Part shown: positions 1 to 64,000 of the stretch, one piece after another | Layout: every line of letters begins with the position of its first letter | Numbering within the stretch: the first letter of the stretch is position 1 | Virus record (IMG/VR): IMGVR_UViG_3300020060_000010 | Span: 19,546 to 83,545 of that record | Reading direction: 5' to 3' (one strand) | DNA: 64,000 nucleotides | Source of the DNA: a virus | The notes under the pieces: generated by a model | Told to the model about the DNA's origin: nothing | Seen by the model: only the letters and a program-made list of their open reading frames with translations | The model's database searches: none | Program-made: the position numbers and the translations under genes

Positions 1-69
1 TTTGACTGTGAAGTACTTAGACATAGACACTGTTCTCAATCCTTCCGTATCATAGTTATTACTTTCCAT
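1..69 (-). CDS. partial hypothetical protein, C-terminus beyond left edge
   Basis: An open frame starts at ATG 69 and runs off the left edge after 23 codons. Alternative starts are GTG at 30 and ATG at 24; the GTG has a GGAAGGA ribosome-binding site nine bases upstream and may be the true start. Nothing can be said about function from this fragment. Confidence 0.4.
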   Translation of the reverse strand, partial: MESNNYDTEGLRTVSMSKYFTVK

Positions 70-146
70 GATATCTCAAAAATGCACAACCTGCATATAA
101 AACTGTTTGTGAAAATGCTGTGAGTTAGTCTCGTTCTTATAACATT

Positions 147-175
147 TTGTCCAAAACGGACACGCTTTTGGACAA
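147..175. repeat. 10-bp perfect inverted repeat, terminator or operator
   Basis: Arms TTGTCCAAAA and TTTTGGACAA are separated by 9 bases. It lies just after the stop of the minus-strand gene ending at 190 and before the gene at the left edge. There is no clear U-tract, so it may be an operator instead of a terminator. Confidence 0.5.
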
Positions 176-189
176 CTATAACGAGTATG

Positions 190-378
190 TCACTCTGTAG
201 TGATCTGTTCGTGTGCCCACTGAGCGGCATCAACTTCAGTCAAAAACCCTCGTGAGGCCTTGGAGAAATTTCTGGTCTGCTCTGGTGGGCCATCCATGAT
301 GTATACGGAAAATGTACCATCTTCTTCAGTCACCTTGGCAAAGTGTTCGTCGTTCTCAATTACAGTATACCGCGCCAT
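190..378 (-). CDS. hypothetical protein, 62 aa
   Basis: An acidic 62-residue protein with no recognised domain. Its start overlaps the stop of the 178-aa gene by one base, so the two are translationally coupled. It is the last gene before an inverted repeat, consistent with the end of a transcription unit that begins at the promoter near 1944-1973. Confidence 0.75.
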   Translation of the reverse strand: MARYTVIENDEHFAKVTEEDGTFSVYIMDGPPEQTRNFSKASRGFLTEVDAAQWAHEQITTE

Positions 379-914
379 CAGACCAGAAGCTCCTGTACCA
401 GCTTCAACTGACGTGGCTGTACTGGGATGGCATAGGTATTGTTTGCCGCCTCGATTGCACTCAGTAGCTCATCGAGCGCGACAAGGTAGAGACTACTCTT
501 CGCGCTGATCAGTTCGTCATAGTCTTCCTGGCTTAGACCGTTGTACATGACATCCTTGACCCAGCACCCGACCTGAAAGTTGTAGTTCTGAATCTTGATC
601 CAAGCCTTCATCATCTCGTCGTCATCAGAGACATTATCGAGGTCAATGATGGCGTCAGTCAAGTTGACTGGTAGACCGGCAGTACCGATGAAGCGGTTGA
701 CGTAGTTGAGTAGTAGTTGACGGTGCTCTGCGTCTACGTAGTCGTTGACCTGCTGGCCAACGTAGGCAAGTTCCTCGTCAACACACGCTGGGGTGTCACT
801 CCACTCTTCACCGGTCAAGAAGCTCACTGCTTCCATCAGGCATGCGCCGCTCTCAGGACCCTCGTGGGCTCCCTTGGAAAGCAGGATCGGCATAAAATCT
901 GGTACTGAACTCAT
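378..914 (-). CDS. hypothetical protein, 178 aa (actinobacterial conserved type)
   Basis: The N-terminal third carries the pattern LSKGAH, then GACLMEAVSF and WSDTPACV, which I associate with a conserved uncharacterised actinobacterial and actinophage family. No catalytic motif is evident. The ATG at 914 overlaps the stop of the upstream zinc-binding peptide (ATGA), with AGGAGG-type spacing inside that gene, so the start is firm. Confidence 0.85.
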   Translation of the reverse strand: MSSVPDFMPILLSKGAHEGPESGACLMEAVSFLTGEEWSDTPACVDEELAYVGQQVNDYVDAEHRQLLLNYVNRFIGTAGLPVNLTDAIIDLDNVSDDDEMMKAWIKIQNYNFQVGCWVKDVMYNGLSQEDYDELISAKSSLYLVALDELLSAIEAANNTYAIPVQPRQLKLVQELLV

Positions 915-1054
915 TTAGTTTCCTCCTTGTTGTTTTGTTCTAGTCGACAGTCATCGATTACAGTGCCGCACTCGCTACACCTGTAATGCATAGTATCGTC
1001 GCACGGACAGATCTCGCGGTCAAACCAGATATCAGCATGCGGACACTTATCCAC
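911..1054 (-). CDS. small zinc-binding protein, 47 aa, GTG start
   Basis: A short frame starting with GTG carries six cysteines: C4, then C16-P-C18, C26-S-E-C29 and C36, with histidines at 6 and 23. The pattern suggests one zinc ribbon. In-frame TGA lies two codons upstream of the GTG, so this is the only start. It overlaps the membrane peptide gene upstream and the 178-aa gene downstream (ATGA). Confidence 0.75.
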   Translation of the reverse strand: MDKCPHADIWFDREICPCDDTMHYRCSECGTVIDDCRLEQNNKEETK

Positions 1055-1169
1055 GAGTCAACGCCTCTATCAGACGCGACCCTAGCCAGAGGGCAGCAAA
1101 GACAACGAACCCGGCAATGATGGCAAGCCAGATCACTAGACCGCTAGTCTTCTTGTCGTACTTGCCCAT
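1047..1169 (-). CDS. single-span membrane peptide, 40 aa
   Basis: A lysine-rich N-terminus (GKYDKK) is followed by one hydrophobic segment at about residues 11-30, then a short basic tail, so an N-in single-pass topology is likely. The stop overlaps the GTG of the zinc-binding peptide, and the start lies inside the upstream gene by 26 bases. Confidence 0.7.
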   Translation of the reverse strand: MGKYDKKTSGLVIWLAIIAGFVVFAALWLGSRLIEALTRG

Positions 1170-1338
1170 CTGCCTGCTCCTTTGCTTGTAGGTATCCAAC
1201 CAATCCCGCCATTGCTCTCTTTGTTTCTTCCAGACCGGTGGCCAGGATGAGTACTTGTTTCGACAACAGTATCACAGCGTTCTGTAGTTCTTCAATCGTC
1301 GGTGTCTTCTGATTCGAACTGTTCGATTCTTGCTGCAC
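1144..1338 (-). CDS. hypothetical helical protein, 64 aa, GTG start
   Basis: The sequence is almost entirely predicted helix with heptad-like leucines and alanines. The GTG start follows AAGGAGGA closely. It overlaps its upstream neighbour by 47 bases in another frame, a long overlap, but both have good ribosome-binding sites. Confidence 0.65.
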   Translation of the reverse strand: MQQESNSSNQKTPTIEELQNAVILLSKQVLILATGLEETKRAMAGLVGYLQAKEQADGQVRQED

Positions 1339-1486
1339 GGTCCTCCTTAACGGCCTCCGTAACGCGCCTGATCAGGTCCTGAGCAACATCAGGTTGATAA
1401 GAACTATCAACTTCAAGCTCGTAGATATCACGATTGATGTTACCTTCGTCGTCTTCCCACTCACTGGTGATTCTAGCTGTGATCAT
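1292..1486 (-). CDS. hypothetical acidic protein, 64 aa
   Basis: The N-terminus reads as a beta-rich segment (TARITSEWEDDEG) and the C-terminus as an acidic helix. Start ATG at 1486 overlaps the stop of the 37-aa gene by the ATGA arrangement. No family recognised. Confidence 0.7.
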   Translation of the reverse strand: MITARITSEWEDDEGNINRDIYELEVDSSYQPDVAQDLIRRVTEAVKEDRAARIEQFESEDTDD

Positions 1487-1596
1487 GCCGTCTTTAGTCC
1501 CTTCTTCAGGTACTCTACTGCCACTGTAGCAGAGTCAGATGTCCTTGTCCATGGATTTCGTGAAAGCCATGCAAGAAACTTTAGCTCTTCAGACAT
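1483..1596 (-). CDS. small hypothetical protein, 37 aa
   Basis: Begins MSEELKFLAWL; the first seven residues match the start of the 76-aa protein at 5245-5475, hinting at shared ancestry. The ATG overlaps the end of the coiled-coil gene upstream by 8 bases, and the stop overlaps the next start by ATGA. Confidence 0.65.
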   Translation of the reverse strand: MSEELKFLAWLSRNPWTRTSDSATVAVEYLKKGLKTA

Positions 1597-1915
1597 CAGT
1601 GTCCCTGAGTGCCGCCTGGAAGTCGTGAAGCAGAGATGGAATGGTACTGTTGCAGGTCCAATCCTCTTCCCACGCCTTAAGGACACTTTCGACTCTCTCC
1701 AGCTTAGCCTTGAGTACATCTCGTTCGGTCTGGATCTGCTTGGCGGTCTTCATGCGGATGCTCTTGAGGCCATCTGTATCTTCGAAAACTTCAAACTCAT
1801 GGTCTGGCTGGGCTGCATGCAGCTCGTTAATCTGACGTCCCAGTTCCGCTTCTCGGCGTTCTGAACTCTTCAGCCAGCGCTCCAGCCGCCTGACTTCTGC
1901 CGCTAAATCTTCCAT
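1589..1915 (-). CDS. coiled-coil protein, 108 aa
   Basis: Residues 1-30 and 50-85 are long charged helices with heptad leucines (VRRLERWLKSS; VLKAKLERVES), indicating a coiled coil. AAGGAGG lies just before the ATG at 1915. It is the first gene after the promoter at 1944-1973 and therefore leads a unit of eight minus-strand genes. Confidence 0.8.
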   Translation of the reverse strand: MEDLAAEVRRLERWLKSSERREAELGRQINELHAAQPDHEFEVFEDTDGLKSIRMKTAKQIQTERDVLKAKLERVESVLKAWEEDWTCNSTIPSLLHDFQAALRDTDV

Positions 1916-1943
1916 GCATCCTCCTTCGTAGTCGTGATCTCAA

Positions 1944-1973
1944 ACTCTATCACTTAGTCTGACCGCGCGTCAA
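1944..1973 (-). promoter_or_regulatory. promoter, TTGACG-N18-TAGAGT
   Basis: Reads leftward into the coiled-coil gene starting at 1915. The -35 element overlaps the last codons of the upstream gene, so the two units are packed without spacer. Confidence 0.75.
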
Positions 1974-2179
1974 GATGTTTTGTACGTTGCTTCCACCCGA
2001 GTGAACGACTTACCGCTCTCTACTCCTACTTCCAGTACAGAGTACTTGGTCTGAGTAAGATCCTGCTCGCGCTTGCGAGAGTAGAAGGCGGCCAACATCT
2101 TAGAGTTGGCCAGTGCCGCGTCCAGTGTTGCCCCGCTTGCTGTCTGTGTATATGTCCGCATTTCTCTTGCCCCTGTCAT
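1970..2179 (-). CDS. hypothetical protein, 69 aa
   Basis: Alanine-rich and mixed alpha/beta. Two starts are possible: ATG 2179, adjoining the stop of the upstream gene, or ATG 2161 (MRTYTQ). The first is favoured because it keeps coupling with the 230-aa gene. Function unknown. Confidence 0.7.
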   Translation of the reverse strand: MTGAREMRTYTQTASGATLDAALANSKMLAAFYSRKREQDLTQTKYSVLEVGVESGKSFTRVEATYKTS

Positions 2180-2180
2180 A

Positions 2181-2873
2181 TCAGTCCTGCCAATGCAAGT
2201 CGCCCATGACTGCTCTGTAAATTGCTGTAAGCGTACGATAATTCTTCTCTGTATAGTTTGCCGTCCCGATCAGGTGACGTGTCATGAGTCCTAGTGCTGT
2301 GAACTCTACGATAGTCTTGCTGACCGTGTAACTCGGTGCTACTACTGCTGACTGTACAAGGTTCCACTGTGAGTCGGAGATCCCTGCCAGGGTGGCTGCT
2401 TCGTGTGCCCGCCCCTGCGCATCAGTCATCAGGTCATACCAGGTGGTACCACTCTCACCCTGGAGGTTACTCGCCTTGAGGTGAGTCTCCATCAGCTTCT
2501 TCAGTTTCTCTTCCGGAAGGTCTGCAGCCTTTCGTCCAAGTTGCTCAAGTGCTGAGCCTTGCGGCCCCATCATTACACAGCCAGGCATCTCTGCGTCTGG
2601 TACCACTCGCACCTGACGAAAGTAGCTGATGTGTCCGATGGTTAGAACTGGTCGGCCAGTGACTACGAAGATACGACCTTTGATATCTGTGACACCACGG
2701 ATGTTCTGGTATCGATCTGTCGCTTCGATTGCCGTCTTAGGATCATCTGGATCTACCGGCTTCTTCCTGCCAGAGGATGGTACAGAGACAACGTTTTGCA
2801 TGTATTGCGTCTCGCCAAAGCTGTAGCCTTGTGCGTTACCGTCCGCATCAGCGGCAAGATAGAATCTCTTCAT
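2181..2873 (-). CDS. hypothetical protein, 230 aa
   Basis: A soluble mixed-fold protein without recognisable catalytic motifs. The upstream ATG at 2888 would leave almost no leader after the promoter, whereas ATG 2873 (MKRFYLAAD) has GGAAG eight bases upstream, so the latter is preferred. It is the first gene of the unit transcribed from the promoter at 2900-2928. Confidence 0.75.
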   Translation of the reverse strand: MKRFYLAADADGNAQGYSFGETQYMQNVVSVPSSGRKKPVDPDDPKTAIEATDRYQNIRGVTDIKGRIFVVTGRPVLTIGHISYFRQVRVVPDAEMPGCVMMGPQGSALEQLGRKAADLPEEKLKKLMETHLKASNLQGESGTTWYDLMTDAQGRAHEAATLAGISDSQWNLVQSAVVAPSYTVSKTIVEFTALGLMTRHLIGTANYTEKNYRTLTAIYRAVMGDLHWQD

Positions 2874-2899
2874 GTCTCTCACTTCCATTCAGTTTCTGC

Positions 2900-2928
2900 A
2901 TCATAGAGTACTATCTTAGCACAAACAA
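2900..2928 (-). promoter_or_regulatory. promoter, TTGTTT-N17-TATGAT
   Basis: Directs leftward transcription of the 230-aa gene. The -35 overlaps the U-tract of the preceding terminator, so termination and re-initiation occur within about 55 bases. Confidence 0.65.
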
Positions 2929-2954
2929 AAGGACCGGATCAACAGATCCGGCCC
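2922..2954 (-). terminator. rho-independent terminator
   Basis: On the minus strand a GC-rich stem of about 10 bp (GGGCCGGATC paired with GATCCGGTCC) with a four-base loop is followed by TTTTGTTTG. It ends the unit whose last gene stops at 2969. Confidence 0.85.
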
Positions 2955-2968
2955 CAATGTTAGAGTTA

Positions 2969-3157
2969 TTACGTAGTCTTTAGCTCGATGTGAAAAGGAG
3001 GACAGACGCGTCCTCGTGTTGAGTATCCTACTGACCGTGCGTAGGCTCGGTTGTAGACAGGAGGAGTGCCCTTGTCCTGCTTGATCTCGATGAGTCCCGC
3101 GTTGGTCTTACCTTCGCGTGCATCGTTTGTGTAGTTATTGTCGGCTGGAGTGGTCAT
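2969..3157 (-). CDS. hypothetical protein, 62 aa
   Basis: Basic C-terminal half (RSVGYSTRGRV); no known domain. ATGA overlap with the upstream 83-aa gene and a terminator 15 bases past the stop make it the distal gene of its unit. Confidence 0.75.
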   Translation of the reverse strand: MTTPADNNYTNDAREGKTNAGLIEIKQDKGTPPVYNRAYARSVGYSTRGRVCPPFHIELKTT

Positions 3158-3405
3158 GAAGTTAGTACTCCTTCTCGTCGGTTGGTGTAGCGTCCTGCTA
3201 CCTTGTTGTCACTGGTCAGATCCAGGTGGACCTGAGTGCCGTCATGGAATGTGACGATGGCAGAGCGGTCATTGCCGGTACCGTAGCGATCCTTCAGTGT
3301 CAGAACCAACTGCATCTTCTCGATGCCGAGAGTTGGCCAGTTCTGCTGGCAGTACCACTCAACGCGGCTCTGTAGAATGTATGAATCATGTGGTTTGTCT
3401 GGCAT
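3154..3405 (-). CDS. hypothetical protein, 83 aa
   Basis: Contains a beta-rich segment ending in FHDGTQVHLDLTSD, a two-strand pattern seen in small barrels, but too weak to assign. AGGAGG precedes the start. It is coupled to the lipoprotein gene upstream with only nine bases between them. Confidence 0.75.
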   Translation of the reverse strand: MPDKPHDSYILQSRVEWYCQQNWPTLGIEKMQLVLTLKDRYGTGNDRSAIVTFHDGTQVHLDLTSDNKVAGRYTNRREGVLTS

Positions 3406-3414
3406 ACTTCCTCC

Positions 3415-3639
3415 TTACTTCTTGCAATCCTTGGTCTCAAAGAAACAGATGACTCCGTTGTCATTCTTCTTCTCTGTCTTGTTAGTGTTCTTATCGGGAC
3501 AACTGATACCTGCTGTCTTGGCATCTTCCTTGTCCATGGTGAAGCAGAGGTAAGCCTGGTCGTTGCGCGGCTGTGGCTCGCAGCCAGTAAAGAACAGTGC
3601 CGCGATACCTACGATGGCACCGATGACAATCTTCTTCAC
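3415..3639 (-). CDS. putative lipoprotein, 74 aa
   Basis: A lipoprotein signal peptide: KK at 2-3, hydrophobic core 4-17 and lipobox FTGC with the acylated cysteine at 20. The mature part is short and hydrophilic with a C-terminal C-F-F-E-T-K-D-C pair resembling that of the lipoprotein at 10525-10755. GTG start overlaps the upstream stop. Phage lipoproteins of this size are often superinfection-exclusion factors; that role is inference here. Confidence 0.8.
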   Translation of the reverse strand: MKKIVIGAIVGIAALFFTGCEPQPRNDQAYLCFTMDKEDAKTAGISCPDKNTNKTEKKNDNGVICFFETKDCKK

Positions 3640-3776
3640 AATTCATCATCCCACTTGAACCGTGCTGACAGAGTGGTTGGCTTACTCTCACGCGGGGACA
3701 GTACCAGTACGCGCTTACGTCCTGCATTCTTACCTGGCGCCTGCTTCTCGCCGCTCTTAGCATTCTTGTTAACCAT
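3636..3776 (-). CDS. small basic protein, 46 aa
   Basis: Lys/Arg-rich N-terminal half (VNKNAKSGEK, AGRKRV), then a less charged tail; it could bind nucleic acid, which is only inference. ATG 3776 follows the upstream TAA by one base (TAACATG). Confidence 0.65.
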   Translation of the reverse strand: MVNKNAKSGEKQAPGKNAGRKRVLVLSPRESKPTTLSARFKWDDEL

Positions 3777-3777
3777 G

Positions 3778-3990
3778 TTAGTTGTCCTTGTCTGGTAGAT
3801 CGAAGCTGAAACGAATCTCATCGTCCCATGCTTCTACGCGAATAGTGTCATCGTAGTACTTGAGCCCGCGAGTGTCAAGCTCTTGCCCAATGGCTGAGAT
3901 TACCTTGGAAACCTCGGTGCCGTTGGTCGGGCTCGGAAGAGAATACACCTTGCGGCGCTCTACAACTTCAAAGCTGGTGTACGTTGCCAT
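3778..3990 (-). CDS. hypothetical protein, 70 aa
   Basis: Starts MATYTSFEVVERRK with GGAGACAACC before the ATG; an in-frame ATG 63 bases upstream lacks a site. First gene after the promoter at 4025-4053. Alternating hydrophobic and charged residues suggest an alpha/beta fold. Confidence 0.75.
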   Translation of the reverse strand: MATYTSFEVVERRKVYSLPSPTNGTEVSKVISAIGQELDTRGLKYYDDTIRVEAWDDEIRFSFDLPDKDN

Positions 3991-4024
3991 GGTTGTCTCC
4001 TTAAGTAGTTGGTGTAGTAGTAGT

Positions 4025-4053
4025 ACTGTAACAAGACACGGGAAGAGAGTCAA
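4025..4053 (-). promoter_or_regulatory. promoter, TTGACT-N17-TACAGT
   Basis: Leftward promoter for the gene at 3778-3990. The -35 lies in the loop and the spacer in the 3' arm of a 9-bp inverted repeat. Confidence 0.8.
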
Positions 4054-4064
4054 TACTTCCCGTG
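4037..4064 (-). terminator. hairpin overlapping a promoter
   Basis: Arms CACGGGAAG and CTTCCCGTG with a 10-base loop, followed on the minus strand by TCTTGTTAC. It probably terminates the unit ending at 4083, but its position over the promoter also fits an operator. Confidence 0.65.
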
Positions 4065-4082
4065 CCCTGTCTCAGCATGTGG

Positions 4083-4298
4083 CTATCCGCTGTAATAATC
4101 GTTCGGCAGCGACTTGCTTTCGTCCCGAGTTGTAGTGCCCCAGAACTTAATCTCTAGGCTGTCATCGCCTCGCACGAATTCAGCAGCCTTGAGATACGCA
4201 TCGTGTACTGTATCCGCGTTGAAGGATGCAACTACCCAGTAAGGGTTGCCAGAATTCTTCTTGGCTACGTCTGCTGTTCCATAAGTAATTCTATTCAT
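4083..4298 (-). CDS. hypothetical protein, 71 aa
   Basis: Has the shape of a small alpha/beta single-domain protein (VVASFNADTVHDAYLKA, then an EIKFWG strand). TTAGGAGGTGA lies before the ATG. Last gene before the hairpin at 4037-4064. Confidence 0.75.
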   Translation of the reverse strand: MNRITYGTADVAKKNSGNPYWVVASFNADTVHDAYLKAAEFVRGDDSLEIKFWGTTTRDESKSLPNDYYSG

Positions 4299-4369
4299 TT
4301 TTCACCTCCTAACATAACAATGAACACATCTTCTATCCCCGCTAATGACACACTTGAAGAGCGCCCACC

Positions 4370-4609
4370 TCAGGAAAACCAAGGCCCCAACGCTTCCGGG
4401 AAATCCTCTGGCTGTAGATTACGTAGACGGGAAACAAGTTCCTGAAGCATGAGTTCACTAATTGGCCCCTCGTTTAGTGCGTGAGGGCCGACATATAGTG
4501 GAGTCTTATTGCGCTCTACTAGAAACCCAAATGCAATTGGGTTGCCCTCTTCATCAACATCAATGATGGCTCGTGCTGGGAATACTACCTGTGCTTTGTT
4601 TACTGTCAT
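4370..4609 (-). CDS. hypothetical protein, 79 aa
   Basis: AAGGAGATAAAC fixes the start at 4609. The C-terminal half is a helix with hydrophobic spacing (SELMLQELVSRL). About 70 bases without a gene follow its stop, with a possible weak promoter (TTCAAG-N17-TAGAAG). Confidence 0.75.
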   Translation of the reverse strand: MTVNKAQVVFPARAIIDVDEEGNPIAFGFLVERNKTPLYVGPHALNEGPISELMLQELVSRLRNLQPEDFPEALGPWFS

Positions 4610-4619
4610 GTTTATCTCC

Positions 4620-4826
4620 TTAATAGATTCTTGTCTTTTTGTTGTCTCGTTCAATGCGCCGCTTTGCAGCATCTACCAATCTCTTTGCTGTTTTGTTTGC
4701 CGACTTCTCAGTAGGTCGCCACCAGGTTTGTACGTAAAACTGGAATCCATCAGGACTCACGGCAACGCGGTAACCTAGTGGAACTTTGGTAACTTCAGCA
4801 CAAGGTTTCGGATTAACTATGTACAT
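4620..4826 (-). CDS. hypothetical protein, 68 aa
   Basis: An N-terminal strand-rich half (GYRVAVSPDGFQFYVQ) precedes a strongly basic helix (KSANKTAKRLVDAAKRR). Possible nucleic-acid binding by charge only. Abuts the 140-aa gene with a one-base overlap. Confidence 0.7.
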   Translation of the reverse strand: MYIVNPKPCAEVTKVPLGYRVAVSPDGFQFYVQTWWRPTEKSANKTAKRLVDAAKRRIERDNKKTRIY

Positions 4827-5248
4827 TACGCTTCCTGCTTACTGTGGAACCACTTGCGTAGGTCTTCCTTCTCCTGCTCAGTCAATGAGTCTCCACCTTT
4901 GCCGAAAGTAATCGGCTCAATAACCTCAAGGTCTTCAGGTAGAACATACACTGACTTACGACGTAGGTCAAAGGTGACGATGTAGGCTTCAAACCCTTCC
5001 CTCGCGATGAAGTTAGCGCCAGTATCAAAGTAATTCACATTGCCGTTAGCCAGAGTTCGCTTGCCGGTGATGATTCCTTCACCGAAATACGCAGGCCATG
5101 GCTGAGCGATCTTGCCGAAACATTGAAGCTCCCACTCACTTGTAGGAACCCATTCTTTATCGTACTTGAGATTGTCGGCTGAGTATTTATTCTTGCGTGT
5201 GATAGTCCTCTTGTACCGTACACGTGTACCTAACTGTAGGTTAGTCAT
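4826..5248 (-). CDS. SH3/KOW-like barrel protein, 140 aa
   Basis: Opens MTNLQLGTRVRYKRT, the small-barrel signature (x-G-x-x-V-x-h) shared by a dozen proteins in this window, then FGEGIITGKR and IVTFDLRRKSVYVLPEDLEVI, which complete a barrel-like strand pattern. A helix follows. The family is common in phages, usually of unknown role. ATGA coupling with the 76-aa gene upstream. Confidence 0.8.
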   Translation of the reverse strand: MTNLQLGTRVRYKRTITRKNKYSADNLKYDKEWVPTSEWELQCFGKIAQPWPAYFGEGIITGKRTLANGNVNYFDTGANFIAREGFEAYIVTFDLRRKSVYVLPEDLEVIEPITFGKGGDSLTEQEKEDLRKWFHSKQEA

Positions 5249-5475
5249 CTTTCACCAGCCGTTAGCCAAGTGCCGATGTAATCATATAGTTCTTCTACCT
5301 GTTCGCGGTTCAGAGGTACGCCGACTGAATCCCAGCCATCCTTGGTCCAGAAGTATAGCTCCTGGTACTGCTTATTTGAGTTGGTGTTGTCGTAGTTGTC
5401 TACAACCTCAAGATATGAATCTGTCTTGCTGCCGTCGTTATCACACGCGGCGAACTTAAGTTCTTCACTCATCAT
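5245..5475 (-). CDS. hypothetical protein, 76 aa
   Basis: Shares its first seven residues (MSEELKF after one extra Met) with the peptide at 1483-1596. Aromatic-rich centre (YQELYFWTKDGW) followed by a helix. Double ATG start preceded by AAGGAGGAAG. Confidence 0.75.
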   Translation of the reverse strand: MMSEELKFAACDNDGSKTDSYLEVVDNYDNTNSNKQYQELYFWTKDGWDSVGVPLNREQVEELYDYIGTWLTAGER

Positions 5476-5650
5476 CTTCCTCCTTTGGTAGCTGTAGTAC
5501 AGTCTCTCCGCTTACTGGATCTTTCCACTCACGAATCTCCTGCTCGTACTCTTCCTTGTACTCCTGGACTCGCGCTTCGTGGCAAGCCCGTTCCTTCGCA
5601 TCCATCTTAGCTAGCATCTCTGCCTTGAGTTCTGACCATAGCTTACTCAT
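5465..5650 (-). CDS. charged helical protein, 61 aa
   Basis: Nearly all helix with dense Glu/Lys (KAEMLAKMDAKERACHEARV), a likely coiled coil. ATG 5650 has AGGGAG five bases upstream; a GTG two codons earlier is less well placed. Confidence 0.7.
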   Translation of the reverse strand: MSKLWSELKAEMLAKMDAKERACHEARVQEYKEEYEQEIREWKDPVSGETVLQLPKEEDDE

Positions 5651-5867
5651 CTTCACTCCCTGGTGTCCATACTACAATGGCGGGGAAGTCGTCAGGTTCC
5701 AGCGAGTAGCCAGTAACACCTGCGTCTTCATGCCCGGCAAATGACCAGCCACAATAGTAGACAGGGTTTGTAGCAGAAGTTCTCACTGCAGCGTTACCTC
5801 CAGCTACTCGCAAAATAGTACCGATCGGCAACAGGTCCGCTTCTTCCGGCGTATTGATTACTGTCAT
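5643..5867 (-). CDS. hypothetical protein, 74 aa
   Basis: Central strand pattern LLPIGTILRVAGG may be a further small-barrel variant. Coupled to the SLOG gene by ATGA, so these may act together, but there is no direct evidence of that. Confidence 0.7.
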   Translation of the reverse strand: MTVINTPEEADLLPIGTILRVAGGNAAVRTSATNPVYYCGWSFAGHEDAGVTGYSLEPDDFPAIVVWTPGSEDE

Positions 5868-6226
5868 GCTTCCTCCGTCTCATAGATTAGAACGTTGAGT
5901 CCTGCCTTCTTGGCGCGTCGGATACAGTCGTTGGTACCTCTGGACTCGCCTTGTGGGAATGCTAGCACAAGGTCAGGCTCGCTGTCTACAAGTTCTTGAT
6001 TGCGCTTCGGTCCTGCCGCCTTGCCGTGTGCGTTCCAGTCAGCCTTGAAGACTACCAATCCAATGCCATGCATCTCTGCGTAGTCACGAGCGTACTTGTC
6101 AGCACCAGTAGGACAGTCTCCTACAAAGATATCAGGCTGTCCTCTATGCTGCCATACTGTATTCAGAACCCCGTAGACCTTCTCTCGGTCCTTCAGGTTG
6201 CGCGATCCGGTGACAAGTACTCTCAC
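5864..6226 (-). CDS. SLOG-family protein (DUF2493/YspA-like), 120 aa
   Basis: Rossmann-like nucleotide-binding protein: GSR at residues 7-9, GDCPTGAD at about 36-43, ADWNAHGKAAGPKRN at about 61-75, and VLAFP, the hallmark order of the family. SLOG proteins bind nucleotide-derived ligands and in bacteria are often linked to nucleotide signalling or defence; the phage role is unknown. GTG start at 6226 overlaps the upstream stop (GTGA) and has GGAGGAA ahead of it. Length is typical of the single-domain family. Confidence 0.88.
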   Translation of the reverse strand: MRVLVTGSRNLKDREKVYGVLNTVWQHRGQPDIFVGDCPTGADKYARDYAEMHGIGLVVFKADWNAHGKAAGPKRNQELVDSEPDLVLAFPQGESRGTNDCIRRAKKAGLNVLIYETEEA

Positions 6227-6426
6227 TCTTCCTCCTTGAACTCGATGAGAGTGTCTCCAACGCCAAAACGCATCCAACCATCCGCATAACCCTGCTCTTC
6301 CAGTTCTAGCCATGTTCCGGACGAAGGGTGGTGCTCGATGCCCTTAATTTTGTACGCGTTGTCGTTGATAATAGCTACACGGTTAAGATGATCCGCGTGA
6401 AGATGCCTAACCTGAATTCTCTTCAT
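6223..6426 (-). CDS. hypothetical protein, 67 aa
   Basis: Histidine-rich N-terminus (RHLHADHLNR) and an acidic end that contains the ribosome-binding site of the SLOG gene. Possible barrel strands (VAIINDNAYKIKGIEHH). CAGGAGAG before the ATG. Confidence 0.75.
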   Translation of the reverse strand: MKRIQVRHLHADHLNRVAIINDNAYKIKGIEHHPSSGTWLELEEQGYADGWMRFGVGDTLIEFKEEE

Positions 6427-6522
6427 CTCTCTCCTGTCTGTGCTGTGGCGGGCTTGGGACCATCCGTTGCGCTCTGCTGTAAAACCCGGTGGGTACCTCT
6501 TACCTACGGATAGACCACAATT

Positions 6523-6672
6523 TTACTTCTTGTAGTTCGCGATCTCTTCTAGTACCGTATCACGAACGGTGTCTACCTGTCTACGTCTTTCGACAAGAAA
6601 CTTAGCGAGAGTTACCTGATAAATATTGGGCTCGCTTGCCTTCACTACTTCCTGCGCCTTCTGACTCAGCAT
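6523..6672 (-). CDS. small helical protein, 49 aa
   Basis: A short frame with a textbook site (CGGAGGAACC) before ATG 6672. Encodes a mostly helical, basic-centre protein (KFLVERRRQVDTV). Followed by about 95 bases without a clear promoter or gene. Confidence 0.75.
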   Translation of the reverse strand: MLSQKAQEVVKASEPNIYQVTLAKFLVERRRQVDTVRDTVLEEIANYKK

Positions 6673-6796
6673 GGTTCCTCCGTTCGTTGTCATTCTTGAT
6701 CAGATCATCAATCTCTTCTGGTGTCAGACCCATCATATCTGATAGGTACTGCTTGTTAAGTTCTCTTCGCGCGGCGATAGAGGTAAAGCCGGTCAT
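6602..6796 (-). CDS. hypothetical protein, 64 aa
   Basis: Starts at ATG 6796, one base after the upstream stop. Residues 15-40 look like a helix-turn-helix-sized helical unit (LSDMMGLTPEEIDDLIKN). Its last 23 codons overlap the 49-aa gene in another frame, an unusually long overlap, so the C-terminal tail may be a read-on. Confidence 0.6.
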   Translation of the reverse strand: MTGFTSIAARRELNKQYLSDMMGLTPEEIDDLIKNDNERRNHAESEGAGSSEGKRAQYLSGNSR

Positions 6797-6797
6797 C

Positions 6798-7076
6798 TCA
6801 GTATCCAGCGTCTCGGAATGCCTTGTCAACAGCTTCTTCAGCAATCTTCTTGCCGGTGAACGAGTCACGTAAAGCTTCATACGTCGGCCCGCCAATGAAA
6901 GCTCCACTGATCATGTCTTGGCGAGCCCGTTCGTATCCGAGACGGTGGACCTCTCGAACATACTTGGCTAGTGCAGCCTCAACGTCAAGGAAGGTAGTCT
7001 CGCGATAGATTACATGATTTGCGTAGTCATCAGCATACCGAACGATAGTATCGAGTAGATCGTCTCGCGCGCTCAT
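6798..7076 (-). CDS. hypothetical protein, 92 aa
   Basis: All-helical, with a repeated Y/R/D-rich pattern; resembles small phage proteins that pack as helical bundles. ATGA overlap with the barrel protein upstream. No functional motif. Confidence 0.8.
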   Translation of the reverse strand: MSARDDLLDTIVRYADDYANHVIYRETTFLDVEAALAKYVREVHRLGYERARQDMISGAFIGGPTYEALRDSFTGKKIAEEAVDKAFRDAGY

Positions 7077-7261
7077 GACTCTTCTACCTTGTCGATCGCA
7101 GCCTGTAGCTGACGCGGACTCATAGCCGCGTTAAACGGGTGACGACCACCAAGGTCTACTGATACAGTCCAGCGTCCGCCCTTGAAGCGGACCACGGTTG
7201 CCTCCTTGACACCAACTCCAAACCAGATACGTAGCTTCTCTCCTACTGTGAATTCATTCAT
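7073..7261 (-). CDS. SH3/KOW-like barrel protein, 62 aa
   Basis: FTVGEKLRIWFGVGVKEATVVRFKGGRWTV gives the compact five-strand barrel pattern (split here: FTVGEKLRIWF at 4-14 and ATVVRFKGGRWTV at 20-33). A short helix closes the protein. It overlaps the upstream gene by 8 bases. Confidence 0.75.
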   Translation of the reverse strand: MNEFTVGEKLRIWFGVGVKEATVVRFKGGRWTVSVDLGGRHPFNAAMSPRQLQAAIDKVEES

Positions 7262-7451
7262 TAACTTCCTCCTCTACACTGGCAGCCATAGCTGCAAGGA
7301 ACTCAGCCGCGAGCTTGTTGTCGTGGTTCAGTAGCGCCTGGTTCGGGTTGAATCCGAAGGTGAGGCAGCCCTTGATAATCTTCTCAGTGATACCTGGTGT
7401 ATGGTTCTCGCGAACACGGTACACAATCTCTTCCATGCGGGGATCAGTCAT
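7254..7451 (-). CDS. hypothetical protein, 65 aa
   Basis: Helical and alanine-rich at the C-terminus (AAEFLAAMAASVEEE). First gene after the promoter at 7497-7525. GAGGAG lies about 11 bases before the ATG; a five-codon ORF (MKNND) begins in between and ends on the start codon. Confidence 0.75.
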   Translation of the reverse strand: MTDPRMEEIVYRVRENHTPGITEKIIKGCLTFGFNPNQALLNHDNKLAAEFLAAMAASVEEEVNE

Positions 7452-7496
7452 TATTTTTCATACTCCTCTAGTTAGTAAGCCAAATGCATATCGGTG

Positions 7497-7525
7497 AGTC
7501 TACCGTTTGCATCTCTCCTTGTCAA
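7497..7525 (-). promoter_or_regulatory. promoter, TTGACA-N17-TAGACT
   Basis: Perfect -35; leftward start of the unit from 7451 down to about 4370. It sits in the 77-base gap after the membrane protein gene. Confidence 0.85.
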
Positions 7526-7528
7526 CAC

Positions 7529-7756
7529 TCAGAAGCCATCCTTGTCAAGCGTCTCCTTCAGGCGTCTATGTCGCAGGGCAGCAACGGTGTTCGTAGTACC
7601 CAGGAGAACCAGGATGAACACGTTCAGGATCAGTCCGATGTATTGCATGTCATCAATGAAGAAGGCAAGGGCCATCGCTGCTGCCCCAAGGAATGCCGCG
7701 CTCGCTACCACTACGTTGATAATGTAGTACAGGAGGTGTCTCTTAGAAAGACGCAT
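7529..7756 (-). CDS. two-span membrane protein, 75 aa
   Basis: Two hydrophobic segments at about residues 8-30 and 35-55 with basic ends (MRLSKRH and RHRRLK), predicting a hairpin with both termini inside. ATG 7756 lies within the last codons of the upstream gene. Function unknown; holin-like by size only, with no lysis gene nearby. Confidence 0.75.
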   Translation of the reverse strand: MRLSKRHLLYYIINVVVASAAFLGAAAMALAFFIDDMQYIGLILNVFILVLLGTTNTVAALRHRRLKETLDKDGF

Positions 7757-7955
7757 TGCGAGTGCTCGCAATCTGAGCAGCCGCATCGTCGTATGCCTTG
7801 GCCAGCCCGGCAAGGGCATGGTCAGCGTCACCAAAGTCAAACTTGACACTGATCTCAACCCTTGGTGTCACATTGCGATCTTGTGCCGACAACGGCGACC
7901 CAGTAGCAATTGACTCCTTGACAACCGAGACATGTACACGTGGTGTGGTAGTCAT
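7743..7955 (-). CDS. hypothetical protein, 70 aa
   Basis: Beta-rich N-terminal part (RVHVSVVKES, PRVEISVKFDFG) then an alanine-rich helix. AGGGAG is five bases before ATG 7955. First gene after the promoter at 7992-8020. Confidence 0.75.
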   Translation of the reverse strand: MTTTPRVHVSVVKESIATGSPLSAQDRNVTPRVEISVKFDFGDADHALAGLAKAYDDAAAQIASTRNASF

Positions 7956-7988
7956 CGGCACTCCCTTCTCTGTGATGTAGCTTACTGT

Positions 7989-8144
7989 CTAAACGTACGC
8001 TCTTGCCCGCGCCTTGTCAAGCCTTTGCGCTATCTTATCTGTCTTGATGCAATCTGCCACGTAGGTAGCGATGTTGATACCTGCGTAGATGCCGAACAAG
8101 CCTGTTACTCCAAATCCGATCGCTGTGAAGATTTTCTTGACCAT
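7989..8144 (-). CDS. membrane peptide, 51 aa
   Basis: A short frame with AAGGAG nine bases before the ATG. One hydrophobic segment at about residues 5-30 (KKIFTAIGFGVTGLFG start), then a basic tail (KARARAYV). The next promoter lies inside its 3' end. Confidence 0.75.
   Translation of the reverse strand: MVKKIFTAIGFGVTGLFGIYAGINIATYVADCIKTDKIAQRLDKARARAYV
7992..8020 (-). promoter_or_regulatory. promoter, TTGACA-N17-TACGTT
   Basis: Embedded in the final codons of the 51-aa membrane peptide gene and reads into the 70-aa gene at 7955. Confidence 0.8.
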
Positions 8145-8539
8145 TCTGCTGGACTCCTTTTCGCGTGTAGTTTCATCTGCTTCTTGGCGTACCTGATAAA
8201 GTTCTTCCGATACGCACGTTCTACCTTGTCAGAGCCTGCTTCGTCGATATAGTCCTTGAGCGCGAGCCGTGCAGCTTTCCGTACTGGACGCTCAATCAGA
8301 CGTAGCTTGACGTAGGTCACGACTGCGACAACCAACATCCACGGCCACAAGAACAGCATGGCGTGGTCGAAGTGGCTCCGGACCTGATCAAAGTGTAGAC
8401 CAGAGTCCTGATACTCATGGAGAAGGTTGTTCAGAAACCGCTCGTTCTTGGCGTGAACGCGGCCAGTGTAGAACACGAAGCCGAGACCGACAACGACGTA
8501 GCCGAGCACACAGAGCAGGAAGACACTGAAAGGACTCAT
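8105..8539 (-). CDS. membrane protein, 144 aa
   Basis: Two hydrophobic spans, about residues 3-23 and 60-80, with long charged helical stretches between and after (KNERFLNNLL; RKAARLALKDYI). Coupled by ATGA to the upstream gene. No family recognised. Confidence 0.8.
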   Translation of the reverse strand: MSPFSVFLLCVLGYVVVGLGFVFYTGRVHAKNERFLNNLLHEYQDSGLHFDQVRSHFDHAMLFLWPWMLVVAVVTYVKLRLIERPVRKAARLALKDYIDEAGSDKVERAYRKNFIRYAKKQMKLHAKRSPAEWSRKSSQRSDLE

Positions 8540-8793
8540 TCTGCCTTCTTGTCAAACAGATGCTTAAAATCAAAATTGGGCTTAGCAGGGCCAAAAGAAC
8601 TCGTCCACGCGCGGCTAAGATTGACATGGAGGTGCTCTAGATGGCCAGGAACAAATGCCTCTGTCTTCTCGTCATCCTCAATCCAGATATCAATGCCGAA
8701 ATCAGAAAGCTTATCGGTCACTGTCTCGAACAGTTCCTCCAGACGCTCCTTGATTAGCTCCTTGTTCAGTTCAAACTTTAGTCTCTTAGTCAT
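8536..8793 (-). CDS. hypothetical protein, 85 aa
   Basis: An N-terminal charged helix (LNKELIKERLEELFETV) precedes a beta-like core. ATGA overlaps at both ends place it firmly in the operon. Confidence 0.8.
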   Translation of the reverse strand: MTKRLKFELNKELIKERLEELFETVTDKLSDFGIDIWIEDDEKTEAFVPGHLEHLHVNLSRAWTSSFGPAKPNFDFKHLFDKKAE

Positions 8794-9083
8794 CGTGCCT
8801 CACGTGCCTTCTTTAGTCGTTCTCCTGCAGCAAGACGCTGCTCTTCTGTCATAACTCGCTTGGTCTGACGCTTGACGCCACTGGTTGGTGACCACTGCCC
8901 CATTGGTACAGTTGCTTCAATCCAGCGAGTGCGGCCATAACGACCCTCTCGTACGATTGTTACCCCCGGATGACGTTCCAGCTTTGTGATATCCCTAGCA
9001 ACACAACTGTAAATGCGAACAAAGTCCTCGCCCATGTTGTTGATACAAATTGTCTCTTGTTCTGGAACTGTTACTGCTGCCAT
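8790..9083 (-). CDS. hypothetical protein, 97 aa
   Basis: The basic C-terminal half (SGVKRQTKRVMTEEQRLAAG) could contact nucleic acid; the N-terminal half is strand-rich. AAGGAGGAGTT before the ATG. Unknown family. Confidence 0.8.
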   Translation of the reverse strand: MAAVTVPEQETICINNMGEDFVRIYSCVARDITKLERHPGVTIVREGRYGRTRWIEATVPMGQWSPTSGVKRQTKRVMTEEQRLAAGERLKKAREAR

Positions 9084-9092
9084 AACTCCTCC

Positions 9093-9302
9093 TTAGTTTT
9101 GAATTCTCTTGATTGACATTCTCACTACGTTGTGTCGGTTGATCAGGACACGCTCTGTCTCTGTCTCGTATAGCTTTGCTGAGCCTCTGTGCGCGTCCAG
9201 AAGAAAGCCAGCGAAATCTGCACCAGTGACAGTGTAGTACTCAACCTGACCGCTCTCGTAGAGAAACGTCACTTCGATAATGCTCTCGTCAGTTAGATCC
9301 AT
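9093..9302 (-). CDS. hypothetical protein, 69 aa
   Basis: Starts at ATG 9302 (MDLTDESIIEV), where GGAAGGGAACC is ideally spaced; an earlier ATG at 9317 is less likely. Strand-rich (VTFLYESGQVEYYTV), a compact beta domain. Confidence 0.75.
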   Translation of the reverse strand: MDLTDESIIEVTFLYESGQVEYYTVTGADFAGFLLDAHRGSAKLYETETERVLINRHNVVRMSIKRIQN

Positions 9303-9332
9303 GGTTCCCTTCCACATAAAGCAATAACCTCA

Positions 9333-9361
9333 ACCCTACCAGAGGATTGAGGCTACTACAA
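9333..9361 (-). promoter_or_regulatory. promoter, TTGTAG-N17-TAGGGT
   Basis: Moderate -35, good -10, reading into 9093-9302. The -10 lies within an imperfect hairpin (CCTCAA and TTGAGG arms, 9330-9354) and shares CCTACCAG with the promoter region at 11402-11431. Confidence 0.6.
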
Positions 9362-9369
9362 GGGGTTGA

Positions 9370-9600
9370 TCAGTTAAATCTACGTTGCACATCCAGGACG
9401 CGGCCATGCTTGTCCAGACAGATTGGTACTGTACCTTGCTCGGACACGTGGCCACCTTTGGCTACACAATCGTCGCGGAAGAAATTCATCTGTCTGATAC
9501 TGGCCCAGGAGCCGAGCACCACTACGAGCACGACAAATACAAGTACGCTGATTACGAATCGCGTAACGAACTTCACCGTCTTATCATCAGTAGTAGCCAT
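9370..9600 (-). CDS. single-span membrane protein, 76 aa, probably leaderless
   Basis: One transmembrane segment at about 12-32, then an external domain with DCVAKGG, C-L-D-K-H-G-R-V-L and a final RRF. It is a paralogue of the 79-aa protein at 11441-11680 (same spacing of two cysteines and the GRVL...RRF end). TATAAT sits seven bases before the ATG and no ribosome-binding site is present, which fits a leaderless message. Confidence 0.8.
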   Translation of the reverse strand: MATTDDKTVKFVTRFVISVLVFVVLVVVLGSWASIRQMNFFRDDCVAKGGHVSEQGTVPICLDKHGRVLDVQRRFN

Positions 9601-9607
9601 GATACCA

Positions 9608-9613
9608 ATTATA
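9608..9613 (-). promoter_or_regulatory. -10 element TATAAT for a leaderless gene
   Basis: Consensus hexamer ending seven bases upstream of ATG 9600; no recognisable -35. Located in the 15-base gap after thyX. Confidence 0.6.
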
Positions 9614-9615
9614 AC

Positions 9616-10332
9616 CTACGGTGAGACTCTGCCGGAAGTGACAAAGGCAGCATGAGTAACTGGCATCTTCTCTTGGAAATACTGTTCCGCCTGCTCAGCG
9701 AGGATCTCGATCTCTCGTTGCGGGTAGGAAGGAAAGGTGCTTCCTACTACATTTCGACGCAGAGACATGAAGTTCATCATGGACCGCGCATTGATGGTCA
9801 GATAGACAGATGAGTAGATATTGACTGGAAGGACCAATCGTGCCACTTCGCGAGCAATACCAGTGTCGAGAAGCTCCTGGTAGTGTCCGTACGCGGCCTG
9901 TGCTGCCGAACGTATCCTGTGGTCCACCACGAACTTCTGCGCATCGGTACCTGCTACGAATGTGTATGCACCTGGCTTCCCTTGCTGAACGAGGTTGCGA
10001 TTCTCATCCGGCACGTAGAAAAGAGGCTTCATCTCGCGATATCTGGCTGACTCCTCGGAATAACTGCTTATACGATGCTTGACCAGTTCGCGCATGACGA
10101 AGATAGGCGCATGAAAGTAGAAGGTGAAGTAGGAGTGCTCAAAAGGAACACCGTGACGATCTCGCATCAAATAATTGATGAGTCCTACGTTCTTCCCAGT
10201 CATCTCGTGGCTGTTGTGTAGAGAACGTTCACCAGAAGTGGAAACCCGTGCCGCTTGGCAAACCCGTCCATCTCCTCCGAGAAAATCAACCAACTCAGCC
10301 GTAATCTTACTGGTGAATTCAACTTCAGGCAT
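9616..10332 (-). CDS. thyX: flavin-dependent thymidylate synthase ThyX, 238 aa
   Basis: Makes dTMP from dUMP with methylenetetrahydrofolate, FAD and NADPH. The ThyX signature is at residues 85-98 as K-H-R-I-S-S-Y-S-E-E-S-A-R-Y, with lysine where the family usually has the first arginine of RHR. FEHSYFTFY (65-73) and the C-terminal N-x-R-S-M-M-N-F segment, followed by RRNV, are also typical. Length matches the family. It supplies thymidylate for phage DNA synthesis and is a common actinophage gene. Start overlaps the upstream gene by 8 bases. Confidence 0.96.
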   Translation of the reverse strand: MPEVEFTSKITAELVDFLGGDGRVCQAARVSTSGERSLHNSHEMTGKNVGLINYLMRDRHGVPFEHSYFTFYFHAPIFVMRELVKHRISSYSEESARYREMKPLFYVPDENRNLVQQGKPGAYTFVAGTDAQKFVVDHRIRSAAQAAYGHYQELLDTGIAREVARLVLPVNIYSSVYLTINARSMMNFMSLRRNVVGSTFPSYPQREIEILAEQAEQYFQEKMPVTHAAFVTSGRVSP

Positions 10333-10528
10333 GATCGCCTTCGAAACCCCAGCCGATCGGGCGGACGCGATGATACTTTACTTCCAATTCAGCCAGTGTA
10401 TAAAATTCAGTTCCGCCCACTGCAACCCAACAGTCCTGCCTGACGCGCCAACGGTCGCGGATATAATCGAGCGATTCGCCATTAGCCTGTACACATTCCA
10501 CTAGGACCGGGACGTTCGGCAGGCTCAC
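10325..10528 (-). CDS. hypothetical protein, 67 aa
   Basis: A mixed alpha/beta protein (CWVAVGGTEFYTLAELEVKY) joined to thyX by an 8-base overlap and to the lipoprotein upstream by ATGA. No motif known. Confidence 0.75.
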   Translation of the reverse strand: MSLPNVPVLVECVQANGESLDYIRDRWRVRQDCWVAVGGTEFYTLAELEVKYHRVRPIGWGFEGDHA

Positions 10529-10755
10529 TTCTTGGCTCCACAGTTAGAAGACTTGAATACGCAGACTGTTACTTGACTGGTAGGCTCACCCAGGACAAAC
10601 TTGGGCGGCTTGATCTTCTTACTCTTCTTTGCGGCCTGGAGAGGTAGAACGTTGCCTCCGTCTGGCTTGGAGCCTGGTGGTGCCTTTGGTGGGTCACAAG
10701 CAGCAAGTCCAGTCGCTACAAGGACAGCTACTACAGCTACAATAAGCTTCTTCAC
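10525..10755 (-). CDS. putative lipoprotein, 76 aa
   Basis: Signal peptide MKKLIVAVVAVL with lipobox LAAC, cysteine 20. The mature chain is Pro/Lys-rich and ends C-V-F-K-S-S-N-C, matching the end of the lipoprotein at 3415-3639, so the two are probably diverged paralogues. GTG start overlaps the upstream stop. Confidence 0.82.
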   Translation of the reverse strand: MKKLIVAVVAVLVATGLAACDPPKAPPGSKPDGGNVLPLQAAKKSKKIKPPKFVLGEPTSQVTVCVFKSSNCGAKK

Positions 10756-11201
10756 TTGATAGCTCCCTTCAAGGTGTTGATGAACTCTTCGGCGTCTTGT
10801 AGACGACGCTCAAGCTCAAGGTAATCATCATTATTTGGACTCTTGACTACACGCGTTACCAGCTTTTCCACTCGGTCTTCAAGCTGCTCTAGGCGACCCG
10901 ACTCATTCATCATAAAGCGACGGCTGGACTCGTCAGCAAGATCTCGTACGACACTAACCAGCTTCTCGTAGTCAGGGCTTGGATCTTCAGCGGCTGGGTC
11001 CTTATCTTCTGCTAAATCGTCCATTACAAAGTAATCAGTAGGGAAGCTATAGCGGTATCCGTAAACTGACTCCTTGTTGCGGTTATCAGCGAGCGCAACA
11101 ACATCAGTATATTTGTCGCCAGAAGAAGTAACAACTCCCACGAGCCAACTGCCATACTGTGGCTTCTTTAGCCTGACTGTGCTTCCTAGCTTAAAGCTCA
11201 T
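10752..11201 (-). CDS. SH3/KOW-like barrel plus coiled coil, 149 aa
   Basis: Starts MSFKLGSTVRLKKPQ with GAGGAGACAAA ahead of ATG 11201. Residues 4-50 form the small-barrel signature (LVGVVTSSGDKYTDVV). Residues 75-145 are a coiled coil (RLEQLEDRVEKLVTRV; LELERRLQDAEEF). The barrel start is close to that of the 110-aa protein at 22486-22818. Confidence 0.82.
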   Translation of the reverse strand: MSFKLGSTVRLKKPQYGSWLVGVVTSSGDKYTDVVALADNRNKESVYGYRYSFPTDYFVMDDLAEDKDPAAEDPSPDYEKLVSVVRDLADESSRRFMMNESGRLEQLEDRVEKLVTRVVKSPNNDDYLELERRLQDAEEFINTLKGAIK

Positions 11202-11368
11202 TTTGTCTCCTCTTTTAGTGGTGGTGGCCATTTCGTGCCTAAGTAGTGAAGTTTTCCTGCCTCGTCCAGACGGCAAAACAGTTTCCCCGCAATGGAACGA
11301 ATAATCACTATGCCTTCCGGCAAGTAGCGTGGCTCGATCTTCTTTGACCAAGGCCAGTTGATCTGCAT
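11198..11368 (-). CDS. small protein, 56 aa
   Basis: First gene after the promoter at 11402-11431. GGGAGGAGATCAG precedes the ATG and its TGA overlaps the next ATG. The N-terminus is tryptophan- and proline-rich (INWPWSKK); YLPEGIVIIRSI and GKLFCRLDEAGKLHYLG give a beta-hairpin pattern. Confidence 0.75.
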   Translation of the reverse strand: MQINWPWSKKIEPRYLPEGIVIIRSIAGKLFCRLDEAGKLHYLGTKWPPPLKEETK

Positions 11369-11401
11369 CTGATCTCCTCCCGTGAAACAGTGATACCCCT
11401 A

Positions 11402-11431
11402 AACCTACCAGGTCCAGGGGCGCACAGTCAA
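11402..11431 (-). promoter_or_regulatory. promoter, TTGACT-N18-TAGGTT
   Basis: Leftward into 11198-11368. An interrupted hairpin (CCCCT/AGGGG with an inner GACCT/AGGTT step, 11397-11420) covers the -10 and spacer, as at 9333-9361. Confidence 0.8.
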
Positions 11432-11440
11432 TAGGTTGGA

Positions 11441-11680
11441 TCAGAAAAATCTACGCTCTACGTTGGTGAGAACTCGACCATCCTCGTCAATGCAGATAGA
11501 GACCGCGCCGGTATCAAGTACCGTGCCGCCTACAGCAGCGCAGTCCTGCTTGTAGAAGTTGATCTGACGGTTACTCAGGATGATACCGCCCACTACCACG
11601 ATAGTGATGAGGATGATAAAAACGATGAGCGACCGGAACAGCCACTTGGTTCCTACAGCTTCAGCAATGTCATTATTCAT
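11441..11680 (-). CDS. single-span membrane protein, 79 aa, probably leaderless
   Basis: Paralogue of 9370-9600: transmembrane span at about 14-36, then DCAAVGGTV, C-I-D-E-D-G-R-V-L and RRF at the end. TATAAT (11687-11692) lies six bases before the ATG and no ribosome-binding site is visible, as for its paralogue. Confidence 0.8.
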   Translation of the reverse strand: MNNDIAEAVGTKWLFRSLIVFIILITIVVVGGIILSNRQINFYKQDCAAVGGTVLDTGAVSICIDEDGRVLTNVERRFF

Positions 11681-11686
11681 AATCGT

Positions 11687-11692
11687 ATTATA
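11687..11692 (-). promoter_or_regulatory. -10 element TATAAT for a leaderless gene
   Basis: Six bases before ATG 11680, no evident -35. Confidence 0.55.
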
Positions 11693-11728
11693 CCTTATCT
11701 CTTACATCCACATTATGGAACAAAAGTT

Positions 11729-11842
11729 TCATCCGAAGCTCCCGAAACCGCTGAAATGTGATACCGTAAAGTAAATAGTCATCAAGATTACAAAGTAGAG
11801 CACGATTAGGATGGCTCTTGGCTTCGTTGTTCTCTTACTCAT
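11729..11842 (-). CDS. single-span membrane peptide, 37 aa
   Basis: Begins MSKRTTKPR, followed by a hydrophobic span (AILIVLYFVILMTIYF) and a short tail. GGAAGGAAAGCC precedes the ATG. Positive N-terminus predicts N-in orientation. Confidence 0.7.
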   Translation of the reverse strand: MSKRTTKPRAILIVLYFVILMTIYFTVSHFSGFGSFG

Positions 11843-11872
11843 GGCTTTCCTTCCGGCAGGATCATATCTAAT

Positions 11873-11901
11873 ATCATACAGGAATCCTTAGATCCTTACA
11901 A
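11873..11901 (-). promoter_or_regulatory. promoter, TTGTAA-N17-TATGAT
   Basis: In the 65-base gap after the 2H phosphoesterase gene, reading into the 37-aa membrane peptide. Confidence 0.6.
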
Positions 11902-11907
11902 AGTATA

Positions 11908-12471
11908 CTAATTAGATGCTGGTGCTCTACCATAGTCAAGGCCCACTGGCTTCAACTTGGTCCCGTTAAAACGGCGTCCGAATGCAGAGATAGCTTCCTT
12001 CTCATTCTCCTTCTTGACATAGCCCAGTGTGATATGTGGCTTGTAGCCAGGATGAGTGTCAATGTGAGGCAGGAAGGAAAGACGATCATGAGCTTCCATG
12101 ATGTTGTCGGTCAGTTTGATATGTCCGACAATACAAGCATAGTTAGGCTCGTCCTTGTAGGAGGAAGGGAAAGATCCTACCTTCTCCAGAACTGGCGCTT
12201 CTGGCTCCCAGCCGGACAGTACCTTGTCCACTGCTGCGCGGATAGTGTTGGCGTTGCGGAGGAGGCCATAGAGCAGCGTTACATGGTCTCCAGCATTGAT
12301 TCCCTTGATGTAGCGATAGTCAGGATTCTCAGAGTAGTACTCCCACTCCTTAGGCACGATGAAGTCGGTCTTGAGCTTCTCTACCTTGAGCATGACACAA
12401 CCCATCTTGGGTACGTCGATGCCGAAGTAAGCCTTCAGTACATCCTTGTAGTCGTTTGCATTAATGCTCAT
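11908..12471 (-). CDS. 2H phosphoesterase (2'-5' RNA ligase-like), 187 aa
   Basis: Two HxT motifs, H63-V-T65 and H145-I-T147, separated by about 80 residues, define the 2H (LigT-like) superfamily. Members hydrolyse 2'-5' or cyclic phosphodiester bonds; relatives in phages degrade host cyclic or 2'-5' oligonucleotide signals, so an anti-defence role is plausible but not shown. The start has a GGAGAAGCGA site. Length fits a single-domain member. Confidence 0.85.
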   Translation of the reverse strand: MSINANDYKDVLKAYFGIDVPKMGCVMLKVEKLKTDFIVPKEWEYYSENPDYRYIKGINAGDHVTLLYGLLRNANTIRAAVDKVLSGWEPEAPVLEKVGSFPSSYKDEPNYACIVGHIKLTDNIMEAHDRLSFLPHIDTHPGYKPHITLGYVKKENEKEAISAFGRRFNGTKLKPVGLDYGRAPASN

Positions 12472-12492
12472 TCGCTTCTCCTTCTGTGTAGG

Positions 12493-12729
12493 TCAGTCCC
12501 ATGTCGCGTCTTCGTATTCTTCGGCGAGAGACAAAGACATAGAGTTGGCTCTCTTCAGCGCCTCTGCCCAGGTTGCATGGTGGAAGATGTTATCGTAGCC
12601 TCCGACACCGCCAAGCTCCCGAGCGCGCCAAGTGTGTCCATCTACGATGTGCTTCTTCAGTATACGCGCCCAAGGATACTCAGGATCAACCTTTCCGCCG
12701 ATTAGACGGATCTTCTTTACCTCAGCCAT
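12493..12729 (-). CDS. hypothetical protein, 78 aa
   Basis: Basic N-terminal half with IRLIGGKV, aromatic centre and an acidic helical end (LSLAEEYEDATW). Overlaps the upstream gene by 8 bases (ATGGCTGA). Confidence 0.75.
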   Translation of the reverse strand: MAEVKKIRLIGGKVDPEYPWARILKKHIVDGHTWRARELGGVGGYDNIFHHATWAEALKRANSMSLSLAEEYEDATWD

Positions 12730-12895
12730 CTACTTCCTCAACAATCTCCTGTAGCTTCTCGCCAATCTCAACCTCTACTGGCTTATTGCCGCGATAGTCT
12801 GTGTTCTGTAGATTATGTGCGAGTACGGCTACCTTACGGACTGCTGCCCAAAGTGCATTGTACTCTTCTTCGTCAATCTCCATACTATCACTCAT
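12722..12895 (-). CDS. small acidic protein, 57 aa
   Basis: Two acidic helices (DSMEIDEEEYNALWAAV and EIGEKLQEIVEEV) around a short linker. Its ATG and stop both overlap neighbours by 8 bases, supporting a real gene. Confidence 0.75.
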   Translation of the reverse strand: MSDSMEIDEEEYNALWAAVRKVAVLAHNLQNTDYRGNKPVEVEIGEKLQEIVEEVDG

Positions 12896-13064
12896 CACGC
12901 CACTCCTTAATCAGTTTGAGTACCTGTCGGCTTATATGGTTCTTCTGATTGTGCTTAGCCGCATAGTCTTCGATGTCATTGACAAGCGATAGTAGTCTAT
13001 GCGCCTCCTTCTCGTAATTCACCAAAAGCCACTTACTGTCCGCGCGAAGGTCATCGCTGTTCAT
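12888..13064 (-). CDS. small helical protein, 58 aa
   Basis: Helical with alternating charge (KWLLVNYEKEAHRLLSLV). The start overlaps the upstream stop by ATGA and the stop lies within the next start region. Confidence 0.75.
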   Translation of the reverse strand: MNSDDLRADSKWLLVNYEKEAHRLLSLVNDIEDYAAKHNQKNHISRQVLKLIKEWRDE

Positions 13065-13267
13065 AACCGATCCTCCAGCTTAGCAATGATACTACGGTGA
13101 CTCACCCAGTGATACATTTCCTCTGCGCTCCAACGATAGTCCTTGGCGATTTCAACTAGAGCCGCGACAAACTGGTCTTCAGCCTCCCCAATCGCCTCGT
13201 AGGTATCCTCGTGTCGCATGTCCTCGTAGTCTTCGTCAGACATGCTCGGATCGTCATTGTAACTCAC
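13061..13267 (-). CDS. acidic helical protein, 68 aa
   Basis: The first 25 residues are extremely acidic (DEDYEDMRHEDTYE), the rest helical. Acidic small proteins of this kind can mimic DNA, but no specific match is recognised. Confidence 0.75.
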   Translation of the reverse strand: MSYNDDPSMSDEDYEDMRHEDTYEAIGEAEDQFVAALVEIAKDYRWSAEEMYHWVSHRSIIAKLEDRL

Positions 13268-13503
13268 AGTTCCTCCTTCAGCGCCGTTGGATGAGACCTA
13301 CCGATAGATGTAATGGTTACGCGGTGTTCGTCGTAGGTGCCAAAGTAATGCGTTGTATTGTAAACTAAGCTATTGACGAAATGGAATGGAGGAATGATGA
13401 ATCCATACTTGTCCGCCGAAACTACAATACCTTCTACCTTGGTCCCGTTGTCCAGCTTGAGTGATACAAAGTCGCCCTTCTGGATCTTCTGTGGATCAAG
13501 CAT
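13264..13503 (-). CDS. SH3/KOW-like barrel protein, 79 aa
   Basis: KGDFVSLKLDNGTKVEGIVVSADKY provides the barrel signature at residues 9-30 (quoted here as KGDFVSLKLDNG and VEGIVVSADKY). Abuts the gene upstream with a one-base overlap. Confidence 0.78.
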   Translation of the reverse strand: MLDPQKIQKGDFVSLKLDNGTKVEGIVVSADKYGFIIPPFHFVNSLVYNTTHYFGTYDEHRVTITSIGRSHPTALKEEL

Positions 13504-13892
13504 CAGAAACCTGCCTTCACTGTCTCGATAGCGCGGTTATATTCTTCTGAGTTCTCTTCGTAGTAGCCGTTATCAAGGCGGTCCTTCGTACAAGGGACAC
13601 AATCGCACTCTTCGTCGGAGTCACCGTGAATCCAATCGATCCGGCCGATGTTGAGCCAACCGTAGCCGTAGACATCGATGCTGCCAGCGATAGCGTAGTC
13701 ACCGTCCATGTAGAGCCAGTAGATATCTTGGCCGCGTCCAGTTCGGGTCTCTTCGAGGTAGTCTACCATCATATTATGGCTGTAGTACGAATGATCAATG
13801 TGGATGCCGTAGTCGTTGCGGAGAGAATTAAATACGCGCTCTACTTCGGCAATCTGCTTGTCTGTCATCTTGCTCTTGATAAAGCCGCTCAT
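13503..13892 (-). CDS. hypothetical protein, 129 aa
   Basis: Start MSGFIKSK at 13892 uses the ATGA overlap. The central region is Tyr/Trp/Asp-rich (DIYWLYMDGDYAIAG) and a C-D-C-V-P-C motif near residue 100 may bind a metal. Function unknown. Confidence 0.78.
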   Translation of the reverse strand: MSGFIKSKMTDKQIAEVERVFNSLRNDYGIHIDHSYYSHNMMVDYLEETRTGRGQDIYWLYMDGDYAIAGSIDVYGYGWLNIGRIDWIHGDSDEECDCVPCTKDRLDNGYYEENSEEYNRAIETVKAGF

Positions 13893-14140
13893 GATACAGG
13901 CCATCCGTACTTGCGAACATATTCATCCAGCGCATCGCCGACGCTATCTTTGCGCAAGCTATCGTGAATATAGTTGGTGTCGATATCCCAGCGCTTTGCT
14001 ACTGGCTCAAGAGATAGAAAGAACTCTACCCAGGCAGTTTTAACGGCGTCTTCGAACACTTCGTAACGAACATCCAAACCTTCATCAGATAGCTCGTCAT
14101 ATTCTTTGTCCCAGTACTGTGCCTTAATTCCGTCATCCAT
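13889..14140 (-). CDS. hypothetical protein, 83 aa
   Basis: AAGGAGACAAGTC fixes ATG 14140. Helical, acidic, with EEFxxxL-type spacing. Sits between the zinc-binding 142-aa gene and the 129-aa gene in one operon. Confidence 0.75.
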   Translation of the reverse strand: MDDGIKAQYWDKEYDELSDEGLDVRYEVFEDAVKTAWVEFFLSLEPVAKRWDIDTNYIHDSLRKDSVGDALDEYVRKYGWPVS

Positions 14141-14561
14141 GACTTGTCTCCTTATATACTCGTACGAGTGCTGGATGTTCTGCGCGCCATTGTGCCCACG
14201 AATCATCCGTCAGTTTCCAATCAATCCATTCCTGGATATCAGGCTTGCCCGGAAGCGGTGCTTCACCCTTCGCACATCTTTCACATACTTCAGCGTACAC
14301 CATATCATTGTTATCGTCTAGAGTGTATGTATCCTCATCATCCCAATCAACCGGCTCACCAGTGATTGAATGCCAAGAGCCAAACTGAAGATGTAGTTCA
14401 CAAAAGAACAGACCACAACCATGTTCTCCACCATACGGCTTGGAACCACAGACGTATCCTAGTCCGCGATCAATCTGTACCTGACAACCAGGATGGTCAC
14501 ATTCTGCGGGAACACCATAGCCGATGTCTCGACCGTTATGGTATCCAATCTGCCAACCCAT
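14133..14561 (-). CDS. zinc-binding protein, 142 aa
   Basis: Cysteine/histidine pairs in order: CDHPGC (about 22-27), C-G-S-K (39), HGCGLFFCELHL (about 47-58) and CERC (about 95-98). This suggests two zinc sites of treble-clef or RING-like spacing. An acidic stretch links them. Relatives are widespread in actinophages but uncharacterised. ATG 14561 lies one base after the upstream stop. Confidence 0.8.
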   Translation of the reverse strand: MGWQIGYHNGRDIGYGVPAECDHPGCQVQIDRGLGYVCGSKPYGGEHGCGLFFCELHLQFGSWHSITGEPVDWDDEDTYTLDDNNDMVYAEVCERCAKGEAPLPGKPDIQEWIDWKLTDDSWAQWRAEHPALVRVYKETSHG

Positions 14562-14562
14562 G

Positions 14563-14808
14563 TCAGGCCACTTCTTCTCGGTAGTTCTTAACAAGAGTAT
14601 CAATGACAGAAGCTACTACTGAAGAAGGCAGGAAGCCAGTGTAGATCGAAGCGAAATACCCATTCCCGCTCTTGTACAGAGTTAGATCCTTTTCGTCCAT
14701 CTCGAAACTGAAGCCAGCAAGTGTGTACTCTGTGTCGAACTCGTCATCAGCAGAGTGACGCTCCCACGCGAAGCAACTCTTGTCCGCGACTTCTCCAATA
14801 AAGCTCAT
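14563..14808 (-). CDS. hypothetical protein, 81 aa
   Basis: AGGAGGAGACAAG precedes ATG 14808. Strand-rich middle (YTLAGFSFEMDEKDLTLY) and helical end. First gene after the promoter at 14837-14865. Confidence 0.78.
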   Translation of the reverse strand: MSFIGEVADKSCFAWERHSADDEFDTEYTLAGFSFEMDEKDLTLYKSGNGYFASIYTGFLPSSVVASVIDTLVKNYREEVA

Positions 14809-14836
14809 CTTGTCTCCTCCTGTAGTAGTTACCTGA

Positions 14837-14865
14837 ACAGTAGCACTGTTACTTGGTGTCGTCAA
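14837..14865 (-). promoter_or_regulatory. promoter, TTGACG-N17-TACTGT
   Basis: Overlaps the last codons of the 355-aa gene and reads leftward into 14563-14808. Confidence 0.78.
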
Positions 14866-15916
14866 GTAGATTCTTGAGCCAAGCTGCGGCCAAGAACAAT
14901 CCGTCAGCTTCACCGGAGATCTGTGCCGCGTTGACCTCGTGCCGGGACGGGTTGTCCTCGTTACTCTGATCATACTTCATGGCGCGGTCAGTAATTTGCT
15001 GCACCAGTTCCTGTACCTTGGCGCGGTCTACTGTCTTGGGCTCAATGTCATCTTGGCCTAAAACAATATCCAAATGGTCGTTGTACTTAGAATCTTCCTT
15101 AGCTACATGGGTAAGAGCAGTCACAGCAATTCCGTCAGTGTCGCCATTAGACCGAACGTACCCTTCAGCATACCCGCCTGATACGTCAGTAACAGTATAT
15201 ACTGCGTGTTCACCCCAGCGTACACAATCTCCTACCTTGATAGGACGATCGATTGGCTTGAAGCCTGCGAGGTACTCTGGTTCGGGGTTGTTAGAGACAA
15301 ACAGGCCACTGACGCCAACACTACCGGGATGACGGCTAATCTTATAGTTAAAGAAGTCTCCGAGAGGAATATCTCCCGCGATCTGTACGTAAGAGTCATA
15401 GTCAGGTAGTTCTACTGGCTTGAACTCTCCGAGCGCCGTCACTGCCTCTTCGGTCAATTCGGCGTAATCAGTATTTGGCAGCCAACGTTCAAGAACACGA
15501 TCCAGACCAGTATGGGTACCAACCTGGTTGTAATCATCAATGTGTACCTGTACAAGAGCACTATTCTTCTCAAACTCTTCCTTGGTGTAGATGTCAGTGA
15601 TATCTTTGCCGGAAGAGAGAAAAGCATCAGTACTGTATACTACGCGCCACTTGTTGGTAACATCTCCTGCGACCTTAACTCTATCTCCTGCCTTAATAAC
15701 TGGTCCAGTAGTGTAAGAAAGAGTAGGAATAGAGAAGGTGCGATCCTTTACCTCGTTTGCTGGCTTAATCTGAACACCGCTCGCGTTAACGATGAACAGT
15801 GGCTTCTTCAACTTCTCTACCTCGCGCTCAAGCCTAGATACACGGTCAAGTGTGTTTTCCATATCGGTGCCGAGATCGTACAACTGATCGTTGACACTAG
15901 GTAGTTCAAAAGTCAT
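14849..15916 (-). CDS. coiled coil with SH3/KOW-like repeats, 355 aa
   Basis: Residues 5-38 form a coiled coil (YDLGTDMENTLDRV; LEREVEKLKK). Two barrel signatures follow: KAGDRVKVAGDV at about 75-86 and KVGDCVRWGEHAVYTV near 225-240. The C-terminal 70 residues are helical. It is the largest barrel protein of this operon except for the 605-aa one. First gene after a TAGAACTACT leader region; ATGs of both neighbours abut it. Confidence 0.8.
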   Translation of the reverse strand: MTFELPSVNDQLYDLGTDMENTLDRVSRLEREVEKLKKPLFIVNASGVQIKPANEVKDRTFSIPTLSYTTGPVIKAGDRVKVAGDVTNKWRVVYSTDAFLSSGKDITDIYTKEEFEKNSALVQVHIDDYNQVGTHTGLDRVLERWLPNTDYAELTEEAVTALGEFKPVELPDYDSYVQIAGDIPLGDFFNYKISRHPGSVGVSGLFVSNNPEPEYLAGFKPIDRPIKVGDCVRWGEHAVYTVTDVSGGYAEGYVRSNGDTDGIAVTALTHVAKEDSKYNDHLDIVLGQDDIEPKTVDRAKVQELVQQITDRAMKYDQSNEDNPSRHEVNAAQISGEADGLFLAAAWLKNLLDDTK

Positions 15917-16101
15917 TAGTTCTCCTCCAGTAGTTCTAGTAGGTCTTCTCCGATGACGGCAACTTCAGGTCGCTGCTGATTAGCTAACGCTAGCGCGTAC
16001 TCGCGTACCTTGTCAAGAGTAATCTCGGATACCGGAAGGTGACCTTTGGTAGGCACATAAACAAGGTCATTGTCGCACTCAAAGCAAGTATAGTTACTCA
16101 T
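15916..16101 (-). CDS. small protein with one CxxC, 61 aa
   Basis: C-F-E-C near the N-terminus (YTCFECDNDL) looks like half of a zinc ribbon; the rest is an acidic helix. GGAGATTGGGACA precedes ATG 16101. Confidence 0.72.
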   Translation of the reverse strand: MSNYTCFECDNDLVYVPTKGHLPVSEITLDKVREYALALANQQRPEVAVIGEDLLELLEEN

Positions 16102-16303
16102 TGTCCCAATCTCCAATCAAGTCGTCTAGTAGTTCAAGAGTTGTGTTAAAACCTGATTCTTGTCCGGCATTATACGCGGCCAACCTATTGCGATTATTTT
16201 CGTCATTAATACGAGCAGACTCCTCTGCAATAGCTAGCTCGTGTCCAATGTTGTATCGCACCTTCTTAAGGTCTGCAAGGATATCTTCTGCCTTCTTACC
16301 CAT
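16094..16303 (-). CDS. helical protein, 69 aa
   Basis: Charged helix throughout (DILADLKKVRYNIGHEL), ending in a Trp-Asp motif. The ATG shares its A with the upstream TGA (TGATG). Confidence 0.75.
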   Translation of the reverse strand: MGKKAEDILADLKKVRYNIGHELAIAEESARINDENNRNRLAAYNAGQESGFNTTLELLDDLIGDWDNE

Positions 16304-16479
16304 CAGGCCCACCAATCACAAGCGTCTACAACAGCCTGGTATGCCGCACGGACCTCTTCAGGTACAACCTGTAGCAGAATACTGTCCGCGTATGAGTGTG
16401 CAAACTCGGGATCGCCGAAATGCAACAGTGCCACATTCTGTAGCTGCTTGATCGCCGCTGCCTTTGTCAACTTTGCCAT
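16303..16479 (-). CDS. small helical protein, 58 aa
   Basis: AAAAAGGAGAGAG sits directly before ATG 16479, so the frame does not extend into the tRNA-like gene upstream. Sequence is helical and ends in DWWA. Confidence 0.75.
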   Translation of the reverse strand: MAKLTKAAAIKQLQNVALLHFGDPEFAHSYADSILLQVVPEEVRAAYQAVVDACDWWA

Positions 16480-16505
16480 CTCTCTCCTTTTTGATAGTTG
16501 TTTTG

Positions 16506-16572
16506 CACCGCATGCAAGAATCGAACTTGCTGTCGTAGGCCTAGAAAACCCTGACCTATCCAAAGATGCGGC
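16506..16572 (-). tRNA. tRNA-like gene, possible tRNA-Arg(UCU) with reduced D-arm
   Basis: Acceptor arms GCCGCAT and ATGCGGT pair over seven positions (one G-U), followed by G as discriminator and CA. The T-arm GCAAG-TTCGATT-CTTGC is canonical. An anticodon arm AGGGT-TTTCTAG-GCCTA gives anticodon UCU with U33 and A37, though the stem has one A-A mismatch. Only 13 bases lie between acceptor and anticodon stem, so the D-arm is at most three pairs. Total length is 67. It lies directly downstream of its own promoter. It may be a functional D-arm-poor tRNA or a decaying gene. Confidence 0.55.
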
Positions 16573-16586
16573 TTGCTGTTAGATCA

Positions 16587-16616
16587 AACGTATCACGAGT
16601 GCCGACATTACGTCAA
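16587..16616 (-). promoter_or_regulatory. promoter, TTGACG-N18-TACGTT
   Basis: Transcription would start within about ten bases of the tRNA-like 5' end and continue into 16303-16479 and the genes beyond. Confidence 0.75.
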
Positions 16617-16684
16617 GAGGTCAGAAGATGTTTCTTACATAAGCCTGGACTGTTTGACCTATCTTAAACGGTACAGAGCTACGG

Positions 16685-16996
16685 TTATCGGTTATTTTCA
16701 TACTTGGCCTCTTCTCCTTTGGGAATCATTAGTTCGGGTAGGATGGTTGCGATGATTTTGATAGGTTGGTTCGCGTAGTAGCGGCTGATTTCACCAGTTG
16801 TAATGTATTCAGAGTCTTCTAGCTCAGGATAAGCATATGAAGCGTATGAGCGAGAGGAGTTGTGTTGCCATGTCCACAAATCGTTCACTCCGCGATAATG
16901 CAACCATCGTACAAACCGCACCGGCTGTTTACTATCGTCAGACAATACGTCATATGTTTCAATGAGAGCTACATTGTTATCAGTCCAGAACATCAT
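16685..16996 (-). CDS. hypothetical protein, 103 aa
   Basis: Aromatic-rich (MMFWTDNNVALIETYDV; WLHYRGVNDLWTWQHN). Start at the ATGATG overlapping the upstream stop. About 70 bases without a gene separate its stop from the tRNA promoter. Confidence 0.75.
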   Translation of the reverse strand: MMFWTDNNVALIETYDVLSDDSKQPVRFVRWLHYRGVNDLWTWQHNSSRSYASYAYPELEDSEYITTGEISRYYANQPIKIIATILPELMIPKGEEAKYENNR

Positions 16997-17205
16997 CGTG
17001 TTAGTCCCATCAAGGTATGCATGTACTGCTCCCATGCTTCATCGGTTACATCTTTTAGTTCGATACAATCAACCGCGCCAGGAACAGGAACTCTCTGCCC
17101 GAAGAAGTAGGGAGAGTTAAAATCTGTCCGCTCATGACGGTTATCTGACTCGAAAGTGTGCAGTACTTCTCCGGCCTCGTCAATGTAGGCCCAACCTTGG
17201 CTCAC
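16993..17205 (-). CDS. hypothetical protein, 70 aa
   Basis: Residues 1-25 read as a two-stranded sheet (GWAYIDEAGEVLHTF), then a helix. ATGA coupling on both sides. Confidence 0.75.
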   Translation of the reverse strand: MSQGWAYIDEAGEVLHTFESDNRHERTDFNSPYFFGQRVPVPGAVDCIELKDVTDEAWEQYMHTLMGLTR

Positions 17206-17366
17206 GGCTTCTCCATCAAGTGTAGTGTTAGTAGAATACCTTTGGCATTCTCGAACTCGCCAGTCCAGAAACTCTCATAGCTGGGATAATCTTCAATGTC
17301 CTGGTTGCTACTCCACCAATCCATCATGAAATTATTTACAATATTATCAAGATCTTGTACTGGCAT
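17202..17366 (-). CDS. hypothetical protein, 54 aa
   Basis: GAAGGACGAG precedes ATG 17366. Trp/Tyr-rich (MDWWSSNQDIEDYPSYESFW). Start lies within the end of the upstream gene. Confidence 0.7.
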   Translation of the reverse strand: MPVQDLDNIVNNFMMDWWSSNQDIEDYPSYESFWTGEFENAKGILLTLHLMEKP

Positions 17367-17565
17367 CTCGTCCTTCGATCTTAACAGATGACTTCCAGTG
17401 TCCGGTTTCCCAACTCTCATCCAGATCCGCCGAAAGGTTGGCCAGAGGACAACCCCAAGGAATACGATTCTTGATTGGTTTAGGTAGGGCCATAATTACT
17501 GTGTCAATAACGTTGCATAGACTCTCCAGTGCCCACACGATGAAGTGCTTGAGTTTACTCGTCAT
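17347..17565 (-). CDS. hypothetical protein, 72 aa
   Basis: N-terminal 25 residues are amphipathic or weakly membrane-associating (KLKHFIVWALESLCNVI). Weak ribosome-binding site; coupling to the upstream stop (10-base overlap) supports it. Confidence 0.6.
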   Translation of the reverse strand: MTSKLKHFIVWALESLCNVIDTVIMALPKPIKNRIPWGCPLANLSADLDESWETGHWKSSVKIEGRDASTRS

Positions 17566-17794
17566 CAAAGTACCACTGCTCAATAGCGTCAATATCTTGT
17601 AGTTCTGTCAACATAGCTCGCTTGCCTTGGTCAAATAACATCTGTGCTACTGGGTAGATCCACTCAAGAGCCTGCTGCTTGACGCCCCACTGAGTGATCG
17701 TAGGCAGGTCGTCGAACGGGATAGTGCCGTCGTGTTTGGCGTATACGGCGCGTGCAGCTACATCAACTGCTTCTGTGAGTTCAGGCGCGCTCAT
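17555..17794 (-). CDS. hypothetical protein, 79 aa
   Basis: All-helical, acidic C-terminus (DIDAIEQWYFDDE). ATGA overlap with the small barrel gene upstream. Confidence 0.78.
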   Translation of the reverse strand: MSAPELTEAVDVAARAVYAKHDGTIPFDDLPTITQWGVKQQALEWIYPVAQMLFDQGKRAMLTELQDIDAIEQWYFDDE

Positions 17795-17976
17795 AGCTTC
17801 TCTAATTCATCAGCGAAGAAAGGTAGTTGTAATGTTGTTATATCCATCTGAACCATGTAGTCAAACTCGTACTTATGCTCAACCTCGATCACTACACCAG
17901 TCGAACCAGTGCAATCATCGTAACCTTCGCGGCAAGCAACGACCTTTACCTTAGTACCTACTTCGTATCCGCTCAT
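17791..17976 (-). CDS. SH3/KOW-like barrel protein, 61 aa
   Basis: The whole protein is one barrel: YEVGTKVKVVACREG, TGSTGVVIEVEHKYEF and YMVQMD. Its length is the minimum for the fold, so it defines the domain boundaries for the family in this phage. Confidence 0.8.
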   Translation of the reverse strand: MSGYEVGTKVKVVACREGYDDCTGSTGVVIEVEHKYEFDYMVQMDITTLQLPFFADELEKL

Positions 17977-18164
17977 TCTGTCTCCTCATATGGGTTAGGC
18001 CAACCTTCATGTGTGTTGTTACCTTTCCGCCACGCATCGGCTTGTAGGGCCTTGAGCCCGCGATCCACTTCCTCTTCTACGTTATCTCTATATCGACCTT
18101 GCCAAGGGCCACCAGTGATAGCCCAATCTCGAATTTCTTCAATAGAAGGTGTGTAGTTAGTCAC
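17973..18164 (-). CDS. hypothetical protein, 63 aa
   Basis: Helical with EEIRDWAITGG and DRGLKALQADAWR; no motif. ATGA links at both ends. Confidence 0.75.
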   Translation of the reverse strand: MTNYTPSIEEIRDWAITGGPWQGRYRDNVEEEVDRGLKALQADAWRKGNNTHEGWPNPYEETE

Positions 18165-18478
18165 AGTCCTTCCAGTTCGTTGGCGTAGTCAGCAATCTCT
18201 TTGGCCTTGTTACGTAGAACGTACTCTACAGCAGTCTCTTCAGTGCCGTCAAGCTGGCTGAGAGAATCTTTCACTGCCGCGTTGTAGGAGTCTCGCTCCT
18301 GCTGCTCAAGGATCTCTACGATCTCGTTGATGCTGCCTTCTCTGGTTGCCGCTCTGCCCTCTGGTGACATGCGCCAGGCAAATTCAGCCTTTAGCTGCTC
18401 TGACTCGTCTAACTCATCTTCGTAGTCAGACAGTAGAGCGTCAAGGTCGTCTTCGTACTCGTCCCAGCCGCGTGTCAT
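18161..18478 (-). CDS. acidic helical protein, 105 aa
   Basis: Very acidic N-terminal third (YEDDLDALLSDYEDELDES) and helical remainder. Start uses TGATG with the upstream gene. Confidence 0.78.
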   Translation of the reverse strand: MTRGWDEYEDDLDALLSDYEDELDESEQLKAEFAWRMSPEGRAATREGSINEIVEILEQQERDSYNAAVKDSLSQLDGTEETAVEYVLRNKAKEIADYANELEGL

Positions 18479-18744
18479 CAGTTCACCGGCCACAGGACAA
18501 TAGCTTCAACTGCCGTATCTGGCGCTGCAAAGTATTCGTCAGGCTCACCAGTTTCTTCTCGCTGCTCATCAGTCATGTAAGCGTCTCCTGACCATGTACT
18601 GGTAGCCTCATACAGACCAACATACCCTTCTGTAAGCGGAGAGAATCCGTTGCCTTCTGCATCCTTTGATAGAATGATAACTGTTTCTCCTGGCAAGTCA
18701 GATAGGTCTTCAGTCAATAGTCTAATCAGTTCATCTTTAGTCAT
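18478..18744 (-). CDS. hypothetical protein, 88 aa
   Basis: Starts MTKDELIRLLTEDLSDLPGETVIILSKDAEGNGF-like pattern (helix, then strand VIILS), similar to a small family of phage proteins with a DLPGdaxVxxxxD motif. Acidic loop then a final strand (AIVLWPV). Confidence 0.75.
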   Translation of the reverse strand: MTKDELIRLLTEDLSDLPGETVIILSKDAEGNGFSPLTEGYVGLYEATSTWSGDAYMTDEQREETGEPDEYFAAPDTAVEAIVLWPVN

Positions 18745-18980
18745 CAGAACGGCCTCTTGACGTACTTCTGCTCAAACCACCAGATCAGGTTAGCTAATCC
18801 GACCAAGAGCCCGAGCAGGATACCAAGACCAACAGTGATGATTGCACCGGATGCCGGACCATACCACAGTGGCTGGCCATCATTGTAAGCAGCAAGAGTA
18901 AAAACTGCAGTAGTGGAGATGAATACGAAGATAGTTCCTAGGATGCCGAGACCAATATTGAACGCCCTGCGGCTAATCAT
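18744..18980 (-). CDS. two-span membrane protein, 78 aa
   Basis: Hydrophobic segments at about 9-31 and 44-67, the first preceded by MISRRAF, predicting both ends inside. ATGA overlap with the upstream gene. No family. Confidence 0.78.
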   Translation of the reverse strand: MISRRAFNIGLGILGTIFVFISTTAVFTLAAYNDGQPLWYGPASGAIITVGLGILLGLLVGLANLIWWFEQKYVKRPF

Positions 18981-19186
18981 TCGTTGTCCCAAGAGACAGT
19001 AACGTTGGCGTCGCGGACCAGAGTATGGATGGCCTCGTAGATCTCTTCGCGTTCGTCGTCGTCAATCTCATATTCGTCAAATAGATCATTCAACTCATAG
19101 TTCTCACAGATAGATAGAAACTCAAAATCCTCAAGCTGTGTCTTGATAAAATCTCGTGCGAAATCACGCTTAGTTGCGTCATCCAT
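18977..19186 (-). CDS. acidic helical protein, 69 aa
   Basis: Dense Asp/Glu (LFDEYEIDDDEREEIYEA). Overlaps the upstream membrane protein gene by 8 bases. Confidence 0.75.
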   Translation of the reverse strand: MDDATKRDFARDFIKTQLEDFEFLSICENYELNDLFDEYEIDDDEREEIYEAIHTLVRDANVTVSWDNE

Positions 19187-19604
19187 TGTTGTTCTCCTTC
19201 GTTAGTTCTACTGACTTGCCGGAATTAAGGTCACGTTCTAGCTCGCGGCTCAACATGGTGCTGGTGTACTCATAATCCAGATAGTTAGCAGCCTGTGCAG
19301 CGCTAGCGGAGACCAGAGGATCATGGTTCGCCGTGATACGCGAGTAGCTCCGAGCAAGGTCCGCCTCTTCCTTGAGTGTGAGAGTCTTTGATAGCCCGCG
19401 TGCAGGGGTTAGACGATTGTAGATGCGCTCTCCGTAGAACATTAGCAGCAACGCCCACAGTAGTGTGCTGCCGATGTCTCCAGTGCCGATCCAAACTGCC
19501 AGGTTTACACCGAACACGACATTAGAAATAGCAATGAGAATCAGAAGGAACAATCCTCCAATGTCTCGTACTGCTTCCTTGATCCATTCCCAGTTCTCTC
19601 TCAT
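19179..19604 (-). CDS. two-span membrane protein, 141 aa
   Basis: Hydrophobic segments at about 16-38 and 47-61 and a charged, helical cytoplasmic tail with a polar repeat (ANHDPLVSASAAQAANYL). Coupled upstream by ATGA. Confidence 0.78.
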   Translation of the reverse strand: MRENWEWIKEAVRDIGGLFLLILIAISNVVFGVNLAVWIGTGDIGSTLLWALLLMFYGERIYNRLTPARGLSKTLTLKEEADLARSYSRITANHDPLVSASAAQAANYLDYEYTSTMLSRELERDLNSGKSVELTKENNNG

Positions 19605-19783
19605 CGTGGCTCCTTCAAGTCTCGTAGTTCCATCGTGTTAGCTTGCTGGTTGAGCCAGACATATACGTCGCGCTCACTCAGTGTCTTCTCTGTCTTGGTG
19701 CTGTCCAGCGTCTCTGCCAGATCACGCAGTAGCTTCCGCATCGACTCGTGTGCTTGGTGAATCTCCATGTACTTGTAAGTCAC
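19601..19783 (-). CDS. helical protein, 60 aa, GTG start
   Basis: AGGAGGAGAGAA lies immediately before GTG 19783, a better start than the internal ATG. Helical (HESMRKLLRDLAETLDS). First gene after the promoter at 19815-19843. Confidence 0.75.
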   Translation of the reverse strand: MTYKYMEIHQAHESMRKLLRDLAETLDSTKTEKTLSERDVYVWLNQQANTMELRDLKEPR

Positions 19784-19814
19784 TTCTCTCCTCCTGTAGT
19801 GGTTTCTCTTCTTT

Positions 19815-19843
19815 ACAGTATCAGCGCAGAAAGAGCCTGTCAA
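19815..19843 (-). promoter_or_regulatory. promoter, TTGACA-N17-TACTGT
   Basis: Perfect -35 located at the end of the upstream 79-aa gene; drives the long operon 19783 down to about 16685. Confidence 0.82.
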
Positions 19844-20079
19844 TGGTTTCTGCTCCACCAGTGATGTTTCTTCGCCGCGACCCGAGTGTTTCTCTCATCC
19901 CAGTGAAGAGGAGTCCTACCTCTGTACTCGGAGATGGCTCCGCAAGCGCATCTGAAGTACTGGTGGAGACCAGAGAATCCTTGAGTCTGGACCACGCAAA
20001 CGTGGACGGTAGGAGGTACTGTGGCCTCGAACCAGGGAACGCCGTTCAAGTGTTGAATCTGTGAATCTCCATCAAGCAT
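19840..20079 (-). CDS. hypothetical protein with C-A-C motif, 79 aa
   Basis: First half strand-rich (PPTVHVCVVQTQGF), then F-R-C-A-C-G-A-I-S, as in one knuckle of a zinc ribbon, and a basic tail. GAGAGGA lies about ten bases before the ATG. Preceded by its own promoter. Confidence 0.65.
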   Translation of the reverse strand: MLDGDSQIQHLNGVPWFEATVPPTVHVCVVQTQGFSGLHQYFRCACGAISEYRGRTPLHWDERNTRVAAKKHHWWSRNH

Positions 20080-20112
20080 TCTGTTCTTGTCCTCTCTCGT
20101 GGTTGTAGTCCC

Positions 20113-20141
20113 AACCTACACCTAGAGAAGAAGCCTGTCAA
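20113..20141 (-). promoter_or_regulatory. promoter, TTGACA-N17-TAGGTT
   Basis: Follows a strong terminator by only a few bases and reads into 19840-20079. Confidence 0.85.
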
Positions 20142-20142
20142 G

Positions 20143-20191
20143 ACGCAGAAAGACCCTGACGCTTTCTCACATGGAGCGCTTATCAGGGTCT
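20143..20191 (-). terminator. rho-independent terminator
   Basis: Nine-bp stem AGACCCTGA/TCAGGGTCT with an inner CGCT/AGCG step, followed on the minus strand by TTTCTGCG. The stop codon of the 51-aa gene lies in the 5' arm. Confidence 0.85.
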
Positions 20192-20338
20192 AACGCGGTG
20201 CCCGAAGGCTGTTACCATGTACAGGTATTGTGTGTTTCTCTTGGTTTCCTGGTACTTGATCCTGTACTGCAACCCTCTCAAAATGCCATCGGTCTTGAGA
20301 GTTATTAAAGTCGATCCTAGCGCTTGGTCAGACTCCAT
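20183..20338 (-). CDS. small protein, 51 aa
   Basis: A short frame in a complete unit: promoter at 20418-20446, about 75 bases of leader, the ORF, and a terminator containing its stop. Basic C-terminal half (QYRIKYQETKRNTQYLY). The ribosome-binding site is weak, so translation is less certain than transcription. Confidence 0.55.
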   Translation of the reverse strand: MESDQALGSTLITLKTDGILRGLQYRIKYQETKRNTQYLYMVTAFGHRVRP

Positions 20339-20417
20339 GGCTACTAGAAAGGTCTGATACTTCCTAGTCTCACATCTACCCTGCTTTACGTCACAGGTCG
20401 GGGATCAACTACTACTA

Positions 20418-20446
20418 ACTATACTGTTTTCTCTGGCTCCCGTCAA
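20418..20446 (-). promoter_or_regulatory. strong promoter, TTGACG-N17-TATAGT
   Basis: Near-consensus; transcribes the 51-aa gene unit. An eight-T run on the plus side separates it from the next terminator. Confidence 0.85.
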
Positions 20447-20466
20447 GGGGTTTCAGAACTTTTTTT

Positions 20467-20516
20467 CAGCAAAATGCCCCACCGTGGTTGGCTTCTGAGG
20501 GCGAACAGGTGGGGCA
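20467..20516 (-). terminator. rho-independent terminator
   Basis: Nine-bp stem TGCCCCACC/GGTGGGGCA with a 24-base loop, followed on the minus strand by TTTTGCTG. Ends the apparently non-coding unit at 20517-20700. Confidence 0.82.
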
Positions 20517-20700
20517 CTGCTACAGGTACTCCTGCGAGAGGATTGCATTCAAGTCATGATGGTCGCGAGGGACTTTCACCCCATCTTCTGCCGTGTGGGC
20601 AGACGTTTTGTGTTACAACCATGATTAAACTACGCGGCTAGACTTGACTACTTGTTGACAGCTAGCAAAGCACGTTCTAGAAAACTTCGCTGCAAGTACT
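20517..20700 (-). ncRNA. candidate non-coding transcript between promoter and terminator
   Basis: About 180 bases bounded by TTGTGC-N17-TATATT upstream and a strong terminator downstream. The only ATG frame of note has 22 codons (from about 20620) and no ribosome-binding site. It contains local pairing (CTGCC with GGCAG) and the string GGTGAAAGTCCC. I see no tRNA or known riboswitch in it. Confidence 0.45.
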
Positions 20701-20729
20701 AATATACTACTTCTTCAACTTCTGCACAA
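20701..20729 (-). promoter_or_regulatory. promoter, TTGTGC-N17-TATATT
   Basis: Follows a perfect palindrome GAACTTAATTAAGTTC (20740-20755) that may terminate the preceding unit. Plus-strand TTGACA sequences nearby lack a gene to serve. Confidence 0.55.
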
Positions 20730-20785
20730 GAAAATCGAGGAACTTAATTAAGTTCTTTAGTGCGGCCGAGACGTAGTAGCGCCAG

Positions 20786-20974
20786 CTATAGCGTGCCATC
20801 TGTTCCGGCTCTGCTGAGAATCCATGCAACGACGATCGCAACCGCTCCGATGATGAGAAGAGTTACTGCTGAAGCGATAGATCCCCAGACACCCAGGATG
20901 GCCAGCACAAGTACCACTGCGCCGACTACGAGAAAAAGTACGCCGATACTACTTACTACACGTGTTAGAGACAT
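20786..20974 (-). CDS. two-span membrane protein, 62 aa
   Basis: GGAGGTCAA ideally precedes ATG 20974. Two glycine/valine-rich hydrophobic segments (about 7-28 and 32-54) with very short ends, a compact membrane hairpin. Monocistronic between its promoter and the palindrome at 20740-20755. Confidence 0.8.
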   Translation of the reverse strand: MSLTRVVSSIGVLFLVVGAVVLVLAILGVWGSIASAVTLLIIGAVAIVVAWILSRAGTDGTL

Positions 20975-20996
20975 TTGACCTCCAGTGATCAACTAC

Positions 20997-21025
20997 ACCT
21001 TATCATACGGAGGCCGATCAGTCAA
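20997..21025 (-). promoter_or_regulatory. promoter, TTGACT-N17-TAAGGT
   Basis: Overlaps the stop codon of the lipoprotein gene and serves the 62-aa membrane protein. Confidence 0.82.
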
Positions 21026-21413
21026 ACGTCGCTTGTGGATCATTGTAGTTCGGTCTGAACCTAAACTCGATGCCCTTCATGTCTTGTACTCGATACTTGT
21101 AGGTGACAGTCGTTGTCTTACCTTTGGCGAGACGGATGGAGTTAGGACTCTCGACCAGGACCGCGTTTCCCTTGCTGGTAGACAGACCGGTCAACGGGCG
21201 TATCTCTACTTTCATACCTGCTCTGTTAGTGATCGTAACGCGGATTGAGACCTTCTTGGCCTCTTTGTCCAGGATCGGCTTAGCTGCCTTGATTTTGTAG
21301 TCTCCAAGTGTAACTGAATCACCAAAATCGAGGTGTTTCACCTTGGCAGTCTTCTCTGGCTCGCAAGCAGAGAGAAGCAACAGAAGAACTGCTACTACTG
21401 CCAGGATCTTCAT
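21018..21413 (-). CDS. putative lipoprotein, 131 aa (DUF4352-like)
   Basis: Signal MKILAVVAVLLLLLSAC with lipobox LSAC, cysteine 17. The mature domain is beta-rich (VSIRVTITNRAGMKVEI; TTTVTYKYRVQDM), matching the immunoglobulin-like layout of DUF4352-type secreted proteins. Likely anchored outside the host membrane. Start uses TAATG with the upstream gene. Confidence 0.82.
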   Translation of the reverse strand: MKILAVVAVLLLLLSACEPEKTAKVKHLDFGDSVTLGDYKIKAAKPILDKEAKKVSIRVTITNRAGMKVEIRPLTGLSTSKGNAVLVESPNSIRLAKGKTTTVTYKYRVQDMKGIEFRFRPNYNDPQATFD

Positions 21414-21637
21414 TACACGGCCTCGATGTCCTCTGCGTTCCACAGCATTGTCTTTGGCTTCTTCGGGTTAAAAGTGTCTTTCTGTCCATCCATAGCAACA
21501 ATGTAGACCTCTGCTGCTATTCCTGCGTACCGGATAACTCCAGTCTTGCCGAGTTGAGAGTCGGTTGCTACGTGCTGGATAATTCTAACTCGCGTCCCTG
21601 CCGGGAGGAGTGAATCGGTCTTCGATTTCAAGCTCAT
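21413..21637 (-). CDS. SH3/KOW-like barrel protein, 74 aa
   Basis: LLPAGTRVRIIQHV at 10-23 and GKTGVIRYAGIAAEVYIVAM give the barrel pattern; the end (MLWNAEDIEAV) resembles the closing strand and helix of such domains. Overlaps the upstream gene by 53 bases. Confidence 0.75.
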   Translation of the reverse strand: MSLKSKTDSLLPAGTRVRIIQHVATDSQLGKTGVIRYAGIAAEVYIVAMDGQKDTFNPKKPKTMLWNAEDIEAV

Positions 21638-21767
21638 GATAATCTGCGCCTACCTTCCAATTGTCGCGATACCAGAATGCTGCCTCGCTTGCGGCAGGCC
21701 AGAACTTGTAGACTCCTTGGACTTCATCTCCCCAGTCGTCACTGGTGATTACGACGTAGACATTCAT
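21585..21767 (-). CDS. hypothetical protein, 60 aa
   Basis: Opens NVYVVITSDD and ends D-R-F-T-P-P-G; the same opening strand, central A-A-E/A-S-E-A helix and F-T-P-P-G end occur in the neighbouring 61-aa gene, indicating tandem duplication. The 3' third overlaps the barrel gene. Confidence 0.7.
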   Translation of the reverse strand: MNVYVVITSDDWGDEVQGVYKFWPAASEAAFWYRDNWKVGADYHELEIEDRFTPPGRDAS

Positions 21768-21952
21768 CAGTCATCCCACCCAGGAGGAGTAAATGTGCTA
21801 GGGATGCGCTCCATGTACACATAGATAGCCTCGCCGTACTCGCCAACATCGATCCAATAGTCACGACACTCGTTAGCGGCCTCCAGGTTGTCAAACATAC
21901 CCAAGTCTACGGCCAGAATCGTTTCGTTCGACTGCACGGTCCAAATCAGCAT
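21767..21952 (-). CDS. hypothetical protein, 61 aa (tandem paralogue)
   Basis: Diverged copy of 21585-21767: LIWTVQSNE opening, EAANECRDYW helix, S-T-F-T-P-P-G end. Coupled by TGATG on both sides. Confidence 0.75.
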   Translation of the reverse strand: MLIWTVQSNETILAVDLGMFDNLEAANECRDYWIDVGEYGEAIYVYMERIPSTFTPPGWDD

Positions 21953-22158
21953 CAATTGCCTCTCTCTAGTAGTTCTACATTCCAGGCAGATACTACTCTC
22001 GTTCTGGCCTGGCTGTCAAGAGAGATTACGTGCAACTTCTGGTTGATTTCCAACTCTGACACCGCATCCCACTCGCTGTCGATGTGGTCAATGACCCAGC
22101 GAGGGACGAGACGGTTGTTCTTGAGAGCTACCACGTCGCCAATTTGATATTCACTCAC
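21952..22158 (-). CDS. SH3/KOW-like barrel protein, 68 aa, GTG start
   Basis: YQIGDVVALKNNRLVPRWVID is the first half-barrel (residues 4-24, quoted as YQIGDVVALKNN and VPRWVID). GTG 22158 overlaps the upstream gene end. Confidence 0.75.
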   Translation of the reverse strand: MSEYQIGDVVALKNNRLVPRWVIDHIDSEWDAVSELEINQKLHVISLDSQARTRVVSAWNVELLERGN

Positions 22159-22489
22159 GAGGAAGCTCCACTTCTACTTCTACAATGGCGTAGTTTTGAC
22201 TCCGGCTAGGATAGTGAATCTCTGCATCTTCCTTGTTCGTGAAAGTGTTGATATACCGAGCATCAGCCTTACGTAGTACTACATAGATGTAGGCCCAAGT
22301 CTTCTTCTTCCAACCGATAGTGTCGCCAATCTTGACCTTCTGGCCGTGGACCACATCGATCTTATCGAGGTCCCAGTATCCGTTACCACCTTCTGCGTTG
22401 AACACAGTAAAATGGTCAGGCTTAAGGAACTCCACGGCGCCGTTAATCACTGCCTTGATAGGGTAGTACTCACCAGTCCATTCAGTCAT
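22151..22489 (-). CDS. SH3/KOW-like barrel protein, 112 aa
   Basis: N-terminal 45 residues are a strand-rich domain (VINGAVEFLKPDHFTVF); the barrel signature GQKVKIGDTIGWKKK follows at about 48-62. ATGA with the upstream gene. Confidence 0.78.
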   Translation of the reverse strand: MTEWTGEYYPIKAVINGAVEFLKPDHFTVFNAEGGNGYWDLDKIDVVHGQKVKIGDTIGWKKKTWAYIYVVLRKADARYINTFTNKEDAEIHYPSRSQNYAIVEVEVELPRE

Positions 22490-22818
22490 CGGTTGTCCTT
22501 GACGTACTGAGCCAGAAGGAGAATGTACTCTCCTAGCGCATAGCGGCTTGGCGGCTCGTCGCTTTCAAGAGCGTTGCCGAGAGTGTCAATGATTTCATCA
22601 AGCTTATCCTCTGCCAACTCAAGCTCGTGCTCAGTGTAGAGGATGTTTAGTTCGCCACTGTCTGGATGATTGACCTTGACGCGGTAGTTCAGAGTGTTAT
22701 ATGGACGATGTTCTACTACTGTGCCGACTAGTCCGATAGTGGTGGTGTTATTAGGATTAAATTCAGTCTGTCCATTGATATTAGTTACACGAACCTTGTC
22801 GCCTACTTTGAAGCTCAT
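22486..22818 (-). CDS. SH3/KOW-like barrel protein, 110 aa
   Basis: MSFKVGDKVRVTNING, then GLVGTVVEHRPYNTLNYRVKV: a complete barrel in the first 65 residues, with a helical tail (DEIIDTLGNALES). ATG 22818 overlaps the upstream stop (ATGA). Confidence 0.8.
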   Translation of the reverse strand: MSFKVGDKVRVTNINGQTEFNPNNTTTIGLVGTVVEHRPYNTLNYRVKVNHPDSGELNILYTEHELELAEDKLDEIIDTLGNALESDEPPSRYALGEYILLLAQYVKDNR

Positions 22819-23033
22819 AGGTATACATCCACCTCTCTGATTACACAACGGTCGTCACGGGTAAGCTGATGATACTCTGCTGTCCGCTCATTGTCGAATG
22901 ATTCGGATAGAGCCCATCCTCCGCCGACACGTGGTACAAAAGTAAGCCATACCGTGACAGGCTCGCACCACTCGTCATCAGCGGAAGGATTATAATCTAC
23001 AGCGTCGTCGTTCTCATCGTAGCCGTCAGTCAT
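22815..23033 (-). CDS. hypothetical protein, 72 aa
   Basis: Acidic start (DGYDENDDAVDYN) then a single-strand-rich core with WLTFVPRVGGGWALSES. ATGA at both ends. Confidence 0.75.
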   Translation of the reverse strand: MTDGYDENDDAVDYNPSADDEWCEPVTVWLTFVPRVGGGWALSESFDNERTAEYHQLTRDDRCVIREVDVYL

Positions 23034-23215
23034 GCTCTCGCCTCTACGATTGCCGTGATGGTGGTCTGAGAGGGTTCACGCTGGTCTCCGTGGTCAACTG
23101 AGATGTCAATCTTAGCATCACCATCGGCAACCTCGTCCAGGAACTCCTGCAGATCTCCTGCCGTTAGTGCCGAACCAGTGACGGTCATCGTGTAGGTCTG
23201 AGTAATCTTAGTCAC
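23030..23215 (-). CDS. hypothetical protein, 61 aa
   Basis: Ferredoxin-like strand-helix-strand pattern (TYTMTVTGSALTAGDLQEFL, then AKIDISVDHG and TTITAIVEA). Overlaps the next gene by 8 bases. Confidence 0.75.
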   Translation of the reverse strand: MTKITQTYTMTVTGSALTAGDLQEFLDEVADGDAKIDISVDHGDQREPSQTTITAIVEARA

Positions 23216-23387
23216 TCTTTGCTCCTCGCTCTAGTGTCTCAACACGCTCTTCTAGTTCCTGAAGGTACCCTACAAGGTAGTCGATGTCAATACCACAGTC
23301 ACGATCTGGATCGGAATTCAGTGATCCAGTGTCGATCTGAGCCTTGATCTCGTCGCGGCGAGTGAAGGTGTACTTGTACTCAGGCAT
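23208..23387 (-). CDS. helical protein, 59 aa
   Basis: C-terminal coiled coil (LVGYLQELEERVETLERG). ATG 23387 lies in the last codons of the 271-aa gene. Confidence 0.75.
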   Translation of the reverse strand: MPEYKYTFTRRDEIKAQIDTGSLNSDPDRDCGIDIDYLVGYLQELEERVETLERGAKSD

Positions 23388-24195
23388 TGTCCTCCACTTC
23401 CTCCGCAAGACGCTTGACAAGCTGAGCAAGAGAGGCTAGGTCGTAGCCCTGGCTACCAGCAGTGGTGTACCTCTTGCTGGTGTAGTCGTAGAACGCCTCT
23501 GCAAGCTCGGAGAGGGTCTTCTTCTCAACCTTGAACTTAGGTGCAGTAATCTCTACCTTCTTGAGCCATTGGCCATTTAAATCAAGAGTCTGTGGAATAC
23601 TGGTCTTGTCGAGCCGAACAGTGTAAATGTCCTTCTTGTCAGCGACAAGATGAATAACAGTACCCGTATCTCCACGAGCAACACTGTAGTGCGAAAACGA
23701 TACGGTAATCTTTACCTTGTCACCAACCTTGAACTTAGGCTCTGGTGCAGGAGTAGGTACATGCTCAAGCTCGTAGTGGTAGTACCAGAAGGTATTACCG
23801 TTGGGGTATTCTACGCGGATCTGGTTGTTAGCACCGTTCTCACTCAGACGAAAACCAACAATTACACCGTTACTCCGGGAATCCTTGACGCGAACCTTAT
23901 CACCAGTGCCGAAACCGTACACCTTAAGAACATCAGAAGCTTTGATAGTGTTGGAAGCTACGTTAGACTTCTCTGCCGCCTCTACAAGCCTCTTAACCGC
24001 GCTATGATGCTCAACAAAGGTCAAATCCTCGGCGTACTTATTGCAAACTCTGTGAGTGGCCTTGCTGTCATCCCAGTAAACAATACGATAAATGTCAGGT
24101 GACTTCTTGAAGCTGCCATAGATGTTGCCGGTAAGAGTAACGCCGTCGATAGATCTCTTAAATGAAACTAGGTCTCCTGGATAAAACTTGGTCAT
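23380..24195 (-). CDS. triple SH3/KOW-like barrel protein, 271 aa
   Basis: Three barrel signatures in tandem: FYPGDLVSFKRSI at 4-16, GTGDKVRVKDSR at about 96-107 and KVGDKVKITVSF at about 158-169, the last two joined by a Pro-rich linker (PTPAPEPK). A C-terminal helical domain follows. AAAGGAGACAGT precedes the ATG. First gene after the promoter at 24226-24254. Confidence 0.82.
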   Translation of the reverse strand: MTKFYPGDLVSFKRSIDGVTLTGNIYGSFKKSPDIYRIVYWDDSKATHRVCNKYAEDLTFVEHHSAVKRLVEAAEKSNVASNTIKASDVLKVYGFGTGDKVRVKDSRSNGVIVGFRLSENGANNQIRVEYPNGNTFWYYHYELEHVPTPAPEPKFKVGDKVKITVSFSHYSVARGDTGTVIHLVADKKDIYTVRLDKTSIPQTLDLNGQWLKKVEITAPKFKVEKKTLSELAEAFYDYTSKRYTTAGSQGYDLASLAQLVKRLAEEVEDNA

Positions 24196-24225
24196 ACTGT
24201 CTCCTTTGTTAGTGTCATGTGGTGT

Positions 24226-24254
24226 AGATTACTCTGTCTCGTCTGCCGTGTCAA
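24226..24254 (-). promoter_or_regulatory. promoter, TTGACA-N17-TAATCT
   Basis: Overlaps the last codons of the 87-aa gene and starts the unit 24195 down to 21018. Confidence 0.8.
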
Positions 24255-24492
24255 GCCAAAACTCAGACTTGATCCCCGAAAGTGTGTCATGCCAGGCAAC
24301 GCACGTGTAGATGGTGTAACCTTCACTGTTCTTTACAGAAGCGCCGTTAGTGCCCAGGAGAGGTACATAGAGGTATTTAACCTCCTGCTTAAACGTGTAC
24401 GTCGTGCTTGGAATCTCGCGGCCAGTAGCGAACACCTGGCCATCTTGAGGACCTCCCTGCCAGATGCAGGGTGTCAATCTTAGCGCGCCCAT
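24229..24492 (-). CDS. hypothetical protein, 87 aa
   Basis: AAGGAGAGAC before ATG 24492. Begins with CIWQGGPQDGQVF, a pattern known from a family of short phage and bacterial proteins of unknown function (a Gly-Gly-x-x-D-G motif), followed by a strand-rich remainder. Monocistronic between two promoters. Confidence 0.75.
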   Translation of the reverse strand: MGALRLTPCIWQGGPQDGQVFATGREIPSTTYTFKQEVKYLYVPLLGTNGASVKNSEGYTIYTCVAWHDTLSGIKSEFWLDTADETE

Positions 24493-24521
24493 GTCTCTCC
24501 TTGTCTCGTAGTGTTGGTTCC

Positions 24522-24550
24522 AACGTATCACAAGCTTCTAGTGCCGTCAA
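24522..24550 (-). promoter_or_regulatory. promoter, TTGACG-N17-TACGTT
   Basis: The -35 overlaps the stop codon of the 605-aa gene; reads into 24229-24492. Confidence 0.8.
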
Positions 24551-26364
24551 GGCAATCCGCGAGTCATTTCAAAATTGTTTGCTGGCTCCGGCTTTACCTT
24601 GTCGAAGTGTGCAGAGAAGTACCACACAGAGTCACCAGTAGGAGTTGGTGTGAACCAATTTCCTCCGCGCGAAAGTGCCTTGACCTCAAATGTCGTTCCG
24701 AGCATAACCTCGCGCTGTCGCTCTCCATGAGTATCACAACTACGTAGAGTTACTACTCCTCGGTTGGCTTCTACTTTGTCTCCAATAGAGAATTTGGGTG
24801 CGGAGATTGCCTTTGGTGCCGCTTTGACAAGCTCCAAGCAAACTGTGTCATAAAAGTACTTGGTGCCCTTGACCCAATCCTTTCCAACCTCCGTCACCTT
24901 GATGTGATAACCAGGACCGACAACCATACTACTTGTTGCGTTTGGCTTACTGCGAGAGGGAATGGTCTGAGTAGGAGTAACCCAATCTCCGATCTTGAAT
25001 TGTGGTGCCGGAGAAATAAGCGCTTCTGCAATTTTTTGATGATGGTCGTTTAGTGCTGAACTCAGAACAAAACGCGCTTGACTCTTGTCTCCGTCAAAGT
25101 GCTTCTTTGCTAACTTATAGTACTGCCTCTCAGTAAGTTCACCACTGATTACTGCTCTAATAAGACTACCAATGTTTGCGTCTTTGTATGTTTCTAGCAC
25201 CGGTAGTTCAACAGAGACATACATCCGCGCGGGCTTACCAGTTACCTTGCACATAAGAATTGGTGCCGTTGTATCAGGATCACAATACCTACAGGTGCAA
25301 GAGTTACGGATGCAATTCTCTGCCGGAGTGATACCAAAGGTGGGGTTGCAGGCTACACAAGAACAACTATCACTCGTCGCGTGCTGGTCTTTCGGAACAT
25401 CGAGCCCAGGCAAAGAATAGGTACTGTATGCCGTTACATGGTCCATCTGCCTTTTGGCGAGTTCATAAGTATCATAGGTTGAACTCTGTCGAGTGCCGTC
25501 CTTGTATGTGATGCAAAGGTAGTGGATGCCGTATCGAGACAGAATATCTGCCTTCTCAACCTGAGACCGCGCATTGTCCGCCGAGATAATGCTGGTGCTT
25601 ACTACGGTCTTATCCTTCTTTAGTCGCTTGACTTCATTCCGTGCCGTTTCAATATTTAGAAGGTATATGGTTTCATTGGTGCCATCATTGTAATTGATTT
25701 TTAGACAAATTCGTCCGGCTCTGTAATCCTCGTCCTTGGCAGGTACAGAGAGAGCTTTGTACTGATCTGTAGTTCTGAACTCTTCCCAATGGTCCGCGCA
25801 CATAGGCAGACCAAACTTCTGTGTCCTGTAACAATCATCGTTACTGCACTTGTTGTCCTTAATAGGAGTAACGGACATATCTTCTGGAAGGACAACACTA
25901 CTTCCTGGCAAACTGGCATGCCATGCTTCCGAATATGTCTTGAAAGACTCGTTAGTGCCGTTCTTTTGAGTGACAACGTAATTGAGAGGTACATAGATAG
26001 AGCTACTACTACTGATCCGTTTCATAGGGTCTTTGTACTGGCATTCTGTACATACGCACTTGTCAGGGTGCTCAGAGAGGGTCCATCCCAACTCGCGCTC
26101 TTGGGCATTAATGTAGAGCCAATCCACGCGGCTGTCAAAATCGTTTGGATCAAGTTCCCTCTGTTGCTCTACCTTGGGTGCCGACTCGATAGCTGTCTTG
26201 GGAAGCTGTTGAATGATTGACACGGCGATAGGAGTAATTGCCAGAGCAGCAGCGCCAAGGATAGCCAGGATGACACCGGGACCGAACGCGACGCCGACAG
26301 TGGTCAATACAACGATACTCAGAGCCATGACACAGAGCCAGAACATACTCTTTGCGCTGGTCAT
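24547..26364 (-). CDS. membrane-anchored Cys-rich repeat protein with C-terminal barrels, 605 aa
   Basis: Unrecognised as a whole. N-terminal hydrophobic spans at about 7-27 and 30-52. Cysteine clusters at 103-108 (CVCTEC), 173-189 (CSNDDC ... C), 334-339 (CSCVAC) and 356-361 (CTCRYC) suggest zinc knuckles. A unit of about 40 residues occurs three times, centred on KNGTNES (134), YNDGTNE (225) and YKDGTRQ (287), each followed by an E/Y-x-A-x-x-x-(V/M) helix. Two SH3/KOW-like barrels close the protein (FKIGDWVTP at 456, FSIGDKVEA at 525). By far the largest gene of the early region. Confidence 0.8.
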   Translation of the reverse strand: MTSAKSMFWLCVMALSIVVLTTVGVAFGPGVILAILGAAALAITPIAVSIIQQLPKTAIESAPKVEQQRELDPNDFDSRVDWLYINAQERELGWTLSEHPDKCVCTECQYKDPMKRISSSSSIYVPLNYVVTQKNGTNESFKTYSEAWHASLPGSSVVLPEDMSVTPIKDNKCSNDDCYRTQKFGLPMCADHWEEFRTTDQYKALSVPAKDEDYRAGRICLKINYNDGTNETIYLLNIETARNEVKRLKKDKTVVSTSIISADNARSQVEKADILSRYGIHYLCITYKDGTRQSSTYDTYELAKRQMDHVTAYSTYSLPGLDVPKDQHATSDSCSCVACNPTFGITPAENCIRNSCTCRYCDPDTTAPILMCKVTGKPARMYVSVELPVLETYKDANIGSLIRAVISGELTERQYYKLAKKHFDGDKSQARFVLSSALNDHHQKIAEALISPAPQFKIGDWVTPTQTIPSRSKPNATSSMVVGPGYHIKVTEVGKDWVKGTKYFYDTVCLELVKAAPKAISAPKFSIGDKVEANRGVVTLRSCDTHGERQREVMLGTTFEVKALSRGGNWFTPTPTGDSVWYFSAHFDKVKPEPANNFEMTRGLP

Positions 26365-26573
26365 CAGTCGTCCAAACTCAGTCGTTCTACCTTGTGCGCG
26401 CTTAGCCAGAATGCCTCTGAGCGGTCATCAGAATAGCTTGGACGGACATGTAGGAAGCTACCCATACTTGCATACACTGTGACCCAGGTTCCGCGCTTGT
26501 GCCCGGATCGTACACAGACAATCTCTCCTTTGTCAAAAGGACGCCGGTCAGACTCCTTAGTTGTGTTAGACAT
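26364..26573 (-). CDS. SH3/KOW-like barrel protein, 69 aa
   Basis: FDKGEIVCVRSGHKRGTWVTV is the barrel entry (quoted as FDKGEIVCVRSG and GTWVTVYAS); closing helix KVERLSL. It abuts the 605-aa gene with a one-base overlap. Confidence 0.78.
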   Translation of the reverse strand: MSNTTKESDRRPFDKGEIVCVRSGHKRGTWVTVYASMGSFLHVRPSYSDDRSEAFWLSAHKVERLSLDD

Positions 26574-26754
26574 CGATGCTCACACCTTCCCAATAGTTGT
26601 CGCCGTGTGCATAGTCAAAACTCGTTTCGTCCGCAAACTCAAAGTGCACCTTACGAACAGTATTGCAAATATAGATACCGTAATCTGTCTCAGTTACAAT
26701 TTCAATTTCCGGGTCAAACTCGCCCAACTTCTCAATTAGCTCACGTACCTTCAT
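26566..26754 (-). CDS. hypothetical protein, 62 aa
   Basis: Starts MKVRELIEKLGEFDPE, the pattern of a widespread small phage family (helix, then D-P-E-x-x-V), and continues into strands (IEIVTETDYGIY). GGAGCATGAA precedes ATG 26754. Confidence 0.78.
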   Translation of the reverse strand: MKVRELIEKLGEFDPEIEIVTETDYGIYICNTVRKVHFEFADETSFDYAHGDNYWEGVSIDV

Positions 26755-26755
26755 T

Positions 26756-26935
26756 TCATGCTCCAATCAATGTCTTAGGCTCGATAACAAAGTCTGCCTT
26801 GCGATGATAGCTGTATTGAGCAACTTCGGAAGCGATGAATTCTTCTGCCGCCTCGGGTGTCGTGAATACTTCCTGTAGCTCTGTGGTCTCAATATCGGGA
26901 CAATAGAGCACTACGTAGACTGTCTGGTTAGTCAT
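26756..26935 (-). CDS. hypothetical protein, 59 aa
   Basis: Strand-helix pattern (VYVVLYCPDIETTEL; PEAAEEFIASEVAQY) close to that of the duplicated 60-61-aa proteins near 21.7 kb. TGGAGGAACAAG before the ATG. Confidence 0.75.
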   Translation of the reverse strand: MTNQTVYVVLYCPDIETTELQEVFTTPEAAEEFIASEVAQYSYHRKADFVIEPKTLIGA

Positions 26936-27027
26936 TCTTGTTCCTCCATTGCATAGATGAGTGATTCAAGCTGGTCTATATCTTTGCCGCGCAAAGCGGA
27001 CATCATACGTGCATCTAACTCTGCCAT
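26932..27027 (-). CDS. small acidic peptide, 31 aa
   Basis: A 31-codon frame ending in ATGA overlap with the next gene, whose ribosome-binding site it contains. Acidic and helical (DIDQLESLIYAMEEQE). Its own start has no strong site. Confidence 0.5.
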   Translation of the reverse strand: MAELDARMMSALRGKDIDQLESLIYAMEEQE

Positions 27028-27043
27028 ACTCTTATGTTCTCTG

Positions 27044-27463
27044 TCAATAGTAATCGGAAAGATGTGGCTCGCGTTTCTTACGCGCCCATGGGTGCTCAAG
27101 CTCGCGTGCTGCCTTGCGCTTGGTCTCTGCCTGCGTCTCGGTTAGCACGTGGTTAGTCGCTCGCCTCTCCCGCTTGTCAGCACCGATCCGGGTCAGTGGG
27201 TAAAGGATGGTCCCCAGCGGCCGGAGATTCACCCGCACAGAGTGCCAGAGTCCTTGCAGCGGGTAGAGCACTAGGACGCGACCTAGGACGTTCAGAGCGC
27301 GACGAGAATAAGAGACGATCAGGACTGCACCGACAAGAGTCATAGCCCAAGCGAATCCAACAGAGTTTGGCACGTTTGGATATGATGCCGGATCAATACG
27401 TGCTACATAAAGAATCCCAACCCCGAACACGAGGAACGGAACTGCCACTTTAAGTCGATTCAT
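27044..27463 (-). CDS. two-span membrane protein, 139 aa
   Basis: Spans at about 6-22 and 36-54, then a long basic cytoplasmic tail (RIGADKRERRATN; ETKRKAARELEHPWARKKR). ATGA with the HNH gene upstream. Confidence 0.78.
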   Translation of the reverse strand: MNRLKVAVPFLVFGVGILYVARIDPASYPNVPNSVGFAWAMTLVGAVLIVSYSRRALNVLGRVLVLYPLQGLWHSVRVNLRPLGTILYPLTRIGADKRERRATNHVLTETQAETKRKAARELEHPWARKKREPHLSDYY

Positions 27464-28335
27464 CTTGCCATCCTTCCTCTATCTTCAGCGTTATGGGTGA
27501 ACAGTCTATTGCGCAATTCTTGTGCGGCTAATGCTGCCTCATAAGGATCATCGAATACACCATTGAAATAGGTCTTTTTGTTATGCGCGGCATATGCTTT
27601 CCACCGACCATCGCCATTAGGTGTAACTCCTCGATAACCGCTCTGTGATACGCGAGATAAGAAAGCTCGGTTTTCTTGATTCTCTTTATTTGTGGCTAAC
27701 CTAAGGTGGTCGGGGTTAACACAACTGCGATGACGGCATTCATGGTCAATTTCCAACCCATTAGGAATTTCTCCATTGAATTCTTGATAAGACCATCGGT
27801 GTGCTCGATACTGACCATCCTTCATATGAAATTTGCCATATCCGTCTTTGTCCAGCTTTTTGTTCCAATACCAGCACCCATCAATATTCTTATCGTGATT
27901 TAGCTCAAAGCGCTCTATCGGAGTTAATGGCGTAGGAACATAAAAAGGGTCACCGTATTCAGTAAATCTGTATTTGTGCTCTTTACAATAACCATAACCT
28001 AAATGAATTTCATTACATCCGTCAATGTCGCAATAGCGAATTGGGATTCGCTTTTTGTCGGAGAGATAAAAATGATCCGGGTTCACACAGTGATACCTTT
28101 CGCATGTCTGCATTACAAACATCTTGTCTGGAATCGGACCAATGTACAATTCGTATGACAATCGGTGTGCCTTATATGGCTTGGTCTTAAAGGCGCCCTG
28201 TGCATAACCTTGCGGACCAATCGTGCCAGTCCAAAGCCAACATCCGTCGTCTGAGACCTCATATCGCGCTGTGAAGTTCTCTTCAATGGTCTTAGGTTTC
28301 AGAAAACTAACCTCCCTGCCTCTACTTCCTAGCAT
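27460..28335 (-). CDS. HNH endonuclease with duplicated HNH-like halves and AP2-like domain, 291 aa
   Basis: The N-terminal half has a degenerate HNH copy: W-L-W-T-G, KAHRLSYELY, C-E-R-Y-H-C-V-N-P-D-H-F. A CxxC segment (YCDIDGCNE, YGYCKEH) follows. The C-terminal half repeats the pattern with an intact motif: RAHRWSYQEF, LEIDHECRHRSCVNPDHL, N-K-E-N. The last 55 residues (SGYRGVTPNGDGRWKAY ... F-D-D-P-Y-E-A-A) match the AP2 DNA-binding layout often fused to homing HNH enzymes. Probably a homing endonuclease. GGAAAGGTGG before the ATG. Confidence 0.9.
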   Translation of the reverse strand: MLGSRGREVSFLKPKTIEENFTARYEVSDDGCWLWTGTIGPQGYAQGAFKTKPYKAHRLSYELYIGPIPDKMFVMQTCERYHCVNPDHFYLSDKKRIPIRYCDIDGCNEIHLGYGYCKEHKYRFTEYGDPFYVPTPLTPIERFELNHDKNIDGCWYWNKKLDKDGYGKFHMKDGQYRAHRWSYQEFNGEIPNGLEIDHECRHRSCVNPDHLRLATNKENQENRAFLSRVSQSGYRGVTPNGDGRWKAYAAHNKKTYFNGVFDDPYEAALAAQELRNRLFTHNAEDRGRMAR

Positions 28336-28353
28336 TGTTCCACCTTTCCTAGT

Positions 28354-28399
28354 CTGCCGCTACACGTCGCGCTCCCGCTACTCGAATCGCTCCCGCTAC
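28354..28399. repeat. three CGCTAC repeats at exact 18-bp spacing
   Basis: CGCTAC occurs at 28358, 28376 and 28394; the last two lie in 12-bp repeats CGCTCCCGCTAC. The same hexamer forms the arms of the terminator at 28438-28464. They lie between the P-loop ATPase gene and the HNH gene, a possible binding array. Confidence 0.55.
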
Positions 28400-28437
28400 A
28401 CTAGCACGAATCGTACTGTTTTGGGAAGGGCTAAACC

Positions 28438-28464
28438 CCGGTAGCGGAGAGAGGTCGCTACCGG
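28438..28464 (-). terminator. hairpin terminator after ATPase gene
   Basis: Nine-bp stem CCGGTAGCG/CGCTACCGG with a nine-base loop, then GGTTTAG on the minus strand. The U-tract is short, so efficiency may be modest. Confidence 0.6.
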
Positions 28465-28483
28465 AGTCTGCCCTAGTCATTGA

Positions 28484-29515
28484 TCATCCAACAGTGACGC
28501 CATGCGATTCGAACACGGACTCGAATTGGGCCAGAGTGAACCCCTTGCGTACAGTGTTACCCTTGCGGACGTTAATAGGTGCAAGCTTAAACGGGTCCAA
28601 GGCTGCCACCAACTCTTTAGAGTTGAGAATGCCAGTCATGACCAGAACGTCTTCGGTTTGAATCTTAACTGACTCCATAACAGAGAAAGTGTCAGCGATG
28701 CCCTGTAGCAGCTTGGTAGTCGCGTCCTGGTGGAGTGAAGCGTAATCCGCGAACACGAATCGAAGTGCAGAGACAAACTCCTCGCGAACACCGAACGTAT
28801 CCGCAATCGCCACCATGGGCCACACTAGCTCGCTAGTCCTATCGTTAAGCCCGTCAAGTACCTCTAGCGGGTAAGCCTTAAGCGTCTCGGTGTGCTCGGT
28901 CAGCCATTCCTCTACGCGGTCCAGGATCGGTCCTGTAATGCCCTGAACGTCCGTGGAGAAGAAAGGTACAGTGTCGCCCTGGCCAGTCACCTTACGGCGC
29001 AGCACGATCGGGATACAACGGTCCAGAACGGTGTCAGGAAGCTCGGAAGTCGCATCATTAATTCCGCTCAAAACCTTGCTTCCGAAAACGTTAAACTGGC
29101 GAACCTCTCCCTTATCGACACGCGGAACAGTGGCACCAATCTTGCAACCGGCGTTGATAACTGCGTTCAATTCTTTGTTGCCGCTTCGGCCCTTACTCCA
29201 CACGGTATCCACTTCATCAATCATCATACACGGCTGTCCCAATTGATCGATACTTCTGAACATCGTCGCGGGAGTCATTGACACCGCTTTCAGTGGATTG
29301 GGGACCAAGGTAGCCAATACATCAAGAGTCAATGTCTTGCCTGAGCGCTTCTCGGCACTGTTGATATAAGCATATGCGGTCGTCTTAGGAATGCCGTGAT
29401 GGAATGACCAGGCGTGCACCGCAAACACTGACAGAATCAGCTTATTCTCGTCCGACGTGGCGACATATTTTCCGATGTAGCTCTGAATCTCTTTTAGGAC
29501 GGTAGTCTCCGTCAT
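28484..29515 (-). CDS. P-loop ATPase (DUF3631-like), 343 aa
   Basis: Walker A at about 53-61 (SAEKRSGKT) and Walker B at 96-103 (CMMIDEVD), with ELPDTVLDRCIPI (158-170) as a likely sensor/arginine-finger region. The arrangement fits the DUF3631 NTPases found in actinobacteria and their phages, which resemble DNA helicase-loader or primase-helicase partners. A replication role is likely but unproven. First gene of its unit; promoter at 29563-29591, and GGAGAGAGG upstream of the ATG. Confidence 0.85.
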   Translation of the reverse strand: MTETTVLKEIQSYIGKYVATSDENKLILSVFAVHAWSFHHGIPKTTAYAYINSAEKRSGKTLTLDVLATLVPNPLKAVSMTPATMFRSIDQLGQPCMMIDEVDTVWSKGRSGNKELNAVINAGCKIGATVPRVDKGEVRQFNVFGSKVLSGINDATSELPDTVLDRCIPIVLRRKVTGQGDTVPFFSTDVQGITGPILDRVEEWLTEHTETLKAYPLEVLDGLNDRTSELVWPMVAIADTFGVREEFVSALRFVFADYASLHQDATTKLLQGIADTFSVMESVKIQTEDVLVMTGILNSKELVAALDPFKLAPINVRKGNTVRKGFTLAQFESVFESHGVTVG

Positions 29516-29562
29516 GCTTTGCTACCTCTCTCCAGGTGGGAGTCTCTCTCCCGATAAGTAGA

Positions 29563-29591
29563 ACACTACCAGTACAGATATTGAATCACAA
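29563..29591 (-). promoter_or_regulatory. promoter, TTGTGA-N17-TAGTGT
   Basis: Serves the ATPase gene; its leader carries a GGGAG-N5-CTCCC hairpin (29537-29551) just before the ribosome-binding site. Confidence 0.65.
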
Positions 29592-29618
29592 GCCATTGTC
29601 CAAATAGTGAGATTGGAA

Positions 29619-29653
29619 TCGGCAGGACTAAACTCATACTTTCTTCCTGCCGA
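29619..29653 (-). terminator. hairpin terminator
   Basis: Nine-bp stem TCGGCAGGA/TCCTGCCGA with a 17-base loop and TTCCAATCTC after it on the minus strand; ends the unit that begins at 30683. Confidence 0.6.
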
Positions 29654-29664
29654 AACCAAGCTAA

Positions 29665-29721
29665 CTACTCTGGGCTATCCTTGTGCTGCCTGGCGTACTC
29701 TTTGGCCTCATTTGACGGCAT
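29665..29721 (-). CDS. possible 18-aa peptide
   Basis: A hydrophilic 18-codon frame (MPSNEAKEYARQ...) with GAGAGGATACTGAA ideally spaced before the ATG and only a base from the preceding stop. Too short to be sure. Confidence 0.35.
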   Translation of the reverse strand: MPSNEAKEYARQHKDSPE

Positions 29722-29722
29722 T

Positions 29723-29836
29723 TCAGTATCCTCTCACAACAGCAACGATTGCGACAACCATTAGACCGATTGCCAGGATAGGCCAGACGGACATAAAGAG
29801 AACGAACGCTACGTCATCGGGGTCCCACTTAGACAT
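29723..29836 (-). CDS. single-span membrane peptide, 37 aa
   Basis: MSKWDPDDVAF, one hydrophobic segment (VWPILAIGLMVVAIVAVV), short tail. The ATG overlaps the upstream gene by 8 bases. Positive residues are scarce, so orientation is unclear. Confidence 0.7.
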   Translation of the reverse strand: MSKWDPDDVAFVLFMSVWPILAIGLMVVAIVAVVRGY

Positions 29837-30059
29837 TAGACCTCCCGAAGTCCTTCAGGATGACGCGATAATCGTCGGCCACGCTGGCAAACGCAGAGGA
29901 CTTGCCTTGCAGTCTTGAATACTCTTCGGTTGTCCGCGTATCCTCACTCATCCGCAAGCAACTCGCCGCGCGTCGATCGTTTCGCTCTATCTCATCCTCA
30001 ATACGGGAGATAAGGCTCTCAAAGGCAAGCTCAGTTTGAAATGGATTATTCATTTTCAT
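29829..30059 (-). CDS. helical protein, 76 aa
   Basis: Mostly helical with conserved-looking Arg/Asp alternation (SRIEDEIERNDRRAASCLR). Two close ATGs (30059, 30053). Coupled to upstream gene by ATGA. Confidence 0.75.
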   Translation of the reverse strand: MKMNNPFQTELAFESLISRIEDEIERNDRRAASCLRMSEDTRTTEEYSRLQGKSSAFASVADDYRVILKDFGRSNV

Positions 30060-30235
30060 ACTCCCTGTCGTCCCGCATTGTAAAGGTTAGAATGGAATGC
30101 TGCCTTGGCTTCCTCTAGAATCTTCTCTACGTCAAGTTCACGCGTCTGGGCTTTCGCCTTGCGGCTGTAGCGCTTGGCGATGCTGGCAAGCTTTCGGCTC
30201 GCGTCCCGCTTAGTATTCAATCCGTAGTCACTCAT
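30056..30235 (-). CDS. basic helical protein, 59 aa
   Basis: Strongly basic (KRDASRKLASIAKRYSRKAK); may bind nucleic acid by charge. ATG 30235 overlaps the upstream stop. Confidence 0.75.
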   Translation of the reverse strand: MSDYGLNTKRDASRKLASIAKRYSRKAKAQTRELDVEKILEEAKAAFHSNLYNAGRQGV

Positions 30236-30432
30236 GAAACCGTCACCCATTCCAGTGCAGTACGCAGGACATTGTCATAGTCGCCAGACATAGCCTGATC
30301 AGTGAACTCGTCAATCTCTGCCGCGTCGACTCCGGCCCGGCGGAGTGCCTTGGCAACCGATCCGATGATGCCGAACGCGTTACCATCCTGTCCGGTCTGA
30401 ACCTCAATATCGGGGTACTTAACCTCGCTCAT
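30232..30432 (-). CDS. hypothetical protein, 66 aa
   Basis: Contains G-S-V-A-K-A-L-R-R-A-G near the centre, a helix-turn-helix-sized pattern seen in many phage small proteins. ATG 30432 follows the upstream stop by five bases. Confidence 0.72.
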   Translation of the reverse strand: MSEVKYPDIEVQTGQDGNAFGIIGSVAKALRRAGVDAAEIDEFTDQAMSGDYDNVLRTALEWVTVS

Positions 30433-30437
30433 TCTTC

Positions 30438-30683
30438 TCACCACTCCAATTCAACGGTAGGGATATCTTCGGGCTCTGAGTTGTAGATAATCTCACAGAC
30501 GGTTTCAAGGATAGGGTCGTCTCGCTTAATCTCTGCGAGGTTACCGTTTCCCGGCATGATGTAGTCGCGGCTAAAACCATCCTTGCGATCAACTTCCGCC
30601 AGAGTCACGGAAAGGATCTTCTCCGTGTCCGTATCAACCCAGAAGTAAACACTTCCGGTAAACTCTACACTAACTCGCGTCAT
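30438..30683 (-). CDS. hypothetical protein, 81 aa
   Basis: Strand-rich opening (TRVSVEFTGSVYFWVDTDTEK). AGGAGAGAA before ATG 30683. First gene after the promoter at 30721-30749. Confidence 0.78.
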   Translation of the reverse strand: MTRVSVEFTGSVYFWVDTDTEKILSVTLAEVDRKDGFSRDYIMPGNGNLAEIKRDDPILETVCEIIYNSEPEDIPTVELEW

Positions 30684-30720
30684 TTCTCTCCTAGTGGTTA
30701 GTCTTTGCTTTCTAAGTCCT

Positions 30721-30749
30721 AATCTACTCTGGACTTCGCTGTCCGTCAA
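30721..30749 (-). promoter_or_regulatory. promoter, TTGACG-N17-TAGATT
   Basis: Intergenic, leftward into 30438-30683. Confidence 0.85.
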
Positions 30750-30770
30750 GGTGCTATCTCAGGATGTGGA

Positions 30771-31040
30771 CTACTGCCCCTGTCCGCCCGAAAACTCATT
30801 GTCACTGTATCCGGAACGGTTAACGATCGGATAGAAACCACGGTCCTTAGCTTTAATCTCTGCCCGCGCATCTTCGATCTTATCACGCTGTTCAGTAACT
30901 ATCGCGTCAAGTTTCTCATTCTCCGCGCGGAGACGTTCAATCTCAGCATAGGCCTGTTGCACCACGTTCCGCTGACCACGAGTCAAATTATCACCGTGGT
31001 TCACTATGATGGCAAGGTTGGTCAGTAGAATGTCACTCAT
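30771..31040 (-). CDS. coiled-coil protein, 89 aa
   Basis: Residues 28-70 form a continuous coiled coil (AEIERLRAENEKLDAIV). ATGA with the upstream gene. Confidence 0.78.
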   Translation of the reverse strand: MSDILLTNLAIIVNHGDNLTRGQRNVVQQAYAEIERLRAENEKLDAIVTEQRDKIEDARAEIKAKDRGFYPIVNRSGYSDNEFSGGQGQ

Positions 31041-31216
31041 CGTTCACCGCTCCAGTCATGCGGCTTGAATCCACCTGTAACCAACCAGGCATCGATCGCA
31101 TCAAACTTCTCCGCAAACTCTTCTAGCAACTCTCCCGCATCGTCATCTAGAAACGCATTATTGAGTACGCGGTCGGTCAATGATCGCAGGCTGGCAAGGG
31201 TCTGATCGGGGTCCAT
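31037..31216 (-). CDS. acidic helical protein, 59 aa
   Basis: LDDDAGELLEEFAEKFDAIDAW is the core helix (residues 23-44, quoted as DDDAGELLEEFAEKF). Stops in ATGA overlap with the coiled-coil gene. First gene after the promoter at 31255-31283. Confidence 0.75.
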   Translation of the reverse strand: MDPDQTLASLRSLTDRVLNNAFLDDDAGELLEEFAEKFDAIDAWLVTGGFKPHDWSGER

Positions 31217-31254
31217 TTCGTTTCTCTCTTCTCTCGTTTGTTGGTCTTGGTAGT

Positions 31255-31283
31255 AACTTAGCTCAGATTCCTAGCGATGTCAA
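31255..31283 (-). promoter_or_regulatory. promoter, TTGACA-N17-TAAGTT
   Basis: Perfect -35 inside the last codons of the SprT-like gene. Confidence 0.83.
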
Positions 31284-31739
31284 TAGCTCGGAGGCACGTT
31301 TCCAGTCCGGGTTCACGTGCCAGTCGATCACCGCGTTTGGCTTGCAGGCAGTACAGACGTAGCCACCGGAGACAGGCGCACGGTGCTTACCGTAGCGGTG
31401 TCCGTTGAGACAGACGCCGATGTACTTCGCGTCAGGGGTGGTGAGGTTATGGGTCCGCTTGCCATCCCCACCTAGCTCCAAGCACTTAGCGCGCCACAGG
31501 GGGCCGTGTGAGTCGTTGGGTATGATGCCGTGGCTTGCCTCATGCAGGCCGATCAGGTGGAAGTCTTCCAGGCTGTTCAGGGCCGCAATCGGAGCAGACA
31601 GTCTGATCAGTCGCTTGCCAGCGTAGCAGACGCCAGCTTGACGGACAGAGTTGCTCCAAGTCCATCGATAGCTGGGGAGGTAACCTCGCAGCAAGCTTGT
31701 GAATTCGCGGGAGAAATGTTTGAAGTCGTTTGCATCCAT
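31263..31739 (-). CDS. SprT-like zinc metalloprotease, 158 aa
   Basis: Zincin motif H66-E-A-S-H70 with a third ligand candidate H78 (SHGPLW), preceded by a strand (IRLSAPI) as in SprT/Spartan proteins. A C-terminal zinc ribbon uses C110, H114, C129 and C132. The family includes proteases that clear DNA-protein crosslinks; a phage role in DNA metabolism or capsid work is open. Length is typical. Confidence 0.88.
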   Translation of the reverse strand: MDANDFKHFSREFTSLLRGYLPSYRWTWSNSVRQAGVCYAGKRLIRLSAPIAALNSLEDFHLIGLHEASHGIIPNDSHGPLWRAKCLELGGDGKRTHNLTTPDAKYIGVCLNGHRYGKHRAPVSGGYVCTACKPNAVIDWHVNPDWKRASELLTSLGI

Positions 31740-31750
31740 TGTCTTGCCTC

Positions 31751-31951
31751 TCAGTAAACGAAACCGTCAACTTTGCGCAGCTTTGTACGGACTTCCTCCG
31801 CCCGTACGTGACTCTGCCAGTATTCACCATACTTAGCCTTGGCGTACTGATTGGCAACCTGCTCATTGGCGAATACTAGCACTTCTCCCCATCCTGAGCA
31901 AGCCCATTCATCACAGTCGCATGGATCGGACACAAGCCATACCGTGTCCAT
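31751..31951 (-). CDS. hypothetical protein, 66 aa
   Basis: N-terminal C-D-C-D-E-W-A-C motif suggests metal binding, followed by helix and strands (VRTKLRKVDGFVY). The ATG shares its A with the upstream TAA. Confidence 0.75.
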   Translation of the reverse strand: MDTVWLVSDPCDCDEWACSGWGEVLVFANEQVANQYAKAKYGEYWQSHVRAEEVRTKLRKVDGFVY

Positions 31952-32010
31952 TAGTCGGCATCCGAGAGACGCTCTACGAACTCTTCTGAGTCAGTTACCG
32001 TGATAAGCAT
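31951..32010 (-). CDS. possible 19-aa peptide
   Basis: An acidic 19-codon frame wedged between two genes: it starts one base after the upstream TGA and ends in TAATG with the next gene. The tight fit suggests translation by reinitiation. Confidence 0.5.
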   Translation of the reverse strand: MLITVTDSEEFVERLSDAD

Positions 32011-32011
32011 G

Positions 32012-32383
32012 TCAGACCTTAGCCGCAAACCAGGTAGTGCTAGCCTCCGAGCGACGGAAGCGGGACCGCGCGCGCTCAGGATGGCCACCAAACTTAGCGG
32101 CGAACTCAGACCACGGTGCAGTCGGGAAGTGAGCCTTAAACGTATGCTCTGCCTGTCCCTTGCCATACACGTCAGACTGATCAAGGCGACGCTTGATAGA
32201 GGACTCAGGATTGAACTTGCGGGACCGGTCGCTAGCGAACTTAGCAAGCGAGCCGACAGTAACGTGGTACTCTCCGCCGGAGTAGGTAGCGACTACATCG
32301 CTATTGTGAATCGCGTCAAGCATCGTCGGGTACGAAACTCCGGCCAGCTTGGCGGACTTGATACCGTTGAAAGTGTGCGTCAT
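32012..32383 (-). CDS. putative DNA-binding protein, 123 aa
   Basis: Residues 9-30 (KSAKLAGVSYPTMLDAIHN) fit a winged helix-turn-helix or excisionase-type recognition unit, followed by a strand (YHVTVGSLAKFA). The remainder is basic and Arg-rich (RRLDQ; PERARSRFRRSE). AAAGGAGAAACC before the ATG. Confidence 0.7.
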   Translation of the reverse strand: MTHTFNGIKSAKLAGVSYPTMLDAIHNSDVVATYSGGEYHVTVGSLAKFASDRSRKFNPESSIKRRLDQSDVYGKGQAEHTFKAHFPTAPWSEFAAKFGGHPERARSRFRRSEASTTWFAAKV

Positions 32384-32432
32384 GATGGTTTCTCCTTTTG
32401 GTCTGGTCAGTCTCTCTGACCTTGTGATGGTT

Positions 32433-32462
32433 AATCTACCTGGGTCTGATCTAGCGTGTCAA
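32433..32462 (-). promoter_or_regulatory. promoter, TTGACA-N18-TAGATT
   Basis: Reads into the putative DNA-binding gene. A GGTCAG-N5-CTGACC palindrome (32405-32421) lies in the leader and could be an operator. Confidence 0.83.
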
Positions 32463-32471
32463 CCTAGCGTC

Positions 32472-32639
32472 TCAAGAGATGAGACTGCGAATTCGTTTAT
32501 TGTTGACAGGCGCGGACTTGTAATACGATTGGCCAACACTTCGCTTTGCATAATACCTGACCGTACGAACCGCAACATTAAACCGCTCCGCCAATTGGGT
32601 CGCAGTTTGATATGACTGTCGATCAGAACTGTGAAACAT
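32472..32639 (-). CDS. small helix-turn-helix protein, 55 aa
   Basis: TATQLAERFNVAVRTVRYYAKRS (residues 13-35, quoted as TATQLAERFNVAV and RTVRYYAKRS) is a convincing helix-turn-helix; the tail is basic. It overlaps the preceding 27-codon frame by 17 bases. The two together look like one HTH protein split by a frame change. Confidence 0.65.
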   Translation of the reverse strand: MFHSSDRQSYQTATQLAERFNVAVRTVRYYAKRSVGQSYYKSAPVNNKRIRSLIS

Positions 32640-32706
32640 AATACCTGTTATGACGATAGTTATCTTTGATGTACCAAATGTCTGCGGCGCTAAGTTGACT
32701 GCTCAT
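32623..32706 (-). CDS. 27-aa frame, possible N-terminal part of the HTH protein
   Basis: MSSQLSAADIWYIKDNYRHN resembles the first helix of small phage HTH proteins (D-I-x-Y-I-K-D-N-Y). The ATG lies six bases past the -10 of a strong promoter, so the message would be leaderless. Confidence 0.5.
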   Translation of the reverse strand: MSSQLSAADIWYIKDNYRHNRYYVSQF

Positions 32707-32712
32707 AACCAG

Positions 32713-32741
32713 ACTCTATCTGTCTGTTGGAAGGATGTCAA
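32713..32741 (-). promoter_or_regulatory. promoter, TTGACA-N17-TAGAGT, leaderless start
   Basis: The expected start site coincides with ATG 32706 of the 27-codon frame. Confidence 0.82.
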
Positions 32742-32748
32742 GGGAGTC

Positions 32749-32958
32749 TCACATGCTGGACAAGTGAGCCTTGCAGGTCCGGGGATGAGTCTGGCAGACG
32801 CAACGGAACGTAGTATCGTACGGTAGCTTAGCCTTGCGCTCTATGTCGCGCTGAGAGGCAACCTCGCGTCTCTCAGCTTCCGCTTTCAGGATGTAGGCAG
32901 GCTTAAGACTGACGTAGCCACCCATGGCGGTCCCGACTCTGCCTTTACCTTTACTCAT
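32749..32958 (-). CDS. small basic protein, 69 aa
   Basis: Starts MSKGKGRVGTAMGGYV; a helical middle (AEAERREVASQRDIERK) and a C-V-C-Q-T-H-P-R-T-C-K-A-H end that may bind zinc. AAGGTAAACGTC before ATG 32958. First minus-strand gene left of the divergence point at 33 kb; a candidate regulator. Confidence 0.72.
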   Translation of the reverse strand: MSKGKGRVGTAMGGYVSLKPAYILKAEAERREVASQRDIERKAKLPYDTTFRCVCQTHPRTCKAHLSSM

Positions 32959-33009
32959 GACGTTTACCTTGATAGACTGTACTGTTGATTCAATTTTACA
33001 GCACGGCAC

Positions 33010-33078
33010 AAGTCGAGTCCAGAGAATGAGTTGTCAGATTCCTACAAAAATACGTCAGAAAGTTTGTAGGTAAAATCA
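33010..33078. other. divergent intergenic region, minus-strand side
   Basis: Carries an 8-bp inverted repeat CCTACAAA/TTTGTAGG (33041-33070) between the minus-strand unit starting near 32958 and the strong plus-strand promoter at 33079-33108. On the minus strand, TGGACT-N17-TAAAAT near 32985-33015 is a possible promoter for the 69-aa gene. Confidence 0.45.
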
Positions 33079-33108
33079 TTGACAAAGATTTGCCCAGTAT
33101 TTTATAAT
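33079..33108 (+). promoter_or_regulatory. consensus promoter, TTGACA-N18-TATAAT
   Basis: The only fully consensus sigma-70-type promoter in the window. It opens the rightward gene block at the divergence point. Confidence 0.9.
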
Positions 33109-33395
33109 TGAATCTTAGTACTTAAATAATTACTTCGTACTCTCTCATAACTCATACATTTCTCGTTCCTCGAAATGCATAAGTTATTCAAGAATACTCA
33201 GTAATTATGAAAGAAATTTTGAAATTCATTTCGGAAAACAACAAACGAAAAAAACTAACTTAGCGGGAAAGAATTCCAGTAGTCCGAAGGACAGTTCTCT
33301 TCCGGCATACCGAAGGTAACTATCTCCGTTCCGCTTCGCTCCACTACGATAGTTGTGCTGCAACCACTCAATTTTTAAAATTGGTACAATGGACT
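33109..33395 (+). other. AT-rich, hairpin-rich leader of HNH gene
   Basis: About 290 bases with several short hairpins (CATTTC/GAAATG; GTCC-GAA-GGAC; AACTATC/GATAGTT at 33320-33355). An 18-codon Lys-rich frame starts at 33207 without a ribosome-binding site. TACAAT (33385-33390) lies five bases before the HNH ATG. Confidence 0.5.
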
Positions 33396-33758
33396 ATGAC
33401 AAAGAGACGTAGAACAAGAATTTCCTACAGAGCTAAGTACCGTAGGTACTTGAAGAGTAAAGCATGGTCTGATAAACGAAATCAGTATTGGAATTCTTCA
33501 TCAACTCGAAAAACTTGTTTGTTCTGCGGAAAGAGAAGAACTCAAGCTAAGTTAGATTTACACCACCTTGATTACTCACATGTTTATAACGAACGTCTGA
33601 AAGATTTGATTCCGCTCTGTTCTATCCTTGACAGGACAGGAAACGGATGTGGAGCACACAAGACAGTAACTCTAGCTTGGTCAAGAGAGAAACGTCTACC
33701 TGTTAAAGATAGACGCACTCTCAGACAACTAACCTTTGACTTGATCCCGCTTAGATAG
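33396..33758 (+). CDS. HNH endonuclease, 120 aa
   Basis: C-L-F-C-G-K then LDLHHLDY, L-I-P-L-C and C-G-A-H give the Cys-containing HNH fold. A very basic N-terminus (TKRRRTRISYRAKYRR). No ribosome-binding site, but a -10-like TACAAT just before the ATG suggests a leaderless message. Probably a homing or packaging-associated nuclease; not adjacent to terminase, so homing is likelier. Confidence 0.85.
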   Translation: MTKRRRTRISYRAKYRRYLKSKAWSDKRNQYWNSSSTRKTCLFCGKRRTQAKLDLHHLDYSHVYNERLKDLIPLCSILDRTGNGCGAHKTVTLAWSREKRLPVKDRRTLRQLTFDLIPLR

Positions 33759-33782
33759 AGTTCACGAACGAAAGAACTGGCA

Positions 33783-34025
33783 TCAGAGCCAAAACGATTC
33801 GTATTCATACAGCCACGAACTGATCAGTGCTTCCGCATCATCCGGATCAATGGTATCCGGGTCAAGATCGACCGTGCGAAGAATGTCGTTTGACAGGATG
33901 TCTCCGGCCCATTCTCCAGAGAGAGGATCGGATCGGTAGTCGTGACTCTTGGCGTAGGACACCGCATGCTCTTGCACCTTGGCGTCTGCCAGTCCGTACT
34001 CAAAGCCGCTCATCTGCTTACTCAC
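33783..34025 (-). CDS. hypothetical protein, 80 aa, GTG start
   Basis: AAGGGAGACAAC precedes GTG 34025. Acidic (DLDPDTIDPDDAEALISS). Convergent with the HNH gene, with a short AGTTC/GAACT hairpin between them. Confidence 0.75.
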   Translation of the reverse strand: MSKQMSGFEYGLADAKVQEHAVSYAKSHDYRSDPLSGEWAGDILSNDILRTVDLDPDTIDPDDAEALISSWLYEYESFWL

Positions 34026-34070
34026 GTTGTCTCCCTTGTTCTCTTCCCGCGCCTTGCGGGTGATGGGTGA

Positions 34071-34099
34071 AACGTATCCTGTCTGCTGACCAGAGTCAA
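34071..34099 (-). promoter_or_regulatory. promoter, TTGACT-N17-TACGTT
   Basis: Serves the 80-aa gene at 33783-34025. Confidence 0.82.
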
Positions 34100-34136
34100 A
34101 CACCTGTCTCAAGATGTAAGATGACCCCGGCAGGGC

Positions 34137-34165
34137 TTGACAGATCCGGAACGAGAGAGTAGATT
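34137..34165 (+). promoter_or_regulatory. promoter, TTGACA-N17-TAGATT
   Basis: Divergent from 34071-34099 and first of the cassette promoters. No ORF with a ribosome-binding site follows before the next promoter; about 120 bases may be an untranslated RNA. Confidence 0.82.
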
Positions 34166-34284
34166 TCTGTCTATCGGGTCAAGCGAAACCGTAGGGATTG
34201 CCTCACTAGCTCAGCAGTCAGGACTAGGGTTGAGTCTCTGAGAGTAGCGCCATAGTTACTCCGGAGATACCCGTAAGTGTCGGC

Positions 34285-34313
34285 TTGACAGTAGGAAAGC
34301 AAGATGATAGCGT
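34285..34313 (+). promoter_or_regulatory. promoter, TTGACA-N17-TAGCGT
   Basis: Leads to a 12-codon frame at 34362. Confidence 0.78.
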
Positions 34314-34361
34314 GAGACCAGAACGAACGGCCACTGTGCCACTAGTAAGGTGGTGATTATC

Positions 34362-34400
34362 ATGACTGGGCCAGAGAAAGACTGGCACCCGAAAGCTTGA
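34362..34400 (+). CDS. possible 12-aa peptide
   Basis: MTGPEKDWHPKA with AAGGTGGTGATTATC upstream, in the same position relative to a promoter as the other cassette genes. Too short to call firmly. Confidence 0.3.
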   Translation: MTGPEKDWHPKA

Positions 34401-34425
34401 CAACAGAATAGCTTGGCGGAACAAT
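34397..34425 (+). promoter_or_regulatory. possible promoter, TTGACA-N17-AACAAT
   Basis: Good -35, poor -10. It would transcribe the structured leader at 34447-34597. Confidence 0.45.
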
Positions 34426-34446
34426 CCTGAATAAATAGGATACTCC

Positions 34447-34597
34447 CCAAGTCAGTCCGATATAACCAGCCGGACTATAAATGGACTTGGTTGGGTTGCA
34501 TAGCCCAATAGTATGCCGTACTGGAAATCATCCGAAAACAGAATCCCGGTGTGATCTCAGGAAACCGTCTCTACAAGCCGTAAACCGCAAGAGACGG
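34447..34597 (+). ncRNA. structured leader RNA upstream of 70-aa gene
   Basis: Three hairpins in order: CCAAGTC-AGTCCG / CGGACT ... GACTTGG (34447-34490), TTGGG/CCCAA (34491-34508), and CCGTCTC/GAGACGG (34565-34597). No convincing ORF fits in this stretch. Confidence 0.5.
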
Positions 34598-34629
34598 ACC
34601 CACCTAAACTTCTATGAGAGAGGCAGACC

Positions 34630-34842
34630 ATGGCCAAAGGCAAGACAAGCTCAGCACCAAAGGCGAAGTTTTACGTCCTAGTCGGCCACAACGGCACTGT
34701 GCTGCCCTTGACGGCGCTTTGTGTAGCTCACCTGACCAAAACGAATTACCTGCCGCTACAGCGCCGTTTTGACCTCTCCCAATGGGCGCAGGTCAGCGAG
34801 GGAACCTGTATCATCTGTCCGGATGACGAGACTGGGGTTTGA
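34630..34842 (+). CDS. hypothetical protein, 70 aa
   Basis: GAGAGGCAGACC before the ATG. Basic start (AKGKTSSAPKAK), strand FYVLVGHNGTVLPL, and a C-I-I-C pair near the end; possibly metal-binding together with the earlier cysteine. The tail overlaps the next promoter. Confidence 0.75.
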   Translation: MAKGKTSSAPKAKFYVLVGHNGTVLPLTALCVAHLTKTNYLPLQRRFDLSQWAQVSEGTCIICPDDETGV

Positions 34843-34868
34843 CAGTCTGCCCGGTCTGTGATTAGATA
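34839..34868 (+). promoter_or_regulatory. promoter, TTGACA-N18-TAGATA
   Basis: Overlaps the stop codon of the 70-aa gene; drives 34897-35366. Confidence 0.8.
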
Positions 34869-34896
34869 CAGCTATCAACTACTGAAAGGTAAGACA

Positions 34897-35175
34897 ATGG
34901 CTACCAAGGCAGACCGGGATGAGGCTATCCGCAAGTTGCAAGAAATGGCTCCGAGATTGGGAAAGGCTATCAATACGGTGATGGCGCTTGATCAGACCGC
35001 GACCCATGAGGAACTGGTCGCTAAGCTTGACGCTATGAAGCCAGGAAGTAAGGTATTCGGCGCGCGGGACGAGTACACCAAAAGCCGCGTCCGTTGGACC
35101 TCCGGCATTTGGGGTGACAGGCTAACGTCTGACGAAGTTGTCTTTCGTTGCGGCACCGGTCTGGCAGATCAGTAA
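34897..35175 (+). CDS. hypothetical protein, 92 aa
   Basis: AAAGGTAAGACA before ATG 34897, the cassette-type leader. N-terminal helical half (DRDEAIRKLQEMAPRLG), C-terminal strand-rich half with basic residues. No family. Confidence 0.8.
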   Translation: MATKADRDEAIRKLQEMAPRLGKAINTVMALDQTATHEELVAKLDAMKPGSKVFGARDEYTKSRVRWTSGIWGDRLTSDEVVFRCGTGLADQ

Positions 35176-35366
35176 TGATCGGCCAGCGGCTCGTGATCGA
35201 CCCGGTAGAGTGTGAGTGTACCGACTGTATCCTAGGCGATTCCGTGCCCGCTGACAGGCTCACAGAGCGTCGCAAGGATCGTGTGGCGCAGGATGATCCG
35301 GGTGTGATTGATCGTACCGGCTACAGTGAGCGAGACTGGGACCAAATCTTGCTGACCAGTATGTGA
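35175..35366 (+). CDS. hypothetical protein with C-E-C-T-D-C motif, 63 aa
   Basis: Three closely spaced cysteines at about 13-18 may bind zinc; the rest is acidic and helical. TAATG overlap with the 92-aa gene makes a two-gene cassette. Confidence 0.78.
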   Translation: MIGQRLVIDPVECECTDCILGDSVPADRLTERRKDRVAQDDPGVIDRTGYSERDWDQILLTSM

Positions 35367-35374
35367 GACGGGGC

Positions 35375-35403
35375 TTGACTTGCCCAGTCGGCAGGCGTAG
35401 AGT
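35375..35403 (+). promoter_or_regulatory. promoter, TTGACT-N17-TAGAGT
   Basis: Precedes a 170-base structured leader and the 40-aa membrane peptide. Confidence 0.82.
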
Positions 35404-35409
35404 AAAACT

Positions 35410-35545
35410 TAATAGAACAGCAGGGAAGCCGAGAGGCAGAGTAGGTCCAGGGTCAGGCCGTAAAGCGTCGGGCGGACAGAAAACTCTCGGTAGTTTCAAT
35501 TCTCGATAGCGCGACATAGAGAAATGTCTCTATCGGGAGTTGTGA
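35410..35545 (+). ncRNA. structured leader RNA with alternative pairings
   Basis: Long-range stem CCGAGAG (35429-35435) with CTCTCGG (35484-35490). The latter overlaps AACTC (35482-35486), which can instead pair with GAGTT (35537-35541). A separate hairpin ATAGAGA/TCTCTAT lies at 35516-35533. Mutually exclusive stems before a ribosome-binding site are what a switch would need; this is inference. Confidence 0.5.
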
Positions 35546-35576
35546 TTCAAAACCCTAACGAGAGATAGGCGAGACA

Positions 35577-35699
35577 ATGAAGGTTCGCGCGTTGATCGTA
35601 ATCTTTTGTTCTATTGCAGCACTTATCGGCTTTCTACTGCCGCCGGACCCTTGGCAAGCAATTGCGGATGCCATTCGATCTTACTACACTTATAACTAA
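35577..35699 (+). CDS. membrane peptide, 40 aa
   Basis: MKVRALIVIFCSIAALIGFLL is a basic start plus hydrophobic segment (positions 1-21), followed by a short polar tail. TAGGCGAGACA precedes the ATG. Confidence 0.75.
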   Translation: MKVRALIVIFCSIAALIGFLLPPDPWQAIADAIRSYYTYN

Positions 35700-35719
35700 G
35701 AAAACGAGAGGAAATCGAC

Positions 35720-35965
35720 GTGCTGACCGAATACTACCAACTGACAATCGACAGAGACAATCATCCCCGCGTCACTGAGACGTTTCCGAGCGCGCGGGAG
35801 GCGTGGACGTTTGTACTGTCTCAGTATCCTACCCTCACCACATTCTCTGCCGGACTGGCAACTGGCCTACGGATGGCCGACTACCCGACGCGCGTAGAGT
35901 TTGACCTTGACTACAGCGGAGGATACATCACCGCGTCAGTGGAGCGTGTTGTCCCTGTCTCATGA
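35720..35965 (+). CDS. hypothetical protein, 81 aa, GTG start
   Basis: GAGAGGAAATCGAC before GTG 35720. Strand and helix mix (YYQLTIDRDNHPRVTETF; REAWTFVLSQY), resembling small proteins with a conserved S-A-x-E-A-W helix. Follows the 40-aa gene in one cassette. Confidence 0.78.
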   Translation: MLTEYYQLTIDRDNHPRVTETFPSAREAWTFVLSQYPTLTTFSAGLATGLRMADYPTRVEFDLDYSGGYITASVERVVPVS

Positions 35966-35976
35966 TGCGGACAGGC

Positions 35977-36005
35977 TTGACACCGGACTGACGCGGGTAT
36001 AGATT
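35977..36005 (+). promoter_or_regulatory. promoter, TTGACA-N17-TAGATT
   Basis: Ten bases past the stop of the 81-aa gene; drives 36038-36375. Confidence 0.85.
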
Positions 36006-36037
36006 AGTTCTTACAAGCCAAACGAAAGGGCAAGACA

Positions 36038-36223
36038 ATGGGAAAGTCAAAGCGAGACCTTGACCAGGACTGGCGAAACTACGGTCCGAACGAAGGCTAC
36101 GCGCAAGCGATGGCGGACCTGAGAAAGTCTGGCGCGGCAGGGTTTCATATCCCGACCCCGAATCGTGAACGCCAGAGAGGGCAGGCTACACGCCGCGCCA
36201 TCCGTGACCAGTGGGAAGGGTAG
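36038..36223 (+). CDS. basic protein, 61 aa
   Basis: AAAGGGCAAGACA before the ATG. Lys/Arg-rich ends (GKSKRDLDQDW; RERQRGQATRRAIRDQ). No family. Confidence 0.75.
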   Translation: MGKSKRDLDQDWRNYGPNEGYAQAMADLRKSGAAGFHIPTPNRERQRGQATRRAIRDQWEG

Positions 36224-36228
36224 GGACC

Positions 36229-36375
36229 ATGCTCTACATCGTCGCCAACGGCCCCACCAATGCCCGCAGGATCGCTGCTGAGCAGTCAGGCGGACGTCCG
36301 GTCAAGTTCGTTCGTACCCTGTGTGTGCCTGGTCAGGGACGCACGTATGAATTCAAAATCCTGCCCAGCATGTAA
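36229..36375 (+). CDS. hypothetical protein, 48 aa
   Basis: AAGGGTAGGGACC before the ATG, five bases past the previous stop. Starts MLYIVANGP, similar to MLYTIVTTD of the 47-aa gene at 36849. Confidence 0.72.
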   Translation: MLYIVANGPTNARRIAAEQSGGRPVKFVRTLCVPGQGRTYEFKILPSM

Positions 36376-36383
36376 GATACCGG

Positions 36384-36412
36384 TTGACATCCCGCCGGAC
36401 CTGAGATAAATT
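36384..36412 (+). promoter_or_regulatory. promoter, TTGACA-N17-TAAATT
   Basis: Drives 36455-36763. Confidence 0.85.
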
Positions 36413-36454
36413 ACTACCAACAGTAAAGAAACCAAAACTTTAAGGGAGAAAGAA

Positions 36455-36763
36455 ATGACCGACTTCTATGTGTCCCGCGAATCGTTCGACAACTTCACGG
36501 ACGAGAATATCACTCTTGCGGAGTTGGTAGAGTCCGAGCTTACCGACAATAAGTTGCACGAGTTGCATGACAGTGACCTTGACGAGATTTACGGCACTGT
36601 GACCGTGGCGGGATATGAGTATGATACTGCCCGCGCTCTGAAGTCCCTTGACGAAGTCGCGTATAACGAGAGCTTCAATAATTTTATCGATGCGGAGTGC
36701 AAGAACACCGGTTACGGTTCGATCGTTTCCATTGACCCCGAAACGGGTAGCGAAGATTACTGA
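36455..36763 (+). CDS. acidic protein, 102 aa
   Basis: AAGGGAGAAAGAA before the ATG. Very acidic (DSDLDEIYGTV; SIDPETGSEDY), predicted helical first half. DNA mimicry is possible by charge only. Confidence 0.8.
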   Translation: MTDFYVSRESFDNFTDENITLAELVESELTDNKLHELHDSDLDEIYGTVTVAGYEYDTARALKSLDEVAYNESFNNFIDAECKNTGYGSIVSIDPETGSEDY

Positions 36764-36780
36764 CCTCCGAGAGCTTGCTT

Positions 36781-36809
36781 GCCCTAGGAATGTCCCCCGC
36801 ATCCTAGGG
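36781..36809 (+). repeat. 7-bp inverted repeat, weak terminator candidate
   Basis: CCCTAGG and CCTAGGG arms around ATGTCCCCCGCAT, with further pairing of ATG and CAT. No U-tract follows. Confidence 0.4.
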
Positions 36810-36848
36810 TGGGTTAGACCCCGGCAGGACCTATGAGAGGCTCACAGC

Positions 36849-36992
36849 ATGCTCTACACCATTGTAACGACTGACCGTGCAGGACTCGTCACAGCCAAGC
36901 ATGAGCGCCTGACCAAGGATCAAGCGGACGCGCTGGCACTCAGTATCGAGCTTCCTGCCGGACACAAGATCACGCGGCGAGAGTCAAAGTAG
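36849..36992 (+). CDS. hypothetical protein, 47 aa
   Basis: GAGAGGCTCACAGC before the ATG. Strand opening (LYTIVTTDRAGLVTA) then a helix (KDQADALALSIEL). Possible paralogue of the 48-aa protein at 36229. Confidence 0.7.
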   Translation: MLYTIVTTDRAGLVTAKHERLTKDQADALALSIELPAGHKITRRESK

Positions 36993-37018
36993 AAAGAGTC
37001 TCATCATCCGGACAGGAC

Positions 37019-37047
37019 TTGACGGCACCGAAAGACTAGAGTAGGTT
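37019..37047 (+). promoter_or_regulatory. promoter, TTGACG-N17-TAGGTT
   Basis: Drives 37088-37342. Confidence 0.83.
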
Positions 37048-37087
37048 AGTACTTAGAGGGAGAGAGACTCCCAAACGAGAGGAAACC

Positions 37088-37342
37088 ATGATGACACGGC
37101 ACTCCAATTGGGACGATTACCGGACCGAAGCAGAGTATTGGACGGTAGTCGACACGTTCAGCGGTCAGGCCACGGTCTACGTCTCCAAGGCAGGAGGCGG
37201 AACGATTGGCAAAGAATACTCCGGCACCTGGTACGTTGAAATTCAGCTCAACGGAGAGATCTACTGGGAGTCTATTGAAACCGGTATGCCGCACGATCAC
37301 GACCGTGTTGCTAAGCTAGCAGTCGACCTTAAGTTTGATTGA
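37088..37342 (+). CDS. hypothetical protein, 84 aa
   Basis: CGAGAGGAAACC before ATGATG. Beta-rich (YWTVVDTFSGQATVYV; WYVEIQLNGEIYW) with a final helix. No family. Confidence 0.78.
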   Translation: MMTRHSNWDDYRTEAEYWTVVDTFSGQATVYVSKAGGGTIGKEYSGTWYVEIQLNGEIYWESIETGMPHDHDRVAKLAVDLKFD

Positions 37343-37376
37343 TCGCCGTCTGAGCAATTTTGATTCCCGACTGGGG

Positions 37377-37406
37377 TTGACACTCAGTCGGGTTTCATGA
37401 TAGCTT
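37377..37406 (+). promoter_or_regulatory. promoter, TTGACA-N18-TAGCTT
   Basis: Drives 37440-37763; starts 34 bases before the ATG. Confidence 0.82.
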
Positions 37407-37439
37407 CAGATCAACGTCAAACCAACGAAGGATACGGAA

Positions 37440-37763
37440 ATGTTCTCAGATAAGGCAGTCGCAAAGTTCACTGTCGGAGTAGTCGCAGTTGTGGCAGTTG
37501 TGGCGGGTGGATCATGGGTCTATAACCAGAACGTCCAGAGCGCGGCGGAGGCTAACAAGCCGGTAGCGATTGACGCCTGCACAGCGGCCATCCGTTCCCG
37601 CGTCCCTGCTGCCACTGTGAGCGGCTCGGAAGCGTTCGGCTCACTGGCAGACGGCTTCACTGTGACAGGCCGTGTGAGCGTCGCAGGCGTCTCTGCCAGC
37701 TACGTCGGAGACGTGGTCAAGCGTGGCGACAGTCTAATCTGTACGATTGTCAGCGCTGGCTGA
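37440..37763 (+). CDS. membrane-anchored secreted protein, 107 aa
   Basis: N-terminal hydrophobic span at about 10-26 (VGVVAVVAVVAGGSWV) followed by an extracytoplasmic beta-rich domain with two cysteines, C47 and C102, which could form a disulfide. Resembles DUF4333-type actinobacterial proteins in layout, but the match is not certain. GAAGGATACGGAA before the ATG. Confidence 0.75.
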   Translation: MFSDKAVAKFTVGVVAVVAVVAGGSWVYNQNVQSAAEANKPVAIDACTAAIRSRVPAATVSGSEAFGSLADGFTVTGRVSVAGVSASYVGDVVKRGDSLICTIVSAG

Positions 37764-37789
37764 GACTGTCCACATCGCAAGATGACGCC

Positions 37790-37818
37790 TTGACAGGCTC
37801 AGTCCGGCAGGATAGATT
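37790..37818 (+). promoter_or_regulatory. promoter, TTGACA-N17-TAGATT
   Basis: Drives 37851-38045. Confidence 0.85.
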
Positions 37819-37850
37819 GATCCTAACGAACCAAACGAGAGGTTAAGACA

Positions 37851-38045
37851 ATGCGACCCTACTCTTTCTTTAATGACTCTGAACTTGACGGACAGATCGA
37901 CGCGATGCATGCCTGTGGAGAGGATCTGACCAACGTTCTCTATGAGAAGTCTCTCCGGCTGGCAGGCTTTCCGGATGCCCGTTACAAGGCTGTCGGCTGG
38001 GGCGAGGATAAGACTTGCGAGCGCGTGGCCCCGTGGATTGACTGA
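37851..38045 (+). CDS. hypothetical protein, 64 aa
   Basis: GAGAGGTTAAGACA before the ATG, a clear cassette leader. Acidic helical centre (DSELDGQIDAMHACGEDL). No known family. Confidence 0.77.
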   Translation: MRPYSFFNDSELDGQIDAMHACGEDLTNVLYEKSLRLAGFPDARYKAVGWGEDKTCERVAPWID

Positions 38046-38047
38046 GC

Positions 38048-38080
38048 CTACGAAAAGGCGTGAAAAGCCTATGTTTTTGC
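38048..38080 (+). terminator. possible terminator
   Basis: AGGC-N7-GCCT hairpin followed by ATGTTTTTGCG, just after the 64-aa gene. The stem is only four to five pairs. Confidence 0.5.
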
Positions 38081-38104
38081 GTAATAAAGATATGACAGAA
38101 ACTA

Positions 38105-38133
38105 TTGACAGAGTTTGAAACTCAGATTACAAT
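38105..38133 (+). promoter_or_regulatory. promoter, TTGACA-N17-TACAAT
   Basis: Near-consensus, 34 bases before the ATG of 38168-38446. Confidence 0.87.
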
Positions 38134-38167
38134 CGCACATATCAAACCACTATCTAAGGATATCGCT

Positions 38168-38446
38168 ATGAATGCTGCAGACATCGTGATCGGCCAGGAC
38201 ATCATGGTAATGAAGGATGAAAGCGGGCTAGGCTTTCCGGCGGTCGTGAGCATCGTTTCTGCTAGCGTCCTAAACCATCCGAGCGGTGTCTCCCACCGTG
38301 TCATTGTGACCAATGGGGACGGGCACTACGGGGTTGGCTACGTGGTCCAGCGAGGGTCAGCCAAGCCACGGGTGATGATTCGGGAGGAAGCGGACTTCCA
38401 CAATGAGTTTGCCATTTCCGACTCCGCTGACCGAGACTGGAACTAA
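38168..38446 (+). CDS. possible small-barrel protein, 92 aa
   Basis: AAGGATATCGCT before ATG 38168. ADIVIGQDIMVMKDESGLGF and FPAVVSIVSASVL follow the strand order of the SH3/KOW-like family, here on the plus strand, with a less clear G-D motif. His/Gly-rich loop (TNGDGHYGVGYV). Confidence 0.72.
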   Translation: MNAADIVIGQDIMVMKDESGLGFPAVVSIVSASVLNHPSGVSHRVIVTNGDGHYGVGYVVQRGSAKPRVMIREEADFHNEFAISDSADRDWN

Positions 38447-38459
38447 TTTTCAGTAGCCC

Positions 38460-38489
38460 TTGACAGGCAACCGGCGGGCGTGACATGAT
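38460..38489 (+). promoter_or_regulatory. promoter, TTGACA-N18-CATGAT (weak -10)
   Basis: Stands alone: no ORF with a ribosome-binding site follows before the next promoter at 38535. Confidence 0.5.
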
Positions 38490-38534
38490 GAAAGCTTAGC
38501 CTCAAATCGGCAGTCCAAGATGTGAGACAGGCAC

Positions 38535-38564
38535 TTGACTCCCTAGGCGGGTAGGGAGTAAGCT
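38535..38564 (+). promoter_or_regulatory. promoter, TTGACT-N18-TAAGCT
   Basis: Drives 38597-38770. Confidence 0.8.
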
Positions 38565-38596
38565 ACAGTTAACGGATCGAAACAAGGGGAGAAATC

Positions 38597-38770
38597 ATGA
38601 GCAAGCAAAGCGTACTGAACCGGATCAATGACTTTCTCAACGGCATGGCTGACGGAGTCGCGGCGGAGGTAGTCAAGGATACTGGCCTGGTCTACGTGGC
38701 GGGTCAGGGTGCCCTTGACGCTGACCAGTACGCGGAGTACCTCGCGGGAGAAGAGACGTCCACATCCTGA
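38597..38770 (+). CDS. small protein, 57 aa
   Basis: AAGGGGAGAAATC before the ATG. Helical (SVLNRINDFLNGMADGV) with a glycine-containing centre and acidic end. No family. Confidence 0.75.
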   Translation: MSKQSVLNRINDFLNGMADGVAAEVVKDTGLVYVAGQGALDADQYAEYLAGEETSTS

Positions 38771-38778
38771 GATAGCAC

Positions 38779-38807
38779 TTGACCAGGCAGGACAGACAGA
38801 GTAGGCT
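38779..38807 (+). promoter_or_regulatory. promoter, TTGACC-N17-TAGGCT
   Basis: Nine bases past the stop of the 57-aa gene; drives 38842-39102. Confidence 0.8.
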
Positions 38808-38841
38808 ACAGCTAAGAAGTCAAACACACCAGGGAGTCAAA

Positions 38842-39102
38842 ATGTTCGAATTGCGAATCGTCGGAGGAAGCATCCGGAAGCCGGTTGACCACACGGAAGA
38901 GTTTGACTCGGTCGAGGCAGCATGGAGCGCGGCTGGACAGATTACCAAGGCTTGCCAGTATGATTTGGGATACATGCGAGCACTAGGTCAGCACGGCAAC
39001 ACGGACGTTCTGCACTCGGTTGAGACCAACGCCGGATTGACCTACCGGGTGAGTGTGACCGGACCGGATCAGGTTGCAGGCAAGCCCCAGACTGACCGGT
39101 AA
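38842..39102 (+). CDS. hypothetical protein, 86 aa
   Basis: AGGGAGTCAAA before ATG 38842. Strand opening (FELRIVGGSIRKP), then a helix (VEAAWSAAGQITKACQ) and strands, a ferredoxin-like order. No family. Confidence 0.78.
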   Translation: MFELRIVGGSIRKPVDHTEEFDSVEAAWSAAGQITKACQYDLGYMRALGQHGNTDVLHSVETNAGLTYRVSVTGPDQVAGKPQTDR

Positions 39103-39130
39103 CGAGTTGTCCACGATGTGAGATCCGGGC

Positions 39131-39159
39131 TTGACACTGAGCCCGGACTCACGTAAGTT
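39131..39159 (+). promoter_or_regulatory. promoter, TTGACA-N17-TAAGTT
   Basis: Drives 39203-39677. Confidence 0.85.
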
Positions 39160-39202
39160 TTGTCTTAGCGGGAGAGATAGTCTCTCCGGCAGAGAGGTAG
39201 AA

Positions 39203-39409
39203 ATGAACACCCTTGATTATCTCCGCTGGATGGGCGAGGATTCGGTCTATGTTCGGTCCGCTGACCTGCTCACTGACGTTGTGGTCACTGACCACTACCG
39301 GAACGTGATTGCCAGTTTCAAGGATTGCACCGATGCCGAAGCTGACAAAATCATGGCAAGCTTTCCGGTCAAGGTGGGCGAGATTATCGGCAGGGTCGAA
39401 CACTACTGA
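39203..39409 (+). CDS. hypothetical protein, 68 aa
   Basis: AGAGAGGTAGAA before ATG 39203. Mixed alpha/beta; D-A-E-A-D-K-I helix near the centre. First of two genes in its cassette. Confidence 0.77.
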   Translation: MNTLDYLRWMGEDSVYVRSADLLTDVVVTDHYRNVIASFKDCTDAEADKIMASFPVKVGEIIGRVEHY

Positions 39410-39482
39410 CCGCTTTGGTAGCCCATCCGATGGGTGGGTTGCCATGGCAGGCCAGAACGGCACCAACAGAGGAGGCAGAGAC

Positions 39483-39677
39483 ATGAGTAACGATGACAAC
39501 CCCTACACGTGTACGGGAGAGGCTCAAAAGATGGGCAAGGGAGAGCGGGTGAGGGACATCTTGTTCCATGGTCTGGTCCTTCCCCTGGTCGGGGCGGCAT
39601 CGGTGATCGTAGGTCTCTACGCGGGAATGACACTCGATTCATTCCTAGGACTGTCTCGGCTGGTTTACGGGAAGTAG
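39483..39677 (+). CDS. single-span membrane protein, 64 aa
   Basis: AGAGGAGGCAGAGAC before ATG 39483; an in-frame ATG 39 bases upstream is less likely. Polar N-terminus, then a hydrophobic segment at about 29-50 (HGLVLPLVGAASVIVGLYAG). Confidence 0.75.
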   Translation: MSNDDNPYTCTGEAQKMGKGERVRDILFHGLVLPLVGAASVIVGLYAGMTLDSFLGLSRLVYGK

Positions 39678-39684
39678 GAAAACT

Positions 39685-39702
39685 GCCAAGAAGTTGGCAG
39701 GA
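39685..39702 (-). repeat. inverted repeat CTGCCAA/TTGGCAG
   Basis: Seven-bp arms with a four-base loop. On the minus strand TTTTCC follows, so it would terminate leftward transcription; no minus-strand gene is visible here. Confidence 0.45.
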
Positions 39703-39720
39703 AACTAGCGGGTAAACCAC

Positions 39721-39749
39721 TTGACACGGCAGGCAGGGACCGGTAATGT
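39721..39749 (+). promoter_or_regulatory. promoter, TTGACA-N17-TAATGT
   Basis: Starts the last cassette, a structured RNA with a Cys-containing mini-ORF. Confidence 0.83.
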
Positions 39750-39754
39750 TTGCC

Positions 39755-39910
39755 TTGCGGGGATGAAAACTTAACAGAGAGTCGGCCAAGAGAATACGGC
39801 GACAGACCCGAAAGGGCTCACGTCGATAGGGTGTCAGCGACAGATACTAAATCCGGCAGACCCGGTACCCGTCAAACCATGGTAGTAACCACCGACTCTC
39901 TGTTAGATCT
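39755..39910 (+). ncRNA. candidate novel structured RNA closed by a 14-bp stem
   Basis: TAACAGAGAGTCGG (39772-39785) is perfectly complementary to CCGACTCTCTGTTA (39892-39905). The enclosed 106 bases hold further helices: CGAC/GTCG around CCC-GAAA-GGG, TGTC-AGC-GACA, CCGG-N5-CCGG and TACC/GGTA, forming a multi-branch junction. It follows a promoter and precedes a 27-codon gene and a strong terminator, so it may be a riboregulator or an independent RNA. No known family was recognised. Confidence 0.6.
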
Positions 39911-39943
39911 TCACTCTCGACCGAACCGACGAAAGGCAAGACA

Positions 39944-40027
39944 ATGGCTGCACCTGCTACTTGTTCGGGAAACGGAACGTGTGACCCGCGCATCCCTCAC
40001 ATTTGTTACAAGGGAACCAAAGCCTGA
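39944..40027 (+). CDS. 27-aa peptide with three cysteines
   Basis: ACGAAAGGCAAGACA before the ATG is the same leader used by longer cassette genes. Cysteines at 7, 13 and 21 in MAAPATCSGNGTC...HICYKG. Could be a metal-binding or redox mini-protein; alternatively a leader peptide of the structured RNA unit. Confidence 0.55.
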   Translation: MAAPATCSGNGTCDPRIPHICYKGTKA

Positions 40028-40048
40028 CAGACCAGCAAGACAGGATGG

Positions 40049-40070
40049 CCCCGCTACGGCGGGGTTTTCT
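40049..40070 (+). terminator. strong rho-independent terminator
   Basis: CCCCGC-TACG-GCGGGG with TTTTCTTG after it. Ends the plus-strand cassette array. Confidence 0.95.
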
Positions 40071-40395
40071 TGCGTCCTGGCGCGCGTCTCTGACCTTGGC
40101 ATGTCTGACCTGGACTGATGTACGGGAAGAGTCCTGAGCGGGCCGTGGCGGGCTGGCTACCCTCCGGCAGGGAGGGTCGGGCGTGAGCTTGCGAGCGACC
40201 GGGGTGGGTTGGGAGAGTCATCCCAAAGGATGGTCACTCAGTAGTATGAAGTATGTGATAAGGGATTGATGGTAGACAGATAGGTAGAACAAATGATAGG
40301 TTGGAAGGGATGAGTAAGAATAAACGTGCAACCAAGAGTTGCGCTTAGGGTTCAAACCAACATATTGAAGGATATCGATTTGAAAGGTGGTGATA
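40071..40395 (+). other. gene-poor stretch after the cassette array
   Basis: About 325 bases with a GC-rich first half (hairpin ACCCTCC/GGAGGGT near 40160) and an AT-richer second half. No ORF above 25 codons with a ribosome-binding site. A GCAAC/GTTGC hairpin and GGTTCAAACC near 40330-40352 recall tRNA parts but no tRNA can be folded. Confidence 0.45.
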
Positions 40396-40668
40396 ATGAT
40401 GGTCGAAAGGGTCATCAAACTTAGACATTCTCTCGCATTCCACGCGCGTAAAGGCGCTGAATTGTTCCCTGACGACGTGCCTACGGGGAAACGGATATGC
40501 AAAGGCAAATGTGGTCTAGCCCTGCCTACGGGGAAGTTCTATACGTGGAAAGACCAGAGAGATAACCGCACCTATACCCGTACAGAATGCAAAGACTGTC
40601 ACCTAGATAAGACCAATGAAGCGAGACGTAATAGGAAAGGCAAAGGGGTGCCTACGGGGACAGAATAG
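40396..40668 (+). CDS. zinc-ribbon/HNH-like protein, 90 aa
   Basis: KRICKGKCGLALPTGKFYTW then CKDCHLDKTNEARR: a pair of CxxxC and CxxC knuckles as in the N-terminal zinc half of many phage HNH proteins, but no downstream catalytic His-Asn-His. AAAGG lies eight bases before ATG 40396. Three of its (V/L)-P-T-G tetrapeptides are encoded by the repeated decamer GCCTACGGGG. Confidence 0.65.
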   Translation: MMVERVIKLRHSLAFHARKGAELFPDDVPTGKRICKGKCGLALPTGKFYTWKDQRDNRTYTRTECKDCHLDKTNEARRNRKGKGVPTGTE

Positions 40669-40781
40669 AACTCTCTCCGCATGCCTACGGGGATTGATAT
40701 GGGTATGCCTACGGGGAATGGGAAAGGCTATTCAATGCACTCTATTGACCCGCCTATTCATGTCCACGCATGCCTACGGGG
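40478..40781. repeat. six copies of TGCCTACGGGG (iteron-like)
   Basis: Copies start at 40478, 40523, 40649, 40682, 40706 and 40771, all in the same orientation; the first five extend to TGCCTACGGGGA. Spacing is irregular (45, 126, 33, 24, 65). Three lie in the 90-aa gene and three beyond its stop, so coding constraint does not explain them. Confidence 0.85.
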
Positions 40782-41012
40782 CGGCATCCATATCAAGGGC
40801 TAGATGCCTCTATGCGGGACCAGTAGACAGCTACCCATACAGACACACCATGGCAGGGGTCAACGCTCTCTAGGGTGGCACACAGGGGCAGGGAGGAGTG
40901 GTGCTGCTGTGAGTGCAGGCGCTGTAGGGGCACGTGTAGGGCGTCCAGTGGCGTTAGGTAGCCTAGCTATGTGGTTTGATGTCGAGTTCGAGTTGTAGGC
41001 GGGGTGGAGGGG
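40669..41012 (+). other. repeat-bearing stretch without a convincing gene
   Basis: Holds the last three decamer copies and a G-rich segment. A 40-codon frame at 40681-40803 begins with the repeat itself (MPTGIDMGMPTG) but lacks a ribosome-binding site. GGTGGAGGGG ends the stretch just before the next ORF. Confidence 0.4.
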
Positions 41013-41258
41013 ATGGGGCGCGTTAGATACACCCCCAGCGAAACAGAGGCTGGCCCTCCCTCTTTTCGTAAATGGGCGTATTCCGTGGACACCGGAATGT
41101 CAAAAGTGTACCGAAAGTGGTACGGTTTTGACACGAGAAAATCCCCAAGTCGGAATAAGAGGCTGGCTATTCCGAGTTATCATTTAACGAGCTTGTCATC
41201 TATTAAAGGATATGACAAGTTGAAGCAAGTTATTTGTCACTTCCGCTCGACATGGTAA
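41013..41258 (+). CDS. possible basic protein, 81 aa
   Basis: GTGGAGGGG lies before ATG 41013. Basic and aromatic (FRKWAYSVDTGMSKVYRKWYG). It contains a GTACC/GGTAC hairpin in its coding sequence. Codon use looks less regular than the neighbours, so it may not be real. Confidence 0.35.
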   Translation: MGRVRYTPSETEAGPPSFRKWAYSVDTGMSKVYRKWYGFDTRKSPSRNKRLAIPSYHLTSLSSIKGYDKLKQVICHFRSTW

Positions 41259-41399
41259 ATATCCGAGGATAATCTTCTATGTTTTAGTGATATCATAGTT
41301 CACAATAAGGGCCAGTTCATTATTTTTATAAACAGTCTTAAGTTGAACGTAGCCATGTTTCTCGAACTGACCTGTTTCTTCTCTGAGGAAACGGAGAAA
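41259..41399. other. non-coding stretch downstream of minus-strand terminator
   Basis: About 140 AT-rich bases with no supported gene. Confidence 0.4.
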
Positions 41400-41432
41400 C
41401 AAGAAAACCCCGCCGGATCTACCGGAACGGGG
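41400..41432 (-). terminator. strong rho-independent terminator
   Basis: On the minus strand, CCCCG-TT-CCGG / CCGG-C-GGGG with a five-base loop, then TTTTCTTG. Ends the minus-strand block that contains the GlpQ-like gene. Confidence 0.9.
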
Positions 41433-41760
41433 CCAGCGAGCACCTGTGGCTTTAACCACAGATGAGCTTACTCTTGCGCCTCACCTCGGAATCAGTAGTG
41501 GCTTATCCGAAGTCTCTTGACTTGGTAGATTTCTCAGAGGCTCTACCTGCCCGCTGGTCTCACGTTCCCAGCAAACGCCTGGAGCCATCACTACAAGGCC
41601 ACAGGAACTTCTTCTGTTTTTTTGACTTAGCCACGGTCCACATGGGGGGCCGCAAGCAGCACGACTAAGTCTTATCTCCTGTGCCGGAGTCCTGCGAGGC
41701 TCCTCCCATTTGAGCATTCTTTCGAAGAGGCTTGGGAGGATGTCTATTATTTCTATTCTA
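41433..41760 (-). other. transcribed region without convincing gene
   Basis: Contains a hairpin CTGTGG-CTTTAA-CCACAG (41446-41463) and an open frame of 78 codons (41481-41717) that lacks a ribosome-binding site. Two shorter frames (27 and 14 codons) are also unsupported. It may be a 3' untranslated RNA. Confidence 0.4.
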
Positions 41761-41829
41761 TCATCCGAAATAGAACCTGTATACCTTTAGATGATACTTC
41801 TTCAACCACTCTGCCTCGTCCGGGTGCAT
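41761..41829 (-). CDS. possible 22-aa peptide
   Basis: GAGGTAGTC before the ATG; MHPDEAEWLKKYHLKVYRFY is helical and aromatic. Starts ten bases after the previous stop. Confidence 0.45.
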   Translation of the reverse strand: MHPDEAEWLKKYHLKVYRFYFG

Positions 41830-41839
41830 GACTACCTCA

Positions 41840-42013
41840 TTAGAGATATCGCCTGGCGGGCGTGAGCGGAGCGAGCGGGTTCTCTTCATCCGGCTCGTCG
41901 TAGTACCATTCATCCGGCAGTGGGCCAGTAGAGTTGAGGTATTCGGCGTATTCTTCTTTGGTCAGGACGCGGAAACGAAGTTGATCTTTGGGTTTACCCG
42001 GCGATTTAGTCAC
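41840..42013 (-). CDS. hypothetical protein, 57 aa, GTG start
   Basis: VTKSPGKPKDQLRFRVLTKEE start, then an acidic Pro-rich end. GTG overlaps the upstream stop (GTGA). No family. Confidence 0.72.
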   Translation of the reverse strand: MTKSPGKPKDQLRFRVLTKEEYAEYLNSTGPLPDEWYYDEPDEENPLAPLTPARRYL

Positions 42014-42366
42014 GCTTGGTTCTCCCGTACGTGTTTAACCCACTCGCGAGTTACCTCAATGATGGTTGGCTCGTGTGATCGCGCTCTGTCCGTCTGCACC
42101 CAGCCGATGTTGAATCGATCAAAGGCTTCATCGCAGTCACAGAAGTAGTCTGCACTGAATGGCTCGTTCCACCCATCACCATCCGCGCTTACCTCTAGTT
42201 TGTGATACTCGTTGAAGAGCATGTAAGCCATGGCCTCTTCATAGATTTCCGCGTCAGAGCACTTGTCGATTGGACGGCATCCATTCTCGTCAATTTCTCC
42301 ACTGGCCAGCAGTCGCTCGTACTCGTTGTGCGCATCTGGATCAAGACTATCCCAAAACTCAATCAT
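42010..42366 (-). CDS. hypothetical protein, 118 aa
   Basis: Acidic, helical (EFWDSLDPDAHNEYERLLASG), with C-D-C near residue 78. Overlaps the upstream gene by 8 bases. Confidence 0.78.
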   Translation of the reverse strand: MIEFWDSLDPDAHNEYERLLASGEIDENGCRPIDKCSDAEIYEEAMAYMLFNEYHKLEVSADGDGWNEPFSADYFCDCDEAFDRFNIGWVQTDRARSHEPTIIEVTREWVKHVRENQA

Positions 42367-42577
42367 TGATCGGCAGATCTCTTGTGTTCAAGACAGGCTT
42401 ATCGAATGCCGCAATGAAGTACTCGACATCATTCTTTAGCTCGTCAATGGTCTCACCAGATGGCGTGACAGGATTTGACCAAAGCCAAATCTCTCCGTTA
42501 TCGTTATAGTAGATTTCATGGATCTGGAGTAGCCCGTCCTTATCATTCTGAACTACTCTGTGGTTCCAGTGACTCAT
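42359..42577 (-). CDS. hypothetical protein, 72 aa
   Basis: AGGAGGAGCACA before ATG 42577. Begins SHWNHRVVQND and contains the pattern hxIHEIYYNDNGEI, followed by VTPSGETIDELK: this matches a small phage/bacterial protein family (W-N-x-R-V x11-17 E-V-x-Y-D x-x-G) of unknown function. Confidence 0.82.
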   Translation of the reverse strand: MSHWNHRVVQNDKDGLLQIHEIYYNDNGEIWLWSNPVTPSGETIDELKNDVEYFIAAFDKPVLNTRDLPIND

Positions 42578-42800
42578 TGTGCTCCTCCTTCTTTTCGCGT
42601 CTCCAGGTGATAAAATTCTTGCCATAGACGAATCCATAGGCTAGCGCCGAGATAATAAATCCGTACTGTACAGTAACACAGGCATAGACAATCCACAAGA
42701 CCTGAGCGGCCAATCCTACAAGCCAGCCCCACGCATTCTTCTTACCTGCGATCCAAAGGCCAGCGATGCCGACCGCAGCCAATACCAAAGACCATACCAC
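42543..42800 (-). CDS. PnuC-like small membrane protein, 85 aa
   Basis: Three hydrophobic segments (about 2-17, 23-43, 47-62) and the pattern G-W-L-V-G-L-A-A-Q-V-L-W, Q-Y-G-F, A-L-A-Y-G-F-V-Y-G-K-N resembling half of the PnuC nicotinamide riboside transporter fold. Much shorter than PnuC, so a homo-oligomer or non-transporter is possible. The ATG has a weak site and lies 85 bases inside the upstream gene. Confidence 0.72.
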   Translation of the reverse strand: MVWSLVLAAVGIAGLWIAGKKNAWGWLVGLAAQVLWIVYACVTVQYGFIISALAYGFVYGKNFITWRREKKEEHNESLEPQSSSE

Positions 42801-42910
42801 TTGTAAGCCCCAATCTCCTCTAGTTGTCGGACTACGATCTTGTACTCTCTAGCGAACTCTGAACTCTTCATATCTTTTTCGAAGTCGCGCCAGTACACAC
42901 TGTCTCTCAC
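42716..42910 (-). CDS. hypothetical protein, 64 aa, GTG start
   Basis: First 35 residues helical (SSEFAREYKIVVRQLEEIG); the last 29 are read through the start of the membrane gene in another frame. GTG overlaps the phosphodiesterase stop (GTGA). Confidence 0.6.
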   Translation of the reverse strand: MRDSVYWRDFEKDMKSSEFAREYKIVVRQLEEIGAYKWYGLWYWLRSASLAFGSQVRRMRGAGL

Positions 42911-44238
42911 GATACGCTGACTCCAGAAACGAATCCGCTTGTACCGTTCGCTGCCAGTGCGAAGAACTGGTCTCCGCCGTACGTACCTGACGCTACCACA
43001 AGTTTGGTACCACTGGCAAGGTCTGTGGCGGTAAAAGTATTGCCAACTCGCTTGAACTCTACCTTGCGACGTCCACCAGATCCGACAGGAGTAGTCTCGA
43101 TTGACCCGAGCAGGAGTGGAGCACCATTGTCGTTGCGGTAGATAGACATCTGCCCATTGCGGCGCCAGAGGACTCCGTAGCCGTACTGCTGGGACACAGT
43201 TGGACTGCTCTCGTCTCGCCAGACAGCATCCGGGCCAACGACTGCCTTGCCCTTGCCACAGCCTACAAACATGCCGAGCCAGCGAGTATCACTTGAACAG
43301 TTGCTGCCGTAGTCGAATGTTGCACGGATCTTGAAGTCGCCGTTGATGACCCCAGCCCATGTCTGGGTGAGTGAGCGGGTGCGAGAACCGACTGGGTTAC
43401 GCTTGACGGAAATCTTTCCGCGAGCCGCGTCCTGGAAGCTCCAGAGACGACCTGTGTTACCGTCCGCCACGTCTGCAGCGGTGACTCCTTCTTGCCAACC
43501 AGGGTAAGCGAAGCGCTTGGCATACGGATCGGCGGTCAATTTACGGCTCTGGCCGGAAACATACCACGGATCGTCAGAAATGAGACCGACTGCGCCTCTG
43601 TCATGGTCAAAATCGCCTTGGATCGGATCTTCGACAGTCCAGGTTGCCATCTTAAGGCCTGCAGCCTTGAAAGCATCGAAAGAAGACTGTGCTGTACCAC
43701 GCGAGATACCAATGTACTCGATACCGGCCGCCTTGATCTGTGCAGGCGTTTGAGCAACTGAACCCTGTACGAGGTACAAAGAGACCAAACCGGCGTCCGC
43801 GATGAGTGCGGCACTGTTATAGTCAAAGGAACTCAGGATAATGGAGCCCTGTAGCCCACGTGCGTTAATGGTCTCAATGATTTCTGCAGCCTCAGAGGCG
43901 TTCTTGGCCTCGACCAGCAGTGTTCGGCCTCCGAATTCGTCCAAAACCTCATCCCACAGGAGAGGAGTGCCGTAGTCGCCACCAGGAATTGGATTCTTGA
44001 CCTTGCCGCGCTTGAACTGGGCGCTGGTGAGGCTACTGACTGCACCAGTCACGCCAATCATGGTCCGGGTGACTGTTTCGTCGTGGATAACGGCGAACTT
44101 GCCGTCTGCTAGCTTACGCAGGTCAATTTCTGGTAGATACCCTGAGTTGGATGTTGCCTTGTAACCTTCTAGACAGTGTTCCGGGTAGATATTGGCTCCA
44201 CCTCTGTGTCCTGCGATCCATGGTGTCTTGATAGTCAT
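42907..44238 (-). CDS. glycerophosphodiester phosphodiesterase (GlpQ-like), 443 aa
   Basis: Catalytic domain in residues 1-255: HRGG (11-14), Y-P-E-H (17-20), E-I-D-L, VIHDETVTRT and LLVEAKNAS, the classical order, though the usual E-N after HRG is E-H here. It hydrolyses glycerophosphodiesters; bacterial GlpQ is an exo-hydrolase of glycerol-phosphate teichoic acid. C-terminal residues 260-443 form a beta-rich, possibly sugar-binding domain (DFKIRATFDYGSN; YGYGVLWRRNGQMS). No signal peptide from ATG 44238, which has AGGAAGCCA upstream. Likely virion-associated or released at lysis. Confidence 0.9.
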   Translation of the reverse strand: MTIKTPWIAGHRGGANIYPEHCLEGYKATSNSGYLPEIDLRKLADGKFAVIHDETVTRTMIGVTGAVSSLTSAQFKRGKVKNPIPGGDYGTPLLWDEVLDEFGGRTLLVEAKNASEAAEIIETINARGLQGSIILSSFDYNSAALIADAGLVSLYLVQGSVAQTPAQIKAAGIEYIGISRGTAQSSFDAFKAAGLKMATWTVEDPIQGDFDHDRGAVGLISDDPWYVSGQSRKLTADPYAKRFAYPGWQEGVTAADVADGNTGRLWSFQDAARGKISVKRNPVGSRTRSLTQTWAGVINGDFKIRATFDYGSNCSSDTRWLGMFVGCGKGKAVVGPDAVWRDESSPTVSQQYGYGVLWRRNGQMSIYRNDNGAPLLLGSIETTPVGSGGRRKVEFKRVGNTFTATDLASGTKLVVASGTYGGDQFFALAANGTSGFVSGVSVS

Positions 44239-44257
44239 TGGCTTCCTAGGTGTTGCG

Positions 44258-44539
44258 TTAGATGATGTAAGTGGTTCCAGGGGTCCAGAGGACAGCCAAA
44301 GGCCGCCTAGCAAAAAACCACTGAACGTTCGCCTGCTTAAGAATGACTGCTGGTTCAAGTAACTCCTCCTCCATGTCTAGTAGTGGCTTGGCCACAGTGT
44401 TAGCCCAGTAATCTACGTCATGCCACAGAGACCAGGTGTAGCCGATGTTGTCTCTCACAACTGCGTTGTCGCGCATGCCAGTAATCTTAGCTAGTAGAGC
44501 CAACCAGTCAGTCTCTTCGATTGCAAGATCAATGTTCAT
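44258..44539 (-). CDS. hypothetical protein, 93 aa, probably leaderless
   Basis: TATAAT six bases before the ATG and no ribosome-binding site. Trp-rich, mostly helical (TDWLALLAKITGM; YTWSLWHDVDYW). Precedes the phosphodiesterase gene, perhaps its partner. Confidence 0.75.
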   Translation of the reverse strand: MNIDLAIEETDWLALLAKITGMRDNAVVRDNIGYTWSLWHDVDYWANTVAKPLLDMEEELLEPAVILKQANVQWFFARRPLAVLWTPGTTYII

Positions 44540-44545
44540 GGGTCA

Positions 44546-44551
44546 ATTATA
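44546..44551 (-). promoter_or_regulatory. -10 element TATAAT for a leaderless gene
   Basis: Overlaps the stop codon of the 52-aa membrane gene; no clear -35. Confidence 0.6.
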
Positions 44552-44705
44552 CTCTGCGAGTTATGAAGAAGTAGATACTTGTCAGTACTGCTCCGATGAA
44601 TAGGCTTACATCCATGTTAAGGCCAAACATACCATAAACCATTGCTCCAAGGATGGCTGTCAGTACAAAGAACACGCCAACTGGATTATTTCTGTAGTAA
44701 TACAT
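44547..44705 (-). CDS. two-span membrane protein, 52 aa
   Basis: Spans at about 8-28 and 32-47, with YYYRNNP in front and TRRV at the end. AAGGAGAAAACC before the ATG. Not recognised. Confidence 0.78.
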   Translation of the reverse strand: MYYYRNNPVGVFFVLTAILGAMVYGMFGLNMDVSLFIGAVLTSIYFFITRRV

Positions 44706-44746
44706 GGTTTTCTCCTTAACTGTAGGTGTTTTCTTCTTCTACAGGG

Positions 44747-44775
44747 ACACTACATGCTGTTTTTCTACTTGTCAA
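44747..44775 (-). promoter_or_regulatory. promoter, TTGACA-N17-TAGTGT
   Basis: Serves the 52-aa membrane gene and the block beyond. A palindrome ATCTCA-N5-TGAGAT lies just upstream (44786-44802). Confidence 0.83.
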
Positions 44776-44785
44776 GTGAATCTCA

Positions 44786-44802
44786 TATTTTGAGATGATG
44801 AA
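44786..44802. promoter_or_regulatory. operator-like palindrome
   Basis: ATCTCA and TGAGAT arms with five bases between, next to the -35 of the promoter at 44747-44775. Confidence 0.5.
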
Positions 44803-44829
44803 CTTTGTAGTGATAACACTTACTAACTA

Positions 44830-44850
44830 CTCAAGTGTAAAATACTTGAG
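44830..44850. promoter_or_regulatory. operator-like palindrome over a -10
   Basis: CTCAAGT and ACTTGAG arms, seven-base centre, spanning the -10 (TACACT) of the promoter at 44834-44862. Best operator candidate in the window. Confidence 0.65.
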
Positions 44851-44862
44851 ATTTCGAGTCAA
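44834..44862 (-). promoter_or_regulatory. promoter, TTGACT-N17-TACACT
   Basis: Upstream tandem promoter for the minus-strand block 44705-41761. Confidence 0.8.
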
Positions 44863-44871
44863 CGAAAAGTT

Positions 44872-44889
44872 CTGATAAATAGTTTTATC
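44872..44889. promoter_or_regulatory. operator-like palindrome
   Basis: TGATAAA-TAGT-TTTATCA, seven-bp arms, about ten bases upstream of the -35 at 44857-44862. Confidence 0.5.
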
Positions 44890-44977
44890 ACTCGGTAACG
44901 ATTTGAAACTGTCATCTGGACCCGTACTTGGTACTCAGGAGATGAAAACAGGTTGGATCTGACAGTAGCACGCCTCA
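44890..44977. other. intergenic region with nested inverted repeats
   Basis: ACTGTCA (about 44911) pairs with TGACAGT (about 44960). Inside it CATCT/AGATG and GTAC-TTG-GTAC form a further stem. No ORF. Confidence 0.45.
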
Positions 44978-45021
44978 GAAACGAAAAATACCCCAGAGGA
45001 GAGACTGACTCTGAGGTATTT
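44978..45021 (-). terminator. rho-independent terminator
   Basis: On the minus strand AAATACCTCAGAG pairs with CTCTGGGGTATTT (one mismatch), followed by TTCGTTTC. Ends the unit with the 64-aa gene. Confidence 0.85.
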
Positions 45022-45026
45022 CCCGA

Positions 45027-45076
45027 CTAGAAAGGAGGTAGTTACCATGATACAGGCTTCAACTACTCAGTGTCAA
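45027..45076. other. overlapping plus-strand super-RBS and minus-strand promoter
   Basis: Plus strand: TAGAAAGGAGGT (45029-45040), complementary to the whole 16S rRNA tail, seven bases before an ATG at 45047 that opens 58 codons. Minus strand: TTGACA-N18-TATCAT (45047-45076), whose -10 is the complement of that start codon, and whose transcript would end at the terminator about 60 bases on. Confidence 0.6.
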
Positions 45077-45267
45077 GAACCGTCACGTAGATACATACCG
45101 ATGGAGTCAGCAGTAGTCTTCAAGGTACCTAGGTTACCAGGGGTCGCCTTCGGATTGGCATGGACGCCGTTCAGGAACCAGACAGCCAAGGTCATGGCCA
45201 GAACTCGTTCGTCATCTAGGTAGTCACCTAGGATTTCGCTCTTCAGAGCGTCAGATGGATCGCGCAT
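45073..45267 (-). CDS. hypothetical protein, 64 aa
   Basis: Helical with an acidic start (MRDPSDALKSEILGDYLDDE) and a hydrophobic centre (VLAMTLAVWFLNGV). AAGGA lies 12 bases before the ATG. The antisense frame at 45047-45223 has a far better ribosome-binding site, so which strand is coding is uncertain. Divergent from the late genes. Confidence 0.6.
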   Translation of the reverse strand: MRDPSDALKSEILGDYLDDERVLAMTLAVWFLNGVHANPKATPGNLGTLKTTADSIGMYLRDGS

Positions 45268-45340
45268 TATATGATATTCCTTAGTAATTTTGATGTTGAT
45301 GCGATAAAATATATTATAGCGTAATCTTTAGGAGATAATA

Positions 45341-46135
45341 GTGCCAAATCAGAAGTTGAAGTTGACCAAGCGTCCTTTGATTGCACCCAAGCAGCAGCAG
45401 GTTGTTGAGTACAACGGAAACACGAAGTATGACTGGCCAGCTATCAAGGCTGAGTACATCGGCGGTTACGAGAAGGAACCCGGTGTAATCTACTTCCCGA
45501 ACACGAAGGAACTTGCGGAGCGCTACCCCGATGTTCCGTACGGTCAGATTCGTAACCGCTGCTCCAAGGAGAAATGGGAAGAGTACAAGCAGAAGGCCAT
45601 GCGAGCCGCTGCTGTTGCTCGCCACAAGGAACAACTCAAGCGCATGAACAACGCCGCCATTTTGTTCGATCAGAACGTGGCCGACGATGCTGCCTTCGCC
45701 ATCAACCTGCTCAAAAAGCAGATGATCCAGTTCGGCAAAATCATGGATCATGACGAAGCCCGCCTGGTTGACATTTTTGAGCGAATCGACGCTGGCGAGG
45801 ATGTAAGCTTCAACGAGTTCAAACCTCTCGTCTCGCCATCTGCGTGGGAATCGATGGGCAAGGCATATGCACTCTTTGTCGAGGTGGGCCGCAAGGCACT
45901 CGGTATCAAGGACGACGAGCCAGCCATCCACCAGCAGGTCAATATCGAGGTCACCCACAACACGACTGTTACACAGGAGCTTCAGAAGAACGACCCAGCC
46001 CGTCTGGCCGCACTTCAAAGAATCTTCCAGAACCAGAACCTTATCCTTCCGGCCGGTGATACAGTAGATGCTGAGATTGTCGAGCCAAAGGAGATTACAG
46101 ATGGAACTGACGAAGAACTTGACGACGAAGACTGA
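45341..46135 (+). CDS. putative small terminase subunit, 264 aa, GTG start
   Basis: First gene of the late block and directly upstream of the large terminase region. Residues 30-80 fit a helix-turn-helix with YDWPAIKAEYIGG, YPDVPYGQIRNRCSKEKW, the DNA-recognition layout of small terminases. Coiled-coil middle and acidic tail (DGTDEELDDED). TTTAGGAGATAATA before GTG 45341. Confidence 0.8.
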   Translation: MPNQKLKLTKRPLIAPKQQQVVEYNGNTKYDWPAIKAEYIGGYEKEPGVIYFPNTKELAERYPDVPYGQIRNRCSKEKWEEYKQKAMRAAAVARHKEQLKRMNNAAILFDQNVADDAAFAINLLKKQMIQFGKIMDHDEARLVDIFERIDAGEDVSFNEFKPLVSPSAWESMGKAYALFVEVGRKALGIKDDEPAIHQQVNIEVTHNTTVTQELQKNDPARLAALQRIFQNQNLILPAGDTVDAEIVEPKEITDGTDEELDDED

Positions 46136-46304
46136 TCGCATGGTTGTTCCAGGCTGGCTTACGTTTGACTTGGCCGTAGAAGCCTGGAATAAACATACTG
46201 AAGGTATTCCTTATGTCAAGTACCTTCTTGAGAAGTACAAGAAGTTCACACTGATTGCCGACAAGAAACCAGAGCCGGAAGCCAAACCGAATGACACAGA
46301 CTGA
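46101..46304 (+). CDS. hypothetical protein, 67 aa
   Basis: AAAGGAGATTACAG ideally precedes ATG 46101, inside the small terminase gene by 35 bases. Helical, basic (VKYLLEKYKKFTLIADKK). Located between the two terminase genes. Confidence 0.75.
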   Translation: MELTKNLTTKTDRMVVPGWLTFDLAVEAWNKHTEGIPYVKYLLEKYKKFTLIADKKPEPEAKPNDTD

Positions 46305-48783
46305 ACAAGAGTACGCAGAGCAGCTACATGCCCTGCTCCAGCCGAGAATCCTTGATGAATACGCAGTACACGTACCACACCCTGCCCAACAGGTAGCTCT
46401 TGCCCTCCCGGCGAAGGAGATGCTGTTTGGTGGTGCTGCTGGTGGTGGAAAGGCCCTGGCCTTGGATACACCTATTCGCACACCACTTGGCTGGACCACC
46501 ATGAGTGATCTACCTATCGGTGCGCTGGTTTATGACGAAAATGGAGAGCCTTGTAAGGTTGTCTGGAAGTCGGAGGTCCAAGAAGGCCGTCCGTGCTATC
46601 GAGTTCAGTTTTCTGACGGATCAGAAATTGTAGCCGACCAGGATCACAAATGGTCTGTTGGGTTAGCAGGCAGCCGAAATCAGAGCCAACACATCAAGAC
46701 TACTGGCGAAATGTTTCGCACTATGGAAACAGCCAAGAGGGTCAAATTCTATATCGACGTAGCCCGCCCGCTTTTCCAGTTCAAGGAAGAATACCCAATT
46801 GATCCGTATATCATGGGCTATTGGCTTGGTGACGGGGATACCAGACGAGGCTATGTGACAATTGGTGATTCAGATTTCGAATCAGTCTCGGCACTGTTTG
46901 AAGCTTGTGGTGAAACTCTTACCAAGCTCGCGCCTATGCATTACAAGGTCGAAGGCTTGACCAAGCGTCTAATTTCTCTTGGTATCGTTGGACCGCAGGC
47001 TGTTGACGGAGTCAAGATGACACCGCGACCAAAGCGCATTCCCCGTCAGTATATCGAAGAAGGCAACATTGAGCAGAGACTCGCACTGCTCCAGGGCTTG
47101 GTTGATAGTGACGGATTTGTAGACTCGGACATTGAACTAACAACAGTCAGCGCCGAATTGGCTAAAGACTATCTCGAACTAATTTTATCTCTCGGTATCA
47201 AGGCGACGATTCGTGAAGGTGTCGCAACTTTGAATGGCCGGATCATCGGCCCAAAGTATCGAATCAAGTTTGTTACCGATATGGAAAGCGCTCGACTACC
47301 GCGCAAGCTGGCTCGCCAAAAAGTTGACGGATTTAGAGGCACACACAACAAGCGATACATTACTGCCATTATCGCTACAGAATCCGTACCAGTACAGTGT
47401 ATCGGTGTAGACTCGCCAAGTCACTTGTATCTCGCTGGACGCGAATTAATTCCGACCCACAACAGCGACTTCCTCCTGATGGCTGCTCTCCGCTACGTGG
47501 ACGTGCCTGGATACTCTGCCATTCTGTTCCGTCGTACGTACAAGCAGCTTATCGAATCAGGCGCTATCCTTGACCGTTTCAAGTCTTGGATGGCTGGCAA
47601 GAACGTGAAAAAGGAAGAGCGAGGCATGACCTGGGTCTTCCCTTCCGGCGCCAAGATTCGCTTTGGACACATTCACCGTGAAGCCGACAAGTACAACTAC
47701 CAAGGTGCTGAATTCCAGTTCATCGGATTCGATGAGGCCACGATGTTCGAGCCTGACATCTACACTTGGGCATTCTCTCGTCTCCGTAAGCCAACTGTGT
47801 CGTGCAACTACTGCTCGTTGCCTCTGACCGGCGCTAAGAATGGCTTCATCCATCTGGCTAGCCAGAAGGAAGCCTGCAATACACCCATGCCGGATGAGCG
47901 AGTGTTGAACCAGTACTCTCCTGCCGAGCGCGACGGAATGACTGTCTTCGACCTGCCACTACAGGTCATCGCTACCGCCAACCCTGGTGGTCTATCTCAT
48001 GAGTTCTTCAAGGAACGCTTCGTAGACCCAGCAGACCCAGACCTTCACGATGAAGAGGAAATGGCCGCGCGCAAGCAGCGCGCCTATATTCCTTCGACCA
48101 TTCGTGACAACCCTTCTCTTAACCAGGAAGAGTACATGGCTACTCTTCAGAACCTATCAATGGTTGACCGTGAGCGCTACCTGAACGGTGACTGGGAGAT
48201 CCTGGAAGAAGGCAATCTGTTCAAGGCCAGCGACTTCCAGTATGTGGAGCGAGGTCCAAGTCCGGATGACGTTAAGTCTCGTGTGCGATTCTGGGACTTC
48301 GCGGCGTCCGATGGTCAGCACTCTGACTGGACAGCCGGAGCACTCTGCTCTATCACCAAAGACGGCCGATGGTTCATTGAGGACATGAAGCGGGTCCGCG
48401 CACTACCTCCAGACGTGGAGAAGCTGGTCAAGAAGACAGCACAAGAAGATGGTATCGGAGTCCGCGTCTATTCCGAGCAGGAGCCTGGCTCGTCCGGTAA
48501 GGCTCTCGTATCTTACTACAAGCGTCACGTTCTCGCTGGCTGGAGATACGACGGAGTCCGCAGTACCGGCAGTAAGACTGACCGCGCTGGCTCCCTCGTC
48601 TCACAGACCGAAGGAAAGAATGTCTACCTCGTCAAGGCATCTTGGAACAAGGCTTTCACTACCGAAGCGAGCCTGTTCCCGGTCGGCGCACACGACGACC
48701 AGGTGGACGCTGCAGCGGGTGCATTTGTAGCAATGACAGTGAACGCAAAAAGAAAAGTGCGACTTGTTACCAGATACAACTAA
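46291..48783 (+). CDS. terL: large terminase subunit with intein, 830 aa
   Basis: Packaging motor ATPase/nuclease. Walker A FGGAAGGGK at residues 46-54 is split by an intein inserted right after the lysine; the C-extein resumes SDFLLMAAL at 392. Walker B FIGFDEATMF near 478. RNase H-like nuclease: FWDFAASDGQHSDW near 666, YSEQEPG near 730 and DDQVDAAAG near 802. Mature extein is about 493 residues, normal for the family. ATG 46291 overlaps the upstream gene by 14 bases. Confidence 0.95.
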   Translation: MTQTEQEYAEQLHALLQPRILDEYAVHVPHPAQQVALALPAKEMLFGGAAGGGKALALDTPIRTPLGWTTMSDLPIGALVYDENGEPCKVVWKSEVQEGRPCYRVQFSDGSEIVADQDHKWSVGLAGSRNQSQHIKTTGEMFRTMETAKRVKFYIDVARPLFQFKEEYPIDPYIMGYWLGDGDTRRGYVTIGDSDFESVSALFEACGETLTKLAPMHYKVEGLTKRLISLGIVGPQAVDGVKMTPRPKRIPRQYIEEGNIEQRLALLQGLVDSDGFVDSDIELTTVSAELAKDYLELILSLGIKATIREGVATLNGRIIGPKYRIKFVTDMESARLPRKLARQKVDGFRGTHNKRYITAIIATESVPVQCIGVDSPSHLYLAGRELIPTHNSDFLLMAALRYVDVPGYSAILFRRTYKQLIESGAILDRFKSWMAGKNVKKEERGMTWVFPSGAKIRFGHIHREADKYNYQGAEFQFIGFDEATMFEPDIYTWAFSRLRKPTVSCNYCSLPLTGAKNGFIHLASQKEACNTPMPDERVLNQYSPAERDGMTVFDLPLQVIATANPGGLSHEFFKERFVDPADPDLHDEEEMAARKQRAYIPSTIRDNPSLNQEEYMATLQNLSMVDRERYLNGDWEILEEGNLFKASDFQYVERGPSPDDVKSRVRFWDFAASDGQHSDWTAGALCSITKDGRWFIEDMKRVRALPPDVEKLVKKTAQEDGIGVRVYSEQEPGSSGKALVSYYKRHVLAGWRYDGVRSTGSKTDRAGSLVSQTEGKNVYLVKASWNKAFTTEASLFPVGAHDDQVDAAAGAFVAMTVNAKRKVRLVTRYN
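46453..47463 (+). mobile_element. intein with LAGLIDADG endonuclease in TerL, 337 aa
   Basis: Begins with alanine (ALALDTPIRTPLGW) in place of the usual Cys or Ser, and ends LIPTHN followed by extein Ser. Splicing block features are present: D-T-x-I-x-T-P near the start, H-L-Y-L-A near the end. Two LAGLIDADG helices at IMGYWLGDGDT and LLQGLVDSDGFV indicate an intact homing endonuclease. Insertion exactly in the P-loop means terminase is inactive until splicing. Confidence 0.93.
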
Positions 48784-48790
48784 CGCTTGA

Positions 48791-48796
48791 TATAAT
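48791..48796 (+). promoter_or_regulatory. -10 element TATAAT for a leaderless gene
   Basis: Seven bases before ATG 48804; eight bases past the TerL stop. Confidence 0.6.
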
Positions 48797-48803
48797 TGAT
48801 ATC

Positions 48804-49019
48804 ATGACGAGACCGATTGTAATCACTGGGCTAAATCTGTCCGATGGGCAGAAGGTTCTACTCATGACTCCAGAGTACCTGGACGCCGAAGATTCAGACG
48901 CCATTAGTGAGAAGATGCACGAACTTTTCCCTGGGGTGCAGTTCTTTATTTTGTCCGGTGGATTTCAAGCTTTAACGTTCGGTAAAGACGTAGACATGGT
49001 AATTGGAGAAGTAGAGTGA
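48804..49019 (+). CDS. hypothetical protein, 71 aa, possibly leaderless
   Basis: No ribosome-binding site; TATAAT seven bases upstream. Pattern RPIVITGLNLSDGQKVLLMTP suggests a ferredoxin-like fold (quoted in part: VITGLNLSDGQKV). Located between terminase and portal. Confidence 0.75.
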   Translation: MTRPIVITGLNLSDGQKVLLMTPEYLDAEDSDAISEKMHELFPGVQFFILSGGFQALTFGKDVDMVIGEVE

Positions 49020-49207
49020 GTAGTCCAGAGCAGATTGTACCTAAAGAAGTAGTCATTAGCAAGGAATTTATTTCTATTTTGGCTATTGTTTTTGGTACCC
49101 TTGTACTATCGCTTGGTTGCGGCTTCGCTTTGGGTTGGCCGTTCGGGCTGATCGTAACAGGAGTGGTTTCAACAGTGTTCGGTTTCATTCTCGGCCTAAG
49201 TAAGTAA
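49016..49207 (+). CDS. two-span membrane protein, 63 aa, GTG start
   Basis: Spans at about 21-38 and 41-61. GTGA overlap with the previous gene. A membrane protein between terminase and portal is unusual; not recognised. Confidence 0.75.
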   Translation: MSSPEQIVPKEVVISKEFISILAIVFGTLVLSLGCGFALGWPFGLIVTGVVSTVFGFILGLSK

Positions 49208-49215
49208 GGTAAACA

Positions 49216-52200
49216 ATGGGCTTTCTCGACAATGTGTTTCGTAAGAGCGTAAGCTCTGAGGTTGAGACCAAGAAGCGCGGATTCGTAAACTTGGGTGGCG
49301 GAAACTTCGGTTTCGGCAACGGATACGACCGTGGCAGTAAGTGGGATGACTTTGAGTACGCCCAAGACCGTGGTTTGGACCTTGTTGTTTGGGTATATCG
49401 CTGTGTAGACGCTATCGCGAACAGCCAGGCTGGCGTCACTATCAATACTCACAAAAAAGGTGATCCTCTCAACTCATTCGTTGAGATGGACAACGTCTTC
49501 AATATCTTGAACTCTTGGTCCAACCCATACGAGAACTCATTCAACTGGCGTTACCGCCTAACTGCCCAACTACTTCTTTCTACCCAGGGTGCCTTCATTG
49601 AGGTCTCTAAGACCGCAAGTGGCAAGATTATGCATGCCTACCTGCTTAACCCAGGTCAGGTTGAGGTCGTTCGTCACCCCACCCAGTTCGTGGACCACTA
49701 CAAGGTCAACCGTGGAACTCATATCGAAGAGGTTCCCAAGGACAATATCATCTGGGTCATGATTAAGCCTCGCCCAGGCGACCCTTACACACAGATGACT
49801 CCGATTACTTCCGCCGGTGTCGCAATCGATACTGACTATCTCGCCCGCAAGTTCAATGCTAACTTCCTGAAGAACGATGGCCGCCCCGGAATGCTTATTG
49901 CCATCAATGGCGACGCGGACCAGGACACCACCGCTGAAATTCTTGACCAGTTCAGAGGCGGTCCTGCTGCAGCCGGTATGCCGGTTGTCATCGAGGCAGA
50001 CGGCATGGACGTTATCGACATGCAAGGTAAGCCACGCGATGCACAGTGGGAAGAAGCCATTGCGAGCGCCAAGGATACAATCCTTGCTGCATTCGGTGTG
50101 CCAGAGTCTGTCCTTGGTAACGCCTCCGGCCGATGCCTCCGTGCTTCTGAGAAGGTTCACCTGGCCAACGGTTCTATCAAGAAGGCCGAAGAACTTGTCG
50201 GTCAGACCGTTGAACTTATGCAGACCTGGAAGGGCACCAACCAAAAGGTCAATGCCCGCGTCGAGTACGCAGCCAAGGAACCAATTTACAAGCTGACTAC
50301 ATTTTCTGGTCGCACCATCGAGACCAATGGCGAGCACCCTCTCTACATGGCTACCTGTAGCGCGTGGGGAAAGTTTAAGCGTGACTTCTACGCGCACGCA
50401 TGGACACCCATGCATGCAATCAGCCTCAACTACAAGCGTCACGACGCGGTTGGTGACGGAACTTACACCGAGGTCGCTATCCCTCTTCACTTTAATGATG
50501 AAGATGGACCAGATTTCAACTTTGATGACGCTTTCGAAGATGGAAAGAACCTTGACGTAGTTCCTGACTACATCTTCAAGGCCAGCGCTGAAACCAAGCG
50601 TTCTTTCCTTTCCGGCGTCTACTCAACTCATGGTCGTGTTTCACAGCACACAGCGTTTGATGTAGTTGTCCCAAGCCTCCAGTACGCCTCAGATCTTCAG
50701 ATTATCCTTCAGCGTCTTGGAATTAATGCTTATGTCAATACAAAGAAGCTAACTCGCGTCGTTTCTATCGGTGGCAAGGTCAATATCGTCAATTTCTTGG
50801 CTCAGGTCGAGATTGTTGGCGACAACGAGGCCAAGGCCATCGCAGTTTTTGAGCGTCTGTCTACCGACACAACTCGTGAAATCAACTTCCACCGCTCCGA
50901 TGACCTTCCAGAAGGCTTCATCTGGGACCGAATTGCAGACGTTGAGCTAATTGGCGTGGATCAGACAGTTGCTATCACCATCAACAAGGGCGACAACAGC
51001 TACCTGTCCAGCTTCCTTGAGCACAATACCTACTCTAACGCTGAAACTGAGAACGAAGGCTTCTGGGTTGGCACCATGAAGCCTCACTGTCAGGCAATTT
51101 CGCGTGGACTTGAGCCACTAACTGGTTCAATCACTGACGATATTACCTTGAAGTTCAATTTCAACGAGATTGACGTTCTTGAGCGCGTCGAGCGCAAGCG
51201 TCTTGACACAGTTAAGCAGGATTGGGCTTCCGGAGCACTAACTCAGAACGAATATCTTGAGGCTATCGGTCGTCCACGCGTCAAGGACCCACTTGCTGAC
51301 GTTTATATGTTGCCGAATGGCCTTCCAATTGGTGATCCTGACAACGTTCAGGCATACTGGGATGCTATGCGCCTACTTTCCGAGATTCAGGCTCCAAAAC
51401 AGCAAAATATGCTTGGTGCAAGCCCATTTAGCTCTAACGGAGCTATTGGTGATGGCATTGTCGGCGGTCGTAATGATATGATTACCGGTCAGACAGCAGC
51501 AGTTGGTATCAACAGCGGTCAGACCATCAACCAGCAGGCCGCTCGTACTCTCCGCTCTGCCAATCACAATAATACGACACCGGCTGCAGTGAACCCGAAC
51601 GCCGTAACGGCCGTGTCTGACCGTGTTTCGCAGCTAATCAACAAGACTGATGAAGTTGAGGCTGTTATCGAGGTCAAGCAGATCGATATGAGCGATCCTC
51701 ACAAGAATGTGCGCCACAGAATGCACGGATTCCTTGAAGGATGCCTCGAATCTTGGTCCAGCAGACAGATTAGTGTTGTTTCCGACCGCGTGAGCCACGT
51801 CAAGGTCCGCAAGGGAACTCGTCACTGGGACGGCGAGACAAAAGTAGACCGCGTACTCGATACTGGCTACATTGTCGAGCAGGATCAGTGGATTACTGAC
51901 CTCAAGGCAAACATCGCTCCATCTATCCGTAAGACACTTCGTGACCGCGCGTTCGATATTGCTACCGAACTCAAGGAAAACGGTCACGTACGTCCCAAGC
52001 CTGGCTCAGGCGCACTGGAGACCCTCCTAGGTGAAGATTACAGTGACCAGATCAAGGCAATCGCAGATTGCGCAGTAGATTACGTCTCTGAGTCAGCCAA
52101 GAGTCAAACTGAACTTGTTGCCAAGCACATTTCGATCCTGGACAGCGACAACCGCTCAATTGATGAGATCAAGTCCACTCTGGATTCCGAGACCTTCGAT

Positions 52201-52482
52201 CGCGACCGTTGGATTATTGCTCTGGCCAAGACTGCCACCACTGCAGCCCTGGAAGACCTTTCTGACCTGCTCTACTTCAACGTAAGCGAGAAGGCTTACA
52301 AGATTTGGCGTACGGCCGGAGATGAACACTTCCGTGCAGACCACATTAGCCTCAATGGTGTAAAATTGTCTGTTAAGGACTCCTTCACTGCCGGTACCGA
52401 ACAACTACGATACCCTTGTGATGGATACAGCGACGCAAACAGCGTATGCTCTTGCTGGATTTACTACGGAGTTGATTCGTAA
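49216..52482 (+). CDS. portal protein fused to MuF-like domain, with intein, 1088 aa
   Basis: HK97-type portal: WVYRCVDAIANSQAG near 50, FNANFLKNDGRPG near 210-225, AFGVPESVLGNASGR just before the intein, then TYSNAETENEGFW. Builds the dodecameric vertex for DNA entry. After the portal domain, residues about 830-1088 form a MuF-type head-morphogenesis region ending W-R-T-A-G-D-E-H-F-R-A-D-H, LNGV, F-T-A-G and C-D-G...C-S-C-W. TAAGTAAGGTAAAC before ATG. Confidence 0.92.
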   Translation: MGFLDNVFRKSVSSEVETKKRGFVNLGGGNFGFGNGYDRGSKWDDFEYAQDRGLDLVVWVYRCVDAIANSQAGVTINTHKKGDPLNSFVEMDNVFNILNSWSNPYENSFNWRYRLTAQLLLSTQGAFIEVSKTASGKIMHAYLLNPGQVEVVRHPTQFVDHYKVNRGTHIEEVPKDNIIWVMIKPRPGDPYTQMTPITSAGVAIDTDYLARKFNANFLKNDGRPGMLIAINGDADQDTTAEILDQFRGGPAAAGMPVVIEADGMDVIDMQGKPRDAQWEEAIASAKDTILAAFGVPESVLGNASGRCLRASEKVHLANGSIKKAEELVGQTVELMQTWKGTNQKVNARVEYAAKEPIYKLTTFSGRTIETNGEHPLYMATCSAWGKFKRDFYAHAWTPMHAISLNYKRHDAVGDGTYTEVAIPLHFNDEDGPDFNFDDAFEDGKNLDVVPDYIFKASAETKRSFLSGVYSTHGRVSQHTAFDVVVPSLQYASDLQIILQRLGINAYVNTKKLTRVVSIGGKVNIVNFLAQVEIVGDNEAKAIAVFERLSTDTTREINFHRSDDLPEGFIWDRIADVELIGVDQTVAITINKGDNSYLSSFLEHNTYSNAETENEGFWVGTMKPHCQAISRGLEPLTGSITDDITLKFNFNEIDVLERVERKRLDTVKQDWASGALTQNEYLEAIGRPRVKDPLADVYMLPNGLPIGDPDNVQAYWDAMRLLSEIQAPKQQNMLGASPFSSNGAIGDGIVGGRNDMITGQTAAVGINSGQTINQQAARTLRSANHNNTTPAAVNPNAVTAVSDRVSQLINKTDEVEAVIEVKQIDMSDPHKNVRHRMHGFLEGCLESWSSRQISVVSDRVSHVKVRKGTRHWDGETKVDRVLDTGYIVEQDQWITDLKANIAPSIRKTLRDRAFDIATELKENGHVRPKPGSGALETLLGEDYSDQIKAIADCAVDYVSESAKSQTELVAKHISILDSDNRSIDEIKSTLDSETFDRDRWIIALAKTATTAALEDLSDLLYFNVSEKAYKIWRTAGDEHFRADHISLNGVKLSVKDSFTAGTEQLRYPCDGYSDANSVCSCWIYYGVDS
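50134..51027 (+). mobile_element. intein with degenerate endonuclease in portal, 298 aa
   Basis: Cys1 (CLRASEKVHLANG) to FLEHN followed by extein Thr. Block B is present as T-N-G-E-H-P-L-Y. Only a decayed LAGLIDADG helix is visible (SFLSGVYSTHGRV, lacking the acidic pair), so splicing is probably intact but homing is not. Confidence 0.92.
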
Positions 52483-53678
52483 TGTCGGAATGGCTGACAG
52501 TCAGTGGCAACCCAATCGTCGCTGACGAGTCTAAGACCATGAAGATTGTACGAACAGTTGGCGGTGCTCGTAGATACGGTCAGCCAAAGGGCTCCATCAT
52601 CGTACGAGATGGCAAGGACCCTCTGGATGCCTTGGTGGCACTTCCGAACGATCGTGAAGGCTACGAAAAAGTAGCTGACCTAAACGGCAACGTTTACTAT
52701 GTCGGCTTCGTCAAGGACCCAAAAGGTAACGAGACGTGGGTAGTAGAAACTGCTGATGGTCAGAAGGCCAAGGAAGCGACCTCCAGTGAGATTGCTTTCT
52801 CGTGGCTCAATAACCAAGTTGGTGGAAACAGCGCTACACCAGATGAGCGCTTGCCAGATGTGGTTCTTTCTAAGCCTACCGACTCAGCAAGAATGCGTAT
52901 CGAGAAGGCAGAGCTTAACAGACCAGAATACGGACTGTCACAAGCACAAGGCGCGTCACTTGGCGTTCTGAAAGAGGGGGAACTCGTCAAGTACCGTCAA
53001 CTACGAGATAGCGGACTGGATCACGCTCACGCCTACAAGCTGTCTCATTCGGGTTCACCAACCCCGACACCTAAGCCAAAGCCAACTCCGGCCCCAGCTA
53101 AGAAGAAACAAATGGACACAGCAGTCGAATACAAGAGACAGTTTACTACCGAGCGCCTGGAAGAACTGGGCAAGGCTGGTAAAGCTTTCAAGAACCACAA
53201 CGGTGACTGGTCTTATCCAGTCGAGTCCGAGCAGGATCTCAAGAACGCCATCCAGGCAGTGGGGCGTTGTGCACCAGCAGATCGCAACGGACTTATCCGC
53301 TACCTGAAGCGTCGTGCGTCTGCTCTCGGAAAGCGCGACCTGGTGCCAGATCAGTGGAGTGGCCAGAAAGACGAGATGGGTTGGGACATGGAAGAAAAGG
53401 TCCATGGCCACCAGACTCTTGAGCGCGCACCAGGCAAACGAGATAATTGGGTAGAGATCGCAGGTGGGCTTCCTCCTTACATCGAGCACATCGCTCAGGC
53501 TCTCCATGAGCGTGAAGGCTTCACTATCAGCCGCGCTATCGCCACTGCCGTCAATCGTGTAAAGCGTTGGGCTGCAGGTCTGGATAATGTAAAGCCAGAC
53601 ACTCGCGCAAAAGCAATTAAAGCCTTGGCTCAGTGGACCGCGCTAAAAGCAAAGAGCGCCGCAAAGCGCAATAAGTAG
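52482..53678 (+). CDS. capsid-assembly protein with DUF6582-like domain, 398 aa
   Basis: N-terminal 130 residues are strand-rich; a Pro/Lys linker (PTPTPKPKPTPAPAKK) precedes the segment GDWSYPVESEQDLKNAIQAVGR and LIRYLKRRASALG, typical of a small domain found in capsid-associated proteins of actinophages. The C-terminal 80 residues are basic. Starts on the portal stop (one-base overlap). Possible role with scaffold or internal head proteins. Confidence 0.75.
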   Translation: MSEWLTVSGNPIVADESKTMKIVRTVGGARRYGQPKGSIIVRDGKDPLDALVALPNDREGYEKVADLNGNVYYVGFVKDPKGNETWVVETADGQKAKEATSSEIAFSWLNNQVGGNSATPDERLPDVVLSKPTDSARMRIEKAELNRPEYGLSQAQGASLGVLKEGELVKYRQLRDSGLDHAHAYKLSHSGSPTPTPKPKPTPAPAKKKQMDTAVEYKRQFTTERLEELGKAGKAFKNHNGDWSYPVESEQDLKNAIQAVGRCAPADRNGLIRYLKRRASALGKRDLVPDQWSGQKDEMGWDMEEKVHGHQTLERAPGKRDNWVEIAGGLPPYIEHIAQALHEREGFTISRAIATAVNRVKRWAAGLDNVKPDTRAKAIKALAQWTALKAKSAAKRNK

Positions 53679-53741
53679 TATTTTAACAGATAATTTGAGA
53701 TAATAAATACGTTAAGTCAAAGGAAATGATTAGGTATCACT

Positions 53742-55031
53742 ATGCAGCAATTAGAACATAAGGACGCCAAGGCTGTTGCCGGGCTCGTTGTTGAAGAGGC
53801 TGTAAGCAACGATGGCGATAAGATCGGCATTGTCAAGGCTCTTGTGTCCATCACGGGCATCAAGGATCACGTGGGTGACATCATCACTCCTGGCGCTTAC
53901 GCACGCACTCTCAAGACCCGCAAGCCAAAAGGCGTTGCTCACCACAGTTGGGATACTCCTGTGTCCCGCACCAAGGACATCGAAGAGTACATGCCAGGCG
54001 ATTCACGCCTGCCAAAGAATATGTCAGATGGCAAGGCTTGGCCAGTCGGCGCGGGCGCACTCTACGTTGAGACAGAATTCAACCTTGAGACACAGCGCGG
54101 ACGCGAAGCTTACTCAGACATCAAGTTCTTCGGTGACGACGCAGAGTTCTCCATCGGTTACAAGGTACCAACTGGCGGTTCACGCAAGGACGCCAAGACA
54201 AACACTCGCCACATCGACGATCTCGATCTGTTCGAGTACTCACCAGTTCTATTTGGTGCTGCACCTGGTACCCGTCAGCTTGCAGGCGTAAAGTCACTCT
54301 TCGCCACAGATGAAGAGTTCCTTGATGCTGTTAACGCTGTTGTTTCTGAGGAAAAGGGCGAAAAGGATGAGGACGAGACCGAAGAGGTCGCTCCTGATAC
54401 TGAGCCTGATGACGGTCTACTGACTGAGTCTGACAAGGAAGTTCTTGCCGAGATCGTAGAGTCTGACGAGAACACGCCAGTTGAAGGCGAAAAGGTTATC
54501 GAGGCTGTTGTGACTGTCCCAGAAACAACACTTGCCGATGTACTGTTTGCAATCGAGCAGCTAAAGACCGCCATCGCAGAACTTCAGACCAAGACACTCG
54601 TTGATGTTTCTGACATCGTAAACGAGACCGAAAAAGAGAAGTCAGACGACGAGTCAGAGGTAGAGCACAAGGTTGAGTCCAGTCCTCTCCGCAAGGCAAT
54701 GGACGAGCTAATCTATGAGTCCACATTCGACCAGGCACTAATTGACCAGATTGATGAGGCTGTTCTTGGTCTCGAAGGTTCAATCAAGGCTGCTGACGGC
54801 AACTCTATCGCTCAGTACGCAACTCTTGCTCTCGACGGTATCTCAAAGGCCAAGGATTCAAAGCCTGACGAGAAGACCGCAGAAGAGCTAAATGTTCTTG
54901 CCAAGGCAATCGATGAGGCAGTTAAGGCTGCCGCTGGTGTTACCACAGAAGCACCTATCGAAGAGGCTGCACCAGCACCTCAGGCCAAGTCAATTTCACT
55001 CAGCGATTGGGAATCACTTCTCAAGAGTTGA
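53742..55031 (+). CDS. HK97-family prohead protease with acidic C-terminal scaffold-like region, 429 aa
   Basis: Peptidase domain in residues 1-185: ALVSITGIKDHVGDII, H-H-S-W-D-T-P-V (catalytic His) and E-F-S-I-G-Y-K-V (catalytic Ser), then YSPVLFGAAPGT. Residues 195-429 are very acidic and helical, as in a scaffold fused to protease. Cleaves scaffold and capsid N-terminus during maturation. A spaced -10-like GATAATAAAT lies upstream. Confidence 0.92.
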   Translation: MQQLEHKDAKAVAGLVVEEAVSNDGDKIGIVKALVSITGIKDHVGDIITPGAYARTLKTRKPKGVAHHSWDTPVSRTKDIEEYMPGDSRLPKNMSDGKAWPVGAGALYVETEFNLETQRGREAYSDIKFFGDDAEFSIGYKVPTGGSRKDAKTNTRHIDDLDLFEYSPVLFGAAPGTRQLAGVKSLFATDEEFLDAVNAVVSEEKGEKDEDETEEVAPDTEPDDGLLTESDKEVLAEIVESDENTPVEGEKVIEAVVTVPETTLADVLFAIEQLKTAIAELQTKTLVDVSDIVNETEKEKSDDESEVEHKVESSPLRKAMDELIYESTFDQALIDQIDEAVLGLEGSIKAADGNSIAQYATLALDGISKAKDSKPDEKTAEELNVLAKAIDEAVKAAAGVTTEAPIEEAAPAPQAKSISLSDWESLLKS

Positions 55032-55150
55032 TATTAACCATAGTTTTGTTGTAAAATGAATATGTCGTTATCGATCAGAGACAAGTGCTGACTTGTAGCA
55101 AAGATAACAAACCTAATTTTAAGTCATATATATCTAAAAGGATATACCAA

Positions 55151-56473
55151 ATGAGTAATGCAGATTACAAGTCGGCAGTAGACGTAGAAGTAAAGAACAT
55201 CTCAGATGCTCTTGCTCACCTACAAGCCAACGATGGTGTCAAGGTAGACGGCAACACCGTTCACATCGACGAGAAGGTTTACAACGAGATTGCCGCTTCC
55301 AAGGCCAAGCTCGCCCAGCTAAAGAACCTAATGTCAACTGACTCTGAGCTTTCAGAGATCAAGGGTCTATTTGATGAGGCAGTTGCTGAGAAGCAGGCTT
55401 TCTCACCAGCACCCGTACAGTACAAGACCTTCGGTGAGCAGTTCGCTGACTCAGACGAGCTAAAGGAAATGTTCGATCGCAACGAAAAGTCCTCAAAGGA
55501 TTTCGGCATCGATTCAGCCGACGTTGTTGCAGCTAACGCACAGGTCAAGGACGTATACAGCGCCCAGAACCCTTACGCCAGCACAGTCGGTATTGCAGGC
55601 GTTCGTCAGACCCTCCCACTAGTACAGATCCCACAGCTACGTCAGCGTATTCGTGACCTGTTCCCAGTGAACCGCACTGCATCTAACCTAATCGAGTTCT
55701 TCCGTGTTGTCGAAATGGCAAACGGTGGACGCGGTAACGCTGCAGTAGTTGCAGAGCGTCGTGCGCAGGATGGCACTTCTGCTCCTGCAGGCAACCAGAC
55801 CACTGACGTATTCGGTCTAAAGCCCAAGTCCGTCGTGAACTTCGAGTCTGACCAGGCTTCTGTTCGCACAATCGCTCACTGGGTTGCAGTTCACCGTAAC
55901 ACACTGGCTGACAAGTCACAGATCCGCTCCGTCATCGACAACCAGCTATTCTACGGTCTAGCCCTAGTTGAGGACGACCAGCTTCTAAATGGTACAGGAA
56001 CCGGCGAAGAAGTTCGCGGAATCCTAAATACCCCAGGCATCCTGGAGTACACCGCACCAACCGGCGAGATCAAGTCTGACTCTCTACGTCGTGCACAGAC
56101 CCTATCTGCTCTATCACTATTCCCAGCAACAGGCTATGTCCTGCACCCAAATGACTGGGAAGATGTAGAGCTACAGAAGGTCAGCGCAACTGACGATCGC
56201 TACATGCTAGTCACCAACGTATCTGTTGGTGCAGCTTCACGCGTATGGCGTCTACCAGTGGTTGAATCCCCTTCAATCACCGAAGGTGACTTCCTAACTG
56301 GTGCATTCGGCCAGGGCGTACAGATCTGGGATCGCGAGCAGGCTAACATCCGCGTCAGCGATTCACACGCAGATTACTTCACACGTAACGCTCTAGCAAT
56401 CCTAGCAGAAGAGCGTCTAGCTCTAACTGTGACCCACCCACAGAGCGTAGTTCACGGTCACTTCGACGCCTGA
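55151..56473 (+). CDS. HK97-fold major capsid protein, 440 aa
   Basis: AAAGGATATACCAA before ATG 55151. Residues 1-115 are the helical delta-like region removed or used as scaffold; thereafter LPLVQIPQLRQRIRDLFP, ERRAQDG, IAHWVAVHRNTLADKSQI, GTGTGEEVRGILNTPGI and LHPNDWEDVEL follow the HK97 order. Codon use is notably uniform (CTA for leucine), as expected for the most abundant late protein. Confidence 0.95.
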   Translation: MSNADYKSAVDVEVKNISDALAHLQANDGVKVDGNTVHIDEKVYNEIAASKAKLAQLKNLMSTDSELSEIKGLFDEAVAEKQAFSPAPVQYKTFGEQFADSDELKEMFDRNEKSSKDFGIDSADVVAANAQVKDVYSAQNPYASTVGIAGVRQTLPLVQIPQLRQRIRDLFPVNRTASNLIEFFRVVEMANGGRGNAAVVAERRAQDGTSAPAGNQTTDVFGLKPKSVVNFESDQASVRTIAHWVAVHRNTLADKSQIRSVIDNQLFYGLALVEDDQLLNGTGTGEEVRGILNTPGILEYTAPTGEIKSDSLRRAQTLSALSLFPATGYVLHPNDWEDVELQKVSATDDRYMLVTNVSVGAASRVWRLPVVESPSITEGDFLTGAFGQGVQIWDREQANIRVSDSHADYFTRNALAILAEERLALTVTHPQSVVHGHFDA

Positions 56474-56501
56474 TCGATCGGAATAATCTCTCAATGAGAG
56501 T

Positions 56502-56533
56502 CTCTCCTGCTATAATGGCAGGAGAGATTTTCG
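56502..56533 (+). terminator. terminator with TATAAT in its loop
   Basis: CTCTCCTGC-TATAATG-GCAGGAGAG, nine-bp stem, then ATTTTCG, just after the capsid gene. The loop is a consensus -10, so the element may stop capsid transcription and restart it for 56552-56749. Confidence 0.82.
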
Positions 56534-56551
56534 TTATGTACAAGGAGAAAC

Positions 56552-56749
56552 ATGCCAAATATCACTCTTACGCTTCAAGGTGGGCTTACTGAAGGAGCGT
56601 TTGCCGTGAACCAAGCTAAAATCGACAAGGTGTTGGCCGACATGGAAAATGGTGTTGACTTTATCAAGTTTATCAATGGCCAGGACGGATACACCTATCT
56701 GACAAAGTGGTATCAAACCACACACATTAGCTGTGTGACAATTTCTTAG
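56552..56749 (+). CDS. hypothetical virion-region protein, 65 aa
   Basis: ACAAGGAGAAAC before the ATG. NITLTLQGGLTEGAFAVN then a helix; a possible decoration protein by position only. Flanked by terminators on both sides. Confidence 0.75.
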   Translation: MPNITLTLQGGLTEGAFAVNQAKIDKVLADMENGVDFIKFINGQDGYTYLTKWYQTTHISCVTIS

Positions 56750-56769
56750 TCGCCACCTAAGGAGGAACG

Positions 56770-56800
56770 CCCTGGTCAGAGATGGCCAGGGTTGTTCTGA
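56770..56800 (+). terminator. rho-independent terminator
   Basis: CCCTGGTCA-GAGA-TGGCCAGGG stem followed by TTGTTCTGATTT. Ends the 65-aa gene unit. Confidence 0.85.
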
Positions 56801-56807
56801 TTTATGG

Positions 56808-56813
56808 TAAAAT
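56808..56813 (+). promoter_or_regulatory. late -10-like element TAAAAT
   Basis: Between the terminator and the next gene; same form as upstream of 55151, 45341 and 62391 (TGGTAAAATTTAC, TTGTAAAATGAAT, GATAAAATATA, GTTAAAATTGG). Confidence 0.5.
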
Positions 56814-56841
56814 TTACTTAGAACGTTCAATGGGAAGTGTT

Positions 56842-57168
56842 ATGTCTGATTTGATTATCCAGCAGGGCACGGATGACTCTTTTGTATGGCCAGTCACCGA
56901 TGCTGATGGCCTACCCATTGATCTAACCGGTTGGTCTGTAAGCGCACAGGTTCGCAATATTCGTGACAATATCGTACACGAGTGGAATGACGAAGAAGAG
57001 AACGTTGCTTACCAAGATGGACTGATCTATATTCTCTGGACCAGTACTGAATCTGCCGCATGGACTTGGACTGAAGGCAAATACGACCTTGAGGCCACTC
57101 TGCCTGGCGGAAATGTGATTCGACTGGACCAAGGTTTTATTTCATTAGCTAAGGAAGTTACACGATGA
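56842..57168 (+). CDS. fibre-associated beta-domain protein (BppU-N-like), 108 aa
   Basis: GTDDSFVWPVTDADGLPIDLTGWSVSAQVR (quoted in part: LPIDLTGWSVSAQVR) matches the N-terminal domain of phage baseplate or fibre proteins such as BppU. GGGAAGTGTT before ATG 56842. Confidence 0.8.
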   Translation: MSDLIIQQGTDDSFVWPVTDADGLPIDLTGWSVSAQVRNIRDNIVHEWNDEEENVAYQDGLIYILWTSTESAAWTWTEGKYDLEATLPGGNVIRLDQGFISLAKEVTR

Positions 57169-57425
57169 CTATTATTGTAGGCAATCCTGGCCAAGGCGGA
57201 GCAGGTCCAGTTTCAACCGTACAGCGTTACGCGCGCCTGCATACACAAGATGAAGCTCTAACCGTTTGGGTTATCCAGCACGATCTCGGTTATGACCCCG
57301 CTGGCATCACTGTCGTTGACGAATTCAATAACGTGCACTGGCCGAATATCACTTACCCCACAGTTAATAGTATAATTAGACTGGACTTCGAAACGCCTGT
57401 ACGTGGTGTTTGTCGCCTATCATAA
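57165..57425 (+). CDS. fibre-associated beta-domain protein, 86 aa
   Basis: WVIQHDLGYDPAGITVVDE and the final F-E-T-P-V-R-G-V-C-R-L follow the common H-x-L-G-x-x-P small beta domain of tail fibres, also seen at the end of the next gene. ATGA coupling. Confidence 0.78.
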   Translation: MTIIVGNPGQGGAGPVSTVQRYARLHTQDEALTVWVIQHDLGYDPAGITVVDEFNNVHWPNITYPTVNSIIRLDFETPVRGVCRLS

Positions 57426-57435
57426 GGAAAAGTAA

Positions 57436-58044
57436 ATGGCAACACAAAATTTCTATGGTGACGCAGCCTTCAAGAAGACTGTCACCGTTACAGGCACTAT
57501 CACGCATGCTGATGGTACATCTGTTGGTCAAGGCGCGACCAAGGGTCAGGTAGACGCCGCTTATAGCAACGCTAGACTCCGCTCCAACCACACCGGTACA
57601 CAGGCTGCAGCTACCATCTCTGACTTCAGTACTGTTGTTGACGGTCGTATCGATACAAAGATTGCTACTCTAGTTGGCGGCGCTCCTTCAACATTCGACA
57701 CTCTGTCTGAGATCGCAACATGGATTGCGTCTGACGAGTCAGGCACAGCCACTCTAGTAGGTCGAGTTACAGCAGCCGAATCTGCTATTGATGCTCTGGA
57801 AACAGGAGCAGGCGGCGCAGTTTTCAAGGCTAATGTCGGAGACGGAACTGCCTTCTCCTATACAGTCACTCACTCACTCAACACATTTGATGTATCTGTA
57901 GAAGTTTTCGAAACAACTGGCAACCGTCAGACAGTTTTTCCAGTCATTACACGCCCTACTTTGGACACTGTGCTTGTGGACTTTGATGGTGCAGCATCTG
58001 CACCAGCGTCGGCATCGCACCGGGTTATTGTTAGAGGAAGCTAA
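57436..58044 (+). CDS. fibre protein, 202 aa
   Basis: Helical, alanine-rich first two-thirds with S-N-H-T-G-T-Q and I-A-T-W-I, typical of trimeric phage fibres, then a C-terminal beta domain (TVTHSLNTFDVSVEVFE). CATAAGGAAAAGTAA before the ATG. Confidence 0.82.
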   Translation: MATQNFYGDAAFKKTVTVTGTITHADGTSVGQGATKGQVDAAYSNARLRSNHTGTQAAATISDFSTVVDGRIDTKIATLVGGAPSTFDTLSEIATWIASDESGTATLVGRVTAAESAIDALETGAGGAVFKANVGDGTAFSYTVTHSLNTFDVSVEVFETTGNRQTVFPVITRPTLDTVLVDFDGAASAPASASHRVIVRGS

Positions 58045-58964
58045 TGCCACAAAAAATCTATGGCCTTGGCGTAGATGAGGTTTCTGATTTTAGTACAGTC
58101 GGTGCTCTAGTCGCTAAAGCCTCTGATGCCAACGCAGCCAGATCTGCCATTGGCGCAGGCACATCGAGCCTTGCTCTTGGCACAAGCTCAATCACTGCCA
58201 AAGCAGGAGACTATGCTCCAGCATGGACTGATGTCACCAGTAAGCCTGCTGTAATCGGTGCTGGTGTAGATGCTGCCGCTGCACGTACGGCAATTGGTGC
58301 TGGAACGTCTTCCCTGGTTCTTGGAACTGGTTCAGGCAATGCTAAGGCCGGTGACTACCAGCCCACCTGGACACAGATTACCTCTAAGCCAGCAGTCATT
58401 GCAGCAGGAGCAGACGCCGCGGCGGCCAGAACCGCTATTGGAGCGGGAACCTCCAGTCTTGCACTAGGTACATCAAGTTCAACCGCCAAGGCTGGCGATT
58501 ATCAGCCAGCGTGGACTGACGTAACTTCAAAGCCTACGTTCCTTGCTTCTGGGTCTACAGCACAGATCGCAAGAGATGCTATCGGAGCCGGTACTTCAAG
58601 CCTCGCAATCGGCACCTCGAACGTAACAGCTAAGGCTGGTGACTGGACTCCTTCTGTTTCTGAGATCCAAGGTACAACGTCTTTCGGCCGCGACATGATG
58701 GCGACTACAAACGCCGCTTCAGCCAAGACTCTATTGACTCTGACCAAAACCGACGTAGGCCTTGCCAACGTAGCTAACACGGCAGACTCCGAGAAGTCAT
58801 TCACACCAGACCAGATTAGCTTCAGTTCCTTTGCAGAAGAGATCCTTGCCTGCGCAGACGCTGAAGCGCTTCGAGCACTGATCAATATCTACTTTGTTGG
58901 CCTAACTGAAGATACAAGCTCTCTACCTTCCGATTCACTTATCGTACGAAAGAGCACTGACTAA
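58044..58964 (+). CDS. repeat fibre protein, 306 aa
   Basis: Four tandem repeats of about 44 residues, each with A-R-(S/T/D)-A-I-G-A-G-T-S-S-L, then (A/G)KAGD(Y/W)xP and (T/I)SKP. Repeats are imperfect at DNA level, so they are old or selected. TAATG coupling with 57436-58044. Probably part of the same virion appendage. Confidence 0.85.
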   Translation: MPQKIYGLGVDEVSDFSTVGALVAKASDANAARSAIGAGTSSLALGTSSITAKAGDYAPAWTDVTSKPAVIGAGVDAAAARTAIGAGTSSLVLGTGSGNAKAGDYQPTWTQITSKPAVIAAGADAAAARTAIGAGTSSLALGTSSSTAKAGDYQPAWTDVTSKPTFLASGSTAQIARDAIGAGTSSLAIGTSNVTAKAGDWTPSVSEIQGTTSFGRDMMATTNAASAKTLLTLTKTDVGLANVANTADSEKSFTPDQISFSSFAEEILACADAEALRALINIYFVGLTEDTSSLPSDSLIVRKSTD

Positions 58965-58967
58965 CCT

Positions 58968-61900
58968 ATGGCAGTCCCAACAGGTGTCATTGGTCGTACA
59001 GCTAAGGTTTTTGTCAATACCGGCGCTAATACACTAAGCCCAGCTACTAGTGTGATTGATGTTAGTTCTGGCGTGCCATCTCAGTCTATTCAGACTGGCG
59101 ACGTTATGTTCCTTTTCTTCACCTTCTCGCAGAGTGCTAGCCTTGGAACGTTGACTCCACCAGCCGGTTGGATTCTTGTCGCTTCTGTTTCTGGTACTGC
59201 TGCCAATATGTCAGTATTTATTTATATGAAGGCGCGTGAATCTGGCGAAACCAGCTATTCTTGGACTCTAGGTTCCGGTGCTACGCCTAACGCTCGCTTT
59301 GCGTGGGTAAGAGATGCAGTTGTCACTGATTATCAAAGTAGCACTTTCCATATTCGCGGTGACAGTGGTTTTGGTAGCTCGACAACTAATATCGCAGCAA
59401 GCTTGACTACTCTTGAAGATGATATGACCGCATATGCATTTTCATTCGATAAGTCAAATCCGAATGGCGTTGCGCGAACCGAATCTCAGCATTCAGTTTC
59501 AAACTTTACCAAGGTTGCTACTTGGGCTAACGATACAGCGACTGAAGGTTGGACTAGCACTGCGGTTATGGAAACAGTGCTTGTTGGTTATAAGCAAATG
59601 CCAACTGCTGGTGCAACTGGATCTGCCACTGTTACTTATCCATATGCAAACGGCACCAACGGTTGGTCTGGCATTATTGCTCTGAAGCCAGCAGAATCTC
59701 TTGAGACTCCTCCTACAGGCGTTATCGAAACTGCTTTCATCCCGAACTTCTTAGATACTAAGCTAACTGTCGGCGCTTCTGTCACACAAGGCAGTACATT
59801 TAAGATTCGAGTCGGCCTAGAACCTACCTTGACCGGTGCAGTCGATTTTACTGGCGCTATCTCTATCAATAATCTTGCTACTGCTACAGCCACCGGATTG
59901 ACGGCTGGTACCAAGTACTACGTCAGTTTCTTGATTGATGATGTACTTCAAACTGATTACCAGCTATCTGGCAGCACTACAGGCTACGGACCTGGTACAT
60001 ACAAGGCTCTTGCTGGCTCTTGCCAGGTAACTGGGTCCAATCACGCCTCTCTAGCGGCCATGGCTGATGAGGAAGCGCTCTTCCTCGCGCACATGGGTGA
60101 CATCCACTACGAAGACGCAGACAATGCCAGTGACTGGTTGCAGGGCATGCGTTCATCCATGACCGCCGCTAACCAGATCGAACTCATGAAGAACACTCCA
60201 ATGAGCTACATCTGGGACAACCACGACCGTATCATCATCGACACCCTCAACACCGGCACCACAGATCCTGAAACAGTAGATCTGTATCGCGAGATGGCTG
60301 GAACTGAGTGGTCAGCAGAAGACGCAATGTACTCGACCTGGGTAACCGGTGGCGTACGATTTATCCACACTGACCCTTGGACACTTCGTGATGACCCCGA
60401 CCTTGTGTCAGAGCCTCGCAATATGTTTGGTGCGACTCAGAAGGCGTGGATCAAGGCGACAATGCTGGCTTCCACGGAAGCTATGATCGTCTGGTTCTGT
60501 TCTTTCCCCAACCATAACGCTCAGAACGGTCGCTGGAACTCATTCCAGGACGAAGTTGACGAGATGGGTGCTTGGGCTACCGCCAATCCTTTCGTGAAGC
60601 ATCGCCTGATTATGATTGGTGGAGACTCACACGACCTTCGCGCAGATTCTGGTACCCGCACAGTCGGTCTCGTCGGAGATGGCTTTCCAACCCACAACTT
60701 CATCGGCGTGCCTACTCTAAACGTCTCTGGCTTTGACCAAGGTTCAGATACTCTCTGGGATACTGGCAACTGGGATATTGCACAGGCAGTAACTGGCGCT
60801 GGCTCAGGATCTTACTCTCGCTTGACTTGGACCTATTCACAGTATCCAGACACGGTTGACATGCTCTGGGAGGCGATTGACGGCAGTGACGGCACTGTTT
60901 TGGCCTCATATCGTCGTCTCGGTAGCCTGCCTAAGGTCAAGGTCTTCCAAGGTGGCGGTTTCGTAGACACTCCTTCTGTCATCGGTTTCAAAGTCGCAGA
61001 TGCCCGCGAACTGATTCAGGCATCAATGCACTTCATTGTTTCTCGCCCGAACGAATTCAACACTGGCTGGGAGCGCACAGGAGTTACGCTCACTGATTAC
61101 TCGACACCTTCAACAATTCTGACCGACCAGACACTAGACTCCAGAAATATATTGACCGATATCACTGTCTCTGCGGACGTTATTGTGACTAGATCTATGA
61201 TTAATGGTCACATTTACGCTGACGGTGTTGGATATTCTCTTCTTTTGGAAGATTGCGAAATTGACGCAAGTACTTTCGACGGAGCGGCAGTAGGGTTCCA
61301 GAATGTGACCATTCGTCGCTGTAACATCTACGGCGGAGCTAACTCTGTTATTGGTAGCAGTAATATCATTATCGAGGACTCTATCCTGCACGATCAATAT
61401 CTTGCTCCAGGATCTGGCGCACACCAGAACGGTTTCTTGTCAAATGGTGGATCAAACGTAGTGATTCACAACTGCGTCATCCATGCCAACCAGCCCGACA
61501 ATGGCTCCGGTGGCGGTGTCTCCACGAACCTTTCTCTGTTTGGTGACTTTGCTCCAATCGCAGACGTTACTATCGAAGGATGTTACTTCCCAGCAACACC
61601 AGGCGCATACAGTGTATCGCTCGGTTACAACCCAGGTTGGCCTGAAGAAGGCAAGGAGTTCGGAGATAACCCAACGAACGTTATTTTCCGCAACAATGTG
61701 TTTGAGCGCGGAGATTCTGGAAATGGTGGCGTGTTTGGACCTGTTACCAGCTTCCTTGATGACAACGGTAATATTTTCGAGAACAACACTTGGGAAGATG
61801 GCGAACTCATCACTTTGACCGGCGCGACTGGTATTTACCACTCTATCTTCGGAGCCAACCCACACGAGGCACAAACAGTTGGTACGGACAGTATCGACGT

Positions 61901-62354
61901 AACTGTAGCTACGGCTTTCTATACCTTCTCTGGTGCATCTGTAGGTTGGACATGTGTCGGAGCAAGAGTCTACGTGCCTCCATTCATTACGCGACCAGAG
62001 TCTTTGGTCGTCAAGGCGTGGGCTGGTACAGAAACTCCTGACCTTGCTGGTGCAGCTACTAAGTCTGGTGTAATCACCAACCCAGTAGTGGGGTGGAACG
62101 AAGTTCTATGGGACAGTCCAATCTCGATGACACCTTCTTCGCCAGTCTGGATTGGATATAACACTGGCGATGATCGTTATTTCTACTCTACTGTAGCCAA
62201 CTCACCACGACAGTCATTGACAACTCCATATTTGTATCGTGCAGACACTAGCGACTTCTCGGCCCGCTCTCGCGTATGCGCAGAGGGAGGAGCTACTACA
62301 AATAGCATTCTCGGATTCGGTTGCGATATTCTTGTCGATGACGGTGTAGAGTAA
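58968..62354 (+). CDS. spike protein: PhoD-like phosphatase, beta-helix and DUF4082-like domains, 1128 aa
   Basis: Residues 1-340: virion-attachment and beta domains. 345-670: PhoD-like metallophosphatase with G-S-C (about 348), GDIHYED (about 376), WDNHD (about 414) and GGDSHD (about 552) metal-binding motifs. 690-945: parallel beta-helix (CEIDASTFDG, VTIRRCNIYG, IIIEDSILHD, VTIEGCYF). 975-1128: DUF4082-like beta sandwich (VVGWNEVLW). PhoD enzymes cleave phosphodiesters, including teichoic acid. A polymer-degrading spike is likely. Confidence 0.88.
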   Translation: MAVPTGVIGRTAKVFVNTGANTLSPATSVIDVSSGVPSQSIQTGDVMFLFFTFSQSASLGTLTPPAGWILVASVSGTAANMSVFIYMKARESGETSYSWTLGSGATPNARFAWVRDAVVTDYQSSTFHIRGDSGFGSSTTNIAASLTTLEDDMTAYAFSFDKSNPNGVARTESQHSVSNFTKVATWANDTATEGWTSTAVMETVLVGYKQMPTAGATGSATVTYPYANGTNGWSGIIALKPAESLETPPTGVIETAFIPNFLDTKLTVGASVTQGSTFKIRVGLEPTLTGAVDFTGAISINNLATATATGLTAGTKYYVSFLIDDVLQTDYQLSGSTTGYGPGTYKALAGSCQVTGSNHASLAAMADEEALFLAHMGDIHYEDADNASDWLQGMRSSMTAANQIELMKNTPMSYIWDNHDRIIIDTLNTGTTDPETVDLYREMAGTEWSAEDAMYSTWVTGGVRFIHTDPWTLRDDPDLVSEPRNMFGATQKAWIKATMLASTEAMIVWFCSFPNHNAQNGRWNSFQDEVDEMGAWATANPFVKHRLIMIGGDSHDLRADSGTRTVGLVGDGFPTHNFIGVPTLNVSGFDQGSDTLWDTGNWDIAQAVTGAGSGSYSRLTWTYSQYPDTVDMLWEAIDGSDGTVLASYRRLGSLPKVKVFQGGGFVDTPSVIGFKVADARELIQASMHFIVSRPNEFNTGWERTGVTLTDYSTPSTILTDQTLDSRNILTDITVSADVIVTRSMINGHIYADGVGYSLLLEDCEIDASTFDGAAVGFQNVTIRRCNIYGGANSVIGSSNIIIEDSILHDQYLAPGSGAHQNGFLSNGGSNVVIHNCVIHANQPDNGSGGGVSTNLSLFGDFAPIADVTIEGCYFPATPGAYSVSLGYNPGWPEEGKEFGDNPTNVIFRNNVFERGDSGNGGVFGPVTSFLDDNGNIFENNTWEDGELITLTGATGIYHSIFGANPHEAQTVGTDSIDVTVATAFYTFSGASVGWTCVGARVYVPPFITRPESLVVKAWAGTETPDLAGAATKSGVITNPVVGWNEVLWDSPISMTPSSPVWIGYNTGDDRYFYSTVANSPRQSLTTPYLYRADTSDFSARSRVCAEGGATTNSILGFGCDILVDDGVE

Positions 62355-62390
62355 CGATCAATTGTGTTAAAATTGGTATAGGTGATTTTC

Positions 62391-62570
62391 ATGGTTGTTT
62401 ATTCTTCTGAAGAGTATATTCCGTTCGGCGTTGATGATGACAGGTACGAACCTGTCTTTGGCGATCGGAACTACGACTACGGAGAGACCGAAGACGGATA
62501 CGTAATTCACGAACCTTGCATTATCTGCGGGGTTGCGGGCGGGAATTGCACCGAAGACCTCCATATATAG
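62391..62570 (+). CDS. small acidic protein with CxxC...C motif, 59 aa
   Basis: ATAGGTGATTTTC before ATG 62391; GTTAAAATTGG precedes it as a late -10-like element. Acidic first half (DRNYDYGETEDG) and P-C-I-I-C-G-V-A-G-G-N-C at the end, a likely metal site. Confidence 0.75.
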   Translation: MVVYSSEEYIPFGVDDDRYEPVFGDRNYDYGETEDGYVIHEPCIICGVAGGNCTEDLHI

Positions 62571-62587
62571 AAAAGGAATAAAAGATT

Positions 62588-62929
62588 ATGGTGGAAGAAG
62601 CAAAGAACGAAGACCCACAGGTAGAGGTCGAAGAGCAGAAGGGTGCCGAGAACGAGCAAGAAACAGCCCCCAAGGCAAAGCCAGGGCGTAAGCCACAGGT
62701 TCGCAAGTCTGCCAAGTCCGAAGATGAGGCCCCAAAGGCGGAATCCAAGGAAGAGAGCGCCGACTCCGGTGTACGAGTTGTCCAGGAAGGTGATGAGATC
62801 GAGGTAGCTACAGAAATTGTAAACGGTCAGAAGGTTGCTACAGAGACAGTTGTTGTGGAGTATACTCCTATCAATTCAAAGCGCGCTCAGCGCCGTCTCG
62901 TGGCTTCCAAGGGCACAGTCGTAAAGTAA
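62588..62929 (+). CDS. Lys/Glu-rich protein, 113 aa
   Basis: Low-complexity charged first two-thirds (EEQKGAENEQETAPKAKPG), then a beta segment (EIEVATEIVNGQKVATET). AAAAGGAAT before the ATG. Possibly an internal head or assembly protein. Confidence 0.75.
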   Translation: MVEEAKNEDPQVEVEEQKGAENEQETAPKAKPGRKPQVRKSAKSEDEAPKAESKEESADSGVRVVQEGDEIEVATEIVNGQKVATETVVVEYTPINSKRAQRRLVASKGTVVK

Positions 62930-62943
62930 CTTAAGGTACTATA

Positions 62944-63567
62944 ATGCTGGTTTCGGTTAATAATTTGTGTCGCTACATGGGCGGCATTGAGCCTAGAGAA
63001 GGTATGCACCAAGAGATGGCTGAAGTCATCGCTGGCGTTCAAGAGTCTCTAGAACTCTACCTTAACCGACCAGTAGAGAAGGTTCAGGTACGTGAATACG
63101 TGCTTTCGAACAGTAAGGGGTTCGTACATCTCAGCGTGAGCCCCGTACACGAGATTCTACGGTACGGGGTTAACGTTGTCCCTGCGGTCCCAGGTACGAC
63201 AGTACTGGTCCCACCAGTCATCGATCGCGTCGTCACTGACGAAGACCGATCTATCGATCTAGCCCCTGGTTTCATCAATGGCCAGAGACATCGCATTGTG
63301 CCTGGTGGGTTCTACATCAGTTCACCGAATACGCCGGTCATGGTTGATTACGTCGGTGGCTACGTCGGCTACAGCGACAACGCCATCAAGTCTGCCATCA
63401 AACGTGTAGCTGCTCGTGAATGGTCCATCAACAATGTTGATACTGTAGGTCAGCGTCAGGGTCTTCCTGGCGAAACAGAAGTAGGCGACCAGCGCTCCAT
63501 CGGTTGGGCACAGGACGAACTACGAGCCCTTTCCCGTAAGCGCCGCAGGGTGGTTAGACGAGGATGA
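62944..63567 (+). CDS. head-tail connector (adaptor) protein, 207 aa
   Basis: Helical first 45 residues (AEVIAGVQESLELYLNRPV), then a strand-rich middle and a terminal helix with basic residues, the layout of HK97 gp6-like adaptors that bind the portal. TTAAGGTACTATA before ATG 62944. Confidence 0.8.
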   Translation: MLVSVNNLCRYMGGIEPREGMHQEMAEVIAGVQESLELYLNRPVEKVQVREYVLSNSKGFVHLSVSPVHEILRYGVNVVPAVPGTTVLVPPVIDRVVTDEDRSIDLAPGFINGQRHRIVPGGFYISSPNTPVMVDYVGGYVGYSDNAIKSAIKRVAAREWSINNVDTVGQRQGLPGETEVGDQRSIGWAQDELRALSRKRRRVVRRG

Positions 63568-64000
63568 TCTCGGTTCGCGTAATTGGCGCGAAGAGTGCCT
63601 CTCGGCAGCTAGGCAGAATCAATGCGCGAACACACCACTTCGGCCAAGCGTTCGATGATATTGGCGATTATTACCGTGGCCAGCTTCGACGCCAGTTCTT
63701 GAGCAGTGGAGCCCTGTCGGGTGTATCCCGCAAGTGGCTCCCGCTGAAGCGCCAGACGATCGAATCAAAGAATGGTCGTAGCAGGGTTCTGTACGATCAC
63801 GGTGGCTTGTTCAAGTCCTACACCCGCGAGACTGCGCCATTCAACATCAGTGAGTCGGGGCGCTACTCTGCCAAGTTCGGTTCCTGGTACAAGGCGCTGA
63901 ACAACAGCAAGACCAGAAGACTTGTTCCTGCAGCCGTTTATCACCAAATGGGCACAAGAAACATGGTGAGCCGACCAGTAATACAGGTAAATCCACAACT
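63564..64000 (+). CDS. tail-completion/morphogenesis protein, partial
   Basis: ATGA overlap with the adaptor gene; open to the right edge (145 codons). LYDHGGLFKSYT and V-Y-H-Q-M-G-T-R-N-M-V-S-R-P follow the phage virion-morphogenesis (Mu gpG-like) family, where the H-x-x-G...P-x-R-P end is typical. Confidence 0.82.
   Translation, partial: MISVRVIGAKSASRQLGRINARTHHFGQAFDDIGDYYRGQLRRQFLSSGALSGVSRKWLPLKRQTIESKNGRSRVLYDHGGLFKSYTRETAPFNISESGRYSAKFGSWYKALNNSKTRRLVPAAVYHQMGTRNMVSRPVIQVNPQ

Follow-up and report, generated by a model that had tools for sequence, protein, structure and literature searches.

The unit analysed here is best read as a stable, structured 5′ leader, or a small RNA derived from such a leader, on an early-type mini-gene of a phage; we put the probability of this reading at about 0.5, its transcription, timing, stability and function being predicted from the letters of the DNA. 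The early-type monocistronic unit would yield a transcript of ~318 nt (~39756 to 40073). Its 5′ domain, beginning 15 nt past the predicted start, would be 136 nt of RNA held closed by a 15-bp stem, followed by a 27-codon peptide gene and the terminator of the gene block. The stem would render this domain stable and exonuclease-resistant, and the domain would either persist as a small RNA or protect and insulate the mini-gene mRNA during infection. Because the stem lies near the 5′ end and no terminator stands between it and the ORF, a stable 5′ domain is the simplest reading. Coordinates refer to the window, the whole stretch of 64,000 nt analysed, which corresponds to positions 19546–83545 of an 83.5-kb IMG/VR virus record. 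The features of the unit are as follows.

39721..39749 (+), sigma70-like promoter TTGACA-N17-TAATGT, of the phage's own promoter series; predicted start ~39756
39771..39785 (+), left arm of the closing stem; 14 Watson–Crick pairs and one U-G
39797..39825 (+), inner hairpin with GAAA tetraloop; pair probability 0.78–1.0, the best-supported inner helix
39830..39848 (+), weak inner hairpin; pair probability 0.51–0.57
39853..39865 (+), weak inner hairpin; pair probability 0.60–0.62
39880..39891 (+), weak inner hairpin; pair probability 0.44–0.58
39892..39906 (+), right arm of the closing stem, pairing with 39771..39785
39930..39946 (+), ribosome-binding site and start CGAAAGGCAAGACAATG; start context common to the genes at 36023 and 37836
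39944..40027 (+), 27-codon ORF MAAPATCSGNGTCDPRIPHICYKGTKA with three Cys, C-x5-C-x5-H-x-C (translation)
40047..40071 (+), intrinsic terminator with UACG tetraloop, also closing the rightward gene block

The arms TAACAGAGAGTCGG and CCGACTCTCTGTTA are exactly complementary at 39772–39785 and 39892–39905, just where the first-pass annotation had placed a perfect 14-bp stem, and a U-G pair (39771/39906) lengthens the stem to 15 bp. The promoter, the three-cysteine ORF with a good ribosome-binding site (GAAAGG, 7 nt 5′ of the start) and the very strong terminator (40049–40071) named in that annotation were likewise found. In the full transcript, the pair probability of the closing stem was 0.93–1.0, and 0.68 for the outer U-G pair. 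The whole window was searched for perfect inverted repeats of at least 14 bp with arms no more than 300 nt apart, and this stem was the only one; dinucleotide shuffles of the whole 64-kb window gave 0.05 such repeats spanning at most 140 nt per window. A meaningless 14-bp inverted repeat beside a short ORF, an account that the low but finite chance rate, the neutral codon usage of the ORF and the lack of relatives in the collections searched would permit, is considered unlikely, since the leader that contains the stem is the only outsized one in the block, and the stem is flanked there by a promoter and a gene start both typical of this phage.

The RNA from 39765 to 39912 has a folding energy of −50.6 kcal/mol (z = −4.2), equalled by 0 of 200 shuffles. 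The enclosed 106 nt folded by themselves are ordinary (z = −0.3 on the + strand and +0.1 on the − strand), and the folding excess of the whole RNA is entirely due to the closing stem. Of at least four further helices proposed earlier for the interior, the hairpin at 39797–39825 is well supported and the other three reach pair probabilities of just 0.44–0.62, and the description of the RNA as multi-branched thus stands as a structure prediction with an interior at z ~ −0.3. RNA from the minus strand was rejected as a candidate: it contains the same stem, but its interior is at chance level and no promoter of the phage type precedes it.

The unit is the last in a run of small genes, most of which have their own promoter. 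The + strand from 34.1 to 39.8 kb contains fourteen sites matching TTGAC-N17-19-TANNNT, where ~0.3 are expected by simple base counting. The −10 element of the unit, TAATGT, is weak, yet resembles those of the sister promoters. The distance from −35 to ATG is 61–72 nt in nine sister units vs 223 nt in the stem-bearing unit; the 136-nt stem-closed element makes up nearly all of the extra length, and without it the −35-to-ATG distance would be ~87 nt, close to the sisters. Several sister leaders open with a small hairpin, only a few nucleotides from where transcription is predicted to begin, and most other leaders are without one. The sister features are given below.

39131..39202 (+), promoter and leader; the predicted start is closely followed by hairpin GGAGAGA-TAG-TCTCTCC
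37019..37087 (+), promoter and leader with hairpin GGGAG-AGAGA-CTCCC
Unit at 32462 (−), leader hairpin GGTCAG-AGAGA-CTGACC
Unit at 34099 (−), leader hairpin CCCGC...GCGGG

The 9-mer AGAGAGACT has only three copies in the 83.5-kb record, at 37061 (+), 32417 (−) and 29549 (−), the last preceding a DUF3631 gene. Every copy makes up the tip of a hairpin, with an AGAGA loop and AG/CT closure, in a leader near a promoter-like site, and AGAGAGACT is possibly a shared leader element of this phage. The stem of the unit is placed like the sister hairpins, 15 nt past the predicted start, and has similar letters (CAGAGAG/CTCTCTG); because of this shared place and composition, the element could be an oversized form of the phage's habitual leader hairpins.

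Stable hairpins that stabilise the 5′ end occur in the leaders of bacterial and phage mRNAs, for example in ompA-type leaders, and the unit likewise carries a stable stem near the 5′ end of its transcript. The stem could accordingly be no more than a larger version of the phage's 5′ leader hairpins, stabilising the mRNA of the mini-gene around a looped-out 106 nt without function. The short hairpins at the same place in sister leaders and an interior no more structured than chance are consistent with this; a stabilising hairpin, however, needs no loop of 106 nt, the loops of the sister hairpins being 3–5 nt and those of ompA-type leaders small, and we regard such a plain leader as possible but rather less than probable.

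The near-normal length of the leader after excision of the element would also be expected of a DNA-level insertion, either a MITE-like one bounded by 14-bp terminal inverted repeats or one resembling an integron attC site. The R-box consensus of attC sites is RYYYAAC/GTTRRRY, and the outer ends of the unit, ACTTAAC (39769–39775) and GTTAGAT (39902–39908), fit both boxes. Unlike attC sites, however, the arms are perfectly paired with no extrahelical bases, no tyrosine-recombinase match (PF00589) was found across the whole record, no second site with these arms was found in the phage, and no second copy of the element in the phage, in IMG/VR or in 11.3 million genome contigs; nor was a clear target-site duplication seen. 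An element acting as DNA is therefore judged very unlikely.

The start of the mini-ORF is shared with other genes of the phage: the motif CGARAGG-N0-3-AAGACAATG has three occurrences in the window, all of them at starts of promoter-borne genes. This shared start context is the best evidence for the putative translation of the mini-ORF; its codon usage, which scores above 82% of random short ORFs, is neutral and uninformative, and the peptide matched no protein family. A type I toxin–antitoxin pair was rejected, as the peptide is polar rather than of the hydrophobic membrane type and no minus-strand promoter-like site of the phage type lies nearby. The position of the element in a 5′ leader and its stem-closed, multi-helix shape, which resembles many aptamers, would suit a cis-regulatory switch or attenuator acting on the mini-ORF. 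We hold this to be highly improbable: for a P1 helix that has to switch, the closing stem is very stable, the stem and ORF have no terminator between them, no Rfam match was obtained, and the ribosome-binding site is unpaired at 0.46 with the element and 0.50 on its removal, a hardly altered exposure that, within the limits of the thermodynamic model, speaks against a translational switch.

The terminator, CCCCGC-TACG-GCGGGG-TTTTCTT at 40049–40071, is the best formed of the terminator-like sites on the + strand between 33 and 46 kb. It was overlooked by a consensus terminator scanner, probably since the stem was allowed to run into the T run. With no further + strand gene of the block behind it, it is also the terminator of the entire rightward block. 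The earlier view of a self-contained unit holds for the promoter and ORF, which fit this phage's arrangement, a promoter for each small gene, and fails for the terminator, which is that of the block. Its tail, CGGCGGGGTTTTCTTG, also ends the facing leftward block on the minus strand at ~41.4 kb.

Between these facing terminators with their common tail lie ~1.3 kb (40072–41400) mostly devoid of convincing genes, a candidate origin or genome-end region. Six exact copies of TGCCTACGGGG lie within it on one strand in 304 nt (40478–40781). The sequence is absent elsewhere in the 83.5-kb record even at one mismatch, and window shuffles give 0.6. The first five copies share one reading frame; three lie inside a 93-aa ORF weakly like the zinc-finger parts of endonuclease VII, and two lie past its stop codon, reading ATG-CCT-ACG-GGG. 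No match to the repeats was found in phages and no closely paired copies in IMG/VR. Replication iterons are one possible identity, a short repeat that spreads another.

The window comes from an uncultured tailed phage which, by protein similarity, is distant kin of Gordonia and Brevibacterium phages. Its terminase shares 40–43% identity with the terminases of Gordonia phages GMA6 and Chidiebere and of Brevibacterium phage Cantare, the portal protein has the same kinship, and we infer from this kinship a host among the Actinobacteria. Megablast of 24 kb around the unit against 50,697 phage records gave no match. Only two IMG/VR fragments were closer by terminase or portal, L002 (99–100%) and L003 (72%), and both stop short of the stem-closed unit. 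In GMA6 and Cantare the terminase gene is at most 0.6 kb from the left genome end; in the window, the start of the terminase genes lies ~5.3 kb rightward of the unit. The large terminase (46255–48783) contains an intein-like insertion directly after GGAAGGGK, ending ...LIPTHNS, which is absent at the same place from L003. Just before the terminase region, 42907–44358 (−) encodes a glycerophosphodiester phosphodiesterase domain protein (PF03009, E = 1e−15) that also resembles tail-fibre family phrog_16641.

Phages and plasmids searched by blastn with the unit gave no homologue, and neither did tblastn of the mini-peptide or of 1028 aa of neighbouring early proteins, pattern searches of IMG/VR (degenerate mini-ORF, stem arms and repeat), or searches of IMG/VR and GTDB genomes anchored on the terminase and portal; an SprT anchor match proved to be an unrelated contig. 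The start-context pattern hit 58 loci in IMG/VR, none related to the unit. A covariance model (R1), built from the single sequence and able to find close relatives only, gave no homologue in the window, the rest of the record, the terminase-anchored loci, 48 whole records or 58 further loci. The sole stem-arm match in the 11.3 million genome contigs (L094), where ~7 were expected by chance by base counting, was rejected as a dioxygenase-like coding region with only the arms in common. Antisense matches of at least 12 nt in the phage's own genome were confined to start contexts shared between genes, the tail of the terminator and a single isolated 12-mer. The window was scanned with the Rfam 15 covariance models with 0 matches at the gathering threshold, in agreement with the first reading that no known RNA family is present; a relaxed search gave nothing meaningful, its RsmY hit over the ORF and terminator (20.1 bits vs 57 required) being far below threshold. 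The parts of the proposed novel structured RNA are thus real and outside Rfam, but the novel-RNA reading is only partly supported, because the sequence is an orphan offering no covariation criterion and its interior has no excess structure; the class is unproven.

Early small RNAs are encoded at the right ends of mycobacteriophages L5, D29 and StarStuff (PMC5712189), and non-coding RNAs are reported for Rhodococcus phage WC1 (PMC10986025). Like these, the unit would give a short transcript from an early promoter (predicted in the window) of an Actinobacteria phage (by kinship only), has no ORF above ~30 codons, and lies at the end of a block of small genes. The L5 and D29 right-end RNAs are ~500 nt, processed to 100–400 nt, and abundant (PMC5712189). 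R1 gave no match at the D29 right end, which has just one candidate 9-bp long-range stem, and there is no similarity in sequence or structure. The stronger proposal is that the unit represents a new class of phage small RNA, closed by a stem and transcribed together with the gene of a zinc-knuckle-like mini-peptide (C-x5-C-x5-H-x-C). Expressed early and directed at the host, it would be an independent analogue of the toxic RNAs from mycobacteriophage right ends; this is regarded as unlikely. HK022 put (PMC9378689) is a structured RNA in an early phage leader that suppresses downstream pausing and termination; the unit would resemble put as a structured RNA in an early-type phage leader, and differs from it in being ended by a strong terminator.

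Most genes of one block in this phage have their own promoter, and several of the leaders open with a small hairpin, a layout that permits gene-by-gene comparison of leader RNA structure. Should the RNA prove real and stable, the early small RNAs of Actinobacteria phages, a little-understood group, would gain an unrelated lineage.

Follow-up and report, generated by a model that had tools for sequence, protein, structure and literature searches.

In Bacillus, GlpQ and PhoD act on wall teichoic acid, the former as an exo-acting and the latter as an endo-acting enzyme. Phages of Bacillus, Staphylococcus and Enterococcus are known to encode phosphodiesterases, mostly GDPDs, thought to attack wall polymers. 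GDPDs associated with phage tails have been surveyed (PMC10194240). The GDPD fold is found in phage K gp155, in the central spike of phi812, and in proteins of phages CN1A and Leaf (gp66). Proteins under the widely used annotation of 'purple acid phosphatase' are encoded in turn by the Microbacterium phages Rowlf (gp26), Corn21 and Pumpernickel, and their function has been stated to be unresolved (PMC12352085).

Relatives of both GlpQ and PhoD are encoded by the phage described here. The DNA analysed, referred to as the window, is a stretch of 64,000 nucleotides corresponding to bases 19546-83545 of the 83,545-base IMG/VR record IMGVR_UViG_3300020060_000010. Its spike protein is similar to B. 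subtilis PhoD (2YEQ; PF09423) in fold, in the succession of PhoD_N and catalytic domains, and in the Cys/Asp/Tyr/His iron site. It differs in having a phage adaptor, a tailspike-like beta-helix, a C-terminal beta domain and two changed calcium-site residues, and in lacking a Tat signal. The 'purple acid phosphatase' proteins of the Microbacterium phages are about 32-35% identical to the spike along the adaptor and the PhoD domain, which they similarly combine; judged by profile and by the Cys ligand, they too would be PhoD proteins. Their genes often follow a fibre-like gene, as the spike gene does, but the proteins sampled lack the beta-helix. The window GDPD shares its fold with all the phage proteins of this type mentioned above, and resembles B. 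subtilis GlpQ (5T91) both in fold (Z 28.0, rmsd 2.1 Å, 228 residues in the predicted model) and in five catalytic or metal-binding residues. In contrast to GlpQ, it is a phage gene product, features an extra lectin-like domain, and its substrate is putative. Unlike the GDPDs found on virions, it is free-standing and probably equipped with a Tat signal, and it retains an E-x-D motif where nearly all relatives have E-x-S. The adaptor of the window spike is also present on the GDPD proteins of Leaf and CN1A. The parts are ordinary, phosphodiesterases on phage virions being already known; what is new is a fibre adaptor on which PhoD and GDPD are apparently exchanged, along with a probable second, exported enzyme.

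The phage record and its spike protein

The record carries a DNA polymerase III alpha gene at its left end, and stops on the right just past the head-tail connector. Tail genes are therefore missing and the genome is incomplete; no terminal overlap was found in the 83,545 bases. For both major capsid protein and polymerase, the highest similarity (about 41-46%) is to the Gordonia phages Gray and GMA6, joined in the case of the capsid by Brevibacterium phage Cantare; the phage is thus, on these markers, a distant relative of that myovirus group. The marker relatives indicate that this is probably a phage of Actinomycetota. DNA-level relatives of 42-64 kb were not found among phage records, and tRNA genes, sought as a clue to the host, are absent from the 64,000-base window. 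That a GlpQ-like and a PhoD-like protein occur in the same phage, as originally predicted, is borne out by their presence in a single 83,545-base record. A second contig, IMGVR_UViG_3300020061_000094, matches window 44025-52913 with 99.94% identity over 8.9 kb and independently connects the 5' end of the GDPD gene with the terminase and portal genes.

Both these virion genes are interrupted. An intein with a LAGLIDADG endonuclease domain is located in the Walker A region (GGGK..HNS) of the terminase large subunit (46291-48783, plus strand), and a second intein, with a LAGLIDADG-like domain, lies within the portal protein gene (49216-52482, plus strand). The interval 34000-42000, between a leftward block of genes and the virion genes, hosts only short rightward ORFs, and its plus strand is purine-rich.

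The spike gene and the genes preceding it are organized as follows.

57436..58044, plus strand: head decoration or fibre-like structural protein, head module (phrog_2647 head decoration, E 4.9e-22)
58044..58964, plus strand: fibre (shaft) protein of the 'head fiber' family (phrog_5711 head fiber protein, E 1.6e-39)
58968..62354, plus strand: spike of 1128 amino acids, with adaptor, Fn3, PhoD, beta-helix and C-terminal beta domain
59058..59669, plus strand: N-terminal adaptor domain, residues 31-234, common to GDPD-bearing phage fibre-tip proteins
59703..59984, plus strand: Fn3 or PhoD_N-like domain, residues 246-339 (PhoD_N in five family members; Fn3 structural matches)
59988..60947, plus strand: PhoD catalytic domain, residues 341-660, with C352, D378, Y381, D417, N418, D425, D553 and H555
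61062..61841, plus strand: right-handed beta-helix, tailspike-like, residues 699-958 (Pfam Beta_helix; 6E1R)
61920..62351, plus strand: C-terminal domain rich in beta structure, residues 985-1128 (from the model's secondary structure; pLDDT low)

Compared alone to Pfam PhoD (PF09423), the spike scores 18.1 bits, below the cut-off of 27, so that a single sequence makes PhoD a weak lead. A profile of the phage family (17 rows, 16 of them PhoD-bearing) matches B. subtilis PhoD 2YEQ with E=2.1e-28, the best value for a purple acid phosphatase being 1.7e-3, and Pfam PhoD is matched by 16 of the 17 aligned members. The best Foldseek match of the spike model is again 2YEQ (2.2e-13), and the two structures superpose with a VIA Z of 27.2 (rmsd 3.5 Å, 387 residues). 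Plant purple acid phosphatases tie with 2YEQ on fold score (VIA about 26 versus Z 27.2); assignment to that family was rejected, as both the profile and the Cys ligand favour PhoD. The protein is a true relative of the PhoD family, and the PhoD-like domain initially proposed at 58968-62354 is confirmed.

The label of spike is supported as well. The beta-helix is recognized by Pfam Beta_helix (1.4e-7) and matches the tailspike 6E1R with Z 12.2, and the gene starts 3 bases past the fibre gene at 58044-58964. The C-terminal portion of the spike had no significant match to the DUF4082 domain of locus L003, in a search in which the query also held a second protein. L003 (8906-12187) belongs to another phage, and encodes a protein featuring the same adaptor-PhoD-beta-helix order, 52% identical to the spike and decorated by this extra N-terminal domain. 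A paralogue of the spike beta-helix, 34% identical over 273 columns, is found in the same record to the left of the window (L002:5065-6192, minus strand). It is part of a secreted-looking protein with a signal peptide and a Pro/Thr/Ser linker, and adjoins further beta-helix-like and TIG-domain proteins. The gene at 57165-57425 and the 3' end of 57436-58044 (both plus strand) seemingly encode a common C-terminal module, VxHDLGYDPAGITVVDEFNN-like, which also terminates unrelated phage proteins.

An adaptor common to PhoD and GDPD proteins

The N-terminal domain of the spike is found in proteins of both enzyme families. In blastp, it is 32% identical (75 bits) to the corresponding region of L053, a GDPD protein. 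The spike-family profile detects the adaptor in 12 of 22 GDPD contigs; in the loci that were read, it is part of the GDPD protein. The adaptor alone, compared to 50,697 phage records, gave one match, to Microbacterium phage ValentiniPuff gp77, annotated as GDPD; a search with the L053 adaptor added Clavibacter phage CN1A and the Microbacterium phages Leaf and Dewdrop. The presence of GDPD is confirmed by Pfam in ValentiniPuff, Leaf and CN1A. PhoD proteins of Microbacterium phages carry the adaptor as well. In most cassettes of either kind the gene just before that of the enzyme is fibre or collagen-like, at a distance ranging from -4 to +7 bases, and a fibre gene directly precedes the adaptor-GDPD gene also in CN1A. 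The PhoD relatives of Streptomyces phage Larnav and Microbacterium phage Pumpernickel sit among metabolic, not virion, genes, and the cassette is thus not always beside virion genes. The C-termini of the shaft proteins are weakly similar in PhoD and GDPD cassettes. The hypothesis that a motif in them serves as docking signal was discarded, since the score of the window shaft is reached by about 6% of control tails, and that of L003 by 0.3%.

With PhoD on some copies of the adaptor and GDPD on others, the two look like exchangeable tips of virion fibres. Such an exchange is the strongest hint that both enzymes have one common task at the cell surface, and fits a shared type of target, plausibly a phosphodiester-linked surface polymer. 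The cultured carriers of the adaptor infect Microbacterium and Clavibacter, which provides a hint to the host of the window phage. Clavibacter, like Microbacterium, is a member of the Microbacteriaceae.

The tip might be mounted on the tail instead of the head or neck, a reading to which we give somewhat less than an even chance. The beta-helix resembles those of tailspikes, and the gene preceding adaptor-GDPD in CN1A is annotated as tail fibre protein. Against this, the spike gene lies in the head module, between the capsid and the head-tail connector genes, and comes after homologues of head decoration and head fibre proteins. The 58044-58964 product has 'head fiber protein' homologues in Gordonia phages, and in Gordonia phage Gray the slot between capsid and connector is occupied by a homologue of 57436-58044. 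In Leaf, too, the adaptor-GDPD protein is encoded within the head module, past the capsid gene. Location of the tail genes off the record was counted against a tail spike; it is also the reason why a tail position is possible. The position of the gene speaks rather for a head or neck fibre.

The free-standing GlpQ-like protein

The second enzyme is encoded on the opposite strand, in a leftward set of genes located away from the virion genes, and has neither an adaptor nor a fibre part.

42907..44358, minus strand: GlpQ-like (GDPD) gene, with start at ATG 44238 or, preferred, at TTG 44358
44254..44358, minus strand: putative signal peptide of twin-arginine type, MNQQSFLSRRTFSGFLLGGLWLSSGPL...; 101 bases are shared with the end of the upstream ORF
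43549..44226, minus strand: GDPD catalytic domain, with motifs HRG, E-x-D, HD and E-x-K (alignment; pLDDT)
42910..43377, minus strand: C-terminal beta-sandwich, galectin/legume-lectin-like, moderate confidence (predicted model)

The gene was expected at 42907-44238, and is indeed there, on the minus strand and with a start probably further upstream; read on the plus strand, the interval has stops throughout. The product matches Pfam GDPD (PF03009) with E=1.1e-15 and 58.9 bits (cut-off 23.6). The barrel is modelled by AlphaFold with pLDDT mostly 85-95, and is also close to the C-terminal domain of phage K gp155 (Z 27.4). GDPDs are defined by two catalytic His and three acidic metal ligands (PMC10194240). 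All five are kept (H11, H52, E37, D39 and E110, numbered from the ATG), and loss of metal ligands, the objection foreseen to the original prediction, does not apply to the GDPD; for the PhoD domain its outcome is ambiguous. The GlpQ-like and PhoD-like proteins are both credible phosphodiesterases of the respective families.

The E-x-D motif has been compared in loci L043-L065 and in phages Leaf, CN1A, ValentiniPuff, Yara, Ankus, ZL12 and XacN1. In nearly all GDPDs borne by phage fibres, and in the Nakamurella relatives, the motif is replaced by E-x-S; among the GDPDs compared, the Asp is kept only in the window protein and in XacN1. In the GDPD tree the window protein forms a very long branch beside XacN1, and is not nested among the adaptor-borne GDPDs; this placement may be an artefact. 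Most phage relatives carry the GDPD at the end of fibre-like proteins.

The frame upstream of ATG 44238 is open as far as TTG 44358, which is preceded by a strong Shine-Dalgarno sequence, GGAGGAGGAGTTAC. Translation from the TTG gives a twin-arginine motif followed by a hydrophobic stretch. Random sequence of matching composition was examined at 25,675 starts, none of which was picked by a simple detector of Tat-type signals. In the whole record the detector picked eight starts, several of them nested, and only TTG 44358 is accompanied by a strong ribosome site. Clear Tat signals (RRTVLGALGLG) are carried by the actinobacterial relatives L064 and L065. A coding-like codon signal in the GDPD frame begins at about 44330; inside the 101-base overlap, the frame of the upstream ORF scores better as coding than that of the signal peptide. 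On balance, the protein is probably exported from the infected cell by the Tat system. Signals found by scanning for promoters and terminators around the gene barely exceeded those in shuffled sequence, and no claim is thus made on its expression.

The protein might instead scavenge phosphate or glycerol-3-phosphate, inside the cell or after export, in a role that has nothing to do with the cell wall. Glycerophosphodiesters are common substrates of free-standing GDPDs, and the window protein would have no export signal if ATG 44238 were the true start. We regard this as unlikely, as a Tat signal is very unlikely to arise by chance and as the C-terminal lectin-like domain (VIA Z 13.6, rmsd 2.5 Å, 126 residues; pLDDT about 60) is common to phage fibre GDPDs and to Tat-signalled actinobacterial proteins.

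Metal site of the spike and roles of the two enzymes

The metal ligands of reference are those reported for B. subtilis PhoD (PMC4223295), Tyr-210 and His-438 having been assigned via the alignment and the family motif. The iron ligands C180, D207, Y210 and H438 correspond to C352, D378, Y381 and H555 of the spike, and the set is complete. The calcium ligands D265, D266, N271, N272 and D436 correspond to D417, N418, I424, D425 and D553. Two of these, D265 and D436, are kept; the changes of D266 to Asn and of N272 to Asp are conservative, the latter having been called so (PMC4223295), and N271, replaced by Ile, is lost. In B. subtilis PhoD, the N271A change abolished activity and D266A drastically reduced it (PMC4223295); catalysis by the spike domain is therefore likely, but not assured. 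A domain that has lost catalysis and merely binds would account for the changes at D266 and N271, and most of the fibre-borne GDPD relatives have likewise an altered metal ligand, E-x-S. Yet the ligands C, D, Y, D and H do not vary within the phage PhoD family, Asn is still able to ligate calcium, and the 52% identical L003 protein keeps S-N-D at the calcium-site stretch. Loss of catalysis seems rather improbable.

GDPD was not found in any of 22 other PhoD-bearing records, nor PhoD in any of 29 other GDPD-bearing phage records (22 viral contigs; XacN1, Yara, ZL12 and Ankus; ValentiniPuff, Leaf and CN1A). The two catalytic domains are hence together in the window phage only, and in none of the 51 other records tested; many of these are fragments, and the absence is weaker than it appears. 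A working pair is expected to recur, and the lack of recurrence does not support coordination; a coordinated GlpQ-PhoD module was rejected on this count. Of the degradation of a shared polymer originally envisaged, the part that stands is that both proteins are credible phosphodiesterases, along with the fit of the adaptor exchange to a shared type of target. Coordination as a virion pair is not supported, the GDPD being free-standing, on the opposite strand and likely Tat-exported. An improbable reading is that GDPD (exo) and PhoD (endo) are both on the virion and jointly cut wall teichoic acid at entry: the two families do share a record, and GDPDs are found on the virions of other phages, with close folds in the phi812 central spike and phage K gp155, but the window GDPD has the features just listed and no adaptor or fibre part, and in none of the other phage records tested do the two enzymes occur together.

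Wall teichoic acid is a plausible substrate by analogy to Bacillus. Gordonia, among others, is not known for glycerol-phosphate polymers. Some actinobacteria do have such polymers, as exemplified by a lipoteichoic acid of Streptomyces (PMC3196553).

The explanation we favour, with moderate confidence, is that the spike is the enzymatic tip of a virion fibre, that PhoD and GDPD are exchangeable at this position, and that the GDPD of the window is a separate, Tat-exported arm. The product of 58044-58964 would form the fibre shaft, to which the spike would be anchored by its N-terminal domain. The beta-helix would serve to bind a surface glycan; phosphodiester bonds of a host cell-surface polymer would be cut during adsorption by the PhoD-family metal site. 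Cleavage of a phosphodiester polymer by the virion is likely. In related Microbacteriaceae phages, PhoD and GDPD may represent exchangeable solutions to one task. The GlpQ-like protein, exported by the host Tat system from the infected cell and provided with its lectin-like domain, would trim exposed or released polymer from outside, for example freeing progeny from debris or masking the receptor. More tentatively, actinobacteriophages might possess a common fibre platform with swapped PhoD and GDPD tips, possibly borne by the capsid and not the tail, to which the window phage would add a Tat-exported GDPD, the polymer being attacked both at entry and at release.

The finding of an adaptor carrying either PhoD or GDPD in Microbacterium and Clavibacter phages suggests a job for the genes filed as 'purple acid phosphatase'. 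The hypothesis is concrete, and open to test in cultured phages.
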